A stretch of 64,000 bases of DNA from Ligula intestinalis (taxonomy: Eukaryota > Platyhelminthes > Cestoda > Diphyllobothriidea > Diphyllobothriidae), in contig JAYGXS010000003.1 of the NCBI GenBank assembly GCA_036362985.1, positions 87,543,526-87,607,525 of the forward strand. The letters run 5' to 3'. Made by a program: the position numbers and the translations under genes. The number at the start of each line of letters is the position of its first letter. Within the stretch, counting starts at the first letter, position 1. The notes under the pieces are model-generated. The model saw only the letters and a list, made by a program, of their open reading frames with translations, was not told the DNA's origin and searched no databases. Below are positions 1 through 64,000 of this stretch, one piece after another.

Positions 1-2
1 TT

Positions 3-322
3 GAACATATCTTGCGTGTCCTTTCGAGGAGCTGTTTCGTCATCGTCCAAATATTATCAGACCCCTGTTTTCACAGCGGTCAAATTAAAACTGCCGTTGT
101 GCACCACATTCTTACCTCAGATCCTCCTTTGTTCGCTCGGTTTAGACGACTTGCAACGATACGTTTTCTGGTTGCGAAGGCCAAGTTTGAACCTCTGCTG
201 CAACTGGGAAGCATTCGACCGGCTAAGACCCGCTGGCATCCGCTCTCCACATCCTGCCAAAGGCGACATCACGCGACATCACGCGACGCTGTGGCGACTA
301 TTGTGCACTCAACGATTCTATG
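3..322 (+). pseudogene. Ty3/Gypsy reverse transcriptase remnant (N-terminal part)
   Basis: An open frame from the window edge reads HHILTS, ARFRRLA and LQLGSIRP, the conserved entry to the RT domain of metazoan Ty3/Gypsy pol polyproteins. After about position 235 the homology moves to the next frame and reads LHILPKA and RCGDYCALND, which matches the family motif around CGDYRALN. A 12-nt duplication, gacatcacgcga (264-286), adds residues just before the CGDY motif. The copy is therefore frameshifted and ends before the catalytic YxDD box. The upstream protease part may lie outside the window. Family assignment rests on motif recognition only. Confidence 0.7.
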
Positions 323-403
323 ATTACAAGGAGGTTTGGCAGATTTGCTTAATTTGAGTCGACCCATGTATGATTAAATTCATGGCGCTAGGCTAGGGGT
401 TAG

Positions 404-490
404 TAGTTTCAGCGGTTATAGCGTTGGCCACCGGTATAGGCCTTTTCTGATACGCGGGTTCATATCCCGCCGAACGCCTCGAGCTTTTTT
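404..490 (+). ncRNA. tRNA-like Pol III unit (tRNA pseudogene or SINE head)
   Basis: The segment has an A-box-like stretch (tagtttcagcgg, 404-415). It also has a perfect T-arm with stem GCGGG/CCCGC (454-458 with 466-470) and a seven-base loop, giving a B box of the GGTTCAnnnCC type. Six T residues follow (485-490), a usual RNA polymerase III stop. The anticodon arm does not fold convincingly, so a functional tRNA is not claimed. Confidence 0.4.
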
Positions 491-639
491 CACAATTAGG
501 TCAACTCATATTCCGTGATTCCCAATCTGTACCCTGCTCTCTATCTTTGAGAATTTGCTAGAGAGACCTTTTCGGTAGGACAATTTTCTCGAAGAGGTAT
601 CTAACATGTGTCATCAATCAGACTGCTGTCGCTTTTTAG

Positions 640-810
640 GCTACTCCAAAATCAGTCTTCACCACTGCCTTTGGTCATTCTGAGAAGGTCCGCAGATCAC
701 GCAAGGAGTACGAGGCAAACATACAGAAGCGACCGCACATAAGAAAGAAGTACTTGTCTCCTACGTCAGACGTGATGCAACATATTGTTTCCTGCAAAAT
801 TTTGGATAGG
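640..810 (+). CDS. Putative internal exon of an unrecognised protein
   Basis: A 57-codon open segment is bounded by a pyrimidine-rich acceptor (gctttttag, AG at 638-639) and a good donor (GTATGA from 811), phase 0 at both ends. The peptide is basic and hydrophilic, including SEKVRRSRKEYEAN and KRPHIRKKYLSP. Its composition looks like genuine protein and not a chance frame. I do not recognise the family, and no neighbouring exon was found. It could be an isolated exon of a host gene with long introns, or a fragment of an unrecognised mobile element. Confidence 0.4.
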
Positions 811-2065
811 GTATGACTTACAGACGACGAATAACGAGCCAGAAACGGCCATTCCAATTCCCCTGCCCTGGCCGGCGATTGAATCCCGATGAACAGTACA
901 TCGTTATTATTCTTATGTAGGATAGAGTTGCCCAGGTATGGAGCTTATTCGAAATCTAAAGGGACGGCCCCATATAATTATAATTCATTTGAGATGGCAC
1001 CCAAAACAATCGTGCACGAACATCTACTCAAAATACCTGTGACATAAGCATGTCCACCCTTCTCAAATTAGTGCTATTTATAATCATGGAAATTCCTGCT
1101 TGCCGACCAGAAAGACGAACAGCTCTGAGCGCTCGGAACAGGGTGCGTCACAAATTACACATTGCGACTGTTGTTTTAATCTGATTACGTTGGATATACT
1201 TTTCTCTGGATCGGACGTGCGAAGGTGGCACCGTAACGAGTCGCTTAAACGGTTAAAGACAATTGGTGTGAGGACCGTCCTGCCTACGCCAGCGAATCAC
1301 AGCTGCTTAACAGGGCCAAATTGGCCATTGTCGCTATTGTCTACGGCACACCAATAATTAACTTCGACGACGCAATGTACTATGTGAAGATCTACATACT
1401 CCGCTCCCACCCGTCGATGTAAAAGGCGGCCAAGCTGAAGATCTGTCAACTACAAAGCCCACTATCACGCAGACCTCGACAGCCGCTACAACACTGATCT
1501 CCTAGAAGGCTCCCACGAAACCCTCCGTGTAATTGACGACTGCTGCACTCAGTAGGAAACCAGCATGATATGCTACTGACTGCTGAACGGTTGATCGTCC
1601 CACAGTCACCACTGTGACGCTTCACCCGCAAACGATACAACACTCCTCACCAAAGTTCACCGCAAACTTACCCATCTTACTCGTTGCCTAATCCGGACAA
1701 GTTCTGTGGAAGACCAAACCTCCTCCACTTGCAACAACGCCAGAAAACGAAGCAAAAATCGTCATAAAGAACTGATTTGATGTCCTCGTACAAAAATAAG
1801 TGGCAGGGATAATCTTCGAAAATAGATAACAACGAAAATTCTTCGAGTCTGAATTCTCGTAAACAATACTAGATAACGCTAATATAATACAGGGCGCACC
1901 GAGCACAGTGGGGAGTATGCTACGACGGGGTTTCGGGTTTCTCTCGTTTTTCCTCTAAAACGAGAAAACAAATCAATCGGAAAAACGTAAAAAAATAGCA
2001 AGCGTTATCAAAGACTGCAGGTTGCCATAACCGTGCCCGATGTAAGCTTATTCGCGCAAATGCCA
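811..2065. other. Stretch without a recognised gene
   Basis: No homology was recognised. One frame at 1465-1560 is coding-like for about 30 codons and then stops. A short hairpin with arms TCTCGTTTT and AAAACGAGA lies near 1940-1970. Confidence 0.4.
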
Positions 2066-2340
2066 TATGCTCAAAAAGTAGGGCTTCATATTAATAAACC
2101 ACCGGCAGGCATAAATTCCACTGGATCTACAGCAAGAAATGAATGGGAAAAGTGGTTTCTGGACCACCGGACGACTGAAAAGGCAGGCTGAAATCCAAAC
2201 AGTCAACGTGAATACGAGGCGTCCTGTCCCATGCTCAAGAACTATGGCTTGGAATAAATTAACCACAGATAGGCATAACGTCGAGTCCATTTTTAGGAAT
2301 ATATGAGTGGGTACACAAGGGTTCTGCACAAACAGGCTAT
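2066..2340. repeat. Dispersed satellite-like repeat, copy 1
   Basis: This segment shares long stretches with 39215-39470, for example gaggcgtcctgtcccatgct near 2217 and near 39360. Within each copy a weaker motif (tatggcttgg...aggcagg) recurs about 160-180 bp apart, so the unit looks like a short tandem dimer. No coding potential is evident. Confidence 0.5.
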
Positions 2341-2404
2341 TTAAAAGGCAGTCTGCGAACCGAAATCCAACGGTCGACCTCCCCGACGGTGGTTCGCGGG
2401 CAAC

Positions 2405-3425
2405 GTGGGGAAACTCGCGGCGAACAGAGGGCAATGGCAGGTAACACCGGGGACGTCATCTGTAACTAAATTCCCAAGAAACTTCATGGAAAATACGAAT
2501 ATCACGAATCTCAATACTGCTACGGCGTCCCCGGTATACGACGCGCTCCGTGGTCGTCTGGTGCCCGGAGTGCCAAATACGCAAGCCATTGCTCTCAACT
2601 TTAACAATGCTACGGCGTCCCCGGGAATCGACGCGCTCCGTTGTCGCCTGGTGCCCGGAATGTCAAACATGCAAACCAGTACCCTAAATTCGCGACACAA
2701 TTTGAACATCGGTTGCTGGAATGTGCAGACATTGCTTGATCCTGGCCGTCATTATGGGACTATACAGTAGACGTTGCCTGTCTGTCAGAAGTTCGTCTCC
2801 CAGACTCTGGAACGAGAGAAATAAAAATACCACTAGAGGCTGCTGAGTACGTGCTCCACCACAGCGGACCACAAACGAACAAAGGACTGCATGGGGTGGC
2901 AATAGCCATGACAAAAAAGGTGCATAACACTCCATTAGCGTTTGAGCCTATCCCAGAGCGGATTGCCACAGCCCGCTTCAAAGGCACCATTGCAAATATG
3001 TCTGTGGTTGCCGTTTATGCCCCAACATCGCAAGCGGATGAAGCAGTTAAGACGGAGTTCTATAAACGCCTTCAAGCTACAGTGGCTAGGATACCCCGAG
3101 AGACTTGCTCTCCGTCGCCGGAGGCTGGAATGCCAGGACTGGCCCATGCGATTAAATCTCGAGACACGTCATCGGAAAATACGGACTGGGCCAACGTTTC
3201 GACAACGGAGAACGATTGGTAATATTTGCTGATTACAACCATCTCGTCGTTACAAACACTCGTTTTCAACACCCCCATCGGCAGTTGCTAACATGGTATT
3301 CAAACGATGGTCAAACGGCAAACCAGATAGACTACATGTTATTACGCTCAAGGTGGACCACCTCAGTATCCGCTTTAAGCTCCGTTTTTCGAATCGAAGT
3401 AAGAAACTGCCCCCAAAACGTGTCA
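2405..3425 (+). pseudogene. RTE-type LINE endonuclease, broken copy
   Basis: After a leader carrying two 90-bp repeats, the frame reads NIGCWNVQTLL, CLSEVRLPDSG, HHSGPQTNKGLHGVAIA and VVAVYAPTSQAD. This is the APE-like endonuclease of RTE elements, also seen in proteins annotated as craniofacial development protein 2-like. A frame change near 3210 leads to VVTNTRFQHPHRQLLTWYSN and QIDYMLLRSRW, the C-terminal half of the domain. A stop lies near 2768 and the usual GDWNA segment around 3100-3190 is rearranged, so the copy cannot make an active nuclease. No RTE reverse transcriptase follows in this place. Confidence 0.75.
2515..2700 (+). repeat. Two 90-bp in-frame tandem repeats
   Basis: The segments starting at 2521 and 2611 both begin tacggcgtccccgg and encode ATASPVYDALRGRLVPG and ATASPGIDALRCRLVPG. 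The period of 90 bp keeps the reading frame, so the repeat duplicates a 30-residue leader of the RTE protein. Confidence 0.75.
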
Positions 3426-3449
3426 ACGTTATGGCACTATCACACACCA

Positions 3450-3589
3450 TCTGCTATCGGATGCTCAGCATGGTTTTCGTAGAGGTAGGTCCTGCGTAAC
3501 AAACTTGCTCTACTGTTAAGAACGGTGGACTGAGGCAGTTGATAGTGGAAACTCAGTGCATGCTGTCTATATTGACTTCAAAAAGGCTT
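3450..3589 (+). pseudogene. CR1-like LINE reverse transcriptase fragment
   Basis: The frame reads LLSDAQHGFRRGRSCVTNLL, a stop, then VHAVYIDFKKA. This is the RT stretch leading into catalytic motif A of CR1-like elements. It is cut off by the assembly gap just before the motif A FD residues. The closest relatives in the window are the copies at 41.4-43.2 kb and 55.7 kb. Confidence 0.7.
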
Positions 3590-3689
3590 NNNNNNNNNNN
3601 NNNNNNNNNNNNNNNNNNNNNNNNNNNNNNNNNNNNNNNNNNNNNNNNNNNNNNNNNNNNNNNNNNNNNNNNNNNNNNNNNNNNNNNNN
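3590..3689. other. Assembly gap (100 N)
   Basis: Exactly 100 undetermined bases, the conventional size for a scaffold gap of unknown length. Joins across it should not be trusted. Confidence 0.99.
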
Positions 3690-3708
3690 AAAAAAATAAG
3701 AGCATAGA

Positions 3709-4075
3709 GCTGAAACATTTATTTGAGGTGGCATTAACACCGTCACAGGGGATAAGGGGAAGCACAATGCCGAAACTAAAATTCAGGGCTCTTTCCTTAT
3801 CTTATCCTAAACATTAGCTTTAATGTGTACACAACACATGTAGGCTCATTGAAAGGGACAAACACGCAAAACAGGAGTTCTTTAAAGTTCTAAGGCATAC
3901 GAATTCAAATACATAGTATACTTCAGACACAGGAACGCGGACTTCCTCCATTAATCCAGATGGCCTCACGCTACAGGACAGAGCATTTTCTATTCTCCTG
4001 TCCTACATTTGGACTTGAACCCCCTAGCTCGGACGTTAACATAAACCTGGCTGACTGGAGGTCCAGTTGGGGGGC
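3709..4075. repeat. Dispersed repeat, copy 1 (paralogue at 8848-9232)
   Basis: The two copies run in parallel over about 370 bp, with shared blocks such as acaggagttctttaaagttc and gtgtacacaacacatgtagg and only small indels. The unit lies between zinc-finger cassettes in both places, so it looks like part of the larger duplicated cassette. Confidence 0.75.
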
Positions 4076-4702
4076 AAGGCGTCGTTAGTGCTGCTGGGAT
4101 TATTCCTAACAAGCGGTCCGAGTAAACACTCAGGACACTTTATCGGCCCGCCTACAGACAATGAACGTGCGCGATGTGCGCGCACCTAGGGGTCACACCA
4201 GCCGGTTAGGATAAGGCCGTGCGCATGATGGCCAATCAAACCTTTTGGCACAACCTGATTGGCCCATTTATAACTTTGCTTATTGCATATAGCCCTCCGT
4301 TCAGGGGGCAATAAACGACTTCCTTTCTGTTATGGTGAACGAGGCTAGATTTTTGCCACCCAGTCAGCAGGGAGAACAACGATCAAGGTCGTAAGGGAAC
4401 GGAATCCGTTTATTGTGTCCCTTGACGGGGACTATATGATATTGATGATTATAGAAGCGACCAATCAGATTGTGCCCTCATTCGCCTAGAGGCTTGATTG
4501 GCCATGTGGCCTCTTGTTCCTGACCGCATTGGGCGACTTCGCAGGGGAGCGCGCACGACTTCATCCTAGCCGGCTGGTGTCACCTCTAGGCGCGCCCACG
4601 TCGCGCGCGTTCATTTTCTGTAGGCAGGCCGATGACCTGACATGAAAATCCACTCGGACCGCCTGTTAGGAATAATCCCAACACTTTCCCTTACGACCTT
4701 GT
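4076..4702. mobile_element. Large palindromic element with LTR-like arms
   Basis: A 28-base segment at 4096-4123 (gggattattcctaac...) recurs inverted at 4652-4679 with one difference. The match continues inward on both arms through shared blocks around CTACAGA, AATGAACG, CACCAGCCGG and ATGGCCAATCAA. Each arm carries CCAAT-type boxes, a TATAA-like or TATAAT-like box, and an AATAAACG signal in LTR-like order. A 14-base inverted pair (aaggtcgtaaggga, 4385-4398 and 4687-4700) also bounds the right arm. It could be two inverted solo LTRs, a fold-back DNA element, or an inverted duplication. Confidence 0.55.
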
Positions 4703-5275
4703 TCGATGTTCTCCTTGCTGCACTGACACAGAGAGACTGGCGGCACAAATCTAACCTGGGAACCCATTACATCAAGTGCAATTGTCACGAAGATACATAC
4801 GCGCAGAGTGAGCGCAGTATCGATTACTTGCCTGCCAATTTACCACATTCTGTCGTACATCACCGAGTCTCTGTTGAATGACAATACGAGCGAAGGTTTG
4901 CTCGAGCAACTTGCCTAAGAATCCTAAGTACGTCGTCTACACATGCTACACACATCCTGGTTCTCAAAACGCGCAACAGACATGCAACACGTGGGTAAAA
5001 GCCTTGCACCAGGGAACCACTGAGTCTGACTTTCGGTCCTCGTAGAGATCCAGGTAGCGTACTAAACTCTGTGATGGACGAAAACGCTGAAGGCTTTTTA
5101 CAAATAGCAATGCGTTACATTGTCGGGAGAATTATATTTCCAGGGCTGACGTTAACTCCAAGCGCTCTTTCTCTGTCGTCTACAATGCACAAGTCAATTG
5201 CGTGTTACCAGTAAATATTGACAAACACCGAGCAGAGAGGAAAGCTCGAAAAAAATAAAACAAAAAGAGGCCTAC

Positions 5276-5362
5276 TTTTGTGCACAGTGTTGACATGCTT
5301 ATTCAGCGCTCCCTTATTTTTGAAAGAATAGCCACAAATATCACAGGGGTAGTTTCGCAGAT
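5276..5362 (-). CDS. One-finger C2H2 zinc-finger exon, type A (Z1)
   Basis: This is the left-most of 13 intact exons. It is 87 nt, between acceptor TTTCAG and donor GTAGGCC. It opens with two bases of a split codon and ends with one base, so it is phase 1-1. The module reads L-R-N-Y-P-C-D-I-C-G and ends H-V-N-T-V-H-K, giving C-x2-C-x12-H-x4-H. When modules are joined, the linker between last His and next Cys is seven residues, the canonical length for DNA-binding C2H2 arrays. Helix contact residues (-1, 2, 3, 6) are N, G, A, K. The flank at 4790-5270 is shared with the other type A exons. A nucleic-acid-binding role is inferred from the family. Confidence 0.75.
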
Positions 5363-5406
5363 CTGAAACAAAAAACGACACAGTAAGACGGCATACTTGC
5401 ACCCGC

Positions 5407-5454
5407 CCGTTTAAAAGATATGGCCACACATTTCACACGGGAAATTTCGCAGAT
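5407..5454 (-). pseudogene. Truncated type A finger half
   Basis: An acceptor TTCAG followed by L-R-N-F-P-C-E-M-C-G-H-I-F then TAA (5411-5413) repeats the first half of a type A finger 92 bp upstream of Z1 on the minus strand. The helix and both zinc-binding histidines are missing. Confidence 0.7.
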
Positions 5455-5713
5455 CTGAATTTTAAAAAACAAAAAATTAAGCAAGGGGTATGCCGACAAA
5501 CCCCGTGATAGATTAAAAAGCGTCAGCTTTTTCGCAGTGAGAACTGCGCTAATTTGCTGCGATTATGAATTCTATAGGAACACCCTCACTCGCGGGCGTT
5601 CTCTGCTCTCTTTCATGTAGCAGCCAAATACATATCACAAGAAAATATTGACAAACGCATGGCAGGCAAAAAGACAGGGAGAAAGGTCGAAGAAGTGAAC
5701 AAAAGAGGCCTAC

Positions 5714-5800
5714 TTTTGTGCACAGAGTTGACGTGCCTCATCAGGTTTCTCCTGTCACTGAAAGAATAGCCACAAACATCGCACGGGAAGGTTCGCAGAT
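5714..5800 (-). CDS. One-finger C2H2 zinc-finger exon, type A (Z2)
   Basis: 87 nt, acceptor AAATTCAG, donor GTAGGCC. The finger starts L-R-T-F-P-C-D-V-C-G-Y-S-F and ends R-H-V-N-S-V-H-K with all four zinc ligands. Its helix contacts are D, R, N, R, unlike any other copy. It lies 351 bp upstream of Z1 in transcript order. Confidence 0.75.
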
Positions 5801-6157
5801 CTGAATTTAGAAAAAGAGAATTCAATCTACTAGATGCTGGGTTTATTTGCTCAGAGGCTTCCTTTACGTTAGACGATAATTAAAATGGCCATTCTACGAT
5901 AAAAAAACACGCTTTATGCAATGCATGTGAATTTGCGTCATGTTAGAGGAAAATTGCGTTTCTGAACAGAATTATGTGAAGGGTTAAGCTTCGTTGTAAC
6001 TTTCGCATAGGGCAGACTAGCCCTAGATCGACAAACGACGTGTAAAAAACGGTTTTTTTGTGGAAAATTCAACCTACTTAAAATTTGCACTCAAAATGAC
6101 TTTGTCTGAGGTCAGGGCACAATCCTGTGACATAAACGCGCTCACCGTTGGTCCGGT

Positions 6158-6170
6158 GGGGGGGGGGGAG
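6158..6170. repeat. Poly-G tract
   Basis: A run of about 12 G residues follows tccggt. The surrounding 6120-6240 resembles the tandem repeat at 19554-19700, for example the gcccaaggt blocks. Confidence 0.6.
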
Positions 6171-6417
6171 TTAGTGATGATATTAATGCGTACTTCGGTG
6201 CCTCCGCCCAAGGTTTGACTACACTGTCAACTGACCCCTGTAACTTTCTTATTTTACAGGATTATTACAATCTTATTTTTTCACTGGTATGCCCCGCCTG
6301 CGCTGTCCCCTAAAATCATTAGCGCTCCCCCAGACGGCACTACACCTACCCTATTTACAAACACTGAGCAAGAAATAAACGGGGGAAAAGCTCGAAAATT
6401 TAAACAAAGAGGCGTAC

Positions 6418-6504
6418 TTCCGTGCACATCGTTGACGTGGTTCTTCAGGACTCCCACCTCTTCGAAGGAATTACCACAAATACTGCACGGAAAGTTTCCG
6501 AGAT
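6418..6504 (-). CDS. One-finger C2H2 zinc-finger exon, type A (Z3)
   Basis: 87 nt, acceptor TTTCAG, donor GTACGCC. The finger reads L-G-N-F-P-C-S-I-C-G-N-S-F and ends N-H-V-N-D-V-H-G. The linker Lys after the last His is replaced by Gly and the usual linker Arg by Gly, so it is more diverged. The zinc ligands and splice sites are retained. Contacts are E, G, V, N. Confidence 0.7.
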
Positions 6505-6848
6505 CTGAAACAACAAAACAGCAGAGTAGGCGTTAGGATATTAGCCGAACCAAATGCTAGCAACGTTTTGAGGCTTTCCTAAGGCGTCCAGCTTAGCCAA
6601 AATGTCTTTGTTGGTTACCTCGGACCGCATAACAGGCGATGGCTTTCCACGCGGGATGATCTTAGACCGCACGCAAGCAGGAACGCACACAGGGCTACAT
6701 AAGGCCCGAGGGTCAACTGGTCGCGTGACGTTATCCCATTGTGGCCAACCAGGCCACAAGAGAACGCGCAGACAATCCCTTTCACCCCCTCCAGAACTAT
6801 GCCCTTCTTATTGAGTTCCTCCATGGGGAATTCAACAGGGCGTCATTC

Positions 6849-6879
6849 AACGGTGACACAGATGTCAGGTGTCACCGTT
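6849..6879. repeat. Perfect 11-bp inverted repeat
   Basis: Arms aacggtgacac (6849-6859) and gtgtcaccgtt (6869-6879) enclose nine bases. Two self-complementary GTTATAAC octamers follow at 6877-6884 and near 6906-6913. It could be a small hairpin or a protein-binding palindrome. No gene adjoins it. Confidence 0.6.
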
Positions 6880-7445
6880 ATAACATTAGCGACGCTGAAC
6901 CCGTCGTTATAACAGTAGGAGGATTAAATGCACTAGAGGCTGCTTTTACGCTCGAGTCGACGGTGGGCGAGCGAGTAGCTGCTGGCGTCGTCTAACGTAT
7001 GCCTACACGCAGAGTGAGCACAGCAACGCCTACATGTGTACAAATTTACCACACCAAAGCGACTCTCTGGTAGATGACAAGATGAGCGGAGTTTTACTTG
7101 AGCGATGTGCCCAAATCACATCGGCTACCCGTGCCAAAAGCCTACCGGTTCTCACTACGCACACAAGATATTCTAAATATGCGTAAGAATCTTGAACCAG
7201 CAAGTCACTGAGTCTGACTTTGATTCCTGGTACGAACAGGCATATCCTGTCAAATCCAGTGATAGATTCAAACACGTCAGATTCGTCTTGCGGAATAAGT
7301 CCCCCAGGGCCAGCGTCACTCGTTCGCTTTCTTCAAAAATAGTTCGGACATAAGAACATGGACTACACACAGAAATATTGACAAACACAGAGAGGTTGAA
7401 AGGACGAGGGGATAGCTTGAACGAGGAATCAAAAAGGAGGCGTAC

Positions 7446-7532
7446 TTTCGTGCACACTGTGGACGTGCTCGTTCAGGGCTCCCGCCTGTTTGGAACAATG
7501 GCCACATATTTCACACGGGAAGTTTGTCAGAT
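7446..7532 (-). CDS. One-finger C2H2 zinc-finger exon, type A (Z4)
   Basis: 87 nt, acceptor TTTCAG, donor GTACGCC. It reads L-T-N-F-P-C-E-I-C-G-H-C-S and ends E-H-V-H-S-V-H-E. The conserved core Phe is replaced by Ser, which may weaken folding, and the linker Lys is Glu. The zinc ligands are present. Contacts are Q, G, A, E. It is paired with type B exon Z5, with a 229-bp intron between them. Confidence 0.7.
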
Positions 7533-7761
7533 CTGAAACAGAAATGGGAGGGCACCACATTATGGTATTTATGAAGAAAGGAGCAAAACTTTCTAGTCCG
7601 CATTAAAGTCCGTTTGACAAGCAGCAGCAAAGTAGCATGCAGCAACTGCAGCGACTAACACGACGGTTTGACATTGATGCCATGGGTGACAAAACAGGGG
7701 GCGTTAAGAATTAAACAAAATATACATTCAAATGAATCTGTTCAGGTCAGAAAGGGCGCAC

Positions 7762-7848
7762 TTTTGTGAACACCATCGATATGCTCCTCGAGGCCTCCCT
7801 TCTGCGAAAATGCACGGCCACAGATCTCACATTCGAACTCGCGTACTT
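7762..7848 (-). CDS. One-finger C2H2 zinc-finger exon, type B (Z5)
   Basis: 87 nt, acceptor CTACAG, donor GTGCGCC. Type B modules start V-R-E-F-E-C-E-I-C-G and end E-H-I-D-G-V-H-K. They differ from type A by Val-Arg-Glu-Phe-Glu before the first Cys and by IDGVH after the first His. Contacts are Q, G, G, E. In transcript order it precedes Z4, and the exon phases are compatible. Confidence 0.75.
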
Positions 7849-8029
7849 CTGTAGACGAAAAAAACAAACAAAAAATCGATTGAGGTTTTGTAAACAGGAT
7901 AGCAATAAAATTGCCGAATTTACTGCCCTCTTAAATGAACAAAACCTTTGGTCTAACGGAAAGACACGTCACTAAGCTTGACTTGACACAGCAAGTATGC
8001 AGACGGTTTATAGGCTCAATTTGACTCAA

Positions 8030-8120
8030 TTGTGAAAACTTCGCGGCCTCAGTAGGAGTGGAACAAACACAGCAGGAAAGGCTTTTGCACTGGCCACACT
8101 CTACCACTGAGCTACGAGGT
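8030..8120 (-). ncRNA. tRNA-like Pol III unit in the zinc-finger cassette, copy 1
   Basis: On the minus strand there is a near-perfect A box (TAGCTCAGTGGTAGAG, 8099-8114), a B-box-like GTTCCACTCC (8054-8064) and then TTTT (8035-8038). An acceptor-like CCTCG/GAGG pairing encloses the unit. The A-to-B spacing fits a tRNA with a short insertion. It is best read as a tRNA-derived SINE or tRNA pseudogene carried along with the finger exons. Confidence 0.6.
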
Positions 8121-8847
8121 TCACCGTGAGCCGTGAATTTAATCCCACTTGAATCGATTTTACCCGCCAAATTTACGATACATAATCGGTAAACCTCCAT
8201 TCGAAAATGGCAGCGAAGCATCGAAACTACGAGTTACCCCTCTATCGATACTCAACGCGAAATTCTGACAAAATATAACTATGGTTGTTGAAAGGAGCAA
8301 ACGCACATCGTAGTTTTTACAAGTTCTGAAACATGCGAATTTACCTACATAAACAGGTCGGCTACAGGAACATGGACTCTGCGCCAGACATGCAGGCGAC
8401 GTCACGCTAAATGCCCGTGTCGTGTCCTAGATCCGGACTTCACCATTCTAGCCCTGACCTTTGACTGCGACTCCCAGAATAGCCTGTATGCCCATGGTGC
8501 ACTTGCATTTTTTCTTTAATACCCAGTGAACAACGTGTGCTTGATTTGTACCACTTATATTTCTCTGATTAAAGATTATAACATCATTATATGGTTTTAT
8601 AAGCCTTTTTCTCTACACTCTTTCAAGCGCTCATAAAAAGATGACCCTGGTTAACGTCATTTTTTAATGCGTGTACCACGCCGCAGTTTGTGACATCATT
8701 GCATGTACCACATATGGCGCACGTCGCAGTCAAAGTGTTAATCGAAATGCATCTAACCTAATCTCACCGCTACATAAACAACCAGCTCCTGGTGTGTGGC
8801 AGTGAACCAAGATAATCAAAAAACGTAGAACAGTACAAGCTTTTATA

Positions 8848-9232
8848 GTGCCCAAACATAAATATGAGTTGGCATTAACTCACTCACAGGGGATAAGCAG
8901 GTCGCTTAACCCGAATGGTAAGCCTCCATGCGAGACTGGGAACACATTACCGCAACTAAAATTCAGGGTTCTTTTCTTAAATTATCCTAAATATTAGCTT
9001 TAATATGTACACAACACATGTAGGCTCATTAAAAGAGACAAACACACAAAACAGGAGTTCTTTAAAGTTCTAAAGCATACGAATTCAAATATATAATATA
9101 CTTCAGAGACATGAACGCCTCACGCTACAGGACAGAGCATTTCCTATTCTCCTGTCCCACATTTGGACTTCACCCTCCTAGCTCGGTCGTTAACATTAAC
9201 CTGCCCGACTGGAGGGTGAGTAGGGGAGCAAT
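8848..9232. repeat. Dispersed repeat, copy 2 (paralogue at 3709-4075)
   Basis: About 385 bp parallel to the copy next to the assembly gap. This copy lacks the cggacttcctccattaatcc segment present in copy 1 and has an extra 60-bp insert near 8900-8955. Confidence 0.75.
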
Positions 9233-9581
9233 TGCTGGCTGAGTTTTACTTGAATAAGGTGCATAAATACATCAGCTACGCCTGCCACAAGCATCTTGGT
9301 CCTTACTACGTATACCAGACATGCTATAGGTGGCATAGAATCTTTCACGAGCGAGCTACTGACTCGGACTCTCAGACAGGCGTAACCTGTCAAACCCCGT
9401 GACAGATTCAAACGTCAGATTCGTCGTAAGGAATAAGTCCCCCGGGCCGGACTCACTCATTCGCTTCATACAAAAACAGTTCGGGTATAGGAACATGGAC
9501 TACACAAACAAATACTGACAAACACAGAGAAGGAAAACCAATGAGGGAAAGCTCGAAAAAAGGAAAGAAAAAGAGGCATAC

Positions 9582-9668
9582 TTTTGTGCACACCGTTGAC
9601 GTGCTTCTTTAAGGAATCCTCCTGTTTGAAACAACGGCCACAAATTTCACAAGGGAAGTTTCGCAGAT
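9582..9668 (-). CDS. One-finger C2H2 zinc-finger exon, type A (Z6)
   Basis: 87 nt, acceptor TTTTAG, donor GTATGCC. It reads L-R-N-F-P-C-E-I-C-G-R-C-F and ends K-H-V-N-G-V-H-K. Contacts are Q, D, S, K. It is paired with type B exon Z7 across a 272-bp intron, the same A-B arrangement as Z4-Z5. Confidence 0.75.
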
Positions 9669-9940
9669 CTAAAACAGATAACAGACGAGTAACATGATAA
9701 TCAAAATAAGATAATAATGAGGGCACCAGCTTATAGCAGTTATGAAAAAAGGATCAAAACTTGCTTGTCCTCATTAAAATCCATTTAACAAGCGACAGAA
9801 AAGTAGCATGCAGCAACTGCAGCGACTAACACGACGGTTTTACATTGATGCCATGAGGTACAAAACAGGGGGGGGGTGGCGTTGAGAATGAAACAAAATA
9901 TGCATTCAAATTAATCTGCTGAAGTCATAAAAAGGCGCAC

Positions 9941-10027
9941 TTTTGTGGACACCATCGATATGCTTCTCCATGTGTGTCTTCCGCGAAAATTCACGGCCAC
10001 AGATGTCACATTCAAACTCGCGTTTTT
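9941..10027 (-). CDS. One-finger C2H2 zinc-finger exon, type B (Z7)
   Basis: 87 nt, acceptor AACAG, donor GTGCGCC. It reads K-R-E-F-E-C-D-I-C-G-R-E-F and ends K-H-I-D-G-V-H-K. Contacts are R, T, H, K. A shortened remnant of the tRNA-like unit follows at about 10180-10215 on the plus-strand map, upstream in transcript order. Confidence 0.75.
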
Positions 10028-10510
10028 CTGTTAAAGCAAAAAAAGAAAAGAAAAATTATTTCGCTGAATCTACTGCCATCTTAAATGAAGAAAAGCTTTA
10101 GAAGAAAAGACACATGACCAAGCCTGGCTGGATACAGCAAGTATCCATGTGGTTGATACACTCAATTTGACGCAATTGGAAAACGCGGTGGGAGTCGAAA
10201 AGTCAACAGGCTCACTGTGAATTTAATTACACTTTTACCCGCCAAACTTACTGCTCGTATGGAACCTGATCGGTTAACCTCCATTCGAAACTGGTAGCGC
10301 ATTGTCGAAAATAGAAGTTACAGATCTTTCGCTACTGAAGGCAAAATTCTGGTCACTAATAAGGAGCAAAAACTCACATTATAGTTTTTTTCGAAGTTCT
10401 GAGGCTGTGCGAAAGAATAGTCAACGACGTAGAATTGTGGTGACTCCATCTTCGGCGACACGCCAGAGATTAGGTCATGTGATTACAAGCCTCGGCCTAC
10501 CTTTTTAACG

Positions 10511-10700
10511 GCCACATGCTCCGCTGCGAACGCGTGCATCTCCCGGCGGCCAGAAAGACGCGTACGCTCGTAGGCCGCCACAGTCCGGTTGACCAATCAC
10601 TTTCAAGGCCGACTCAGTAAGAACCCTACTACGATGACTGACATCCGACCCAAGTGCCAGTAACCTGGCCCATTAGAGGACGAATTGGAAAGCAATTGCT
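10511..10700. repeat. Dispersed LTR-like repeat, partial copy
   Basis: It shares blocks such as taggccgccac, ctttcaaggccgactcag and aagtgccagtaac with 21352-21760, 40905-41330 and 16915-16985. Only the left part of the unit is present here. Confidence 0.55.
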
Positions 10701-10734
10701 GGCGTAGTACAACTTACGTTCCTGTACTAGTTGC

Positions 10735-10880
10735 AGCTGCGATCAGGACTGATCTAGTCGGCCTCTATGATGCATTTTACGGTCCTTCTCCACGCGCGAT
10801 GATCAGTGGCAGCAAACATGGACAGGTAGAGCCATTCTTTTCGCCAGCGCCAGAAACCGAATGCCGATCCAACATTGGGA
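10735..10880 (-). pseudogene. RTE LINE 3'-terminal coding fragment
   Basis: The minus strand reads FWRWRKEWLYL then AATDHRAWRRTVKCIIEA and a stop. This is the characteristic C-terminus of RTE polyproteins (compare the AAANRHAW...GIIEAGK end at 15.6 kb). Only the last 50 or so residues remain. Confidence 0.65.
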
Positions 10881-10969
10881 GATTGGTGTAGCAGACCTTG
10901 GCCGCCGTCGGACGGGAGGGAACGCAACAAAGACGCGTCTGATGGCGGCTAACATCTGTGGTCGCCATG

Positions 10970-12065
10970 ACCGTGTAATCTTTCGCGGCGCTCTCCTTAA
11001 GCCCCCCAAACAGAGCTGCAGCGTTACCTACGGCTCTCTGCTCAGTCTGACGATCTTCAAAATCTACATGCGAGAGCTCCCACTCCCCTAGGCACATGCA
11101 CAAGTGGTATCGTACGTGAACGATGTTGAGTTCTTCTGCCAACACCATCACATCGATCAGGTTGAGCAGGTCTTCTCGGGGTTCATGCCTGATTTCGAAA
11201 ACTCATTCACCTAGCACGGAATGACGATCTCGGCAGCCGAGTCTTCCGTTATTGTTTTCATGCTAGATCCGAAGGGGTCAATCGTCGCCCGGCGACCATC
11301 TTCAACGGTGTGCCCTTACCAATCGTCCGTAAGCCTAGGCTTCTTGGCGTGCGTTTCGATCGGCTTTTCACGCTCGCACACCACGCCAAGAAAGTCACAA
11401 GTAAAGTGAGTCGCTGCACCAAGGTCCTCAAGCCTCTAGCAGGCACATCCTGGGACTGTGTGAAAGAGACTGCGACCATCACATTCAAAAGGGTGGCCAA
11501 GCCGCATCTTACGTGTGAGCCACCAGTCTGGTCTCCCACAATCAGGGCGGTTAAGGTCTGCTACACCAAACCTCCCTATGGTGGATCCATCTCTTCTCAT
11601 CTCCAGCCCCTCTTGACTATGCTGCTCCGACTTCTCCTCCTTGCCGCCGGGATTGAGGCCCAACCGGCGGAGTTCCGGATCCATCAAGGGCTACTTGCCT
11701 GCCTGCCCACAATCAGCTCTTTCAACATCCGCCGCCTTCAGTCAGTTCAGAACGGTGCCCTCCGCACGATCACGCGCTATAAATTGTCGCCTATCGAGCA
11801 TCGTCAAGCAGAGTTTTTTGCCTTAACGGTCGCCCCTCACAACACACGCCTAGGCCAGCAGTTCTGGTGGACCTGTTCGCAATTAGGCCATCCTAATCAA
11901 CACCGTTGCAACGTTCCTGAACCCAGCAGCAATGCTCGGCCGTCACTTCGAGCACTACTCAAGGCAGCTGTCGCCTCATCTCTCTCGGATATACCCGTTG
12001 ATCAATCTGCCACGATGAGAAAATTCCAGAGGAAAAACGAGGTTACCATTCTCCAGTCAAGTTGA
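10970..12065 (+). pseudogene. Jockey/ingi-like LINE reverse transcriptase, 3' part
   Basis: The segment reads SLLSLTIFKIYMREL then VVSYVNDVEFFCQHH, so the catalytic YADD box has become YVND (11113-11124). After a frame change it reads VRKPRLLGVRFDRLFTLAHH, VLKPLAGTSWD and RRLQSVQNGALRTIT, the thumb and C-terminal domain of jockey-superfamily LINEs of the ingi/jockey type. The thumb is split by a 180-bp foreign insert at about 11550-11730. The protein cannot be catalytically active as read. The exact clade needs a tree. Confidence 0.7.
11550..11730 (+). mobile_element. Insert with LINE 5'-end similarity inside the RT thumb
   Basis: The homology to the RT thumb breaks after VWSPTI and resumes at RRLQSVQNGALRT. 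Between them lies about 60 in-frame codons ending LLRLLLLAAGIEAQPAEF. Its DNA resembles the start of the next element at 12360-12402 (RILFLIAGVEPDPE) by eye at roughly two bases in three. It looks like a piece of a related element's 5' end captured within the first. Confidence 0.5.
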
Positions 12066-12342
12066 CCGCCCCTAATCTCCATAGTGCCTCCTGTTTGGCA
12101 TGGATGCAACAAGAAAACCCTATGGTCTTCCCAGTATTTATGGATAATCCGACCGATTGCACGACCGCCCAAGCAGCAAGCCTTCACGTTGGTGGAACCG
12201 ACTGTACGCATCTCCGGATGGACCTATCTCCGCATTGACTACAGCAAAAAGCTGCTTTTCCCTTACCTTCCCCTCCCCCCTCCTCCCCAATATCGAAATT
12301 TGCTAGTATACATGCCTATATCTCTACATCGTTTTTTCGAGA

Positions 12343-13737
12343 ATGGATCTTCCTCATCCGGTGAGGTTGATCCGAATCCTTTTTCTTATTGCCGGAGTCG
12401 AGCCCGATCCGGAACTTGCTCAAGGATCCATCAGATGGTTCTCTTCTACGTGCGTCAAACAGATCTTCCCAAACCAAGCGTGTGTCCTGTGTGTGCCTTG
12501 CAACAACTGGCAACACTTCCGCGCAAGAGGCCCTAACTGCTCGGATCTCACTTCCCTCCATCAATAGTGGCTCATTATACAGGTGCATAACCTGTCGTCA
12601 TCCGCGAAAAGTGCCTGCTCACACGCCTGTACGAGGGCTACCTTCACCTGCCTCATCATCACCTCTTGCAAGTCGGCAATCAACCCAGTTACCGCCATCT
12701 CTAATGTCATTGTCCACGAATTCAGCCTCGCAACTACCCGCACTGCCTATACCGCGGTCCGCCACGACTCAGTCTGCCTCACAACAACCTTCAGTACCGC
12801 CGCCGCTAATGTCGCTGACCATCCCAGACGCCTCACGTCTTTCTGACCTCAAAATCTTGCAGCCTTTCTTGGAAAACAGATGAGATCATTAAACTCCTCC
12901 GTGATCATGACATCAAAATAGCGGCCCACCAGGAGTCAAAGCTGTCAGCAAAGTCGAAGGCCCCACGTTTCCGGGGCTTTGTCGTCATCCGAAGAGACAG
13001 AGCTCGTAACGCTGGTGGTGGACTGGTCACCTTGGTCCACCACAGTATCAAATACCAGGAGCTGACCTCTGCAGTAACCTCCGCGGACTCGCCTCTGGAA
13101 TAGCTCAAGGTACAAGTTACCATTGGACCGTCCAGTTTGATTGTCCATAACGTATACATTCCTCCACAAAGCAGCTGTGATGCCAACTGCAGGCCATCAA
13201 TAGTCCACATGCTAACGGGTGATTCGAAACTCATCTTGGGCGACTTCAATGCCCATGACCTCTCTAACCTTTCCTGTACTAGAGGTGCTTCACTAGCCGA
13301 GGAAATCAACAACACCAACTTTTGGGTCCTCAACACGGATGGAACGTCCACGAGACTTCCTCATTCCGGTACTAGCGCTAGCCCTGACATTTCCGTCGTC
13401 AGTTGCGACCTATAACTATCAACCTCATGGGACTGTCCAGGCAAACTGAGCTCTGACCATCTCCCGATAGTTATCACAATCAGCACACATGCTTCCCCGA
13501 TTCGTAAAGAATGCTCACAAGCGCTTTATGAATCTACGCAAAGCCAACAGGCCCAGTTTCCTTAGTGAAACTGAGAAGCTCTTTGACCAGGCCCCTTTCC
13601 CTCCAGATGTCCGCCAAGGTGTATCGATTTTCAGTCGCATCATGCATACCGCCTCTAAGCACAACATTCCTGCGGGCAAAGTCTTTGATCCCATTCCAGG
13701 ATACCCTATCGACATAATCGAGATGGGTCAATTGGCC
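12343..13737 (+). pseudogene. Jockey/ingi-like LINE 5' half: 2A-like leader, Cys/His motif, endonuclease
   Basis: From ATG at 12343 the frame reads RILFLIAGVEPDPE, resembling the hydrophobic GxExNPGP signature of 2A-like peptides at the N-termini of some LINE proteins. A Cys/His motif of PHD type follows (C-x14-C-x2-C-x2-W-x-H spacing around ACVLCVPCNNWQHF). After a frame change comes a Ser/Pro-rich linker, then the APE endonuclease: IKIAAHQESKL, RRDRARNAGGGLVTLVHHS, LILGDFNAHD, and SSDHLPIVI after another frame change. Stops at 13101 and 13414 break it. It lies head-to-tail after the 3' half at 10.97-12.07 kb. Confidence 0.7.
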
Positions 13738-13739
13738 TA

Positions 13740-13952
13740 TGGGTGAACGCTAAATACCCTCATTTTCCTGAAGGGCCGTCCCGAGAACCCGGTCAGTGGT
13801 GCAGTTAAAGAGGATAGGCGACAAGACAAAACCTTGCCGAGTGCCAGACCGAATAGCCAAGAGTTCTGAGAGGTTGTTGTTGAGTAGAAACTGCGCAGTG
13901 ATGGAGTGGGGGGTATGCCTTCATTATGGCAAATATTTTTGTGGTACACCAT
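13740..13952 (-). pseudogene. RTE LINE reverse transcriptase fragment, inverted
   Basis: The minus strand reads NNNLSELLAIRSGTRQGFVLSP then LFNCTTDRVLGTAL, the RT motif B region of RTE elements. It sits exactly between two plus-strand LINE pieces, so it is either a local inversion of RTE sequence or a separate truncated insertion. Confidence 0.7.
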
Positions 13953-13955
13953 CTT

Positions 13956-15812
13956 ATGCTTAGTTGCGGCGGCAATAAATGACCGGCAGAAGTATTGTTC
14001 CGGAAAGGCGGCTTCTATGGCGCAGGCTTTAAATGTTGGTGATACTCGAAAATTTTACCAAATCATACGCCAGGTTAATGGTTAGCCCCCGACACTCTGT
14101 GATTCTGTCAGCGAACTGAATGGCGGCTTTATTGCTGACAACTCGGCCAAGGTCGATCGGTGGCGTGAATCCTTCGAGCACCTACTCAACTTTGACGAAC
14201 AACCCATCACACCCTCCCTCTCCTCCACAGCGGAGTTTCAATCCTCTCCTGCCTACGCAGTGTCGTATGACATCCCTTCCGAAGACGAAGTTACCGATGC
14301 AATCCAGAGGCTACGCAACAACAAGGCGTGCGGAGAGGACGATATTCCTGCAGAAATCTACAAGTCCTGTGCCGATACCTTGGCTCCTCGGCTTCATGAG
14401 GTGACTGTACAGGCGTGACGAGAAGAGACCGGTCCAGATGACTGGGGCTCAGGTACCCCTGTACCTGTCCACAAGAAGGGAGATCAGACAAGATGCGAGA
14501 ACTACCTTGGCATAAGTCTTATCGATGTTGCTGCTAAGATCTTTGCTGTTGTTCTCAGGCGCTTCCAGGCTGTACGTGACTCCAGGACATGACCCAACGA
14601 AGCCGGATTCCGAGCTGGGCGTGGATGTGCGGATCAAATATTCACACTGAGGCGCACTCTAGAATTCCGCCATAGCTACCAGCAACCGACGGCCGTTTGC
14701 TTCGTCGACTTTGCCACCGCATTCGATTCCATCCATCGTGAGTCCCTGTGGCGAATAATGGAACTGGATGGAGGGCCGATCAAACTCATTGCGATGATTA
14801 AGGCCTACTATCGGTCTACCACCGCACGAGTACTGGTCCACAACAATCTCTCTCAATCGTTCGATATCCGGTCTGATGTCCGACAGGGCTGCGTCCTTTC
14901 GCCCATTCTGTTTAACTACGCATTGACTGGATCCTCGGCAAAGCCCTACATGAAGAGGACGGTGTTGAACTTGCCCCCGGACGCCGACTGACTGATTGTG
15001 ACTTCGCCGATGATATTGCGCTGTTAGCTTCAAACTTTGATGGTCTACAGTTAGTAGTGTCGCGGTTAAATGAGATCGCTATGTCGGTAGGCATGTCCAT
15101 AAATTCCGTTAAGACGATGTTGTTCTCGAGCTGCATCCTTGACCAGGAAAAGGCAGCCCTCGGGATTAATGGCCATCAACTTGAAGAAGTAGACAGCTTT
15201 AAATACCTCGGGGCAAGGCTGCTACCGAATGGGCAGAGCAAGGACGACATTGTCTCCCACATCGATGCTGCTCGCTGGGTTTTCTCAATCCTTCGAAAGC
15301 GCCTATGGATCCGACGTGACATCTCCATCGCCACGAAGATTCGTGTATACCGTGCATCCATCCGGTTAGCCCTCCTCTATGGATGTGAATGCTGGGCTGT
15401 GCGCGCTGAAGATGAGCGAAGACTGGACGTCTTTGACCCTTCAGTGCCTGAAGACGATCCTGCGCCCCGGAACCGCAGCCCACCTGGAAACGTCGAAGAG
15501 GATGGCCACTGAAGACTTGGCTAGAAACCGTCCGTCAAGACATGGAAGCAGTTCTTGGACCGTCTATCTTCGGCCTCCATCGCTCTAGAAGGGACTGGGT
15601 GGAGTTTTCAAGATCCGCTGCCGCCAATCGCCACGCATGGAGAGGTGCCGTTCGTGGCATCATCGAGGCCGGCAAGATTAGGCATAATCACAGCCATAAC
15701 AAGTACAAGTACTGGGTGGAGCTCTCCAGATCCGCTGCCGCAAATCGTCAAATCATTGAGGACGGCTAGATCAGGCATCATCAGAGCCGTAACAAGTAGA
15801 AACAAGAACAAG
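13956..15812 (+). pseudogene. RTE-type LINE reverse transcriptase, nearly full RT and 3' end
   Basis: The RT domain is well preserved: LRNNKACGEDDIPAEIYKSC, NEAGFRAGRGCADQIFTLRR, motif A CFVDFATAFDS (Asp at 14707-14709), motif B DVRQGCVLSPILFNYA and motif C CDFADDIALLA (FADD at 15003-15014). The thumb follows (FKYLGARLLPNGQSKDDI and LLYGCECWAVRAEDERRL) and then the AAANRHAW C-terminus. Stops near 14083, 14416 and 14590 and a one-base deletion near 14927 disrupt it. The endonuclease half is missing. The 3' end carries short acaagt-type tandem repeats, as RTE elements usually do. Confidence 0.85.
15594..15812 (+). repeat. Duplicated RTE 3' terminus
   Basis: The final coding segment starting gactgggtggagtt at 15594 recurs from about 15712 with the same RSAAANR reading. 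Each copy ends in aacaagtacaagtac-like repeats. The roughly 118-bp direct duplication probably arose by slippage during target-primed reverse transcription. Confidence 0.75.
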
Positions 15813-15954
15813 TACACGACCTCTAACAGAAAAACTCGTAAATACATCCCTGTCAGGCGAAGACGCCTACACGCAGCATGAGCGCAGTAACGATCACTTA
15901 CAAGTAAATTTACCAACTCTTCACATCACCAGCGACCTGGTATATAACAAGATA

Positions 15955-16690
15955 TTGTCCAGCCAGCCAGAGGCTTGCACAAGCCAGTTGCTAAGAATGC
16001 TAAATACAGTGTCTACGTGTGCCACGTACGTCCTGCTTCTAATGATAGGCCAGAACCTTTCACCAGTAAGACACTGAGTCTACCTATCCGTCCTGATAGG
16101 GACAGGGGTATCCTGCCACACCCCGTGATAGATTCAACCCCGTCAAATGTCTATTCAGTGAGAATTGCGGGAATTTAACGATGAATTCCACAGGGCCAGG
16201 CTCACGAACTCGCTTTCCCTGCCCTCCCCAATGCGCCAGTCAATTGCGCGTTCGAAGAAAATATGGACAACTACCGAGTAGACAGAGAAACCAGAAAAAA
16301 TTCAAAGACAGAAACGAGAAGATACGTACTTTTGTGCACAATTTGGACGTGCCTCCTAAAGGCTCCCCCCTCCTTGAAAGAATGGCCACAAATATTGCAA
16401 GCGAAGTTCCGCAGGTCTGCAATGAACACAAAAAACAACACACTAACAGACTTCAGTGTACCAGATACTGAATTTGCTTGCTCTTAGGTTTCTTTTACGC
16501 TCGACGATAATGAAAAATGTTAGCGTACACGAAAAAAAATACACAACAGTAGCGAAAGATCACACTACAAAGTAACACTTACAAGCTCTATTTAATGTAA
16601 TCATATGAAAATTTACGTTTTTGAATCTGCAGCTTCACGATATTCACGTACTTTTGTTTTGGACCCTAAGGTTGAAGTCCAGTGACAGGT
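15955..16690. repeat. Recent duplication, left copy (partner 22965-23690)
   Basis: About 700 bp containing exon Z8 matches 22965-23690 almost perfectly in the same orientation, about 7.01 kb away. The match ends in gradual divergence near 16690. A 17-bp stretch near 16530 is absent from the partner. Confidence 0.9.
16330..16416 (-). CDS. One-finger C2H2 zinc-finger exon, type A (Z8)
   Basis: 87 nt, acceptor ATTGCAG, donor GTACGTATC. It reads L-R-N-F-A-C-N-I-C-G-H-S-F and ends R-H-V-Q-I-V-H-K. Compared with its twin Z13 it carries Ala for the conserved linker Pro and Phe for the helix Leu. Contacts are E, G, A, R. Confidence 0.75.
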
Positions 16691-17409
16691 TGGTAAGCGG
16701 TAAGTTAAATATATCATTTTCTGCCAGAATTTCTAAATAATTATTATAGTGATGAACATAGAGGGTTTGAAGTATCGGCTAAACACGACATAGAAACTGA
16801 CAGCACCCTCTGTGAATGTGGCCTCGCGTGGAAAATGGGTTTAGAAAGGTAGGCGTTAAGGATACGTTTAGGATTAGTTTCAAGGTTAGCCCATCGCAGA
16901 CATGGAATCAACTTCCCTTATCCCAAGTGCCAGTAACCCGGCCGACTAGAGGGACAGCTGAAAAGCAGTTGCTGGCGTAGTCCAAGGTCTCTGTCCAGCT
17001 TACGCCTCGTCAGTACGACCGTGTCGGACGAAGACGCCTACGCACGGCGTGAGCGTAGCAACGATTACTTACAGGCAAATGAACTACATTCTCACTTACA
17101 TCGCAGACAACTTGACAGATGACAAGATAACGCCCAGGCAGCCAGAGGCTTGCAGGAGCGTGGTGCCTGAGAATGCAAAATACATCGTTTACGCGTGCCA
17201 CTTACGTCCTGTGTTTCACAACGTTTACCACACTGACAAATGCGCTAAGTGGCCGTGAGGGTGAATTTCCCAGGGCCTGCCCCATTTGTTCTACTTCTCT
17301 GCTCTCCCCAACGTACTAGTCAATTGAGTGTCGCAGGAAAATACCGACAAACGCCAAGCAGGCAAAAGGACGAGGAAAAACTCGAAGAAACGAACAAAAT
17401 GAGGCGTAC

Positions 17410-17496
17410 TTTTGTGCACAGTGTTGACGTGCGTCTTCAGAGCTACATTATATTGGAAGAAATGGCCACAAATATCGCACGGGAAGTTCCGCAGAT
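17410..17496 (-). CDS. One-finger C2H2 zinc-finger exon, type A (Z9)
   Basis: 87 nt, acceptor TTTCAG, donor GTACGCC. It reads L-R-N-F-P-C-D-I-C-G-H-F-F and ends T-H-V-N-T-V-H-K. Contacts are Y, V, A, T, an unusual combination. The conserved cassette flank starts near 17015. Type B exon Z10 lies 545 bp away. Confidence 0.75.
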
Positions 17497-18041
17497 CTGA
17501 AACAAACAAAAAACAACGCATTAAGAGACTTAAGTGTAACAGAGACTGGGGTTATTTGCTCTAAGGCTTCCTTTACATTTGAGGATAATGATAATTGGTA
17601 GTCTACAGGAAAAAAGCCACAAAATTAGCGAAAGATCAGGCTAGGAAACAACGTTAACAAGCTCTATGTAAAGTAGCATTCCTAAAATTTACGTTTATCA
17701 ATCTGAAGGTTCACGATATTCGCATACTTCTGCCTGGGAACCTGACTCTTAAAATAAGCAAGTCAAGGCCCAATTATTAGTTTGTAGGCGAGCGAGCCTG
17801 GCCCTACGGTGATTAATCCGCAGGGCAAACTAGCACTACTGCGGCGACAAACAAGGCACGTTGGCTTATATCCTAAAAGAGATTACTCCATATTGACATC
17901 ACGGAAATCAATGGATGGCAGACAAAGAGCTCGCCTTCATTTCCCTCGACTATTGTAAGCGCGAGTTAAGATTACATGCGAAAGAATGAACAGCACCGCG
18001 CAAGAAACAAAACATGCGTACAAATGAATTTAGGGGTGTAC

Positions 18042-18128
18042 TTTTATGGACACTGTTAATATGCCTTCTCAAGCCTTCCTTCCGAGAAAAGCAAGCGTCA
18101 CAGGTCTCACAATTGAACTCACGTTCCC
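18042..18128 (-). CDS. One-finger C2H2 zinc-finger exon, type B (Z10)
   Basis: 87 nt, acceptor TTTTGCAG, donor GTACACC. It reads E-R-E-F-N-C-E-T-C-D-A-C-F and ends R-H-I-N-S-V-H-K. The Gly after the second Cys is Asp. Contacts are R, E, G, R. It is the most diverged type B exon that is still intact. Confidence 0.7.
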
Positions 18129-18619
18129 CTGCAAAAGAAAATAAGAAAAAAACAATAAGAGGTATGAACTTGGTTTGGCCAATTTTACCCCCACACCTCT
18201 AGGGCTTCAGCTTGAAGGAAGGGCAATTGACTAAGCCCGGCTTCAAACAGGAAGTGTGTGCGTATTCAACAAGAAAGGTGGGGTTACCCGTTAGCCTGCC
18301 TGGCGCGTCCACAGGTAGTGGCGCGGGTAGTGGCGCGGCCTTCAGCGAAATAAGCAGGCTCCCGGGTCTGGCGAATAAGCAGTCGCGGACACAGCAGCGA
18401 AAGTATTACCTGTGCGCGGAGGGCTAAGCTATGGTGCCCCGACTGCCTTATAAAATGCCGCAAGCCCGAATGACGGCACTGCGACATGGCGAGAGTGAAC
18501 CGCCATTAAGAGGTTTGCCTGTCAACACTACCTTGTGGTGAGGTTATTTAGCCAGAGTACTAGAAGAGACAAACCTTAACAAAGAATCAGAGCGGCTGTT
18601 GCGGACGCGCCTGTATGGC

Positions 18620-19240
18620 ACATGCCCAAGAAACCTCACGATATGATAATTTACGCTGCTATGACTGATGCTTCGTCGTCTGCGGGGACGGACGCGCTCC
18701 TCAATCAAGGTCCAGTGCTACAGGCGAATAATATGCAAGCTAGAGTATTCAACTCAAAACCCAACCGAGAACCGCCACTAAATAAAAAATTTAATTCATT
18801 CATTAAATAGGTTCGCATAGTCTCTATGAATATCACGTTGATGTCTGCTGCCTGTCCGAAGCCCAACTCTATAACTTAGGCGCCCTTACGTTTGACAAAA
18901 GGGGTCATTTTACGAAAATCTCCGTCGTCTCTCTGTATGCACTAACATCAGCTACCGAGCAGCAAAATGAAGACTATCTCTACTCACAGCTGAAGGAGCT
19001 AGTTAAAAGACTCCCAGGCAATGATCTGTTGCCGGGGATTGGAATGGGACTGGACCCGGTGATCCGTCAAACAGCTACCTTCTTGGTTGTTTTGGCCCTG
19101 GGTCTCGAAACGACAATGGTGAGAGGATGCTGCAGTTTGTTGAACAGAACTGACAGTTTTCCCCAACGTATGATTGCAGCAACGTTACAAACACCTAATG
19201 ACCCGGCATTTAAACGACGGTCAATCAGGGACATATAGAG
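18620..19240 (+). pseudogene. RTE LINE endonuclease, heavily decayed copy
   Basis: A leader similar to the one at 2.4 kb (SSSAGTDALLNQGPVLQANN) is followed by VDVCCLSEAQL, ISVVSLYALTSATEQQNEDY and QLKELVKRLPGNDLLP. These match the N-terminal and central RTE endonuclease. Internal deletions remove the GVAIA region and most of the C-terminal half. Confidence 0.6.
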
Positions 19241-19553
19241 GGTCCTGAGAAGGCCAATATGTACAGTAACTGCTTACTTACGAATTGTAAGTAGGGGTGA
19301 AGTTCCCCAATCCTCCTATTTTTATCGCGCTGGCCTTTGGTTCAATGAAGGTTCGATGATGATTTGCACTGTAGCGGGGTCTTCGGAAGGCCAACGTGTA
19401 CAATAACCGCTAAGGCCAGTTTATTAAGCAAACTAACTTTTCAAATTAACCATTAGAATAACCGCTTACACACAAGTTTTAAGTACGGTGGATTTTAAAA
19501 AATCTTCAAACTTCGCTCGTTCGCCACTACTCTGATTTGGGTTGGATCCTATT

Positions 19554-19700
19554 AAAATGTACCTCGTTGACCTCGCCCAAAGTCAGCGAACAACCCCCGA
19601 CATACATGCGCTTGCCGTTGGTCAGGTAGGAGTTACCAGTGATACTAAAATGCACTTCAATGTCCTCGCCCAAGGTCAGACAACATCCCCCAACATAACT
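19554..19700. repeat. Short tandem repeat of about 94 bp
   Basis: Two units share aatgyacntc...cctcgcccaaagtcag and runs of C followed by aacata. A related single unit lies at 6120-6240. Confidence 0.5.
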
Positions 19701-19883
19701 TTTTTAAACTTACATGATTATTGCGCGCTTATTTGTTTCCCAACAGGCCCAACCCATTCTATTGCGGCGATTAACCCAGCGGTCTAACTTATATTTTACG
19801 GGCGATAGACAGGGGGAGGGTCGTTGTGAATGAAACAAAAAACATGCATTTAAATAAACCTGATCAACTCTGAAAAGGCGCAC

Positions 19884-19970
19884 TTTTGTGGACACCATCA
19901 ATATGTTGCTGCATGCAGGACTTCCGCGAAAAGGCAGTGCCACAGATCTCACATTTGAACTTGCGTACTT
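19884..19970 (-). CDS. One-finger C2H2 zinc-finger exon, type B (Z11)
   Basis: 87 nt, acceptor TTACAG, donor GTGCGCC. It reads V-R-K-F-K-C-E-I-C-G-T-A-F and ends Q-H-I-D-G-V-H-K. Contacts are R, S, C, Q. The cassette upstream of it is fused to a truncated type A exon through a broken tRNA-like unit. Confidence 0.75.
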
Positions 19971-20109
19971 CTGTAAAAGGCAAAAACGAAAAAATTAGTT
20001 GAAGCTTTACAAACTGGACAGTGTCACAAAAATGCCCAATATACTGCCCTTCTAAATGCTGGATAAAGCAAGTATGCATATGGTTCAATTCAGTTGACCC
20101 AACTGTTAA

Positions 20110-20204
20110 AACTTCGCGGTCTCGGTGGGAGTCTAATGAAAACAACAGGGCTCCCACCTGTCTGAAATAATGGTCACACATTTCAAACAGGAAGTTTCGC
20201 AGAT
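20110..20204 (-). pseudogene. Truncated type A finger fused to a tRNA-like remnant
   Basis: The minus strand has an intact acceptor and L-R-N-F-L-F-E-M-C-D-H-Y-F up to about 20151, then switches to the 3' half of the tRNA-like unit (20110-20150). The first zinc Cys is Phe, and the rest of the helix and both His are lost. Confidence 0.7.
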
Positions 20205-20464
20205 CTGAAGCAGACAACAGATGAGTAACACGGCATTTAAAAAAAGAAATGGAAGGGCACCACATTATGGTATTTATGAAGAAAGGAGCAAAACTTTCTA
20301 GTCCTCATTAAAGTCCGTTTGACAAGCAGCAGAAAAGTAGCATGCAGCAACTGCAGCGACTAACACGACGGTTTGACATTGATGCCATGGGTGACAAAAG
20401 AGGGGGCGCTAAGAATGAAAAACTATGCATTCAAATGAATCTGTTCAAGTCAGAAAGGGCGCAC

Positions 20465-20551
20465 TTTTGTGGACACCATTGATATGCTGCACCAGGTTTT
20501 TCTTCTGTGAAAATGCACGGCCACAGACCTCACATTCGAACTCCCGTACTT
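20465..20551 (-). CDS. One-finger C2H2 zinc-finger exon, type B (Z12)
   Basis: 87 nt, acceptor CTACAG, donor GTGCGCC. It reads V-R-E-F-E-C-E-V-C-G-R-A-F and ends Q-H-I-N-G-V-H-K. Contacts are Q, K, N, Q, against Q, G, G, E in its duplicate Z5. Confidence 0.75.
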
Positions 20552-20730
20552 CTGTAGAAGAAAAAAAAACAAAAAATCGATTGAGGATTTGTAAACAGGA
20601 TAGCAATAAAATTGCCGAATTTACTGCCCTCTTAAATGAACAAAACCTTTGGTCTAACGGAAAGACACGTCACTAAGCTTGACTTGACACAGCAAGTATG
20701 CAGACGGTTTATAGACTCAATTTGACTCAA

Positions 20731-20821
20731 TTTTGAAAACTTCGCGGCCTCAGTAGGAGTGGAACAAACACAGCAGGAAAGGCTTTTGCACTGGCCACAC
20801 TCTACCACTGGGCTACGAGGT
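20731..20821 (-). ncRNA. tRNA-like Pol III unit in the zinc-finger cassette, copy 2
   Basis: This copy is the duplicate of 8030-8120 and nearly identical to it. The A box has one change (GCTC to GCCC, 20800-20815). The T run after the B box is kept as TTTT (20736-20739). Confidence 0.6.
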
Positions 20822-21351
20822 TCACCGTGAGCCGTGAATTTAATCCCACTTGAATCGATTTTACCCGCCAAATTTACGATACCTAATCGGTAAACCTCCA
20901 TTCGAAAATGGCAGCGAAGCATCGAAACTACGAGTTGCCCCTCTATCGATACTCAACGCGAAATTCTGACAAAATATAACTATGGTTGTTGAAAGGAGCA
21001 AACGCACATCGTAGTTTTTACAAGTTCTGAAACATGCGAATTTACCTACATAAACAGGTCGGCTACAGGAACATGGACTTTGCGCCAGACATGCAGGCGA
21101 CGTCACGCTAAATGCCCCAGAGGGATTTCTACTGTCGGACTTCACGCTTCTAACCTAATCCCACCGCTGCATAAACAACCAGCTCTAACAGGTTTGAGAC
21201 CATCGGCAGCGGACCAAGATAATTTTAAAAAAAACAGAAGAAGTGTATTTTGCGAAAGAAACGTCAATGACGCAGAGCTGTGGTAAATCCACCTTCGGCG
21301 ACACACCACACATGAGATCCCTTGGTTGCAAACCCCAACTTACTAGTCGGA

Positions 21352-21760
21352 CAGCCGCATGCTCTGAAGCGAACCCTTGCACGTAGCGGTGATGAGAAAC
21401 ACGCGTACACGTAGGCCGCCACTGTCAGTTTGGCCAATAACTTTCAAGGCCGACTCAGAAACAATCTCACTACAATGACTGTCGTCAGACCCGCACTTTG
21501 GACCAAGCCGCCCTCGCGGACGCTCGCGGACGCTCGCGGACGCTCGCGTACTGGTCCGATGGTCAAGTTCCCCCTACTTATTCCCTACTCCTTCTGTGCA
21601 GAATAAACTGTTCATATCACTCTGGTTTTCCATGTCTTCTCTTCTCCTAAGGAACCCAGCCCAAAGGTAGCAATTGCTAGGGTTTGACTTAATTAACTCC
21701 CCTGTGGTAGAATTGGCCCATCGCAGGCATAAAATCAACTTCTATTATGCCAAGTGCCAG
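21352..21760. repeat. Dispersed LTR-like repeat, fullest copy
   Basis: Shared blocks with 40905-41240 and, more weakly, 47385-47790 run in the same order. They are gcgtacacgtaggccgccac, ctttcaaggccgactcag, gtcagacccgcact, tggtccgat, cagaataaact and ccaaaggaacc. The AATAAA-containing block followed by a CTCTGG/CCATG stretch resembles an LTR R-U5 region. No internal retroelement genes adjoin it. Confidence 0.5.
21511..21550. repeat. 10-bp tandem repeat, four units
   Basis: The unit cgctcgcgga is repeated four times, with changes in the first and last unit. Paralogous copies at 41080 and 47610 have a single unit, so the array expanded here. Confidence 0.85.
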
Positions 21761-21769
21761 TCCAATTTA

Positions 21770-22860
21770 CTTGCACAAGTTGCAGCCTCGATTATGCCTT
21801 TTACGGTGCTTCTCCACGCGCGACTATCCGTGGCAGCAGATCTATGCAGATCGAGCCATTCTCTTCGCCAGCGCCAGCGCCGGTGACCGAATACCGAAGT
21901 TCAAGAACCACTTCCATGTCCTGATGGACTGAGTTGAGCAACATTTTGAGCTGACCCCCACTTCGACGTTTTAGGTCAAGGTCAGTAACAGTAGGCTCAT
22001 GCGGTTAACGGCGAAGAACGTTTTCAAACCACCTCAGTCGTCTTTCTTGGATTTCCTGGTACAACCCTGCGATGCTGTCGCAGCGAATGCGAACTACATC
22101 AGTTGATACAAAATCGGTGTACTTCACTCGAAGGGTGGTCTTCAAGCAGTAGTGGTCAAAGGCTTCCAGTTTAAATTCATCTTCCACGCGCATGGTCTAG
22201 AATTGGCATTCATTTAGAAGAACAGACTGTACGGATGCCCGTTACACGCGCACCTTTGTGGAGAGGGAGATTATCGCGTCGGGTCCATAGGCATTTTCGA
22301 AGGCTGGAGAAAACTCGTCGACATGCGGCAATTTGGGAGATAATGTCATCTTTAATCCGTCCGTTCGGCAGCAACTCCGCTCCGAGGCAGTTGAAACTGT
22401 CTACTTTTTCAAGCTAACAGCCGCTAGTCTCAAGAGGTGCCTTCCCTTGGGCAGAAATGCAGCATGAAAACACTTTTCTTCGCAACGTTTAAGGAAAAAG
22501 GACCGATTTCACGACACCATAGACTGTAGATCGCCAAAGCTTGAAGCTGGTACAGCGTTATCATCAGCACAGTCGACTTCAGTCAAACGGCGTTTGGGTG
22601 CAAGCAAAATATCACCATTTTCATGTAGGGCCTTTCCGAGAACCCAGTCAATGACGTAGTTAAAGAGAATGGACGACACGACACAGCCTTGAGGAACACC
22701 AGACCGAATATAGAAGGATTTTGACAAGTTGTTGTGGGCTTGAACCCACGAAGTGGTGGAGCGGTCGGATGCCTTCAGCATGACGAATATTTTTGTGGTA
22801 CACCATTTAATGCTAGTAGGAGCGGAGTCCAAGGCCTCCAGTAAACAAATACCTACTCAA
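21770..22860 (-). pseudogene. RTE-type LINE, 3' half, inverted copy
   Basis: In minus-strand order it reads VQAHNNLSKSFYIRSGVPQG and CVVSSILFNYVIDWVLGKAL, then motif C as CADD (22560-22571) in place of FADD. The thumb follows (FKLEAFDHYCLKTTLRVKYT and IQERRLRWFENVLRR), and then AATDSRAWRSTVKGIIEA. Several frame changes separate these blocks. It starts just before motif B, so it is 5'-truncated. Confidence 0.8.
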
Positions 22861-22964
22861 TAAAACCATGTCTTGAGAAAAAGCCTACGCACGGCGTGAA
22901 CGTAGCAGGAGGGAATCAACCCTATTCTATCTGATACCACCGAAGACATAGTATATAACAAGAT

Positions 22965-23690
22965 ATTACCTAGCCAGTCAGTGGCTCGCACGAGCCAGTT
23001 GCTAAGAATGCTAAATACAGTGTCTACGTGTGCCACGTACGTCCTGCTTCTAATGATAGGCCAGAACCTTTCACCAGTAAGACACTGAGTCTACCTATCC
23101 GTCCTGATAGGGACAGGGGTATCCTGCCACACCCCGTGATAGATTCAACCCCGTCAAATGTCTATTCAGTGAGAATTGCGGGAATTTAACGATGAATTCC
23201 ACAGGGCCAGGCTCACGAACTCGCTTTCCCTGCCCTCCCCAATGCGCCAGTCAATTGCGCGTTCGAAGAAAATATGGACAACTACCGAGTAGACAGAGAA
23301 ACCAGAAAAAATTCAAAGACAGAAACGAGAAGATACGTACTTTTGTGCACAATTTGGACGTGCCTCCTAAGGGCTCCCCCCTCCTTGAAAGAATGGCCAC
23401 AAATATTGCAAGGGAAGTTCCGCAGGTCTGCAATAAATACAAAAACAACACACGAACAGACTTCAGTGTACCAGATACTGAATTTGTTTGCTCTAAGGTT
23501 TCTTTTGCGTTTGACGATAATGAAAAATGTTAGTGTACAATAGTAGCGAAAGATCACACTACAAAGTAACACTTACAAGCTCTGTTTAATGTAATCATAT
23601 GAAAATTTACGCTTTTGAATCTGGAGCTTCACGATATTCATGTACTTCTGTTTTGGACCCTTAGACTTAAAATAGGCAGGTCAAAGTCCA
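22965..23690. repeat. Recent duplication, right copy (partner 15955-16690)
   Basis: It contains exon Z13. It joins the 3'-truncated RTE copy on its left, so the duplication may have been bounded by repeats. Confidence 0.9.
23341..23427 (-). CDS. One-finger C2H2 zinc-finger exon, type A (Z13)
   Basis: 87 nt, acceptor ATTGCAG, donor GTACGTATC. It reads L-R-N-F-P-C-N-I-C-G-H-S-F and ends R-H-V-Q-I-V-H-K. Contacts are E, G, A, R, identical to its duplicate Z8. It is the most upstream intact exon of the array in transcript order. Confidence 0.75.
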
Positions 23691-23699
23691 GTGACAAGT

Positions 23700-24230
23700 T
23701 GGTAAGCGGTAAGTTGAAAAGTTTTATTTTTTGCAAGAATTTGTTAATAACTATTATAATAGTAATAGACATAGAGGCTTTAAATTAACAGTTAAACAGG
23801 ACACGAAAAAATGCACCGCCCACAAAGCATATGGCTTTGGCGCCTAATTCCGGGGAAATTGGGTTAAGAAAGGCGAGCGGTAGGAATACGTTAAGGGTTA
23901 GGTTAAAGATTGTAATTATGTTTATGTTTGGGATCCAGATAGTGTAAAGGATAAAGTTTTGGGTTCTTATTATCTGTTATGTGTATGTTTACCATAAAAA
24001 TAGTTTCAAAAATATGACGGAGCCAGCACTAACTCTTAACCCACACAAATTGCAAGCAACAGTCAGTTATGACGAGAGTATCATGCCAGAAAAGGTGGCA
24101 GTCCTAATGCAAATCCCCTTCACAAGCGGTGAAAAACAGGGCAGTCTGGCTTATTTTCGAAAAAGATAACAGCACATAGGTGGCAAAGGGCTCACCTTCA
24201 TTTCCCTCAACTACTTAAATCCCGAATGTC
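23700..24230. other. Stretch without a recognised gene
   Basis: AT-rich sequence continuing the cassette flank, also seen decayed at 16690-16900. No coding similarity is visible. Confidence 0.4.
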
Positions 24231-24234
24231 TTGA

Positions 24235-24410
24235 CGAAAAGTGTCGAGTCAAATTTTGTGTCGCCCTCCTCTTCGACGTCTCCGGTGGGTGCCAGAGCTG
24301 GATCGAGAGCAGTGTAGCAGACGACAGAGAACGTTCCTAAACTGCCTCGGCTGTCTTTCTTGGATAGCAAAATTTCAAATTACAAGCGGTAACAACATCC
24401 CGGGGACGGA
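24235..24410 (-). pseudogene. RTE LINE C-terminal scrap
   Basis: The minus strand reads IQERQPRQFRNVL, then HRRRRRGGRHKI, a stop, and LDTFRQDIR. It matches the region between the thumb and C-terminus of RTE proteins (compare IQERRLRWFENVLRR in the copy at 22 kb). The fragment is under 180 bp. Confidence 0.55.
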
Positions 24411-25267
24411 GATATCAGCGCTATCACTGGGCATTCTTCATGGTGCGGACGCAGTAGAAACATGAACATTTTGGGAAGACGGTCTAGACCAGACGATTAC
24501 CCAGGGCGACTACTGAGCTAGGACCATAGCTAGCGGGTTGGTGCGACCGAGGGTCAGTAGCAACTGCAAGGAGAACACTGCTACAAACAAAAATACTTGA
24601 CGTAGCTGAGTCACCGGTCCTCAAACACTTATATCGATTCAAACAGCAAGCATGCGACCCAACCGCCATCACGACGGCAGCACCAGTGCGGAAGCACGAT
24701 GATGCTGTGACAGAGAGAGGCAAGATTCCACAGTGTGCAATAATACTAAGCGATGAAGGATTTCAGCAGAAGCCACCAGTGGAATAAACCAGGCTTTCTG
24801 GTCTGACGAATAAACAGCAGCGGAACAGTAGCGACAGTTCTACTGCGATCTTGCACGCGACTGCTTGAAAAAGTGTCCTGTTTAGATACCGCTAAGGACA
24901 GCTACATCAGGCATGATCACATATGTTCTACGAAATATCAAGTAAGTTCTGGCAAAAGATCACCTAATATAATCTATCAGGCATAATTCCACACATGTTT
25001 ATACAGGTCAGTTCCCACGTGATCCTAATTTTACAAACTTTTCCCCTGGATGAGTCGTGTCAGAGAGTTGCCAAGTAAAAGATGGCGCGTGTGCCGTGTG
25101 ACTCATTTGAACTGCAGCACAGGAAGAAGCAGCATGGATAAGCAAAAAGGCGAAAGAAGTAAGCTCCACTCACACAAATTACGATCACTTTCAAAATGCT
25201 TTGTAGGTTCCACACTGTTAGTTCCTTCTACGTCGTAGTACAGCGTACCTGTGAGGATAGAAAGTGA

Positions 25268-25513
25268 AAAAACAAAGACGCACGAGAAGTGCTGGCCTCC
25301 AGAGAACTTGCTACGTCAGGGGCTTTAGTGAGAATAGATAAGCATATTGCCGCATTTAAATCCCTCCTTGGAACACTTGAGGCGGTTGTTGCTGTCAGCG
25401 TTCCATAATTCACCTCACCTGCTAAAGGTGACGACGTTGGTGAGGGCTTCCACTCATCCCCGCTGCTTGCGCAGTCACTTTCACTGGATTCATTTGAGTC
25501 TTGCTCGGTATAA
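25268..25513 (+). pseudogene. Coding-like remnant of an unrecognised protein
   Basis: A frame between TGA (25265-25267) and TAA (25511-25513) has one internal TAA at 25406-25408. Both halves have protein-like composition: DAREVLASRELATSGALVRI and FKSLLGTLEAVVAVSVP before the stop, and SPAKGDDVGEGFHSSPLLAQ after it. Codon use looks ordinary. It may be a processed pseudogene or a decayed exon. I do not recognise it. Confidence 0.3.
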
Positions 25514-26237
25514 AGTGGCCCACTTCGACGCTGTTATTAAAACCAATCTTATGTAGGGGTAAGGAAATCTTACAAGTCGATTTGGTGATACTGATTCAGA
25601 AGCCTAAATACAGGACAGACATACCACAAACTGTTAGAACTACCTTGCAAGGCTCAAGCACGGTCTGTTTGTTTGTAAGTCGTTCTTCCTGTAAATAAAA
25701 TTGATTTCTTATTGAAGGTAAAAATAACCAGACAACGTAAATGGAAGAGAAACGCTCACTGGATAGGGCAGTCAACGCTACAAAACCGTGAGATTAACCT
25801 AAAGTTTCTAAAACAACAGTAACTGCCAATCTTGTGCTTTAGAGCATAAAGCGCCCTCCACTTTGATTCTAAGGAAGATTTTGTGTTCGTTAATCAGCTA
25901 CTATTAGGTGTCCTCCATATTGTGAGACGGCAATATTATCCCTGGTGATAGTGTAGAAACCTACACCACGCAATTTAACCTCTCGTCCGAAGCCAGCACA
26001 GTAATATGCGCGTGTGAGAATAGACTTAATATACTAAATCCCCACTCCCTTTCCTGAGCAGGCACGGGTGTCATGAGCAAGTCGAGAACGCCGGGACGGG
26101 AGAAAGCCCGGGCAGCTGGCGCGACCGGACTGCACCCTAGACGTGCAAGTAAATTTGGCTTGGAGTCACACAAAATCCCCATGAACAAGCGGCATTGCAG
26201 CCAGATTATCATCCCAGTTGGTCACTCCAGGCACTAC

Positions 26238-26260
26238 ATACTACTACTACTACTACTACG
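26238..26260. repeat. (TAC)n microsatellite
   Basis: About seven uninterrupted TAC units follow the sequence gcactaca. Confidence 0.9.
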
Positions 26261-26753
26261 GTGCAAACGGGGGCGCATCCATGCCAGAAAGTCAGCAACT
26301 GTAAATGAGGCTATATTCTCTGAAGATTAGTATTTTTGCTGTCTTCTACTCACTACAAGTTGCACACGTTCCGCCAGTGCTCAACGGGAGGCAGGCGGCA
26401 TTCGTACATGAAAACAGCACCCAATTGGCCGCTCCGCTCTTCCAACCGGCAAGCAAGCTGCTTCCACCTTTAGAACTATTTGCAAGTCAGATTTGTACAA
26501 CAGCGAAACTTATATCCTTTAACATGCATTGTAGTATCTGTGAAATATGCGTGCAATGAAAGCATTCGTTGCTTTCTTCTTACTCTGTTTTCCTCCATAA
26601 GGGTTTCAGGTGGGTATGCATGGATTTTAGATTGCTTTCTGTGCTAATTATACAAGAAGATGCAAAAAATTGACAATCGCAGAACTGATAGCATTTACGT
26701 CAGAAGCATTGACGGAAATAAAGCGCGGGAGCTGAATATAACAAAAAAGAAGA

Positions 26754-27374
26754 CAGTCGTCACCGGTTATTAAGCCCACCTCGGGCCCAGACCGAATCGG
26801 GCTTAATAAGCGGCGGGCGCACTAACCGGATATTCCTAGTTCTTGATTAGCAAACGCAAGATAGGCACTATACATAATACTATAATGTTATTTGTCGGTA
26901 TTTTACGAAATAATACAAACTAAAAATAATTTGCGAAACGTTTAAAAAAGCGGTCTAGTCTCAGTTCTTTTGGAGGCAACTTTACTCGCAAGTGCTTTTT
27001 AATGTCCTTCTCCAGGCACCAGAAATCGTCGATTTTTTTGAAATCTGATGCCTGTAGACTGCGTTGCAGAGAGTCTAGTGCAGCTCTTATCTGTGCTGCA
27101 GTGGGAACTGGCTGTTCGTCCTCAGCAGCATCAACTACAAATTTAACTTGAAAAATGTAAACAAATCACAGCGGGCATCTTGTTTTGCGTAGGACTGACC
27201 AAAATTATGTAACCAGTTGCGCACGCAGAGATATGAGGATCTCACCCTATCCTGTTAGCAAACTGGGCTTTGTAGCCGGCGGATTTTGCTACGTAAAATT
27301 CCGTCCCAAACTGATTTGGGCTTAAAACGCGGCTGGGCCTATTAACCATGGGCTTAATAACCGGCGACTACTGT
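26754..27374 (-). mobile_element. pogo/Tigger-like DNA transposon, internally deleted
   Basis: Terminal inverted repeats of about 25 bp match with two differences. The left is CAGTCGTCACCGGTTATTAA and onward from 26754. The right, read inverted, is CAGTAGTCGCCGGTTATTAA ending at 27374. A TA flanks the right end, and the left flank has GA where TA is expected. Both ends also carry a subterminal inverted copy of GGGCTTAATAA, so each can fold into a hairpin (left arm pair near 26770-26813). The CAGT start, TA target and internal coding remnant suggest the pogo/Tigger branch of Tc1-mariner. Confidence 0.65.
26920..27132 (-). pseudogene. Transposase C-terminal remnant in the pogo-like element
   Basis: A 70-codon frame ends at TAG (26920-26922). 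It reads AAEDEQPVPTAAQIRAALD, LQRSLQASDF, WCLEKDIKKHLRVKLPPKEL and RLDRFFKRFANYF. An acidic segment before a helical tail resembles the C-terminus of Tigger/pogo transposases. The DDE catalytic core and the CENP-B-type HTH are absent, so the element depends on another copy or is dead. Confidence 0.45.
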
Positions 27375-30300
27375 AGAAAGGAATGCATACGAATTCTCGA
27401 TATCAGCACCAGAATCAGGTTCTAAGAAAAAGTACTCTTCTTATACTCTGTCTGTATCGAAGAGCGCGAGCCGAAACATCTTCGATGCTGGCGAAATGGA
27501 CAATCCATCTTTACTGTCCAAACGCTTTAAATTTATTTAAGTGTGACGGCGCTAACGGTGATCTTCACTTAAGATTTCAGGAGAAATTGCCACACAATTA
27601 CGTACCTTATCATTTTTCTGCAAAAATTTACACAGACCATAAGTTGCACGCCGCAGTACTTATTAGGAATCAGATGGGATGGAGAGTGCGCAATAATCGG
27701 AGGAGGTAAAAAAACTAGCATTTGAGAAGATACTTATTCCATATTGCTGATTAAGTCGTAAGTCCAATAGATGAGTGAAGTTGTGTGATTGGACAACATT
27801 TGGGGCAGGTAGCAAAAGGTAAGCGAATAGGTGCTGTTCCTGGCTATAACACTTTCAAAACTCTAATATAATGAACACGGTCAAAGTTCAACTGCTATCA
27901 TCTGTATGTAAGAGAGCTGAAACGTTCTTATGTAGCCTTGAAGATTTGTATCGCTAGATTATGGAAACGCCACGGAAGCTAAAATAACTGTCTCATCTCC
28001 TGGAGAAAATCTTCACCAATTGTCTCCACAATATCAGCAAAGACCCCAAATACACAGCAGAGTTGGCAAACATAACACGCCAATTTTTCAGGTTGTATTA
28101 AACAGCAGCTAAAAATCGAATTTGCGATAACTCGCACCGAATTCGCAAATATATTAACTTAAAAGGAGGCATTATTCGTACATTAAATAATTAAATGGAG
28201 CTCGCCTTAACCTATTGGGAACTTTCGAATCAAGAATCCGTGAATAAGGATCCTAACTATCCAATAACATTTTGCTGTCAAGCTCCCGGCAACAGTTGCC
28301 CCAACATTTGATGGCATGACTGCCCAGTAGCAAGAGATTAAAGTAGCCAAACAAAGTGCTAACTGCTGGTCAACATCAGATTTTCGTTGCATTTCCTCAG
28401 TAGCTGCCCGGCTTTTCTACATGGATTGCAGCTTTCAGAGCTCGAATTAAATCAGAGTTCAAGCCGAAGCATGCTGTAAATCCTTTTCGCATATACAAAT
28501 CATGCAGTACGTTTTCCGCAATTAATGAGGTAGACATAAAAAGATCCAATGTCTCCTCCAGTACCAAGTTTCTCGGATAAGGATTTACAGTGTTAATTTC
28601 TTAACAGACTTTTTATTTAGCCAGTTATGTTTACTGATCAAGGAAACCACAAGAATTCTACAGATGCGGTTACCGAAAGATTTATGCAGCGTTTCACTAA
28701 CAGACAGCATTTATATTGAAAAAATTACAAAGATAACTCAGACGGCAACTAAAACGCCAGTAAATGCCGACATTAGGCTAGTGTGCATGCATGGAGTTGC
28801 CGAAAATTTGCCGTAATTGTGCGAGAACAATGCTATTGGGACAGTTGCAATGAAATGGGCCTCAGAATATCCTAATCATAGGGGGAGTTACGAAAAACGT
28901 CACTCTGGGCAGCTCGGTTTGCTGAATATGGAACGCATTGCTGCATTCGCGAAAATAAACTTTTATAAAAATGAGACACTCGGAGAGACGTTTTCGAGGC
29001 ACAAATATGCTCATGTTTGAAGAATATAGCTCTTAAATTAACAGTGAACGAACAAGGGCTTCGAGTGCACCGATTAAACTGCATACAAGAAGTGCCGCAC
29101 TTGTTTTATACTAACTAGCAGCAAAGAACCAGCGCGATTACACATTCTGCAAGAATCAAGCAAATCAAATTTCGTGTCTAGCGCGTATAATACAGGCTAT
29201 TAAAATTACCAGCAGCTTTTCACTGCTTATGAATTTCATCCACTTGCAGAAGTGAAAACTGAATTGGAAATACTAAGCATATAGTTGTTTTAAATTACAC
29301 TTTTACAGATATGGCGTTCATTGACGACTGAAGAGGACCATCCATCTACCTGTAATTCGTTCGTAATGGCAAGTACAATAATCCTGCGTGAAATTTCGTT
29401 TCAAATATCTCAAATGGGGATTGTTATAACCCAGTTGCTTCTGACTCAACGAGTGCGTTGAATAATTAAAAAGAGCGGGTCTGAGAGGCAAGGGCTTTAT
29501 TAAGCAGCACACAAAAACTTTGGGGCTTATGGGATCAATTAGTTTGTCCCCTCCGGCATTTTTTTCTTTCTCTGGTCTTCCTTTCATATTGTTGACGCAT
29601 AGCTTACGCCTCGGCACTCTAGAACCATCTCGATTACGGCCACTGCCCCACTTTTTGGGTGGTCATCTCGTTTTTCCGTGCACGTCGTGGGTGGATTGCG
29701 TGCAGGCCTGCCGTCCAACGAGTGGCTTGATTGTGAGCATGACTCATTTGGTCTGTCCTGTTTACCGACTTTCTGGAATGCGTGGGAGGTTCGGCCTCCG
29801 AAACAGGGACAGAAGTAATACTTATGCTCTCCTTCTCCATATTTATGCTTAAATCATAGAATGTCTTGCGTACCGATTCTTTCACCTTCCTTTCGATGCA
29901 CTCTCTAAAACTGTTAATACGATGACTAGGTTTGAGATTACACAAGGACAAAACGAAAGTCTTGCATTTTTTTAGATGAGTCAATTCTTCGTAAAGGAAT
30001 TCCTTGCTGGTTATATTACATAGTACAATTAATGTTATTCCTGGAATGATTGCATGTTTATTTGAATTATATGTGAATATATATGGTTAATAAACTCTTT
30101 ACGAAAAGATTGGTGTTCCACTCGTCCAGTGTTATTTAGTGTCATCCAACCTTTATAATTTCGAACTACACAATAGGTTTCACATATTTGCTCATGCCAG
30201 GATTGCGCACGGTGCTCAGTCTGATGGCGATTTATCAAGGGCAGCGATGAGCGTGTCTACTGGTGGCCAATCCACGTTCATGTCCGCGTCGGTGGGGCTA

Positions 30301-30825
30301 TGCGATCGATTTAACATTTCTCTGCTTGTTAATTCTAACTGAGGAGGCTGTAAAGTTCGTTAAATGGCCAGTATTATGCGCGTCATGAGCCAATAGCCAC
30401 ATTGGTGCCTGTTGGACGAAAATAATTTTGTTTTCCCAGCCACGACAACGTTCGAACAATTATAACATGTTCTAAATTTTGCAGTTTTATTAAATCACAT
30501 GAAACCACTTGGTCTATTCTAAATTCTGATGCCAAGTATATAATCTAGGAGTACTCGAGGAAATAATTATCTGGTGTTGTTAACTGATTCTTTCCAAGTT
30601 TCAATAAATGTGCATGAAAGGAGTTCATTTCAGTTTATTTAGTGCAGTAGGCAATGTTTTTGAAGGCCATATTATGTCACTATCATTCACTTTATTGCGG
30701 GCATAAGGTTTTTGAATTTGAGCTACTTTAACATTAAGAACAGTAAATAAAACAAATCTACCGATAATAAAAGTGATATTTTTAGCCAGTTGCAAACTGC
30801 CACTACTGACACAATGTCAATTATA
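27375..30825. other. Long AT-rich stretch without a recognised gene
   Basis: No LINE, finger or splice-flanked coding segment was recognised in these 3.4 kb. Opposite-strand frames of about 110 codons overlap at 29520-29984, but neither has a recognisable motif. It may be intronic or intergenic unique sequence. Confidence 0.4.
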
Positions 30826-31220
30826 CAAGGTGTCCCAAAAAAATGTATACACATTTTAAATGATAAAAAACTCGGTATTTATTGTAGTTTTGTTATTTAA
30901 AAATTATAAAACTTTTAACAAGTATCAGTTTGTCGTTTTCTCACTGCATGTTCTCAAACTGACATCCTTTGAATCCAGACACTGCTGACCGTGTCAAGCA
31001 ATTGTATCTTACACACCATAAAACAATTCCATTTGTATTTGGGCGCATTCATGTTCAATGGCTTCTTTCTTTCTCAGTTACTTAAAATATAGTGAAAACT
31101 CAGTGGAAAAACAATAAAATGATACTTTACAATACTTTTGCATTTTTGAAATAATGAAATTATAATAAACCTCAATGTTACAATTGTTTAAAATCTGTAT
31201 ACAATTTTTAGGACACCCTG
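30826..31220. mobile_element. Mariner-like MITE, copy 1
   Basis: The ends read CAAGGTGTCCC and, inverted, CAGGGTGTCCT, each followed by A-rich sequence and GTATACA. TA precedes the left end and TG sits where TA is expected on the right. The arms stay self-complementary for well over 100 bp (tttattgt...ctcactgcatgtt inside). The roughly 395-bp unit has no coding capacity. The end sequence is typical of mariner-derived MITEs. Confidence 0.7.
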
Positions 31221-31734
31221 TGCATACTTATAATAATAAGTTGTATATTTCAGGTCCATTGGGCCTCATCGATAAACCAAAAATTCGATAATAGGAAGTT
31301 CTAGGAATAATTGGTTTAACAAACAGTATCGGTAGTCCGTGGCTATGACACGAGTGTAACTGTTTAGAATCGAATTTGGTAGATTAGAAAAATGAATCTA
31401 GCACTGTCATGCGGAAAGTAAAATTCAAGGGCACACTCAGACGGGCCACATCTTTATCCATATCCTGATACCCACTGCCTCTGTTAGTAGGAAGAGGGCT
31501 TGGAAGCAAACGCAGTCGAAGCTGAGCGTGGGGTAGGACAATTGGTGTGAACGAAATATTAGTGGTAAAGACGGGCTCCCGGCACTACACTCGGGTTCCC
31601 AAACTGGTGCGGCATAATAGAACATAGGGAACCCCCTAGTTTATTATCGTCCTGGGCACAGCCGTATGAGATCCAAAATTCCGTCGAATCTACAAGGCCA
31701 TCGTTGAGGATGCCTGAGATACGACCAAATATAA

Positions 31735-31955
31735 TGCCTTGATGATAATAAGGTTTATTTGTAAAGCACATCTTTGGCGCCGTCAAAAACCCCGGAAGGC
31801 AGGAAAAAAACCTAACCCAAACCCCTTCTTTCGCAGTGACCATTGTATTTGTTTTGGTCTTTTGCTAGGTCAATAGTGTGCGAAATAAGGAGTTGGTTTT
31901 AAGTGAAAAAACCTGACTTCTAGGGAACAAATCGAGAAAAACATGAAATAAAATA
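31735..31955 (-). mobile_element. Short retroposon ending in (TTA)n, copy 1
   Basis: It is almost identical to 56698-56913. On the minus strand the unit ends AATAAACCTTATTATTATC, a LINE-type 3' end, and contains GACGGCGCCAAAGATGTGC. It is either a SINE or a severely 5'-truncated LINE tail. Confidence 0.65.
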
Positions 31956-32519
31956 GCTATACATTGTAGGTGTTACGGTTTTATAGTAAGAATACTTGGG
32001 GTCTGGAAAAACTGTAATGTCCTTTAACTGAGGTATACTTAGCCGCGGTCAGTTTGAAGGTGAAAAATCAGCTGATGATATGGCATCTACCGTATGCATG
32101 GGTCTGCTCGATACGGAGATTACAATCGTTGTCCATTGGCAAAAATTTGCTAATTAGATGTGACGTTGCAGATGTCTGAGGTGGGTCGAGGCAGCTGCGA
32201 AGCACCATCGTCATTCAAGTGCATCGGCAGAAGACATTTGGCCTTTCGTTTGTTGAATATCTAAGTGAGATTGAGATTTACCTCATAAGTATGGTTGATG
32301 GTTGATGGTCAACGAAACGAGAGCCGCCAAGACTGCGTACGTCCATATGATTTCCATCATTTGAATGACTGATGGTATTGGTAGACGTCCTGATTCCATG
32401 GGAAAGCGAGTCAGAGGAAGGAAGTTTCAAGAAGGAATCCTGAATTCAAGTAAGTCGTCTTTCGGGATCTTAGAGAAAGCTGCCCGGAAAAGATGTGGAA
32501 AACAAAAGGTTAATAGATT

Positions 32520-32992
32520 CAGTGTTTAGATAAATGTGCAGTCATGGCTTGAATGCACATAGACTATTTAAGGACCGAATATCAATTGGCAAATTATTCC
32601 AAAGATATCGTTACTTAGAAGCAAAAAATAGAGATCATTTAGAAGTGGAAGAAGCAGGATGAGGTATAATCAACGTTGAATTTCTTAGGTTGTAGGGGCG
32701 TGTAACGGGAGTTAGGGCAGAAATCGTGGGGAGATTTGGACTGTTATTGCAGCGAAACAGGAGACAAAACCCTGCTTTTAGTTTCCTGAACCAAAGGAAT
32801 TTCAGTTTTATTACCTGGCATCTATTTGAGTAGGAAATATCTGAAAATGCCTGATAGAGGACCCTTTTAGTGAATCTTCTTTGGACACTTTCAATTTTTG
32901 AAGGCTAGCTTCGTACATTAGACCGAAGAAGGGACAACAGTATTCGAGAATAGGAAAAACATCCATACGACCCATTATCTTCGAAAATAGTC
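32520..32992 (-). pseudogene. CR1-like LINE thumb domain, decayed, inverted
   Basis: In minus-strand order it reads VFPILEYCCPFFGLMYEA, KFLWFRKLKAGFCLLFRCNN, SPNLPTISALTPVTRPYNLR and YLWNNLPIDIRSLNS. This is the same thumb and C-terminal segment as the neighbouring plus-strand copy, with many stops. Its 5' edge nearly touches that copy, giving a head-to-head pair. Confidence 0.75.
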
Positions 32993-32997
32993 CACTG

Positions 32998-34200
32998 TTA
33001 GAAAGATCTACGATAAAGGATTTGGGTCTTACTTACACGAATAAGCTTGCATTATCACCTCATGCAGATCGAATTGCTGCCAAGGCCGCACAGATATGTG
33101 AGTTTATATCGCATAACTTTTTACTTCCAGAAATGAAGTTAAAACTATACCGCATGTTTGTTCTTCCTATACTAGAATACTGCTGCCCGCTCTTTGGCCT
33201 CATGACCCAGCATGACCGTAGTAAGATTGAAAAGGTTCAGCGAGTTTTCACTCGTAAAATATTTTCTGTTTCTGGGTCTGGTATGTGTTATACAGATAGA
33301 TTTCAATTAGCAAACATTAAATTTCTTTGGATAAGAAGACTCGAAGCTGGTCTATGCTTTCTGTTTCGCGTTAACAATAGTCCTAATCTCCCACAAATTA
33401 ACGCTCTCCTTCCAGTTGACCGACCTTACGCCACTCGTAACTCTTCCATGATAATTTTACCACCCCGTAGCTCCACATCTAACCGTTCTCGTTTTTTTAC
33501 CTCCAAATATGCTTTTATTTGGAACAACCTTCCTCTCGATATTAGACTATCTTCTACACTGTCGATTTTTAAAGGCAAATTATATAAGTATTTCAATTTA
33601 GAGGAAATAAAGTCATTACTGTCTGTTTCCTTTCCAAACACGCAAGTTTTAGATTTTGAAAAGGGTCCTCCTGGCATTTGAAGCTCTTCCCAGGATGCTA
33701 AAATTGTTTCTTAATATGTTAGCATTTCCCTCTGCAGAGTCAAGCATCACTTCCAAGGGCTGCGAATTCTTCTCCGTTTTTGCAACCTTCGCTGTGGTCT
33801 TCGCGATTGGCTCTGGAATCTGGTGGGTCGCAACTCGATGATATTGCCTTGACATCTACTGCCTTCTCCTGCCTTCCGGATGACCCCTTCCTAACTCAAC
33901 GATCTATTATTTTTTCCCATGACCGTAAAAGTCCCGAACCCTGAACATCAGGTCCCAATCTAACCACATCAAACCCTTTTACCTATTAAGGCAGTTTTTT
34001 CTCCTAAAGTTTTTTGGAACTCGGTGGCCCGCTGAACTCATCCACCGATCTAGGAGTTTTTTTTACTGCCGATGACAATTATTTTATAAGAGTTCACTGC
34101 TTATCATTATTATTTTTATTTTCACGATAGCACTAAGTTTGTAACGACAGGGCCCCTTGGGCCTTAAATATACAAATTATTATTATTATTATTATTCATT
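32998..34200 (+). pseudogene. CR1-like LINE thumb domain and 3' UTR, 5'-truncated
   Basis: A 219-codon open frame from 33022 reads LGLTYTNKLALSPHADRIAA, MFVLPILEYCCPLFGLMTQH, KIEKVQRVFTRKIF and FIWNNLPLDIRLSSTLSIFK, then stops at 33681. This is the RT thumb and connection of CR1-like proteins. The 3' UTR ends with gggccccttgggcc and (ATT)n near 34175-34197, the usual CR1-type tail. RT palm and endonuclease are absent. The C-terminal frame itself is uninterrupted, so the insertion is not very old. Confidence 0.8.
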
Positions 34201-34324
34201 TGGGGAAGGCAGAAATTATAAGCGATAAAGCCGCTGCTTTTGCTTTTGCTGTCATTCTATCAGCGTGAGGTATACGATCTAATTAATTGGTGTATTTTAA
34301 ACCTAAGTTTTTGTGTTAGAACAT

Positions 34325-35500
34325 TCAGAAATGGGGCAAATTTGAAAAATGATAGGTTGTGGCAGCCTTTAAGGCCCAAAAACACAAACTGGCAATTAGA
34401 AGGCGAAAACTCCATCTGCCACGTAGAGCTCCACGCAGATAGAGCATAACATTCGAGTCATCTGCGTATGTATACGATTGAGAGTGTTTAACTATTGTTG
34501 AAATAAGATTTATAGAAAGTAAGAATAGCAGGTGGCCCAGAAGGGTACCTTGAAGGACACCGCTTAAAAAAGTGGCAGGGGAAGAGTGTGAAGACACCAC
34601 TAAGACCTGTTGTTTTCGATTAGAAAGATATGATCTAATAAATTCAATAAGAGGACTACAAAATCCGATAGCCTCTAGTTTGTCTAGAAGTCTCCTATGA
34701 GGTACTTTATCAAATGCCTTACTAAGATCAAAAAAGATGACCACCACTGATAAATGGTCGTTAGGAAGAGAAGTGAGTAGATTAAGAAAAGAAATTTGAT
34801 TTGTTTCACAAGATCGGTCCGGTAAAAAAAACATCCTGAGATATATTCAATATTTAAATGCTTATGCAAAAATCTGTAATTTTATTGGCGATTTATTTTT
34901 CAAACAGTTTAGCTAGAGAAAGTGTTTTATGAACATCGCGATAATTTTTAATGTCAGATCTGGAACCAGATTTAAAAATTGGAATTACAATAGAAGTTTT
35001 ACACTAATCAAAAAAACCGTTTTCGAGAAATATTATAAATAATTTGCTCATTAAAGGAGGAATATCTCTTAATTGCTTAATAAATGAGATTGGAATGTTA
35101 CCCGCCCCGACTGAATGTGAGTTTCTGAGACAAGCTATTTCTTCATGAATACTTGTAGGTGAGAAGTCAATTGTAGTGAGATTTGCATCACACATCAGAG
35201 GTATTTCAGGTGTTGGACTTGTCTCAATTTTAAAGAACTATGCGAAGAAGGATTTTGACATTTCTGCTTTGGCGAAATCCTCTGTAACAAAATCATTACT
35301 TCTATCGAGTGAAGGCGGAATGACTTTCTGAAGCTTAGCGGATGACCAAAAACAGAAAATTTGAGTAACGGATTTGGAAGAGTAAGTATCATTTAGCGCC
35401 AGGTACTCTCTACGCATATCTCGTGCAAGCCTCATTTTAAGTGCTAATTCAAATATTTGCGCTAACCTTAAGTGCACTGACGCAGGCATCGGCCTGTGTA
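34325..35500 (-). pseudogene. CR1-like LINE reverse transcriptase, inverted
   Basis: In minus-strand order it reads SVGAGNIPISFIKQL (fingers), then VVIFFDLSKAFDKVPHRRLL (motif A), FLSGVLQGTLLGHLLFLL (motif B with Pro to Leu) and SYTYADDSNVML (motif C, YADD at 34457-34468). The catalytic aspartates survive, but frame breaks separate the fingers from the palm and the thumb is missing. It ends where a different LINE starts on the plus strand, at about 35500. Confidence 0.8.
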
Positions 35501-37011
35501 GCTGACTCTGAACTTTCTGATCTAGGCTATGCATGCATTCCGAAGGATCAAAACAATGGCCGTGGCGGAGAAAGCTGCATATCTTTTATGCAGCCACTTA
35601 TATTTATCCCGTTGGACTATCCACAATTCACGGAGGTGGAGGAGAACTGCTTGCTACCGTGTTCTTAGGAACAAATACTCATTAGTCGTTGGCTGTGCTT
35701 AGCGCACAACTTATGCGAATGTGGACTATGATCTTTGTCTCTCGCAGGCATTTCATGCCGCAGCCGACTTGAATGTTAAGCATTGCTTGATTTCAGGTGA
35801 TTTTAACCTTCTTGCCGTGCAATGGTTTCCACCTTTCTGTCCTCCAAAGTTTGAGAACTAACTTGCGGCTGAAGATATCGGCATGCGGGATCAGGTAGTC
35901 GATTTTCCCCACTCGAGGAACAAACAAACAGGACAAATTTTCCTTAGGGGGTTCGAATCAATTTGTCATCCTTAGGCTCACTTGGGAGTTCAAACCATCT
36001 CACAGTTGTTCCCACACTAAAACTAGAGGCCGACGAAGCATTTTCCCAGAAATATATTTTTTATCATGACTTACAATCAGCAAACACGGCGGACCTACTG
36101 GCACATCTAAACGCTCTCGACTGGCCTTAATTTTTCCAATGTGTGGATGTTAATGTTTGTACCGATACACTGTACAAAGTGCTGGATCCACTTATCCTCC
36201 TATTTGTCCCAAGTAAGAAGGTAATACATGTCAAGGATGAAGTGTTCTTTCCTCTGTTTTTCCACCGTAAGATGCGTAGGCTCTCTCGTCGTTTGCATCA
36301 ACAGAAAGACACTTCTGTTCTGCCCTTGATCACACTGACCTTTGAGCAGGCTTAGAAGTTCTCCGAAGAAAAGCAGATAGCCGATGAGGCAAACTGCGCT
36401 GAAAACCCTTCTCCAAATGTTGTGAAACTCTTTTCGCTACAGTCAAAGCGCAGAGGAAAACGCAACACCCTATACTTCAAGACGCCTTAGGAAACCCCAT
36501 AGCTGATGCTTAGTTGACTGCCGATAGTTTCAATGCATTCTTGTCCAAAACGTCTGATGAAAACTCATTCGCCACACTTCCGGCTATCCGGGCTTGGATG
36601 GGTGCCATCCTTGAAAACATAAGTTTGACCCTCTGGGACGTGACTGTAGCCATTTGTCGTTATCTCAATCTTATAGTCCAGGACCATATGGCGTCCGAGT
36701 TAGCCTTCTAAAAGCTGGAGCGAATAATATTTTTCCGCGTATTATGAGTATGATATTAAATCTTGCTCTTGAGAGCGGAACGTTACCTTACGTTATAGAA
36801 GAAATCGCATATAATGCCTTTTCGCAAGAGTGGCCGATTGACGTCATTTGACACTTTCCGCAGCTACGAAGACCTTGGAGAGCTTGATCAAAGAAAAGAT
36901 TATGCGTAACTTGACAGAAAACTGCCTGCCTAGCGCAGCTCAACATGGATTTCTCGAGAAAAGATCTTGCGACAGCTGCCAGCACTCTTTCTTTGATTAT
37001 GTGCTTCAATA

Positions 37012-37461
37012 TAGGCAGTTACGCGGAGATTTAATGCAAACCTTCCGTATCGTGCGTGGCTTTGACTGCGCTCTCATGTGTGATGACTTCTTCCAACTCG
37101 CCACTACAATTAATCTCCGGGGGCATCCCTTCAAAATCTATATGCCCCAAGGACGATTGGATGTACGGAAGAATTTTTTCTCGAATTGTGTCGTGGACCC
37201 GTGGAATAACCTTCCCGAGGCCATTGTTATGTTCCAATCTGTGGAGATATTCAAACACCGACTTGATATACACAGGCTACAACACAACGTGAACTATGTG
37301 ACAAATTAACCTTGAAACACCACTGCGCCATGTGACTGTCTATATTTTCCTGACTGAAAACTTGTTAGCATTGTTTATAATTCTTGAGATTTTGATGTGA
37401 CAAATAGGGAGTTCAAAGGCGCAAGCCTATTTTTCCCTCAAATATACTGACTGACTGAATA
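37012..37461 (+). mobile_element. Nested 5'-truncated CR1-like LINE 3' end
   Basis: The host LINE reads FFDYVLQY before the insert and IDSGFALYTINFDF after it, a seamless RT sequence once the insert is removed. The insert encodes the thumb end (LRGDLMQTFRIVRGFDCALM, DDFFQLATT, LRGHPFK, WNNLPEAIV), then a 3' UTR with gggagttcaaaggcgcaagc and (CTGA)n. A four-base aata flanks both sides (37008-37011 and 37458-37461) as a short target-site duplication. A close relative is at 62586-63485. Confidence 0.8.
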
Positions 37462-37840
37462 CATAGACAGCGGTTTTGCCCTTTATACCATCAATTTTGA
37501 TTTTACTAAGGAATTTTATCGGGTCGATCGTAACCTTCTCCTTCTGAAACTGACCTCTTTCGGCATAGGTAGCAAACTTCTGAACTTTATGTCTTCCTAT
37601 TTGGATGCTCGTTCTTAACGAGTTAAAATTTCAAATGTTATCTCCGACCCCACGCATGTGTGGAGTGGAGTTATACAGGGTAGTGTACTGTGGCCACTAC
37701 TATTTTGCCTTTTTGTCAATGACGTTTCAGATTGTTTTCAGCATGGTAGACCCTTCATGTATGCTGATGGTTTAAAAGTCGCTTATCAGTACAAACCGGC
37801 AGATCGCAACATCGTGCTCGAACTGATAAAAAGGATCTTC

Positions 37841-38016
37841 AGGCCTTCGCCCAGTGGTGTAGCACATGGCGCCTCACCTTTTCGTGGCAAAAATGCTCCG
37901 TTATGGTTGTTGGCGATGATCACGAACCAGGCCTTCGCCCAGTGGTGAAGCACATGGCGCCTCAACTTTTCGTGGCAAAAATGTTCCGTTATGGTTGTTG
38001 GCGATGATCACCAACC
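37841..38016 (+). repeat. 88-bp tandem duplication inside the LINE
   Basis: The unit starting aggccttcgcccagtggtg occurs at 37841 and 37929 with four or five base differences. It duplicates the segment just after motif C and shifts the frame. Confidence 0.9.
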
Positions 38017-39054
38017 ACAATTAAGCATAGAAGGTCGCGAACTAAATGTCTGAGGTGTAATCAAGGATTTAAGCATATCCTATTCTAATAGTCTCAATCT
38101 GTCAGAGCACTGTACCCTGATAGTCTCAAAAGCACGCCAAACCACGGGATTTATCCTGAGAAATTCTATGACCGTAAAGGTTAGAACTTGCCTTTATAAT
38201 ATGTACGTGAGACCTAGTCTTGAATACTGCTCGCCCCTATTCAATCTTCTGCGCACTAGTGAACGGAAGAAAATAGAATCGGTGCAGCACTTCTTCACTT
38301 GAAGAGTTCTCACTACGGAACACCGTAACATAGCCTTCTAACAAAGGTGCCAACTTAAAACGATTGATCCCCTGTGGCTTCGTAGATTACAGAAGGGTCT
38401 ATTTTTACTGTTTAACCTTTTAAATGGCCAAAACTTTAATCCTCTCAGCACAATAAGTCAGCTCGAGCACTCTCGGCGCGCCAGTCATTGAGATGTGTTT
38501 TCATTTCTTCCTATGGCACGTACGGTTAAGTACCGGCAATTCTTTTCAGTACACGCCGTATCAATGTGGAATTAGCTGCTTAGAAGTATTAAAACCCAGC
38601 AAAGCTACACTTTGTTTAAGAGGGCTATCACTTGTAATCTACATTCAGGACAACTTTCACTAATTTTGGGCGCTGACTCATTTGAATCTCTTTTTCACTC
38701 ACCAAGTAAACTGGAACACTCTGATGGCGTAAGTGGACTTTGAACCCTGCCAGGCTTCATGCTGAAGATAATTCTGCTGAAGCTGCGGCCCGCAATCGGC
38801 TAACCCTTCAGCCGACAGCGCGCAACTTTTTCTTACAATCATTGAAGGAAGACTAAGAACAGCGTGTTCTTGTGCTAACTCTCTCCGTCCCAAAATACTG
38901 TCCCTTAATGATATGCAACTTTTCTCCTGCTGAGGTGTCAACCCAGTTTACAACTGTACATGTATTCCGTTTTTATCATTCCTTTGAAGTCAAGTTTTTT
39001 CACTTGAAACAAACTCCCTATCTTGCCCAGTATTGACAAAACAAAACCTGTAAA

Positions 39055-39190
39055 TAACTCCAACACTGGCTGCAAAAGAGGGAGTTTTCTTTGTTTTAGG
39101 TTCTTTCCTGTCTTCGAGGTTTTGGAAGGCACCCAGAGGTGCTCTACCAACTCTTCAACATTGCTTGTAAACTGGCATGACAAACGTATA
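39055..39190 (+). mobile_element. 3' UTR scrap of the full-length LINE family
   Basis: The order ctggctgcaa, gggagttt, tttaggttctttcc, gtcttcgaggt, ttggaaggc, gtaaactggcat matches the 3' UTR at 62450-62560. Only the last 130 bp or so were inserted. Confidence 0.75.
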
Positions 39191-39214
39191 TATTCGCATC
39201 ACTGCCATCTGCTC

Positions 39215-39470
39215 GAAAAAATATGGCTTAGTATTAACTACCCACAGGCAGGCACAAATTCAAGTCCATTTTCAGCATTGCATGAGTGAAATAAAAGGTT
39301 TCTGGACAAACGAGCCACTTAAAACACCGTCTGTGGTTCAAAGAGTCCTCGTGAATACGAGGCGTCCTGTCCCATGCTCAAAAAGTATGGCTTGGTATTA
39401 AATGAATACAGGCAGGCATACATTCCAATCTATTTCCAGCAATTGACAAGAATGTAGCTTCACGATTTCG
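39215..39470. repeat. Dispersed satellite-like repeat, copy 2
   Basis: This is the counterpart of 2066-2340. Two internal units start near 39225 (atatggcttagtatt) and 39388 (agtatggcttggtatt). Confidence 0.5.
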
Positions 39471-39639
39471 CCACATATTATTGGACAAACCGTAAGTCAA
39501 GTTTATCGAAGCAGGGCCTATAAGATCAGCTCGCAGACTGAAGTACAAGAAAGTATGACAGCAAAGCGAGTTGCTGACGAGTGTCAGGCAGGCATAAAGA
39601 CGAGGACAAAGGTCAAAGAAGCGAACAAAAGAGGCTTAA

Positions 39640-39727
39640 TTTCGCGCATCATATTGACGTGGGTCTTTAGGTGTGATCTTTATTTAAAAGCCTTTTTGAC
39701 AAATATCACACCTGAAGTTTTGTATAT
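39640..39727 (-). pseudogene. Dead type A finger exon
   Basis: The acceptor is intact, but the frame meets TAA after C-D-I-C-Q-K-G-F, the exon is 88 nt, and the donor GT is TT. It precedes a type B remnant in the standard A-B order. Confidence 0.75.
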
Positions 39728-39995
39728 CTGAATCCGATGACACAAGAGTAACACGATAATTAAAAATGTGGGAAATATGATGGCGCCATATGATATCAGT
39801 TAATGAAAAAGGGTTAAAAGATTTCACTTCTCATTAAAATCAATTAAAATAGCAACCCAAAGTAGCAAGTGGTTACCGGAGTTACTAACACGGTGATCTG
39901 ACTTTGATTCTATGGGTGACACACAGGGAAAGGGACGTTGCGAATGAAACAAAACATGCATTGAAATGAATCTGTTCAATTCAGAAATGGCGCAC

Positions 39996-40083
39996 TTTTG
40001 TGAACGCAAACGATATGCTTGATCATGTTTCTTTTTTCGCGAAAATGTAGTGCCACAGATCGCACATTCGAACTCACAAACTT
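39996..40083 (-). pseudogene. Type B finger exon with one-base frameshift
   Basis: It reads V-C-E-F-E-C-A-I-C-G-T-T-F-S-R-K-K and then loses frame in an A-run; the exon is 88 nt. The downstream bases would encode the expected HIV-C-V-H ending in the other frame. Splice sites look usable. A homopolymer sequencing error would also explain it. Confidence 0.7.
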
Positions 40084-40255
40084 CTGTAAAAGGAAAAAAG
40101 ACAAAAACAAATAAATAATCTTAAGAATTTGCGTACTGAACAGAAGTATAAAAACGCCAATTTGACTGGCCCTTTAAATAAAGTTTGAGTTTGAAGGAAA
40201 GACACTTGACGAGGGCTGGCGTGACACAGCAAGCATTATTCAGTTGACTTTATTG

Positions 40256-40341
40256 TGAAAAAATGCCGCCTCGTTGGAAGGCGAATCAACACAACAGGGA
40301 AGGCTTTTGTACAGCCAACGCTCTACCATTGGGCGTCGAGG
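40256..40341 (-). ncRNA. tRNA-like Pol III unit in the zinc-finger cassette, copy 3
   Basis: This older copy keeps a perfect five-base acceptor-like stem (CCTCG with CGAGG; plus-strand 40337-40341 and 40269-40273). It also keeps an A-box relative (40319-40336), a B-box relative GATTCGCCTTC (40277-40287) and a run of T (plus-strand A run at 40258-40263). Confidence 0.6.
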
Positions 40342-40904
40342 TCCATTATTAGCCACAAATTGAATCAGTTTTACTCTCCCAACTTACTGTTCGTACGGAA
40401 CCTGATCATTTTATCTCAATTCGACACTGAAAGTGCCTTGTTTATGCTAGAAGTCACCGATCTTTCGCCACTATAAGCTAAATTCTGGCAAGATACATTT
40501 TTGGTCGTTAAAAGGAGCAAATCAATATTGTTGTTTTTCAAAGTTCTGAAACATGCTAATTATCTTACATAAATAGGTCGGTTACAGGAACGTAGACTTT
40601 ACCTAATAAATGCAGATGGCTTCACGCTAAATGCTAGAAGGATTTCTAGTCTCGTACCCTATATCCGGAATTCACCCTCCTTGCACTGATCCTAACATTA
40701 ATCGTCACGCATCTAACCTAATCCTACAGCTGCACAAAGAACTAGGTCCAGACGAACTGATACCGTCGGTAGTGAACCAAGAGAAGCGTTACAACCTTTA
40801 CTGTAGAAAACAATAGTCAACGATGTAGTATTGCAGTGAATCCACCTTTGGCGACCCGCACCTCGTAAGATCATGTGATTTCAAGCCTCCACCTACCTTT
40901 TGGA

Positions 40905-41330
40905 CAGCCACATGCACCACTACGAACGCTTGCATATCGCGGCGACCGTTATGACGCGTACACACATAGGCGGACACAGTCCGTTTGGACGATCATTTTC
41001 AAGGCATGCTCCGTAGGGAACTGACTGGAATGATTGTCGTCAGGCCCGCACTGTCGACCAAACCGCTCTCACGGACAGACGTATGCTGGTCCGATAGACA
41101 AATTTTCCACTTCTTCTGAACAAAATAAACTTTTACTACCGCTCTTATCTCCCATGTTTCCTTTCTCCAAAGGAACCAGATTAGAAGATTGCAACTGCTA
41201 GAATCAAAGTTACTTAACTTCCCTGTGAATGCACTGACCAGTCGCAGACGCGGGATCAACTTTCCTTACCCCAAGTGCCAGTAAGCTTGCCGACTGGAGG
41301 ATGAATTAAAACACAGTTGTTAGCATAGTC
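40905..41330. repeat. Dispersed LTR-like repeat, second copy
   Basis: It is colinear with 21352-21760, including acaaaataaact followed by tcccatg and aaaggaacc. It abuts the 5'-truncated CR1-like copy that begins near 41340. Confidence 0.5.
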
Positions 41331-41339
41331 TGTTCAAAA

Positions 41340-43318
41340 TCTATCACAGAGAGAGGACCCCCGAATTGTACAATAGGTATAAGGCACAGAGAAACAAGGT
41401 TAAGAGCCTGATACGAATTAGCCGACAAAACTTCGAGAGTAATCTAATAAATCGTGCAGTAGGAAACCCAAAGCTTTTCTACAGCTACGTTTGGCAATGT
41501 ACTCGAAATAGAGACCCTATTCCTCTGCTAAAAACAGACGATGGTGTAGAAATTTGTGAGATTAACGAAAAGGCGGAACATCTATCCTGCTTCTTCCAGT
41601 CGGTCTTTACGAGAGAGGCTGAGTTCACCGCTATTAACTGCAGTGTGGGTGTGATCCAGACCATAGACTCGGTTGCACTCACGGAAGCTACCGTTCTGCG
41701 AGAACTTCTACAGCTTAAAGAAACGAAGTCGTCAGGTCCGGATGAGATACCTGCAAAGCTATTAAAAGAGCTAGCCATAGAGTTGGCGGTACCCCTGTAC
41801 CTTATCTTCCGAGCTTCTCTTAATACTAGACAAGTGCCACCCAATTGGAAGACAGCGTGGATCTCACCCATCCACAAAAGTGGAAGTCGGGCGACTGCAA
41901 ATAACTATAGACCGGTCAGCCTCACCTCAATATCCTGCAAGCTTATGGAACGCATAGTCAAACGCGAGCTGATGCACTTTTTGGAGCAACATCAACTTCT
42001 TTCTGATAAGCAGCACGGATTCCGCAGGGGAAGGTCCTGCTTGACCAATCTGCTCTATTGTCTAGAACAATGGACCCGAGCGATCGATGAAGGGAATACG
42101 GTGCATACAGTCTTCGTAGACTTCAAGAAGGCGTTTGACACGGTGCCCCATCAACGTCTCTTATACAAGCTCAGCCGCATAGGGGTAAGGGGAAACCTTT
42201 TGCAGTGGATAGCAAACTTCTTGACTGGTCGTACCCAGACCATATGTATTGGCGAACAGCAGTCGGCGGAGGTAGCAGTTGAGAGCGGGGTTCCACAGGG
42301 ATCTGTTCTTGGCCCTATTCTCTTCCTTATATATATTGATGACTGCATAAGCGGACTAGACTGCGAAATCGCTATGTTTGCTGATGACATAAAACTTTGG
42401 AAGGTCATATGCAACCAAGACGATGAATTAAACCTCCAGGCAAATTTGCATAGACTAGAGCAATGGTCGACCCTTTGGCTCATGCCATTCAATGTGGCAA
42501 AATGCAACCTAATGTGCTTTGGTAGAACCAGCACTACGCCTCGGAGGGTGTATTACCTGAATCACACGCCGCTGCCAGAGGTTGAGGCTCAGAAAGACCT
42601 GGGGGTGTAGTTCACGCCTTCACTGAAGCCATCACTCCACGTCCTGAAAGTGGCTAAATCCGCAATGTCGAGCTTGTATCTTATCAAGCGAGCCTTTGCT
42701 AAGTTTGACAAAGCTGTATTTGGCAAGGTATTCGGCACGTTCGTACGACCTCAACTGGAATTTGCCATCCAAGCCTGGAGACCTTGGACAGCCAAAGACA
42801 AAAAAAACCTCGAAAGGGTACAAAGACGCGCAACAAAATTAGTACGAGGACAACGGAACCTCCCTTATGAGACCCGATTGGTAAATCTTGACTTGTTTCC
42901 TCTAGATTACAGGCAGATACGTGGGGACCTAATCCAGGCATTTCGCATGTTGCGTGGTCAGGATTGCTGCCTCCAAACAAATGACTTCTTTGAGCGGGCC
43001 ACCACCTCTAGGCTGCGAGGACACCCCCTCAAATTACGTGTGACTGGGGCAAGACTTGACCCAAACAATTCTTTTTCTCTAAGAGGGTAATCCAGGCATG
43101 GAATGCTCTTCCTGCAGATATTGTCATGTCCCCTTCCGTGGATGTCTTTAAGGCAAACCTAGACCGATATAATGAGTATCGTCACGATTAAGTACTCCAA
43201 ATCCAATCACTGAACTATTCCGATTCTAAAAATTGAAGCACTCTACATCCAAAACCTGAAATGCTAGAAATGCTATAAATATATACTAATAGTAATTTGT
43301 AAGTAGTAGTATTATTAT
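41340..43318 (+). pseudogene. CR1-like LINE reverse transcriptase, nearly intact, 5'-truncated
   Basis: The 414-codon frame from 41366 holds RT fingers (SSGPDEIPAKLLKELA), NNYRPVSLTSISCKLMERIV, GFRRGRSCLTNLL, motif A VDFKKAFDTVPHQRLL, motif B GVPQGSVLGPILFLIYIDDC and motif C FADD (residues 338-341). A TAG at 42608-42610 replaces the expected Trp after DLGV. The same frame then continues through the thumb (FGTFVRPQLEFAIQAWRPW, RVQRRATKLVRGQ). A one-base shift near 43080 moves the last 37 codons (VIQAWNALPADIVMSPSVDV) to another frame, ending at 43191. The 3' UTR ends in TAGTATTATTATTA. The endonuclease is missing. Only two lesions make this a young copy. Confidence 0.85.
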
Positions 43319-43859
43319 TAGTAATTAACAAAATGAGTCTCTGCCATTATCTTCCTATGTTGTCTCTACTCACTATGCGATCTGCGCCGATCGTGTCTGA
43401 GGACGCACCTATCGCACCTATGGTCCTAGGCTATGCGGCCCTGTCACACCCTTTCTCGTATCGACCGACTGCTGACAACGTGGTGGGTTTCTCGGCTCTT
43501 GACACAGCAAAGGCGTATCATGGTCGCATCGCCGGTCTTCGGGACGTTCTCGTGACTCCGAGATCTCCTCCACGTATGGTCCTTCGGGTGTAGATATTAC
43601 TCGTCATGGACGCCATGGCTACCGTCAACATTCACAGAAGCATCATGCCCCTATCATTCACATGCTTCCCCACGAGCGACAGTTTTTCTTCTAAAAACCA
43701 AAAATGACATTCCATTTTGAATTATGAGCCAGCCTTAAGAGTTTTTTCACTGTCTGCTATTCTTCTTCAGCTACACTGCTGGCTCGTGTAATCTGAGTGT
43801 GAGTTTATTACTTGAAAAAAGCGAGTAGTCGTTTGAAATTGTGTCAACGACTTCTTTAG

Positions 43860-43966
43860 AATGTTCGGCTTTGCCGATGCATTTCTTAAATCCTATGTAC
43901 CAAGAGGGAGTTCAAAGGCGTTTGCCTATATTTCCTTTAATAAATTTGACTTGACTTGACTATAGT
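43860..43966 (+). mobile_element. LINE 3' tail scrap with (TTGAC)n
   Basis: The sequence gagggagttcaaaggcgttt followed by a pyrimidine stretch and (ttgac)n matches the 3' ends at 37400-37457 and 63430-63480. The terminal pentamer differs from their CTGA repeat. Confidence 0.6.
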
Positions 43967-43984
43967 CCAACTTGCCTTCATGTA

Positions 43985-45045
43985 CTGGCTGCAGCTCCAA
44001 TCATGAGTGGTCTAGCCGGCTTTAGTTATGTCCCGTACTGTGCTTCTCCACGCGCGACAATCCGTAGCCGCAGACTCGGACAGATCGACCCATTCTCATC
44101 GCCACCATCGGAGACGGAAAAGAGTAGGTCCAAGAACCACTTCTATGTCCTAATGGGCTTAGTCGGGCCAGGTTTTGTGCTGGCCTCCTTTTCGACGTTT
44201 CCAATTACGTAAGGGTTTCGGGTCGACGACAGTAACACTATGCTCGTGAGGCTGACTAGGAAGAACGTGTCCAAACCACCTCAGTCATCTTTCTTGGGAT
44301 ATCCTTGCGATGTTGTTGCAGCGAGTGCGGTTTGTTTAATTTGAGACGAGGGCGGTGTATTCCACTCAAAGTATGTTCCCTAAGCAGTAGTGAGGAAACA
44401 CTTTCATTGCTGTTCATATTCCAAGTGGATAGCCCAGCAGTCGAATCCATATAGAAGCAGAAACCGTACGGATGCACGATACACGTGCACCTCCGTGAAG
44501 ATAAAAATATCGCGGTGGGTCCATAGGCATATTCGAAGGCTGCAGAAAACTCATCAGCCTGCATCAGTTCGGAAGACATGTCATCCTTACGCCACCCATT
44601 CGGCAGCAAGCTCTCTCCGAGGTATTTAAAACGGTGTGCTTCTCCAAGTTCACAGCCATTAGCTAGAGAGGTGTCTTCACGAGGGATGCAACATGAAAGC
44701 GCTTCGGTCTTTCCACCGTTTATGGACAAATCGACCGATTTTGCGACCTTATTCACCCATGACACCGTAGACTATAGATAACCAAAGTTTGAAGCTAGTA
44801 CACCAACATCATCGGCATAATCGAGATCAGTCAACCGGCAAACGCAACCTCCTCAATTTTCTGTAGGGCCTTCCCGAGAACCCAGTCAAATGCGTAGTTA
44901 AAGAGGATGGGTGGCAGGACAGAGCAACGAATTGTGAAAGGTTGATCTGGACTAGCACCTGCGCAGTGGTAAAGCGGTAGTAAACCTTGAATATGGCGAT
45001 TATTTTTGAAGGTACACAATCTATTGCTGCTATCCACATAGATCA
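43985..45045 (-). pseudogene. RTE-type LINE, 3' half, inverted copy
   Basis: In minus-strand order it reads LPPILFNYAFDWVLGKALQK (motif B), a palm-thumb piece MSWVNKVAKSVDLSINGGKT, FKYLGESLLPNGWRKDDM, and the C-terminal MEVVLGP-like region ending near 43985. The motif C stretch lies between frames. It is similar in extent to the copy at 21.8-22.9 kb. Confidence 0.75.
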
Positions 45046-45194
45046 GGGCCTCCGTCTAACGTTTGCCTTGTCAGTACGACCGCCTCGGGTGCATACGTCT
45101 ATGCACGGATATGGGGCAGCACTTATTTCTTACGAACCCCTTGGGACAGCCTCAATCGCCCTCTTTCTGTGCAGCAATGCATCAATAATCTGCG

Positions 45195-45490
45195 TGTCGC
45201 AGTTCTTCTCTTACACACTTTTTGAAAATGGTGGCCAGTTGAACTCTGCCTCCATGTTCAATGTAAGAGTTTTTTAACTGCCATAAGTTTTAGTTGTTAA
45301 GTTCACAATTACCTGCAAAACATTGCTAAATTTTGCCCCAAAAAGACAATTTCCGATAATATTGTTACGATTTTCTACGTATATTTGCACATATTTTCAA
45401 ATTATTTTTCAAATTTTAATTTTTTCGAAATTAACTTTGTACAGATAGAGCCGTACCGGCGCTGAAAAATATAAATTCCAAATTCCAAAA
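45195..45490. repeat. Dispersed AT-rich repeat, copy 1 (partner 50265-50563)
   Basis: Shared blocks include aactctgcctcca, gtaagagtttttt, gctaaattttgccccaaaa and gtactggcgctaaaaaatat in matching order. Both copies are non-coding. Confidence 0.7.
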
Positions 45491-45556
45491 TGTGTTCAAA
45501 CACCAAGCAGACAAGAAGACAAATTGAGAATTCTAATAATTTAAAAGGAGGCTTAC

Positions 45557-45643
45557 TTTGGTTTACAATAGTGATATGTGATTTCAGGTCTCCCTTCCGT
45601 TTGAAAAAATGACCACAAATATCGCGAGGGAAGTTCCGCAGAT
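45557..45643 (-). pseudogene. Dead type A finger exon
   Basis: The exon is 87 nt and in frame (L-R-N-F-P-R-D-I-C-G-H-F-F). But the first zinc Cys is Arg, the last zinc His is Asn, and the acceptor AG is TG. It could neither be spliced nor bind zinc normally. Confidence 0.75.
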
Positions 45644-45649
45644 CATAAA

Positions 45650-47185
45650 CAGCAATAACAAGGCACATAGAGACCTGCGTGTACTAGAGACTGGATTTAA
45701 TTGCTCCAAGATCTCATTTAAGTTCGAGGATGATAAAAATTGCTACTCTAAAAGAAAGAACATCACAGTACGAGCGAAAGATCACACTAAGAAACAAAGT
45801 CAACAAATGCTATGTTGAATAAAATTGCGAAAAGTTAAGCTACTGAATCTGCGACTGCACAAAATTCGCGTTTTTTTTGCACGGGACCCTAATACTTAAA
45901 ATAAACAAGCAGAGGTCCAATGATTCATTCGTGAGCGGTAAGTTGTGGATGTCGTTTTTTGATAGAATTTGTTAACAATTAAAGTATAATTAGATAGAGA
46001 TGGTCAAGGGTTAAGTTTTGGGTTCTTTTTAACTGTAATATTTAAGGTCATCGTAGGCGTAGGCTAGCAACTTGTCATAAAACTGCCCAGTCTTCATTAA
46101 AATTCATTTTATAAACAGTCCAAAGGCTGCATACAGCTACTGCACCGAAAAACTGGCCGGTCTGGCTCATATTATAAAGAGAGGCCACCCTCTGCAGTTC
46201 AATACCACCACCGAAACCGTGCTGTACCAACGGCTGGCGTGCAGAAATAGGGAGATTGTGGAAAAATCACCTTATTTAAATTTTGTATGCAAGCGGTTAT
46301 TAGAAAGTTTGGGTATCCAAACACCCCTCTAGAAATCCCGGCTCCTTTTTCGATGAAATTAAATATTCATTTGCACTCGTTCACCACGAATTAAACGTTT
46401 CATCACTAATTACGATAAACAGCTGGGTTTGGGAAAGAGATAATAAGGTGCCTTACACGACAGTTTACCTGAAAAAAACAAAGATATTAGTTCATTCAAT
46501 GCTATGTAAACTAAGCTGAGCAGATTTTTCTTCCACTCCTTGACAAGTTAACGAAGATTTCAGTCTGAAGGAAGGGCAACTGAACAAGCTCGACTTTCCA
46601 CGGGAAGTGTGTGCGTCCCCAAAAACCTTCAGTGCTGAACAAAAGCTGGCGCGCGAGATCGTTGTATGGTCGAACGCAATGGCATCACAAACAAGTCAAA
46701 TGTTTACACCGTACGCTAAAAGCCATGCCCAGAGGCTGTTCGTGAAAAGTACGTGGATCGATATCGTATTTGGCTGATATGCAAATATAGGTCGGCGACG
46801 ATCGAACAGGAATCCAGCGGTTTAATACAACAACATACCTACTTATTTTATTAAGGTAGGTGTCGTTTAATGTGAGGACCAGGTAAAGGCTTAAATTCTT
46901 ATTTAGCGTTAAGCTGACCTAACGTATAACGTCTCGTCCAATCGAACCTACTCTAAAAGTCTGTCAATAGTTAAAGAAAACAATTAAATTTGCTTAAAAG
47001 AGCAGAGTTTTATTCTTCTCAGGTAAATTTTTTTCATTGAAAGTTCAGGCAAGCGTGGAAACTGCGGTCCATATACTGGAAATAACACTAGGACGGCTAA
47101 GACCGAACACTCCTAACTTCTACTTTCATGATCGACCAAACAGGCGGGCCTGGGCTTTTAGCTAGTTAATATGCTGTCGGTACGG
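45650..47185. other. Stretch without a recognised gene
   Basis: Decayed zinc-finger cassette flank (for example gaaggaagggcaactgaac near 46570, compare 18217). No further coding similarity. Confidence 0.4.
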
Positions 47186-47189
47186 TAAA

Positions 47190-47850
47190 TAACGGACTGT
47201 TTGTAAGCTACCACCTGCCTGTTTGCAGTTTTGATTATTACTTATTTACTTCCAGTAGATGATGAATGGCAGTGAAAATAGCAATAAAAACTTCTAGGGT
47301 GACTCTATGAGTCGTTTGTTCGAACGACTTTCTTCAAAATCACACGTTAATTGCCCTAAAAATAGGCAAAGCTGTAGTGGGCGCCAGCTCCACTCTGGGA
47401 ACCCGTGATCGCTGACTCATCACGCTAAAGCTGCAATCACGCTGGCTGCCCGCAACCTGTCTGGCGCGACCGACTAACACGTCCGGTCTTGACTGCGCCC
47501 TTTGTCGGCGATTAACCTCGCATGGTCCAAACTATGACCTTCAAGGTTGCTGTCAACAATGACCGCTTGGATATCTGCCTCCAGACAGCACTCCGGACCT
47601 AGCCCGTCTCGCGGCTAGACATGCGTTCCGGCATTCAAGACTTTGTCCAAACTATTCTCCTTCCCCTCTGGACAGAATACACTAGTCTTGCTACTCTGGC
47701 CTTCCCAAGACTTTTCTCCTTTCCCAAAGAACCGAGTCTGGAAGATCGCAGCCGTAAGGGTTAACCTTAAATAGCCTACACCCTGCAATATATCTACGGC
47801 AAAGGCTATGGGGAACTTTGGAGAACCAGCTGCAAAGTTAAAGCTGCGGT
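47190..47850. repeat. Dispersed repeat split by an LTR-like insertion
   Basis: The parts 47190-47370 and 47790-47850 match one contiguous sequence at 52480-52755 (gtttgtaagct, cacacgttaatt and ggctatggggaacttt). The 420 bp between them (about 47375-47790) resemble the LTR-like repeat at 21352-21760. The copy at 52.5 kb preserves the uninserted state. Confidence 0.6.
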
Positions 47851-48079
47851 AAACGACGTCATTACTTCAACCAGCACGTTACCAGCTTGAAGTTTTAAAT
47901 TCCCCTCATGCTGATCATCACAGACAGGACTCGCATGAATTCCAAGAAAATAAAAAAGCGCATCAGAATTATAACCTAAATTCTCAAGCGAAATCACCCT
48001 GAAGACCTAGTGGAGAAGAAGACTTATTCGGAGGAGGCAAAGGAGACATAGAAGTAATCGGAGGAGAGGACGGACGTTC

Positions 48080-48166
48080 GCTTATGGACACAATCGATGC
48101 GTACTATCAGGCACCCGCTTGTGGAAAAAAGGTTGGCACAAAACTCGCAGGTCCACATTCGAATAC
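48080..48166 (-). pseudogene. Dead type B finger exon
   Basis: The minus strand reads I-R-M-W-T-C-E-F-C-A-N-L-F and ends R-I-D-C-V-H-K-R, aligning residue by residue with type B. The first zinc His is Arg, the acceptor AG is gone and the donor GT is GC. Confidence 0.65.
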
Positions 48167-48169
48167 ATG

Positions 48170-50260
48170 AAAAACAGATAAGGGAAACAGTGTATATTAT
48201 TCAAATGAGTCATGTGGATGCTTATTTTCGAATTTTTGTGTTTTTTAGAGGGCTAATTGATGGGGCAATTTGCGACCTTAATCCAAGCAAATTGGCATGG
48301 CAACGCCATGGCCTTCAAGAACTGCGAAAATGCAAGTGGACTACGGGGTTCCACAATCGATTGTTTCCAATTTCACACGCTTTTCGCATGACGCGTATGC
48401 CAGCGGATACACATAATTCAACAAATAAGATCTATCAGTACCAGCTGTGGTTAGGCTTCCGGCAACAGACCATAACGGTAGTCTGGCACCCATTCTGCAG
48501 CCATATTGTCTAGCTGTCCCACAGACGAGAAGAAAGGCAAGAGTTGTTTTCCTGTTGACGTTCGCTTACCTTCTTATGAGGGTCAAACGGCAGGCTAATA
48601 AAGTCTAGGCACGAACTGACCCCTGCTTCTCCTGCTGAAATCCGCAGACTCAGTCGATTAGTGGTCGGAGGTAAGTGTAGGCGATGTGGAACGAAGGAAG
48701 GCATGTCTAAACATCAAGCACAATGACCTTTGTGTGCACAACAAGAAGGTCACGATCATGTTGACGGAAGTTAGTCTGACCCAGTTGGCTCCTCAAATGC
48801 GAATGTTATTTCTTCATAACTAATAGCGATTTACGTTTCGGAAGTGGACGATAGTTTGTGCGACAACTGTAGATGGGGAGCGCAGGCGGCCATCGAAGTT
48901 AAGCAGCACTAGAGTAGCAGACTGCTTAGGGAAAGCCAAAAGAAGACACAGATTGCCTTTATATGCGCAGTAAACGATGGTGCAAATGGTACACGGATAG
49001 CATTCCGTCCGCGGAGGCAGGCAAACGACGGTTACGGGAGGGGTGGTGGGGCGATATATGGATAATATGGACTCGGCGGATCGAAAAACACTATAAATTA
49101 AGGTAACGGGGGCTGCAAAACTAGTAGTAATCGCCCTCTGCCATAGTGACGATATACTCAATCTTGTTGTCCGTGGTCCACCTGGTAGCTTCACAGTATA
49201 CGATAGAAGGTGGATCATATTGCACGAAGCATCGGTGAAAGTGCTCGTGTAGGTTTGTACTAAAGCGTATACTGGCAGCATAAGAAAAGCCTAACAGCGT
49301 CATTCAAAGGTAGTTCCAGCTGACGTTCTAGAGTACACAGAGTCTACGAGGCTCTGAGCCAATTGGAAAGAATGATCAGCAGGAGATATGGGGGTAAAAA
49401 TCGAAGTTCATAAAAAATGGCAAGCTACAGCAAATCCCTTGTCTGCGTGCAGTTAGGACTGTGTGCGACGGTGAATATGTGCAAACCTCAAGTTAGGCAA
49501 AGTGAGATGCGTTAACAGAAGAAATAGGTTATGGACTGGGAAACGTGGACCGTGGCCAAGGTTGCCGTTTGAAATTCATAAGTCTTCGGGTAAGTAGATT
49601 AGAAAACGCAGGGCGGCTAGGTCGCCCAGGCACCTGAGACGCTCCATAATAGACCAAAAGTTTGCAAAGCACAAAGTTTGGCGAAGCAATACGTGCTGCC
49701 AAGGAAAATTGGCGGTTGATAGTTTCCAACGCTGTCGACGGAAGGCCCAGTGACATAGTAAGCAGTACGGTGGTCGAAGTCCGGAAAACCCGCAATCATA
49801 GCGGACGCTTAAACGGGCGACAAAATGGTTAGTAAGCAAATAGTGAAACAAAATAGCATTAAAACATTCGGCGGAGAGGGTAACCAATCAGCGGGAACAG
49901 TCTACCTAAACCGTACGCGAAGACTGGCGCCTATAAGTACTGTCTCCATGAGCCTTCCGAAGGGTTGGTGTTGTGGTTGAGTTCAAAGATAAACGCAAAG
50001 GGTGGCATCTTATGCGGATGCATGAAAAAAACTCCCAAGCAGCTTTTCCATGACGCCAAGAAAAGACCATCGGGAAAACAGGAAAACCTTTTGAAACTAT
50101 TTTCTCTGCCTCGTGTCCACCGGGAACCTAGATGTTTCCATTGACCACCGCTCAATCAAACGAAGCCACGTGGACCTAGTTAGTCTAAGCTGCTGCCGTT
50201 TCGTTGGCTTCTTACCATTATCCGACTTCCTACACCAATATCTGCTCTACTTCTCTGTCC
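48170..50260. other. Stretch without a recognised gene
   Basis: Several overlapping minus-strand frames of 60-153 codons occur at 48820-49890, but none carries a recognisable motif and they overlap each other. They are treated as chance. Confidence 0.35.
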
Positions 50261-50264
50261 TATC

Positions 50265-50563
50265 TTCCTAAGCAGTTTTATTCTCTTACACCCTTTAAAA
50301 AAATGGAGGCCCATTCAACTCTGCCTCCAATTTCATTGTAAGAGTTTTTTTACTGCCATCAATTTTAAGATTTTAAGTTCACAACTAACTAAAAAACATT
50401 GCTAAATTTTGCCCCAAAAGAACAATTTCTACTGACATCATTGCGATCTTCTACGTCTATCTGCGCACATTGGCAAATTCATTTTTGTATTGTTTTACGA
50501 AACAAATTCTGCATTGACAATATCGTACTGGCGCTAAAAAATATAATTCCCGAATTCCAAAGA
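50265..50563. repeat. Dispersed AT-rich repeat, copy 2 (partner 45195-45490)
   Basis: Same order of blocks as copy 1. It lies about 90 bp before the second MITE. Confidence 0.7.
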
Positions 50564-50653
50564 CCTTCGCCCACGTGTAGGGAAGGTGGTAAAGTGGGCA
50601 GCAGCCCAAGTGATGGAATCGGGGGAGAACGAATGAGATGTAAGGGAAGCATA

Positions 50654-51043
50654 CTGGTTGTCCCAAAAATATATACACATTTTAACTGACTGTAAACTTG
50701 ATGTTTATTATAACTTCATCATTTAAAAATGTAAAAATATTAACACCTATCATTTTATTATTTTTTCAGTGCATGTTTTCAAACTGATCTCTATTTTGAT
50801 CGAAATATTGTTCTTAGTACCACTCGCTATACTGTTTATTTCGCCTAGATTATCGTCATTAAGAGTATGGACTTACATTGGGGTCTAACTTTTCCAATGG
50901 CAACGTTGCATAATGCAAAAACATGCAGTGAGAAAACAATAAAAAGCTATCTGTAAATATTTTTACATTTTTGATGTTATAAAATTATAACAAACACTAA
51001 GTTTACAACTATTTAGAGTGCGTATACATTTTTGGGCATCCTG
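50654..51043. mobile_element. Mariner-like MITE, copy 2
   Basis: The ends are CTGGTTGTCCC and, inverted, CAGGATGCCC, with TA before the left end. The internal arms match those of 30826-31220, including tcactgcatgtttt on one arm and its complement on the other. Length is about 390 bp. Confidence 0.7.
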
Positions 51044-51909
51044 CATTAAGTGATATCGCGCGAACAAATGACATCTATTAATAAAAAGCTACTTTCATAC
51101 CGTCAGTAGACCGATTTAGTTACCAATTCTACCTTTTCGTCGCGCGACACTTGAATCTTATGGGAACGAGCAGCCCTATCTACGAGCATTTCAGATGAAA
51201 AGCGAGCAACTCGCCGAAAATTTGCATTGATTGACGAGCTTCCACTCACGTGACGAGTTGTCAGTGCTGATGCCAAAACCTCCGCGGCTTCAACACCGAA
51301 GAGACCATGAGTGTGGGAAACCATTACCTTGATAAGGAACTCAGGGCACGGTGTGAACTTGGTTAATGACAAGTTGTTGTCCCCTTTAAGGTTATCCTCA
51401 AGCGAAGTCAAAAGTGGTTTTCAGTTGGTGCATAAAAGATAAGCAGTGATAGTGAATTAAAACTCGGGCCCAGGCGAGTGAAATTCATAAGACCCAGGGG
51501 TGGATGTTCCTTCTTCACATCTAAACCCTTACCTCGTTTCACCTCCTCTACCCATCGTCTGCCTAAAGCTGCCAATGAAACTTCATAAAACAAAGTAATC
51601 TGAAAACAGTCAAAAACACTTATCTTTATTATATTTTGCCATTTTATATTGATGCTATTCTGGGGCGGAGCGGACTGACCTCAGTTCGATCATTTTAAAT
51701 AGGAAAATTCGTCTCACAAAATGATCATTTCACGTGACGAGCTTGAACGGATTGGACTCGTTAACCAAGGTTCCAACGTACTAGAAAATAGGTCTACTGA
51801 AACGTTGAAAGTAGGTTTTTGCATTAGAAATCACAGAGAAAATCGGTCTAACAAGAAAGCCCTACCCTCGTTCTTCGATATTCTTCTAAATAGACAAGAG
51901 GATGGTTCT

Positions 51910-52400
51910 ATGCAGAATAGTATCCGTTCAATGCCACAGGTTGCAAAAAACTTCGTCTTACTGTCAATACGGATAAGACGATGGTCATGTATCCGCGGCC
52001 ATCCCTTGTTGGTTACAATGCTCCAGAGAGCAGAAGCTACGGCGTCGATCAAAAATGTGGAAAATTTCGCGTATCGACAGCACGCTAACTTGCAACAGCA
52101 GAATCGACAACCCTGCCGTTATCCGGATCTGTAGAACCAATCAAACTATCGGCCGGCTTCTGGCCTCCATGAGGAACCGTCCTGATATCCAACTGTCCAA
52201 TAAACTGAAGATATACAAGGCCATCGTCCGAACGACACTGGTACGGGGCGGAGACTTGGACCGTCTAAGTCAGCCAAGCTCGGAAGATAAACCATTTCTA
52301 TCTCAGTTATCTCCACAGAATACAAAAGTTTAGATGGTGGAACAGGATCCGAGACACGAAAGTCCTGGAGAGGACGGGCATTCTTAATATTCATGCCACC
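51910..52400 (+). pseudogene. LINE reverse transcriptase C-terminal fragment
   Basis: The reading GLRLTVNTDKTMVMYPRPS is followed in shifted frames by TIGRLLASMRNRPDIQLSNK, LKIYKAIVRTTL and [16 protein letters not shown]. This is the post-palm and C-terminal region of a widespread metazoan LINE type related to RTE, whose proteins typically read DTDVLERTGI near here. The palm and everything upstream are missing. The copy belongs to a different family from the other RTE copies here. Confidence 0.65.
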
Positions 52401-52479
52401 TGGTATGGGTAAAGGACTGAGGACTACCCAAGCAACCACCCTCCGTTGATTTTGTGGCACGCAGTAGATAGGTACGGTA

Positions 52480-52755
52480 AATTACTGACTATTTGTAAGC
52501 TGCTACTTGCTTGTTTGCAGTATGTAGATACCACTTGCCTATCTTCCAGTAACTGATTAATGGCAACTTAAATATCAATACAAACTGTAAGGGCGACTCT
52601 ATAAAACTTTTATTCACATGAGTAACTTCAAAATCGCACGTTAATTTCTCAGGAGATAAGGAAGCTGACATCTAAAAAAAATGGCATATATCCCACAAAG
52701 GCTATGGGGAACTTTGCAGAGCACACTGATAAATTAAAGCACCAATAAACAGCTC
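52480..52755. repeat. Dispersed repeat, uninterrupted copy
   Basis: Counterpart of the split copy at 47190-47850. Confidence 0.65.
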
Positions 52756-53205
52756 AAAGCTCTAATCGTTAACTCAAAAGTGAGCCTTGCAAGAATCCCT
52801 GACAAAACCGTAACCTGAACTTGGAAAATAGACCACATTTCAATTGTAAACGTAACCCTTTCTCAAAGCCGGACTTCGGCCTAGTATTAACTGCAACTCT
52901 AAACCCAGGCCTAGCAGGAAAACTGAGCCCGCACCCAATCCAACAAAATACCCTGAACCTGAGCCTGATTGTAATCGGAACCTTAATTTTAACCTGTAAA
53001 GTAACCGTAATACCATCCCAATCCGTTATCGTAACAGTGGCTCTAACGGTATCCAGTATACGACAATCGTATGCATTATACTTTAATCGAATAGGTTGCA
53101 ACCTGGGCAGACCTGGCAACATACGCGCCCAAAACACAAGACTCAACTTTCACTGCACTTCTTGTCATATTAACCATGATAGCCATAACGGAAAATAATC
53201 GTATT

Positions 53206-53598
53206 TTACCGACAAACACAGAGCACACCACTTAGGCATTTTCTGCCTCAGCGGGCATCATCAGGTGGTCGTAGCCCAACTCCAGTGTAACATCCGAGTT
53301 TCGGACTCGCGTCTCTCCGGCCAGAAGCGAACAGTTTAACCCTTCAGCCACGTGTCCACCGTGAATGTCGGTTTTTGCTCGGGACTATATAGTAATGGAT
53401 TACTGCGGACACAAGCCAACAACCCGGTGGACGCGTAGCTGAAGGATTAGAGTGTTCGCTTCTTGTCGGAGAGATGCGAGTTCAAAATCCATGTTTGGCA
53501 GTAATTTCTGCTATTACACTTAAGTTAGACTACCACCAACCAATGACGCCCAATGAGGCAGAAAAGGCCTTAGTGGTGTGCTCTGTGTTCGTCGGTAA
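53206..53598. mobile_element. Inverted dimer of a tRNA-derived SINE
   Basis: The left end TTACCGACAAACACAGAGCA recurs inverted at the right end (GCTCTGTGTTCGTCGGTAA, ending 53598), and complementarity continues along about 170 bp per arm. Each arm contains a tRNA-like head facing the centre. The right arm has gtagctgaaggattagagtg and agttcaaaatcc (A and B boxes). The left arm holds the same inverted. About 60 bp separate the heads. It is a head-to-head SINE pair or a fold-back element built from one. Confidence 0.6.
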
Positions 53599-53837
53599 CA
53601 TACAACTGTAACTTAAAGCTGACGAGTACATAACTATTTCACCTTGAAAACATACGATTGGGGTTTAAATTAGCTCGCAACAAAGGCATCAACCAGGATG
53701 GGTGCATCTTGAAACAGATGGGTGTACCATTACCCACCAATATAAAGGGAAAATGCAGAAAAACGTAACGATGCAGGCCACATATGAGCAGATGACGTAG
53801 GAAAGAGCCATCCAATGACTAGAAAAGGGACACGTAC

Positions 53838-53922
53838 TTTTGTGGACACGGTTAATATGTTGGTAGCATGCTCTTCTTCGCAATGTCTTTCCCACAGACT
53901 TCACAAGTATACTCCCGCAGGG
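53838..53922 (-). pseudogene. Type B finger exon with two-base deletion
   Basis: It reads L-R-E-Y-T-C-E-V-C-G-K-D-I-A-K-K-S-M-L and then shifts frame; the end Q-H-I-N-R-V-H-K is in another frame. The exon is 85 nt with acceptor TTTCAG and donor GTACGTG still intact. Confidence 0.75.
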
Positions 53923-54029
53923 CTGAAAACAAAAAAAGGGGAAATGACTAAAGACTGGAATGCTTTTTGCTTGCTGACACAGGGACCATATAAAACAGAC
54001 AGGGACCAAATAATACAGAAAAATACCAT

Positions 54030-57000
54030 AGTGCTGTGGAAGAATTCAGTCCTGATGACGGCTGCGGTCCAGCAGTACTGGCTAACTCGCGCCCAAACGC
54101 ATTGGACACTGCAGAGTCTCGTCAGCTGAAATTGCTGTATACTAACGCCCAAAGTTTATTCTTGAATATTGATGAACTTCGAATACAGGTAGCCGATGGG
54201 TCCCCTGATGTTATAGCAATAACAGAAACCTGGATGCCACAGAGGACCAGTGATTCAGAAGTGGTGCTATGCGGACACCAACTATTTAGACGAGACCGAG
54301 TAGAACACCAAGGTGGAGGAGTTGCTATGTATGTAAAGAATGAATTAAGTGTGTGCGAGAAGCCTGAAAGGATTACTCATGGTATAGAGGCTATTTGGCT
54401 GACAATTAAGGCACGGGGGTCGCAGCCCCTGGAAGCCGTGGCGGTCTACCGACCACTGCGGACAAACAGTAATGCAGATGCGTGTTTACTGGTGTGAAGA
54501 AAGGAGATAGGAAGTCGACCTGATGTTGTACTCATGGGTGACTTCAATGCGCCCAGCATATGTTGGAACAATTTGCGGGCCAATTGTTCTAAAAACGCCT
54601 TTGATCACCATCTGCTAAAAACAACACTTGAGGCCCTTCTCACAAAACACATCCTTATTTCAACTAGAGCACGTGGAGGGCAACAAGCTAGTTGTTTAGA
54701 TCACGTCTTCACGAAGCATCCCGACACTATAGACGAGGTATGCTGCCTACCTCCACTAGGTCGAATTGATCATGCCATTCTTTTGTGGGAATATGGTCTT
54801 TACTCGCTACCCCTACAGTAGACGAACCAAGGCCAAATATATGGCGAGGTGACTTCTCACAAATGAGAGTAGAGGCATCACAAATAGACTGGGGTCTTCT
54901 TTTCTCTGGGGATGTGACTGAGGACTGGAATACATTTAAGGAGTGGTTGTTGCAGCTAATGCGCAGTCATTGTCCACTTTCAGTGCCCAAGGTATCTAGC
55001 CGACCTCCATGGCTGAACAGAGCTATCAAAAGGGAGATAGATAAAAAGAAAGCTTTGGAAGAAGTTTTGCAACACAAGCCGCAACGAAGATTTTGAACAG
55101 TACAAAATCCAGCGGAACAAGGTAGAAAATGGTTTTCAAAGCACGACGGGACATTGAGAGCGATCTACTTCGTCGAGCTGTCAATAATTTAAAGTTGCTA
55201 TACCGTTATTTACGGGAAAGCACACGTAACAGGAACCCGATTTCTGCTATGCAAACTGATGATGGTCACGAAATCTCCGACTGTAAAAACAAAGCAGAAC
55301 ATTTTGCTGAGTTCTTTCAGACTGTCTTCACCATAGAACCTCCCTTCGTTGCAACTGTTGACGAGATCGTGGAAGCACCAAATATTGGGGATGTTTTGTT
55401 TGAAGAAGAGACGACTTTCGAGAACAAAAAAGCTTGAAGGAATGTAAATCTCCGGGTCCAGATGAAATTCCTGCCAAATTGCTCAAGGAACTTGCTAGAG
55501 AGCTAGCTAAACCCCTTTCACTAGTGGGCCAGAAATCGTTTGATACTGGAATACTTCCTCCAGACTGGAAATTAGCGCATATTACACCGCTTTACAAAAG
55601 CGGTGGTCGTGCATCTGCGAATAACTACCGACCTGTGAGTCTGACCTCCATATGCTGCAAAGTAATGTAGAAGATCATCAAGAAGCAATTGATGAAAGAT
55701 TGTGAAACTCACAATATATTGTCAAATGCGAAATTTGGATTCCGTAGGGGAAGGTCATGTGTAACAAACTTGCTTTGTACAATGCAAAGCTGGACAAGGG
55801 CAATTGATGCAAAAGAAACTGTACATGCAGCCTTCATTGATTTCCGGAACGCCTATGACAGTGTTTCACACCAACGTCTCCTGCATAAGTTGAGACTGAT
55901 GGGTATCGGAGGCAGACTTCTTACGCGGATTGAGAATTTCCCATCTGGTGGTTATCAAACGGCGGGTGTAGGACGACAACAGCAAAGGCCGACAGTCATC
56001 GAGTGTGGAGTACCTCAAGGTTCAGTACTCGGACTCACCCTCTTTCTCTTGTTCGTAAATGATTGTGTACAGGAATTGGACTGCGAGTGTGCCATGTTTG
56101 CAGATGGTGTAAAAATATGGAGGGTCATCAGGTGTGCTGCCGATGAAGAATACTTTCAGGCATTGTTGGTGACGATCATCAACCGGAATTAAGCATTGAC
56201 GGCCACGAACTAAATGTCCCAGGAGTTATCAAGGATTTGGGCATATCCTACTCTAATAGTCTCAATTTGTCAGAGCCCTGTGCCCTGATAGTCTCGAAAG
56301 CACGCCGAACCACCGGATTTATCCTTAGAAATTTTAAGACTATCAAGGTTAGAACTAGCCTTTATAATATGTACGTGAGACCTAGTCTTGAATACTGCTC
56401 ACCCTTATTCAGTCTTCTGCGCACTAGTGAACGGACGAAAATAGAATCGGTGCAGCACTTCTTCACTAGAAGAGTTTTCACTACAGAACACCGTAACTTA
56501 ACCTACCAACAAAGGTGCAAACTTATAAAGCTGGATCCACTTTGGCTTCGTCGATTGCAGAAGGGTCTATTTTTACTGTTTAAACTTTTGAATGGTCAAA
56601 CCTTTAATCCTCTTAGTACAATAAGGCAGCTTGAGCACTCTCGACGCGCCAGTCATCGAGACGTATTTTTATTTCTTCTCATGGCACGCACAGTTAATAA
56701 TAATAATAAGGTTTATTTGTAAAGCACATCTTTGGCGCCGTCAAAAAACCCCGGAAGGCAGGAAAAAACCTAACCCAAACCCCTTCTTTCGCAGTGACCA
56801 TTGTATTTGTTTTGGTCTTTTGCTAGGTCAATAGTGTGCGAAATAAGGAGTATGTTTTAAGTGAAAAAAACCTGACTTCTAGGGAACAAAGCGAGGACAA
56901 CATGAAATAAAAATAAGTACCGGCAATTCTTTTCAGTAAATGCCATATCAATCTGGAATAAGCTGCCCAAAAGTATTAAAACCCAGCAAAACTACCCTAT

Positions 57001-57412
57001 GTTTAAGAGAGCTATAACTAGTTTTCTACATTCAGGACAACTTTCACGAATTTTGGGTGCTGACTCGGTGGAATCTCTCTTTCACTCTGATGGCGTTCGT
57101 GGACTTTGAACCCCGCCAGGCTTCACTGCTGAAGATAATGCGGCTGAAGCAGCAGCCCGCAGTCTGCTAACCTTTCAGCCGATAGCGCGTAACTTTTGCC
57201 GACAACCATTGAAGGAAGACTGAGAACACTGTGTTCTTGTGCCAACCCTCTCCGTCTGGAACTAATGTTTTTAAACGATATGAAACAGTTCTCCTGCTGA
57301 TGAGTCAACTCAGCTTACAACTGTACATTTATTCCGTTTGTATCATACCTTTGAAGGCGGGTTTTTTTTTCACTTGAAACAAACTCCCTATCTCGCCCAG
57401 TATTGACAAAAC
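54030..57412 (+). pseudogene. CR1-like LINE, chimeric and broken
   Basis: The endonuclease is recognisable (LLYTNAQSLFLNIDELRIQV, ITETWMP, RVEHQGGGVAMYVKNELSV, VLMGDFNAPSICW and GRIDHAILL in place of SDH). RT fingers, palm and motif B are related to the 41-kb copy (SPGPDEIPAKLLKELAREL, FIDFRNAYDSVSHQRLL, GVPQGSVLGLTLFLLFVND), and motif C is FADG (56097-56108). After about 56160 the sequence is nearly identical to the other family at 37990-39050 (LGISYSNSLNL, YVRPSLEYCSPLFSLL). Several frameshifts and stops disrupt it, and a retroposon is nested at 56698-56913. Confidence 0.8.
56698..56913 (-). mobile_element. Short retroposon ending in (TTA)n, copy 2, nested
   Basis: The insert splits a LINE thumb. 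The paralogous LINE at 38520 shows the empty site (cggttaagtaccggc), while here gttaa and ataagtaccgg flank about 216 bp. A taa is shared at both ends. Sequence matches 31735-31955 nearly base for base. Confidence 0.8.
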
Positions 57413-57980
57413 AAAAAACCTGAAACAAAACAGAAAACAATTGGCGCGTCCTTCGAAATCGGTTTGACTGTTTCGGACTCCCAGGGATTTAGTCGCTTCG
57501 GGATTTCACACTTCTGGACACTCTCGCGGACTCCAGATATTAAGCATTGGATACTATTCAACAATCTCGTCATCGTGGAATTTTTATTGTGTCGAAATTC
57601 ATCAGAAGACAGAATCAAAGTGGAATTTGTTTCTCAAGTCGTTGAACTGAACTCGCAACCTACAAACAAACAAGCGAAAACAGCCTAAAACGACCAAGGT
57701 GCTAGGATCTCAAGCTTTATCGAAGATTAGCAGTTATTCAGGACCTCGAAGATCTACAAACGGCTGAGTCGTTCCTGAATATCCTGCATATTGTTTATAC
57801 ACATTTGAAAGTGCTTCTAAGCAATTAGGCGTATTGTTTTCTCAGTCTGCTTCAAATATTTGCAATACTCTACACATTGTCGGAAGATTTTCGTTATTTT
57901 GAATATCAGTCAACACACTACGTCCCAGTCACAAAGGCAAATTTAAAATTTCGAATTTAATCGTTTCGTTTGCAACTAAA
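57413..57980 (+). promoter_or_regulatory. Probable 5' UTR and internal promoter of the LINE
   Basis: About 570 bp of non-coding sequence precede the ORF1 ATG and match nothing else here. LINEs of this type carry an internal promoter in this position, but no specific element can be identified by eye. The left edge is set by the end of similarity to the previous LINE's 3' UTR. Confidence 0.35.
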
Positions 57981-59408
57981 ATGGACGTAGAAACTATTGC
58001 TGCCGATAATTCTACAAAACTGCCAGCGGGGCTGGGAATCGAACAGCGGATACCTCGGGTGGAAGTCGAATGGCTAACCGATGGAGCTATAGAAGCGTAT
58101 AGCCGTAAGGATCAAATTCAGTCATCAAATACAAAATATCGGTCACGAAGCTTATTGAAAAGTCCTCCTGCCAAGCGAACTAAAAGTCTTAAATGTTTAA
58201 GGGAGGCAACTCATAAAGATGAAGCCTGCCTATCATATTTTACCCTTCTTAACAAATTTACGAAACTTGAGGAAGTGGTTAATAGTCTTAGAGTGGAGCT
58301 GGAAGAGCTGAAGAAATTTTCTCGACTTCACCCTCACGAGGAAACACTGGTGATGCATTAACTTGAGGGAGAAGACCTAACGTACGCAGCAGCAGCATCT
58401 CTCGCCGAAGCGTCTGCGCACAAAAATGATCAGGCAAGTAACATAAATGGTCAAGTTGTCCTCGACTAGGAGCGCCGTGATCAAGATTCTACAGAAACAT
58501 CTCTAACGATCTGCGGGACTAATACTCTGCGCCCGATCTCAGCACATGAGGAACTTTCCGAATTAAAAACCCCGCTAATTATAGGCTCATTTTCCGGACC
58601 GAAAGTGCAAAATGTACCCAGCACATCAACCACTCCTAGTGGGTATGCTAAGGCTGCATACAAATCACAGAAGGAAACCACAAATGTAGAAGGGGAGCAG
58701 CAGGAAGCCAGACCTGATCGGTGCCATCCCAGACTCCAAATTAAGGCTATCTCTGGTAATGGTAGCGGAAACGCAAAGTCAAAAACTATTCCTAACAACA
58801 TCTCGGGGTCTTCCGACAGCAGTAAGACTGGAAATACATCACGGGTTTCCCTTGACCGACAAAACTGCATAGTTGTTCAAGACGAGTCAAACGGAACTAC
58901 AGGTAAGGTATTAGAGAAGTCGTCCATAAATCGGAAAAACAACATTATCATACAAGGTGCTCCTGAGTCCACGTTTGACAGTACAACGGGACGAGTTGCA
59001 CACGACTATGATCGAATACACGAATACGTCAGCGCTGTCCTAAAGAATGGGGAAACCTATACCGTCAATAAAGCCTTCCGTCTGGGTAAAGCAGACCTAG
59101 GCCGCGACCTACAAACAAACCCAAGGCCTCTCAAAGTTATATTTGATAACGAAGGCTTGGCATCAAAATTGCTAAAAGGAAAAACGGCCTTACGAAATTC
59201 GCACAAGCAAGTGTTTTTTCAGCCAGAATACGAGCCGAGGGAGCGGATGAAAATGAGGCAACTAAAGATAGAATTGAGAGAAAGGACCAAAAGTGGGGCA
59301 AAGGGCCTGAAAATAAAAGATGGGCAAATAATTCAAGTCAAGGAGCCCTTCCTCTGGCCAAAACCTGTCACGATGAGGGTTGGGCCTCACGGAGTAAACT
59401 GTAACTAA
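57981..59408 (+). pseudogene. LINE ORF1 protein (RNA-binding, coiled coil plus RRM-type domain)
   Basis: One frame of 475 codons from ATG 57981 to TAA 59406-59408 is broken by TAA at 58359-58361 and TAG at 58467-58469. The first third has a coiled coil (LLNKFTKLEEVVNSLRVELE, residues 90-110). A Ser/Asn-rich linker follows. The last part (NNIIIQGAPES, VNKAFRLGK, RPLKVIF, RNSHKQVFFQPEYEP, MRQLKIELRERTK) resembles the RRM and C-terminal domain of L1 and CR1 ORF1 proteins, which trimerise and bind element RNA. No CCHC knuckle is seen. Confidence 0.75.
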
Positions 59409-59410
59409 AG

Positions 59411-62259
59411 GTCCTAACCGCAAATGTACAAAGCTTGTTTAACAAGCTGGACGAACTAAAAAACTTGGTCGAGGAGGTGAAACCAGACATCATGGCTTTA
59501 ACTGAAACCTGGCTTTCAAAAGATATCGCTGATTCTGAATTATCACTTAGAGGATATCAGCTTTTCAGGAAAGACAGAAAAACTAGGGGGGAGGGCTTAT
59601 AGTCTATGTCACTTGCAAGCTGACAGCCACGGCTGAAGTACCAGTCCCAGCACGAGATGTGGAAATGCTAAATATTACTATATCTGCTAAGTACGCCAGG
59701 CCAATGACGCTTTCGGTGGCATACCGCCCGCCAAACCATTCTCATGACCAAGACACTAGCCTCATAGCAGAATTGTATGGGGTATGTGAGAAAAAAGACA
59801 TCCTTATTGTTGGGGACTTTAACGCTCCTGGTGTTGACTGGCAGACATGGACTGCACAGGGTCTTCAAGACAACTTCAATCACAAATTACTACAATGGGC
59901 CACAGCCAAACTGCTCTGCCAAACCGTCGCGTTTGGAACGCGGGCTAGGGAAGGACAACAGTCGAACTGTCTCGACCTTATCTTTACACGAGAGGAGGAA
60001 ACTGTAATTGACCTGCAGGATCGACCACCATTAGGGTCAAGCGACCATATTATGCTGTATTTCGAGTATTCGCTGTTCTCCAAACCCTACTCCTCCGACA
60101 CATGGGAAAGTAACATTTGGAAGGGCGACTACCCACTTATGAGAATAGAAATGTCAAAGGTATCATGGGAAACAGATCTCCAAGGTGGGGCAAATGAACA
60201 GTGGATGACCTTTAGCTCGACGTTGAAAAGGACTCTCTGTCTCAACTGTCCCTTCAGAAGAAAGACAAGTACGAATTGCCCGAAGTGGATGAACTCAAAC
60301 TTGCAGGCCGCTTTCAAAAAAAGAAACCGCTTCTGGAGACGCTACAGACTAACCGGCTCCGGTAAACACTTACGGGAGTATAAGCAACAACGTAACATTT
60401 GTAAAAGAGAAGCTACTAAACTGCGCAAGAAATACGAGTTGAACATATTACATAAGTCGCTGGAACACCCCAAGATCTTGTACGGTTACATACGTAGCAC
60501 GAAGAGATCCCAGGAACTGATCCCTGCCCTTAGATCAGCCGATGGACAATTGGTGACCGAAGACCAGATGAAAGCCTCCCTCCTCTCCGATTTCTTTGAA
60601 TCCGTCTACACCCGAGAGCCTACAACTTTTGCTGACGGTCCGTCCGCTCATCAACCGATAACTGCACCCTTACCCTCCTCCTTATTGCCCAAAATAGAGG
60701 ACCTAGAGTTTTCACACAACACTGTCAGGGCCGAATTACTCCAACTTAAGCCTGCCAAATCACCTGGGCCGGACAAAATTCCTGCACTAGCACTAAAAGA
60801 ATTAGCTAACGAACTATGCAAAACCCTGGCTGCCATCTTCCAGAAATCTTTTGACGAAGGCGAACTCCCAGAAGAATGGAAGTGGGCAAACGTCACCCCG
60901 ATCTATAAGGGAGGTTCGCGACTTGATTGCGCAAATTACCGTCCTGTCAGTCTAACTTGCATCGCGAGCAAAGTAATGGAGCGCATTATTAAAAAGCATT
61001 TAATGTATTTCCTCGAAAGCAAAAAAATACTATATGATGGACAGCACGGCTTTCGCCCAGGACGCTCTTGCCTCACGAGTGCTCATTACTCACAGGAGAA
61101 GCGGACAAAGGCCGCTGATAAAGGCTATCCAATTGATGTTATATTCTTCGACTTCAAAAAGGCCTTCCAAAATATGCCACACAGGCTTCTTCTGCAGAAG
61201 ATTTGGGACGTGGGAATCCAAGGGAAAATGTATAATTGGATCACTAGTTTTTTGTCCCTCAGAGAACAGAGGGTCGTTGTCGGAAACACCACCTCAGAAT
61301 GGACAATGGTTGAGAGTGGTGTACCACAAGGCTCAGTTTTGGGTCCGCTGCCATTCCTGATTTACGTAAACGACTGTCTCAATGAGCTTGATTGCGCAGC
61401 TGTCATGTTTGCGGATGACATAAAAATATGGGCTGAAGTAAGGTGCGCCGACGACGCAAAGAAACTACAGTCGAACATCGATAAACTGGTTATCTGGTCG
61501 TCCACGTGGCTTCTTAACTTTAATGTATCCAAGTGTCTTGTTCTACACATAAGCCCGGGGCGAAAAGTGCCACCGAAACACAGTTATTTTATCAATGGTA
61601 CCGCATTAAACGAGGTTAAGACACACAAAGATCTGGGTATATGGACAACCGCGAACTTGATGCAAACAGAGCACTGTAAAACGTCCGTCCAGAAAGCAAC
61701 TAGTACCCTGCACTGGATCAGACGAGCGTTCAAAATCTTTCCACCTGAACTCTTCGGAAAAATATTTGGCACCTTTGTGAGACCAGATCTTGAATACGGA
61801 ATGCCAGTTTGGACACCGTGGTTGAAGAAAGATGTGGAGCTTCTTGAACAAGTGCAACGCAGGGCAACAAAGATGGTCGACGGTCTCAGAGACTTACCAT
61901 ATCAGGAGAGATTGATAAAACTTGACCTTTTTCCTTTGTCTTACAGGAACGTTCAGTGCAGCCTGCTCTGGACATTCCATATAATCAGGGGCCTTATTTC
62001 CTCCCTAAAAGTGGAGGATTTCTTCCAATTAGCCACCACTTCTCACCTGCGTGGGCATCCTTACAAGGTCACAAACGAACGCACCCGATTAGACCTCCGA
62101 AAATATTTCTTCAGTCAACGCATGGTCTGGCCTTGGAACTTGCTACCAAGCGAGACGGTTTCCGCTGACACAGTTGCGGAATTTAAAAGAAGACTTGAAA
62201 TGATTTTATTTGAGAAAAGGCGACTTTTACAACACGATTTCCTACTGCCAGCACTGTGA
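59411..62259 (+). pseudogene. LINE ORF2: APE endonuclease and reverse transcriptase, one frameshift
   Basis: The protein starts VLTANVQSLFNKLDELKNLV with ALTETWL (catalytic Glu), then a missing G in the G-run at 59586-59591 shifts the frame within the KTRGGGL segment. The next 866 codons from 59659 are uninterrupted: ILIVGDFNAPGVDW, GSSDHIMLYF (catalytic His at 60046-60048), RT fingers SPGPDKIPALALKELA, motif A FFDFKKAF (Asp residue 498 of this frame), motif B GVPQGSVLG, motif C VMFADDIKIW (residues 584-587), thumb RPDLEYGMPVWTPW and end LRGHPYKV. It nicks target DNA and copies its own RNA. No ATG precedes the endonuclease start, so translation probably depends on ORF1. The single-base lesion could be a sequencing error. 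Confidence 0.85.
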
Positions 62260-62585
62260 ACAATTTTTTTGGCTTTAGACCGTTTTCATTCTTTTCCGTG
62301 AAAATTCACTCGAAATTCTGTTATGATATCATATGTGCTCCCCCGAATGCATATTAACTGTAAGAATAACTGTTTGCGTTACATTAATAGGGTCCTCAAG
62401 GGCATTTCTTGCCTGTTACCCTTAAAATATACATATACAAAACCAATACTGGCTGCAACATAGGGAGTTTGTGTTAGGTTTTTTTCCGGTCTTCGAGGTG
62501 TTGGAAGGCGCCCAAGAGGTGCATTACCAACTCTGTATAATTGCCTGTAAACTGGCATAATAAACATATTATTATTATATTATTA
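62260..62585 (+). other. LINE 3' UTR and tail
   Basis: Non-coding 3' region ending gtaaactggcataataaaca and a TTA-rich tail. This end is what the RT recognises in CR1-type elements. The 39055-39190 scrap matches it. Confidence 0.7.
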
Positions 62586-63485
62586 TTAAACGATTGGTCG
62601 CATAGATGGCTGCTGTCCTTCAATTCTAACAAATGCACTCTGCTGCGCCTGGGAAATCGAAATGCGGTGCCTTATGCGCGACCCTACCATTTGAATGGAA
62701 TCTTTCTGCAAGAAACAAAAATACAGTAGGATCTCGGAATCTGGATGACAGACAATCTCAAACCTTCTAAACAATGTTGTAAGGCGGCTAAAACTGCAAC
62801 TTCAATGTTGTACGCCATCAAGTGGGCATTCACGGTTTTTGATGAAGACTGTTTCTCGAAAATCTTCGGTACCTTCATAAGGCCACATCTTGAATACGCG
62901 ATTCAAGCCTGGAGACCGTGGATGTGGCAGGATTATAACGTACTTGAGAGGGTGCAGCGGCGAGCAAAAAATTAGTAAGAGGCCAAGGTTCACTACCACA
63001 TGAGATCCGCCTAAATAATCTGAATCACTATCCTTTGAGTTATAGGTAGCTACGCGGAGATTTGATACAAACCTTCCGTATCGTGCGTGGCTTTGACTGC
63101 GCTCTCATGTGTGACGACTTCTTCCAACTCGCCGCTACAACTAATCTCCGGGGGCATCCCTTCAAACTGTATGTGCCCCAAGGACGATTGGAAGACTTTT
63201 TTCTCTAATCATGCCGTGGTCCCGTGGAATAACCTTCCTGAGGCGATTTTTATGTCCCAATCTGTGGAGATATTTAAACACCGACTTGATATGCACATGC
63301 TACAACACAACGTAAACTATGTGACAAATTAACCTTGAAACACCACTGCACCATGTGACTGTCTATATTTTCCTGAATGAAAACTTGTTTAAATTGTTTA
63401 TAATTCTTGAGATTTTGATGTGACAAATGGGGAGTTCAAAGGCGCAAGCCTATTTTTCCCTCAAACATACTGACTGACTGATTAT
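62586..63485 (+). pseudogene. CR1-like LINE 3' half, 5'-truncated
   Basis: It begins after the RT palm (WSHRWLLSFNSNKCTLLRLG) and runs through DLGIWMTDNLKPSK, FGTFIRPHLEYAIQAWRPW, RVQRRAK, LRGDLIQTFRIVRGFDCALM and DDFFQLAATTNLRGHP. The coding end is frameshifted near 63195. The 3' UTR ends gggagttcaaaggcgcaagc and (CTGA)n near 63480. The last 450 bp are nearly identical to the nested insert at 37012-37461. Confidence 0.8.
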
Positions 63486-63699
63486 CTTTCGTTTTCTTCT
63501 ATAAATTATCCGTAAGTACCAGTGCTTACGCTGCAAAAATCTGCTTCCATCCTCCTCGTTGGTTTGGTTTATACTTGCTTACATAGCATTCTGTTAACCA
63601 TCTGGCTTTCTTTCAGCAACTTATATAAGTTAAAACAGTTAGTTTATTCTGAATCCCTGACTGTTTTCGTGCTAAATCTACTTGTTGTTTCAAAAAAGT

Positions 63700-64000
63700 A
63701 TGAAGGCGACACTTTCATTCAGTAGGAAGACTCAGACATCCAGACAGAAGCGGTGTCCGCGAAAAGCAGACATGATTACTGATATCAGTCTTCAGCCTAA
63801 CATCAGTATTCAGCCAGAACTGAATGCCGAGCGAAAAAAATTGTCTGCAATGAAAAATTGCAACGAGTTTTTGTTGAAATTTGGGTCAGTTCTCTCAATC
63901 ATTGGGACCCTATTTGACGGGAATATCTTTGCTGTTTCCTTCCAGGATTGCAAACGATTAGATACTCTGGTCAATTCAGTCGCAAGTGAGTCGCAGGACA
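63700..64000 (+). CDS. 5' end of an unrecognised protein-coding frame, runs off the window
   Basis: From ATG at 63700-63702, preceded in frame by TAA near 63673, the frame stays open for 100 codons to the window edge. The peptide starts MKATLSFSRKTQTSRQKRC, then continues DISLQPNISIQPELNAERKK, LSAMKNCNEFLLKFGSVLSI and CKRLDTLVNSVASESQ. A basic N-terminus followed by amphipathic helical sequence could suit a host protein or a mobile-element ORF1. I do not recognise it. A splice acceptor (ttctttcag) lies upstream at 63608-63616, so the first exon may begin elsewhere. Confidence 0.45.
   Translation, partial: MKATLSFSRKTQTSRQKRCPRKADMITDISLQPNISIQPELNAERKKLSAMKNCNEFLLKFGSVLSIIGTLFDGNIFAVSFQDCKRLDTLVNSVASESQD

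What the first reader, a model, noticed from the sequence alone, without database searches (positions are those of the whole stretch)
5276..23427. Array of 13 frame-neutral single-finger exons
Thirteen minus-strand exons are each exactly 87 nt, each encode one complete C2H2 finger, and all have AG acceptor, GT donor and phase 1 at both ends. Joined exons give the canonical seven-residue linker length, so any subset in any order makes a continuous poly-finger protein. Most known poly-finger proteins encode their fingers in one large exon. One finger per intron-separated exon in such numbers suggests a gene that evolves by cassette duplication and could use exon skipping to produce many finger combinations.
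Basis: partly seen in the sequence, partly recalled or inferred. Interest (0 to 1): 0.88.

Follow-up and report, generated by a model that had tools for sequence, protein, structure and literature searches.

The report
Tapeworm gene, one finger per exon
This stretch holds most of a tapeworm gene for a DNA-binding protein whose thirteen zinc fingers each lie on their own same-sized exon, so fingers can be copied or dropped without breaking the gene; the layout is real, but nothing yet shows that the worm actually mixes the fingers.

Summary
Seven more, decayed copies lie on the same strand, two inside and five outside the interval. Joined, they give a 499-residue open frame: 122-residue leader plus 13 fingers. 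In nine relatives from Schistocephalus, Spirometra and Sparganum 52 of 55 finger spacings are 29 residues, i.e. 87 nt. So this is a diphyllobothriidean-type poly-finger gene, not scattered repeats. Cassette duplication is directly visible (92% and 87% identical ~1-kb blocks). DNA-contact residues vary most. Combinatorial exon skipping is permitted but unshown; no RNA of this worm was available. New variant of a known kind.

The parts
29101..29145 (-). Exon 1 (coding part): ATG...MCNRAGSLLLVSIKQ, donor CAA|gtgcgg, phase 0; acceptor ttgcag one base before ATG
   Evidence: Only weak tblastn matches to SLLL[IV]GIK[HQ] of P0123 (E 12) and P0004 (E 13); 7 of 15 residues as in P0123; accepted on order, strand and length
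25644..25688 (-). Exon 2, 45 nt, EERLTNKQTVLEPCK, acceptor ttacag, donor gtagtt, phase 0/0
   Evidence: Scan with five relatives: score 11.4, next best in the interval -2.4, maximum 3.0 in 50 mononucleotide shuffles; 5 of 15 residues and the same length as in P0123
25574..25603 (-). Micro-exon 3, 30 nt, ASESVSPNRL, donor gtaaga, phase 0/0, flanked by 40- and 43-nt introns
   Evidence: 8 of 10 residues identical to P0123 ASESIPPNRL at the same place; tblastn E only 2.2 because so short
25284..25530 (-). Exon 4, 247 nt, acidic/Ser-rich leader with SESDCASSGDEWKPSP, donor CTTCTC|gtgcgt, phase 0 in, phase 1 out
   Evidence: tblastn with P0123: 76.3 bits, E 3.5e-19, 56% over 79 columns; P0122 E 2.6e-10, P0006 2.6e-9, P0004 9e-9, P0166 4e-7, P0022 1.6e-6, P0164 2.8e-6, P0228 2.3e-4; P0003 not significant (E 7.4)
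23341..23427 (-). Finger exon A23, 87 nt
20465..20551 (-). Finger exon B20, 87 nt
20145..20204 (-). Dead type-A finger exon inside the gene: first Cys and donor lost, acceptor kept
19884..19970 (-). Finger exon B19, 87 nt
18042..18128 (-). Finger exon B18, 87 nt
17410..17496 (-). Finger exon A17, 87 nt
16330..16416 (-). Finger exon A16, 87 nt; ~1-kb block 87% identical to that of A23
9941..10027 (-). Finger exon B10, 87 nt
9582..9668 (-). Finger exon A9, 87 nt
7762..7848 (-). Finger exon B7, 87 nt; ~1-kb block 92% identical to that of B20
7446..7532 (-). Finger exon A7, 87 nt; core Phe replaced by Ser
6418..6504 (-). Finger exon A6, 87 nt
5714..5800 (-). Finger exon A58, 87 nt
5390..5454 (-). 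Dead type-A finger exon inside the gene: stop codon, no donor, acceptor kept
5276..5362 (-). Finger exon A53, 87 nt; last intact one in the window
39640..40083 (-). Dead B-A exon pair upstream of exon 1 (39996-40083 and 39640-39727)
   Evidence: block 39699-41282 matches 20176-21761 at 65%
45557..45643 (-). Dead type-A exon upstream of exon 1 (Cys to Arg, acceptor lost, GT kept)
   Evidence: block 45589-45981 matches 23375-23753 at 68%
48082..48166 (-). Dead finger exon, no AG-87-GT
   Evidence: E 0.0012, the weakest of the seven
53838..53921 (-). Dead finger exon, frame-shifted (85 nt from AG to GT)

Best explanation
The window holds most of a poly-C2H2 DNA-binding protein gene of a diphyllobothriidean-type tapeworm, on the minus strand from 29145 to at least 5276. 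Four 5' exons encode an acidic leader; then each finger plus its whole linker is one symmetric phase-1/1, 87-nt exon. Default splicing most likely joins the exons in order, giving a protein with about 13 fingers in tandem that can read a long DNA site, probably as a nuclear regulator or repressor. The locus evolves by copying ~1-kb intron-exon-intron cassettes, singly or as B-A pairs; because exon ends are interchangeable, a copy adds a finger, and a copy with broken splice sites can be skipped and decay. Residues that contact DNA change fastest. Shown: exon anatomy, open frame, a strong leader exon and three weaker ones in the order of a relative's protein, cassette duplicates, dead copies, contact-residue diversity. 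Inferred: that this locus is expressed, that all 13 exons enter one mRNA, that dead exons are skipped, nuclear and repressor function.
For: 13 of 13 exons AG-87-GT, phase 1/1, pyrimidine-rich tract by eye; 169 of 169 joins open; exon 4 matches 8 of 9 relatives' leaders at E 2.3e-4 or better, best 3.5e-19, against a best of 0.02 on the reversed window; exons 1-3 co-linear with S. solidus P0123 with exact lengths of 15, 15 and 10 residues; nine named diphyllobothriidean proteins are continuous arrays, 52 of 55 spacings = 29 aa, against 421 of 2523 in the 226 other proteins of the two capped lists; joined fingers give zf-C2H2 E 6.9e-69; 0 of 7 decayed copies keep the AG-87-GT layout; duplicated blocks 92% and 87%; framework codons dN/dS 0.45 within type A and within type B, contact codons 2.4; contact columns more variable than 99.9% of 10,626 four-column choices; the 13 fingers form one clade among 77 (support 0.81, midpoint rooting); exon less diverged than introns in the A23/A16 block (2.3% against 9.2%, p 0.025).
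Against: No RNA evidence from this organism. The two best hits of the joined fingers are locust proteins at 30% identity, so fingers alone do not place the gene; the leader does. The leader exon found no protein in the 5.8-billion set at E <= 10 among 179 candidates. A leader-to-first-finger exon that relatives have was not found, nor a terminal exon; a 100-N gap lies downstream at 3590-3689. Exons 1-3 rest on weak local matches, order and length. Donors deviate from MAG|GTRAGT. Over all seven variable helix positions type B gives dN/dS 0.84, and contacts without B18 give 1.75. In the B20/B7 block the exon differs more than its flanks (13.8% against 3.3%), synonymous sites included (4 of 17.5), which points to exon exchange or conversion rather than simple selection. 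All these values rest on few, non-independent exons.
Confidence: 0.82

Rival explanations
1. Combinatorial splicing: exons are skipped or chosen in many combinations (Dscam-like diversity), giving many proteins with different finger sets and DNA targets.
For: Frame-neutral exons, any pair joins without a stop; weak donors could favour skipping; finger numbers differ among relatives, 4 to 9.
Against: No transcript shows it. Symmetric phase is also expected just from cassette duplication. Relatives are long continuous arrays, not single-finger choices. I did not search for selector/docking RNA structures.
Confidence: 0.17
2. Variable length by early ends: transcripts stop in the intron after one of the finger exons, making proteins with few or many fingers.
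For: P0123 ends ...GIHK-SMCLFLF..., which resembles read-through of the donor of window exon A9 (HKSMPLFLSFF); P0166 ends HKGTLFFSEVP. Read-through frames in the window stop 5 to 45 residues after the exon.
Against: At most 2 of 4 S. solidus and 0 of 5 Spirometra/Sparganum proteins look so; could be unspliced RNA or assembly artefacts. No AATAAA or ATTAAA within 850 nt downstream of the last intact exon.
Confidence: 0.2
3. A decaying pseudogene or relic array without a protein product.
For: 7 of 20 copies dead; one intact finger lost its core Phe; reverse-transcriptase frames in introns; no leader-to-finger exon or 3' end found.
Against: 13 exons keep frame, all zinc ligands and splice sites together; framework codons dN/dS 0.45; open leader exons.
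Confidence: 0.08
4. Dispersed finger-bearing repeats (mobile cassettes) not forming a gene.
For: Copies lie in retroelement-rich DNA and carry flanking sequence when duplicated. Genome-wide spread could not be tested.
Against: All 20 copies are on one strand; the 13 intact ones lie in order behind leader exons of a known protein family.
Confidence: 0.03

Closest known systems
Diphyllobothriidean SSGDEW-leader poly-C2H2 proteins (S. solidus P0122, P0123, P0166, P0228; Spirometra P0004; Sparganum P0006, P0164)
   Same: Leader of the type SLLLxGIKQEE...SESDxxSSGDEWQPSP (exact motif varies), 29-residue finger period, VHKxLRxF linkers
   Different: 4 to 9 fingers against 13 here; window fingers form their own clade; exon structure of the relatives not seen
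Sparganum SET/PR-domain finger proteins labelled prdm7/prdm9 (P0003, P0022)
   Same: 29-residue fingers with the same linker type; P0022 also matches the leader exon (E 1.6e-6), P0003 does not (E 7.4)
   Different: They carry a PR/SET domain between leader and fingers; none found in this window
Vertebrate KRAB zinc-finger genes and PRDM9
   Same: Tandem fingers, lineage-specific expansion; positive selection at DNA-recognition positions is stated for Prdm9 in the abstract of PMC3890296 (listing)
   Different: KRAB fingers mostly in one exon (passages, PMC5509000 and PMC2865497); 28-residue unit with TGEKP linker (passage, PMC2443715); KRAB or SET effector. PRDM9 fingers in one exon: recalled
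Xenopus TFIIIA (gene structure recalled, no call)
   Same: Fingers split over several exons
   Different: Unrelated, fixed nine fingers, no recent cassette duplication known to me
Dscam (abstract start of PMC1397879) and lola (recalled) type exon arrays
   Same: Array of homologous exons in one orientation
   Different: There one exon is chosen; here joined exons make a sensible continuous protein

Membership tests
C2H2 poly-zinc-finger proteins | Tandem CX2CX12HX3-5H fingers with ~7-residue linkers | tested here: met
   13 fingers; zf-C2H2 E 6.9e-69 on the joined exons
Diphyllobothriidean SSGDEW-leader finger family | Leader exon motif upstream of the fingers, same strand | tested here: met
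   Exon 4, E 3.5e-19 to P0123; the motif occurs in 7 of 235 fetched proteins, all 7 diphyllobothriidean
Diphyllobothriidean SSGDEW-leader finger family | 29-residue finger period | tested here: met
   Exons of 87 nt; relatives 52 of 55 spacings
Diphyllobothriidean SSGDEW-leader finger family | Stretch joining leader to first finger (...QYPKxE... in most relatives) | tested here: inconclusive
   Profile of 7 relatives finds nothing convincing in the window (best E 0.9, outside the interval); short and variable, so it may be missed or absent
PRDM9-like SET-finger proteins | PR/SET domain before the fingers | tested here: not met
   tblastn with whole P0003 and P0022: best match in the SET part E 5.3 and 6.2, not significant
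Gene with combinatorial exon splicing | Multiple mRNAs with different exon sets | not testable with these tools
   No RNA of this organism held
KRAB-type finger genes | Fingers in one exon, TGEKP linker, KRAB box | tested here: not met
   One exon per finger, linker without TGEKP; no Pfam match for exon 4 at E 0.001

The most novel reading that the evidence does not exclude
A tapeworm finger gene that uses interchangeable one-finger exons, by skipping and by early ending, to make a repertoire of DNA-binding proteins of different length and specificity from one locus, while cassette copying and exon exchange renew the contact residues, perhaps in an arms race with the retroelements that fill its own introns.
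Probability: 0.15. Interest if true: 0.85.

Novelty: new variant of a known kind. Interest (0 to 1): 0.55.

Why it matters
Finger arrays are best studied where they sit in one exon and change like minisatellites. Here each finger is a self-contained, frame-neutral exon, so gain, loss and decay of single fingers can be read directly from DNA, and the same layout would allow splicing to choose fingers. It makes testable whether finger-number change in invertebrate arrays runs through recombination in introns, and whether tapeworm finger families evolve like vertebrate KRAB-ZNF and PRDM9 genes.

Tried and rejected
Searching the window's own genome: the same request was sent three times and never answered, so genome-wide copy number is open. 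Protein search with the leader exon alone found nothing at E <= 10 among 179 candidates, although P0123 matches it by tblastn (no composition correction, no low-complexity filter); a composition correction on a Ser/Pro-rich stretch is my guess. Terminal exon: patterns from relatives' tails gave no candidate on the minus strand. Leader-to-finger exon: not found. tRNA, Rfam: nothing. The sigma-70/terminator scan does not apply to a eukaryote and is not used. Ten paper searches listed no paper whose title or abstract start describes a one-finger-per-exon array or tapeworm finger exons; I saw listings of at most 20 papers per search, and passages of eight papers, so this is no proof of absence. 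Rejected: mobile repeats (one strand, leader exons), lola-type terminal exons as the default (relatives are continuous arrays), PRDM9 orthologue (no SET found); two of its commands failed on a file-type error; the profile searches in the same call worked; the printed output was cut in the middle (part of the P0166 rows). One search stopped on a script error after its first two results; the third part was redone.
Full report
WHAT IS THERE. Each of the 13 has YAG exactly 17 nt upstream of the first Cys codon and GT exactly 4 nt downstream of the last His codon, so each exon is 17+66+4 = 87 nt with phase 1 at both ends. By eye, pyrimidine-rich tracts precede the acceptors. Every exon ends in A, so the split codon is N, K or R; 169 of 169 ordered joins are open. 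In 13 of 13 the frame hits a stop after the donor (acceptor to stop 34 to 74 residues), so a poly-finger protein needs splicing.

DEAD COPIES. A DNA profile of the 13 finds seven more copies, all minus strand: at 20204 and 5454 inside the interval, and at 39727, 40083, 45643, 48166 and 53921 outside it (the one at 48166 is weakest, E 0.0012). None of the 7 keeps the AG-87-GT layout: they show stops, lost Cys, frame shifts or lost splice sites, though 5 keep the CAG acceptor and 1 a GT in place. The 13 intact copies were chosen by Cys/His pattern and absence of stops, so frame was part of the choice; splice sites were not, and all 13 have both.

TWO TYPES AND CASSETTES. There are eight type-A and five type-B exons. 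B is followed closely by A in several places (gaps of 229, 272, 260 and 269 nt for B7-A7, B10-A9, B20-dead A and the dead pair at 40.1/39.7 kb; 545 nt for B18-A17). Self-comparison shows 7474-8416 against 20146-21117 at 92% and 15934-16887 against 22945-23911 at 87%, each about 1 kb with a finger exon inside, and an older B-A duplication 7086-8039 against 9238-10184 at 73%. Three parts of the dead upstream region 39.7-46 kb match 20.2-23.8 kb at 65-69%. So growth by copying intron-exon-intron cassettes is directly visible.

THE REST OF THE GENE. Searching with the joined fingers gave Sparganum and Spirometra proteins among the best hits, although the two best were locust proteins at 30% identity; a profile of four of the tapeworm proteins added four Schistocephalus solidus proteins. 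Leaders of 8 of the 9 relatives match the window at 25530-25284 with E 2.3e-4 or better (P0123: 76.3 bits, E 3.5e-19, 56% over 79 columns; P0003 does not, E 7.4); the best match on a reversed-window control has E 0.02. Upstream of this I found, in order and on the same strand, a 30-nt micro-exon (ASESVSPNRL against ASESIPPNRL, E 2.2 because so short), a 45-nt exon (EERLTNKQTVLEPCK; score 11.4, 50 shuffles at most 3.0) and a first coding exon MCNRAGSLLLVSIKQ at 29145 (tblastn E 12-13). Each is weak alone; together their lengths, 15, 15 and 10 residues, reproduce P0123 without a gap, and the two introns after exons 2 and 3 are 40 and 43 nt. Exon 4 ends in phase 1, which fits any finger exon. The joined model is a 499-residue open frame, 122 leader residues and 13 fingers, without a terminal tail. 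Not found: the stretch that in relatives links leader and first finger and the 3' end; a 100-N gap lies at 3590-3689. The leader exon alone found no protein at E <= 10 in the large set.

RELATIVES. In the nine named diphyllobothriidean proteins, 52 of 55 finger-to-finger spacings are exactly 29 residues, i.e. 87 nt; among the 226 other proteins of the two capped hit lists 421 of 2523 are 29 and 1271 are 28 (where the pattern for the nine was slightly stricter; the looser pattern gives the same 52 of 55). The relatives have 4 to 9 fingers. P0123 and perhaps P0166 of S. solidus end in what looks like read-through past a finger donor (HKSMCLFLF..., HKGTLFFSEVP), much like the read-through of window exon A9 (HKSMPLFLSFF). 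I believe the S. solidus entries come from a transcriptome (accession style recalled; PMC4891850, passages read, describes such a transcriptome and its TSA submission; the word zinc does not occur in its main text); if so, they show that such arrays are transcribed. Two Sparganum relatives carry a PR/SET domain between leader and fingers (P0003: SET E 2.5e-9, PRDM2_PR E 2.8e-34; P0022 by its precomputed Pfam list); the window shows none. The 13 window fingers form one clade among 77 fingers (midpoint-rooted tree, support 0.81; the 8 type-A fingers 0.91), so they probably multiplied in this locus or lineage.

SELECTION. Nei-Gojobori counts over all pairs give, for type A, dN/dS 0.45 outside the helix positions and 2.4 at DNA-contact positions -1, 2, 3, 6; for type B 0.45 and 2.4; for whole exons 0.73 and 0.55. 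Less favourable: all seven variable helix positions give 2.1 for A but 0.84 for B, and B without B18 gives 1.75 at contacts. Within types, the four contact columns differ more than 99.9% of all 10,626 four-column choices among the 24 non-ligand columns; position 5, not a classical contact, is as variable (A23 left out). The A23/A16 block has fewer exon than flank differences (2 of 87 against 78 of 850, p 0.025), as expected under constraint; the B20/B7 block has more (12 of 87 against 28 of 852, p 1.2e-4; the flank count there includes part of the neighbouring A exon). As B20/B7 also differ at synonymous sites (4 of 17.5), exchange of the exon with another copy is at least as likely as point selection. 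The numbers are small and pairs are not independent.

CONTEXT. Reverse-transcriptase frames lie in the introns and around the gene: RVT_1 in 6 of 10 frames tested, 2 of these below Pfam's cut-off; one further frame holds only the endonuclease; 3 match nothing. Window G+C is 44% overall (base counts), compatible with but no proof of Spirometra (46%, PMC4265353, passages read). Expansion and contraction of C2H2 families in Spirometra/Sparganum is in print (PMC8166898, passages read); exon layout is not mentioned in those passages. The species of the window is unknown; I call it diphyllobothriidean-type by its relatives.

VERDICT. The anatomy is as described and the gene is real with good confidence. 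'One finger per exon, grows by cassette' is supported. 'Exon skipping makes many combinations' is permitted by frame, not shown. In humans 78% of long C2H2 repeats lie in one exon, in zebrafish 11% (PMC1553488, passages read), so multi-exon arrays are not unheard of; a strict one-finger, 87-nt, phase-1/1 array of 13 with visible cassette turnover is, as far as my searches went, a new variant.

Noticed in passing
P0003 and P0022 (Sparganum proliferum): Proteins labelled prdm7/prdm9 combine a PR/SET domain with the same 29-residue finger type: a tapeworm SET-finger family worth comparing with PRDM9.
   Followed up: partly
window 25574-25688: Two tiny exons (45 and 30 nt) separated by a 40-nt intron, with a 43-nt intron after them, of the same lengths as the matching stretches of a Schistocephalus protein.
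   Followed up: yes
window 59587-62259 and 41324-42610, plus strand: Long uninterrupted retroelement frames (endonuclease and reverse transcriptase; reverse transcriptase).
   Followed up: partly
window 7762-7848 and 20465-20551: Exon pair differs 13.8% within blocks whose flanks differ 3.3%, synonymous sites included: looks like exon exchange or conversion.
   Followed up: partly
window 29145: The start codon lies one base after an acceptor-like site (ttgcag|aATG), as expected for a spliced 5' UTR or a trans-spliced leader.
   Followed up: no
P0160 and P0230 (Anoplocephala, Hymenolepis): Tapeworm proteins of another order share runs of 29-residue finger spacing and similar linkers (4 of 14 and 6 of 7 spacings), without the SSGDEW leader motif.
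   Followed up: no
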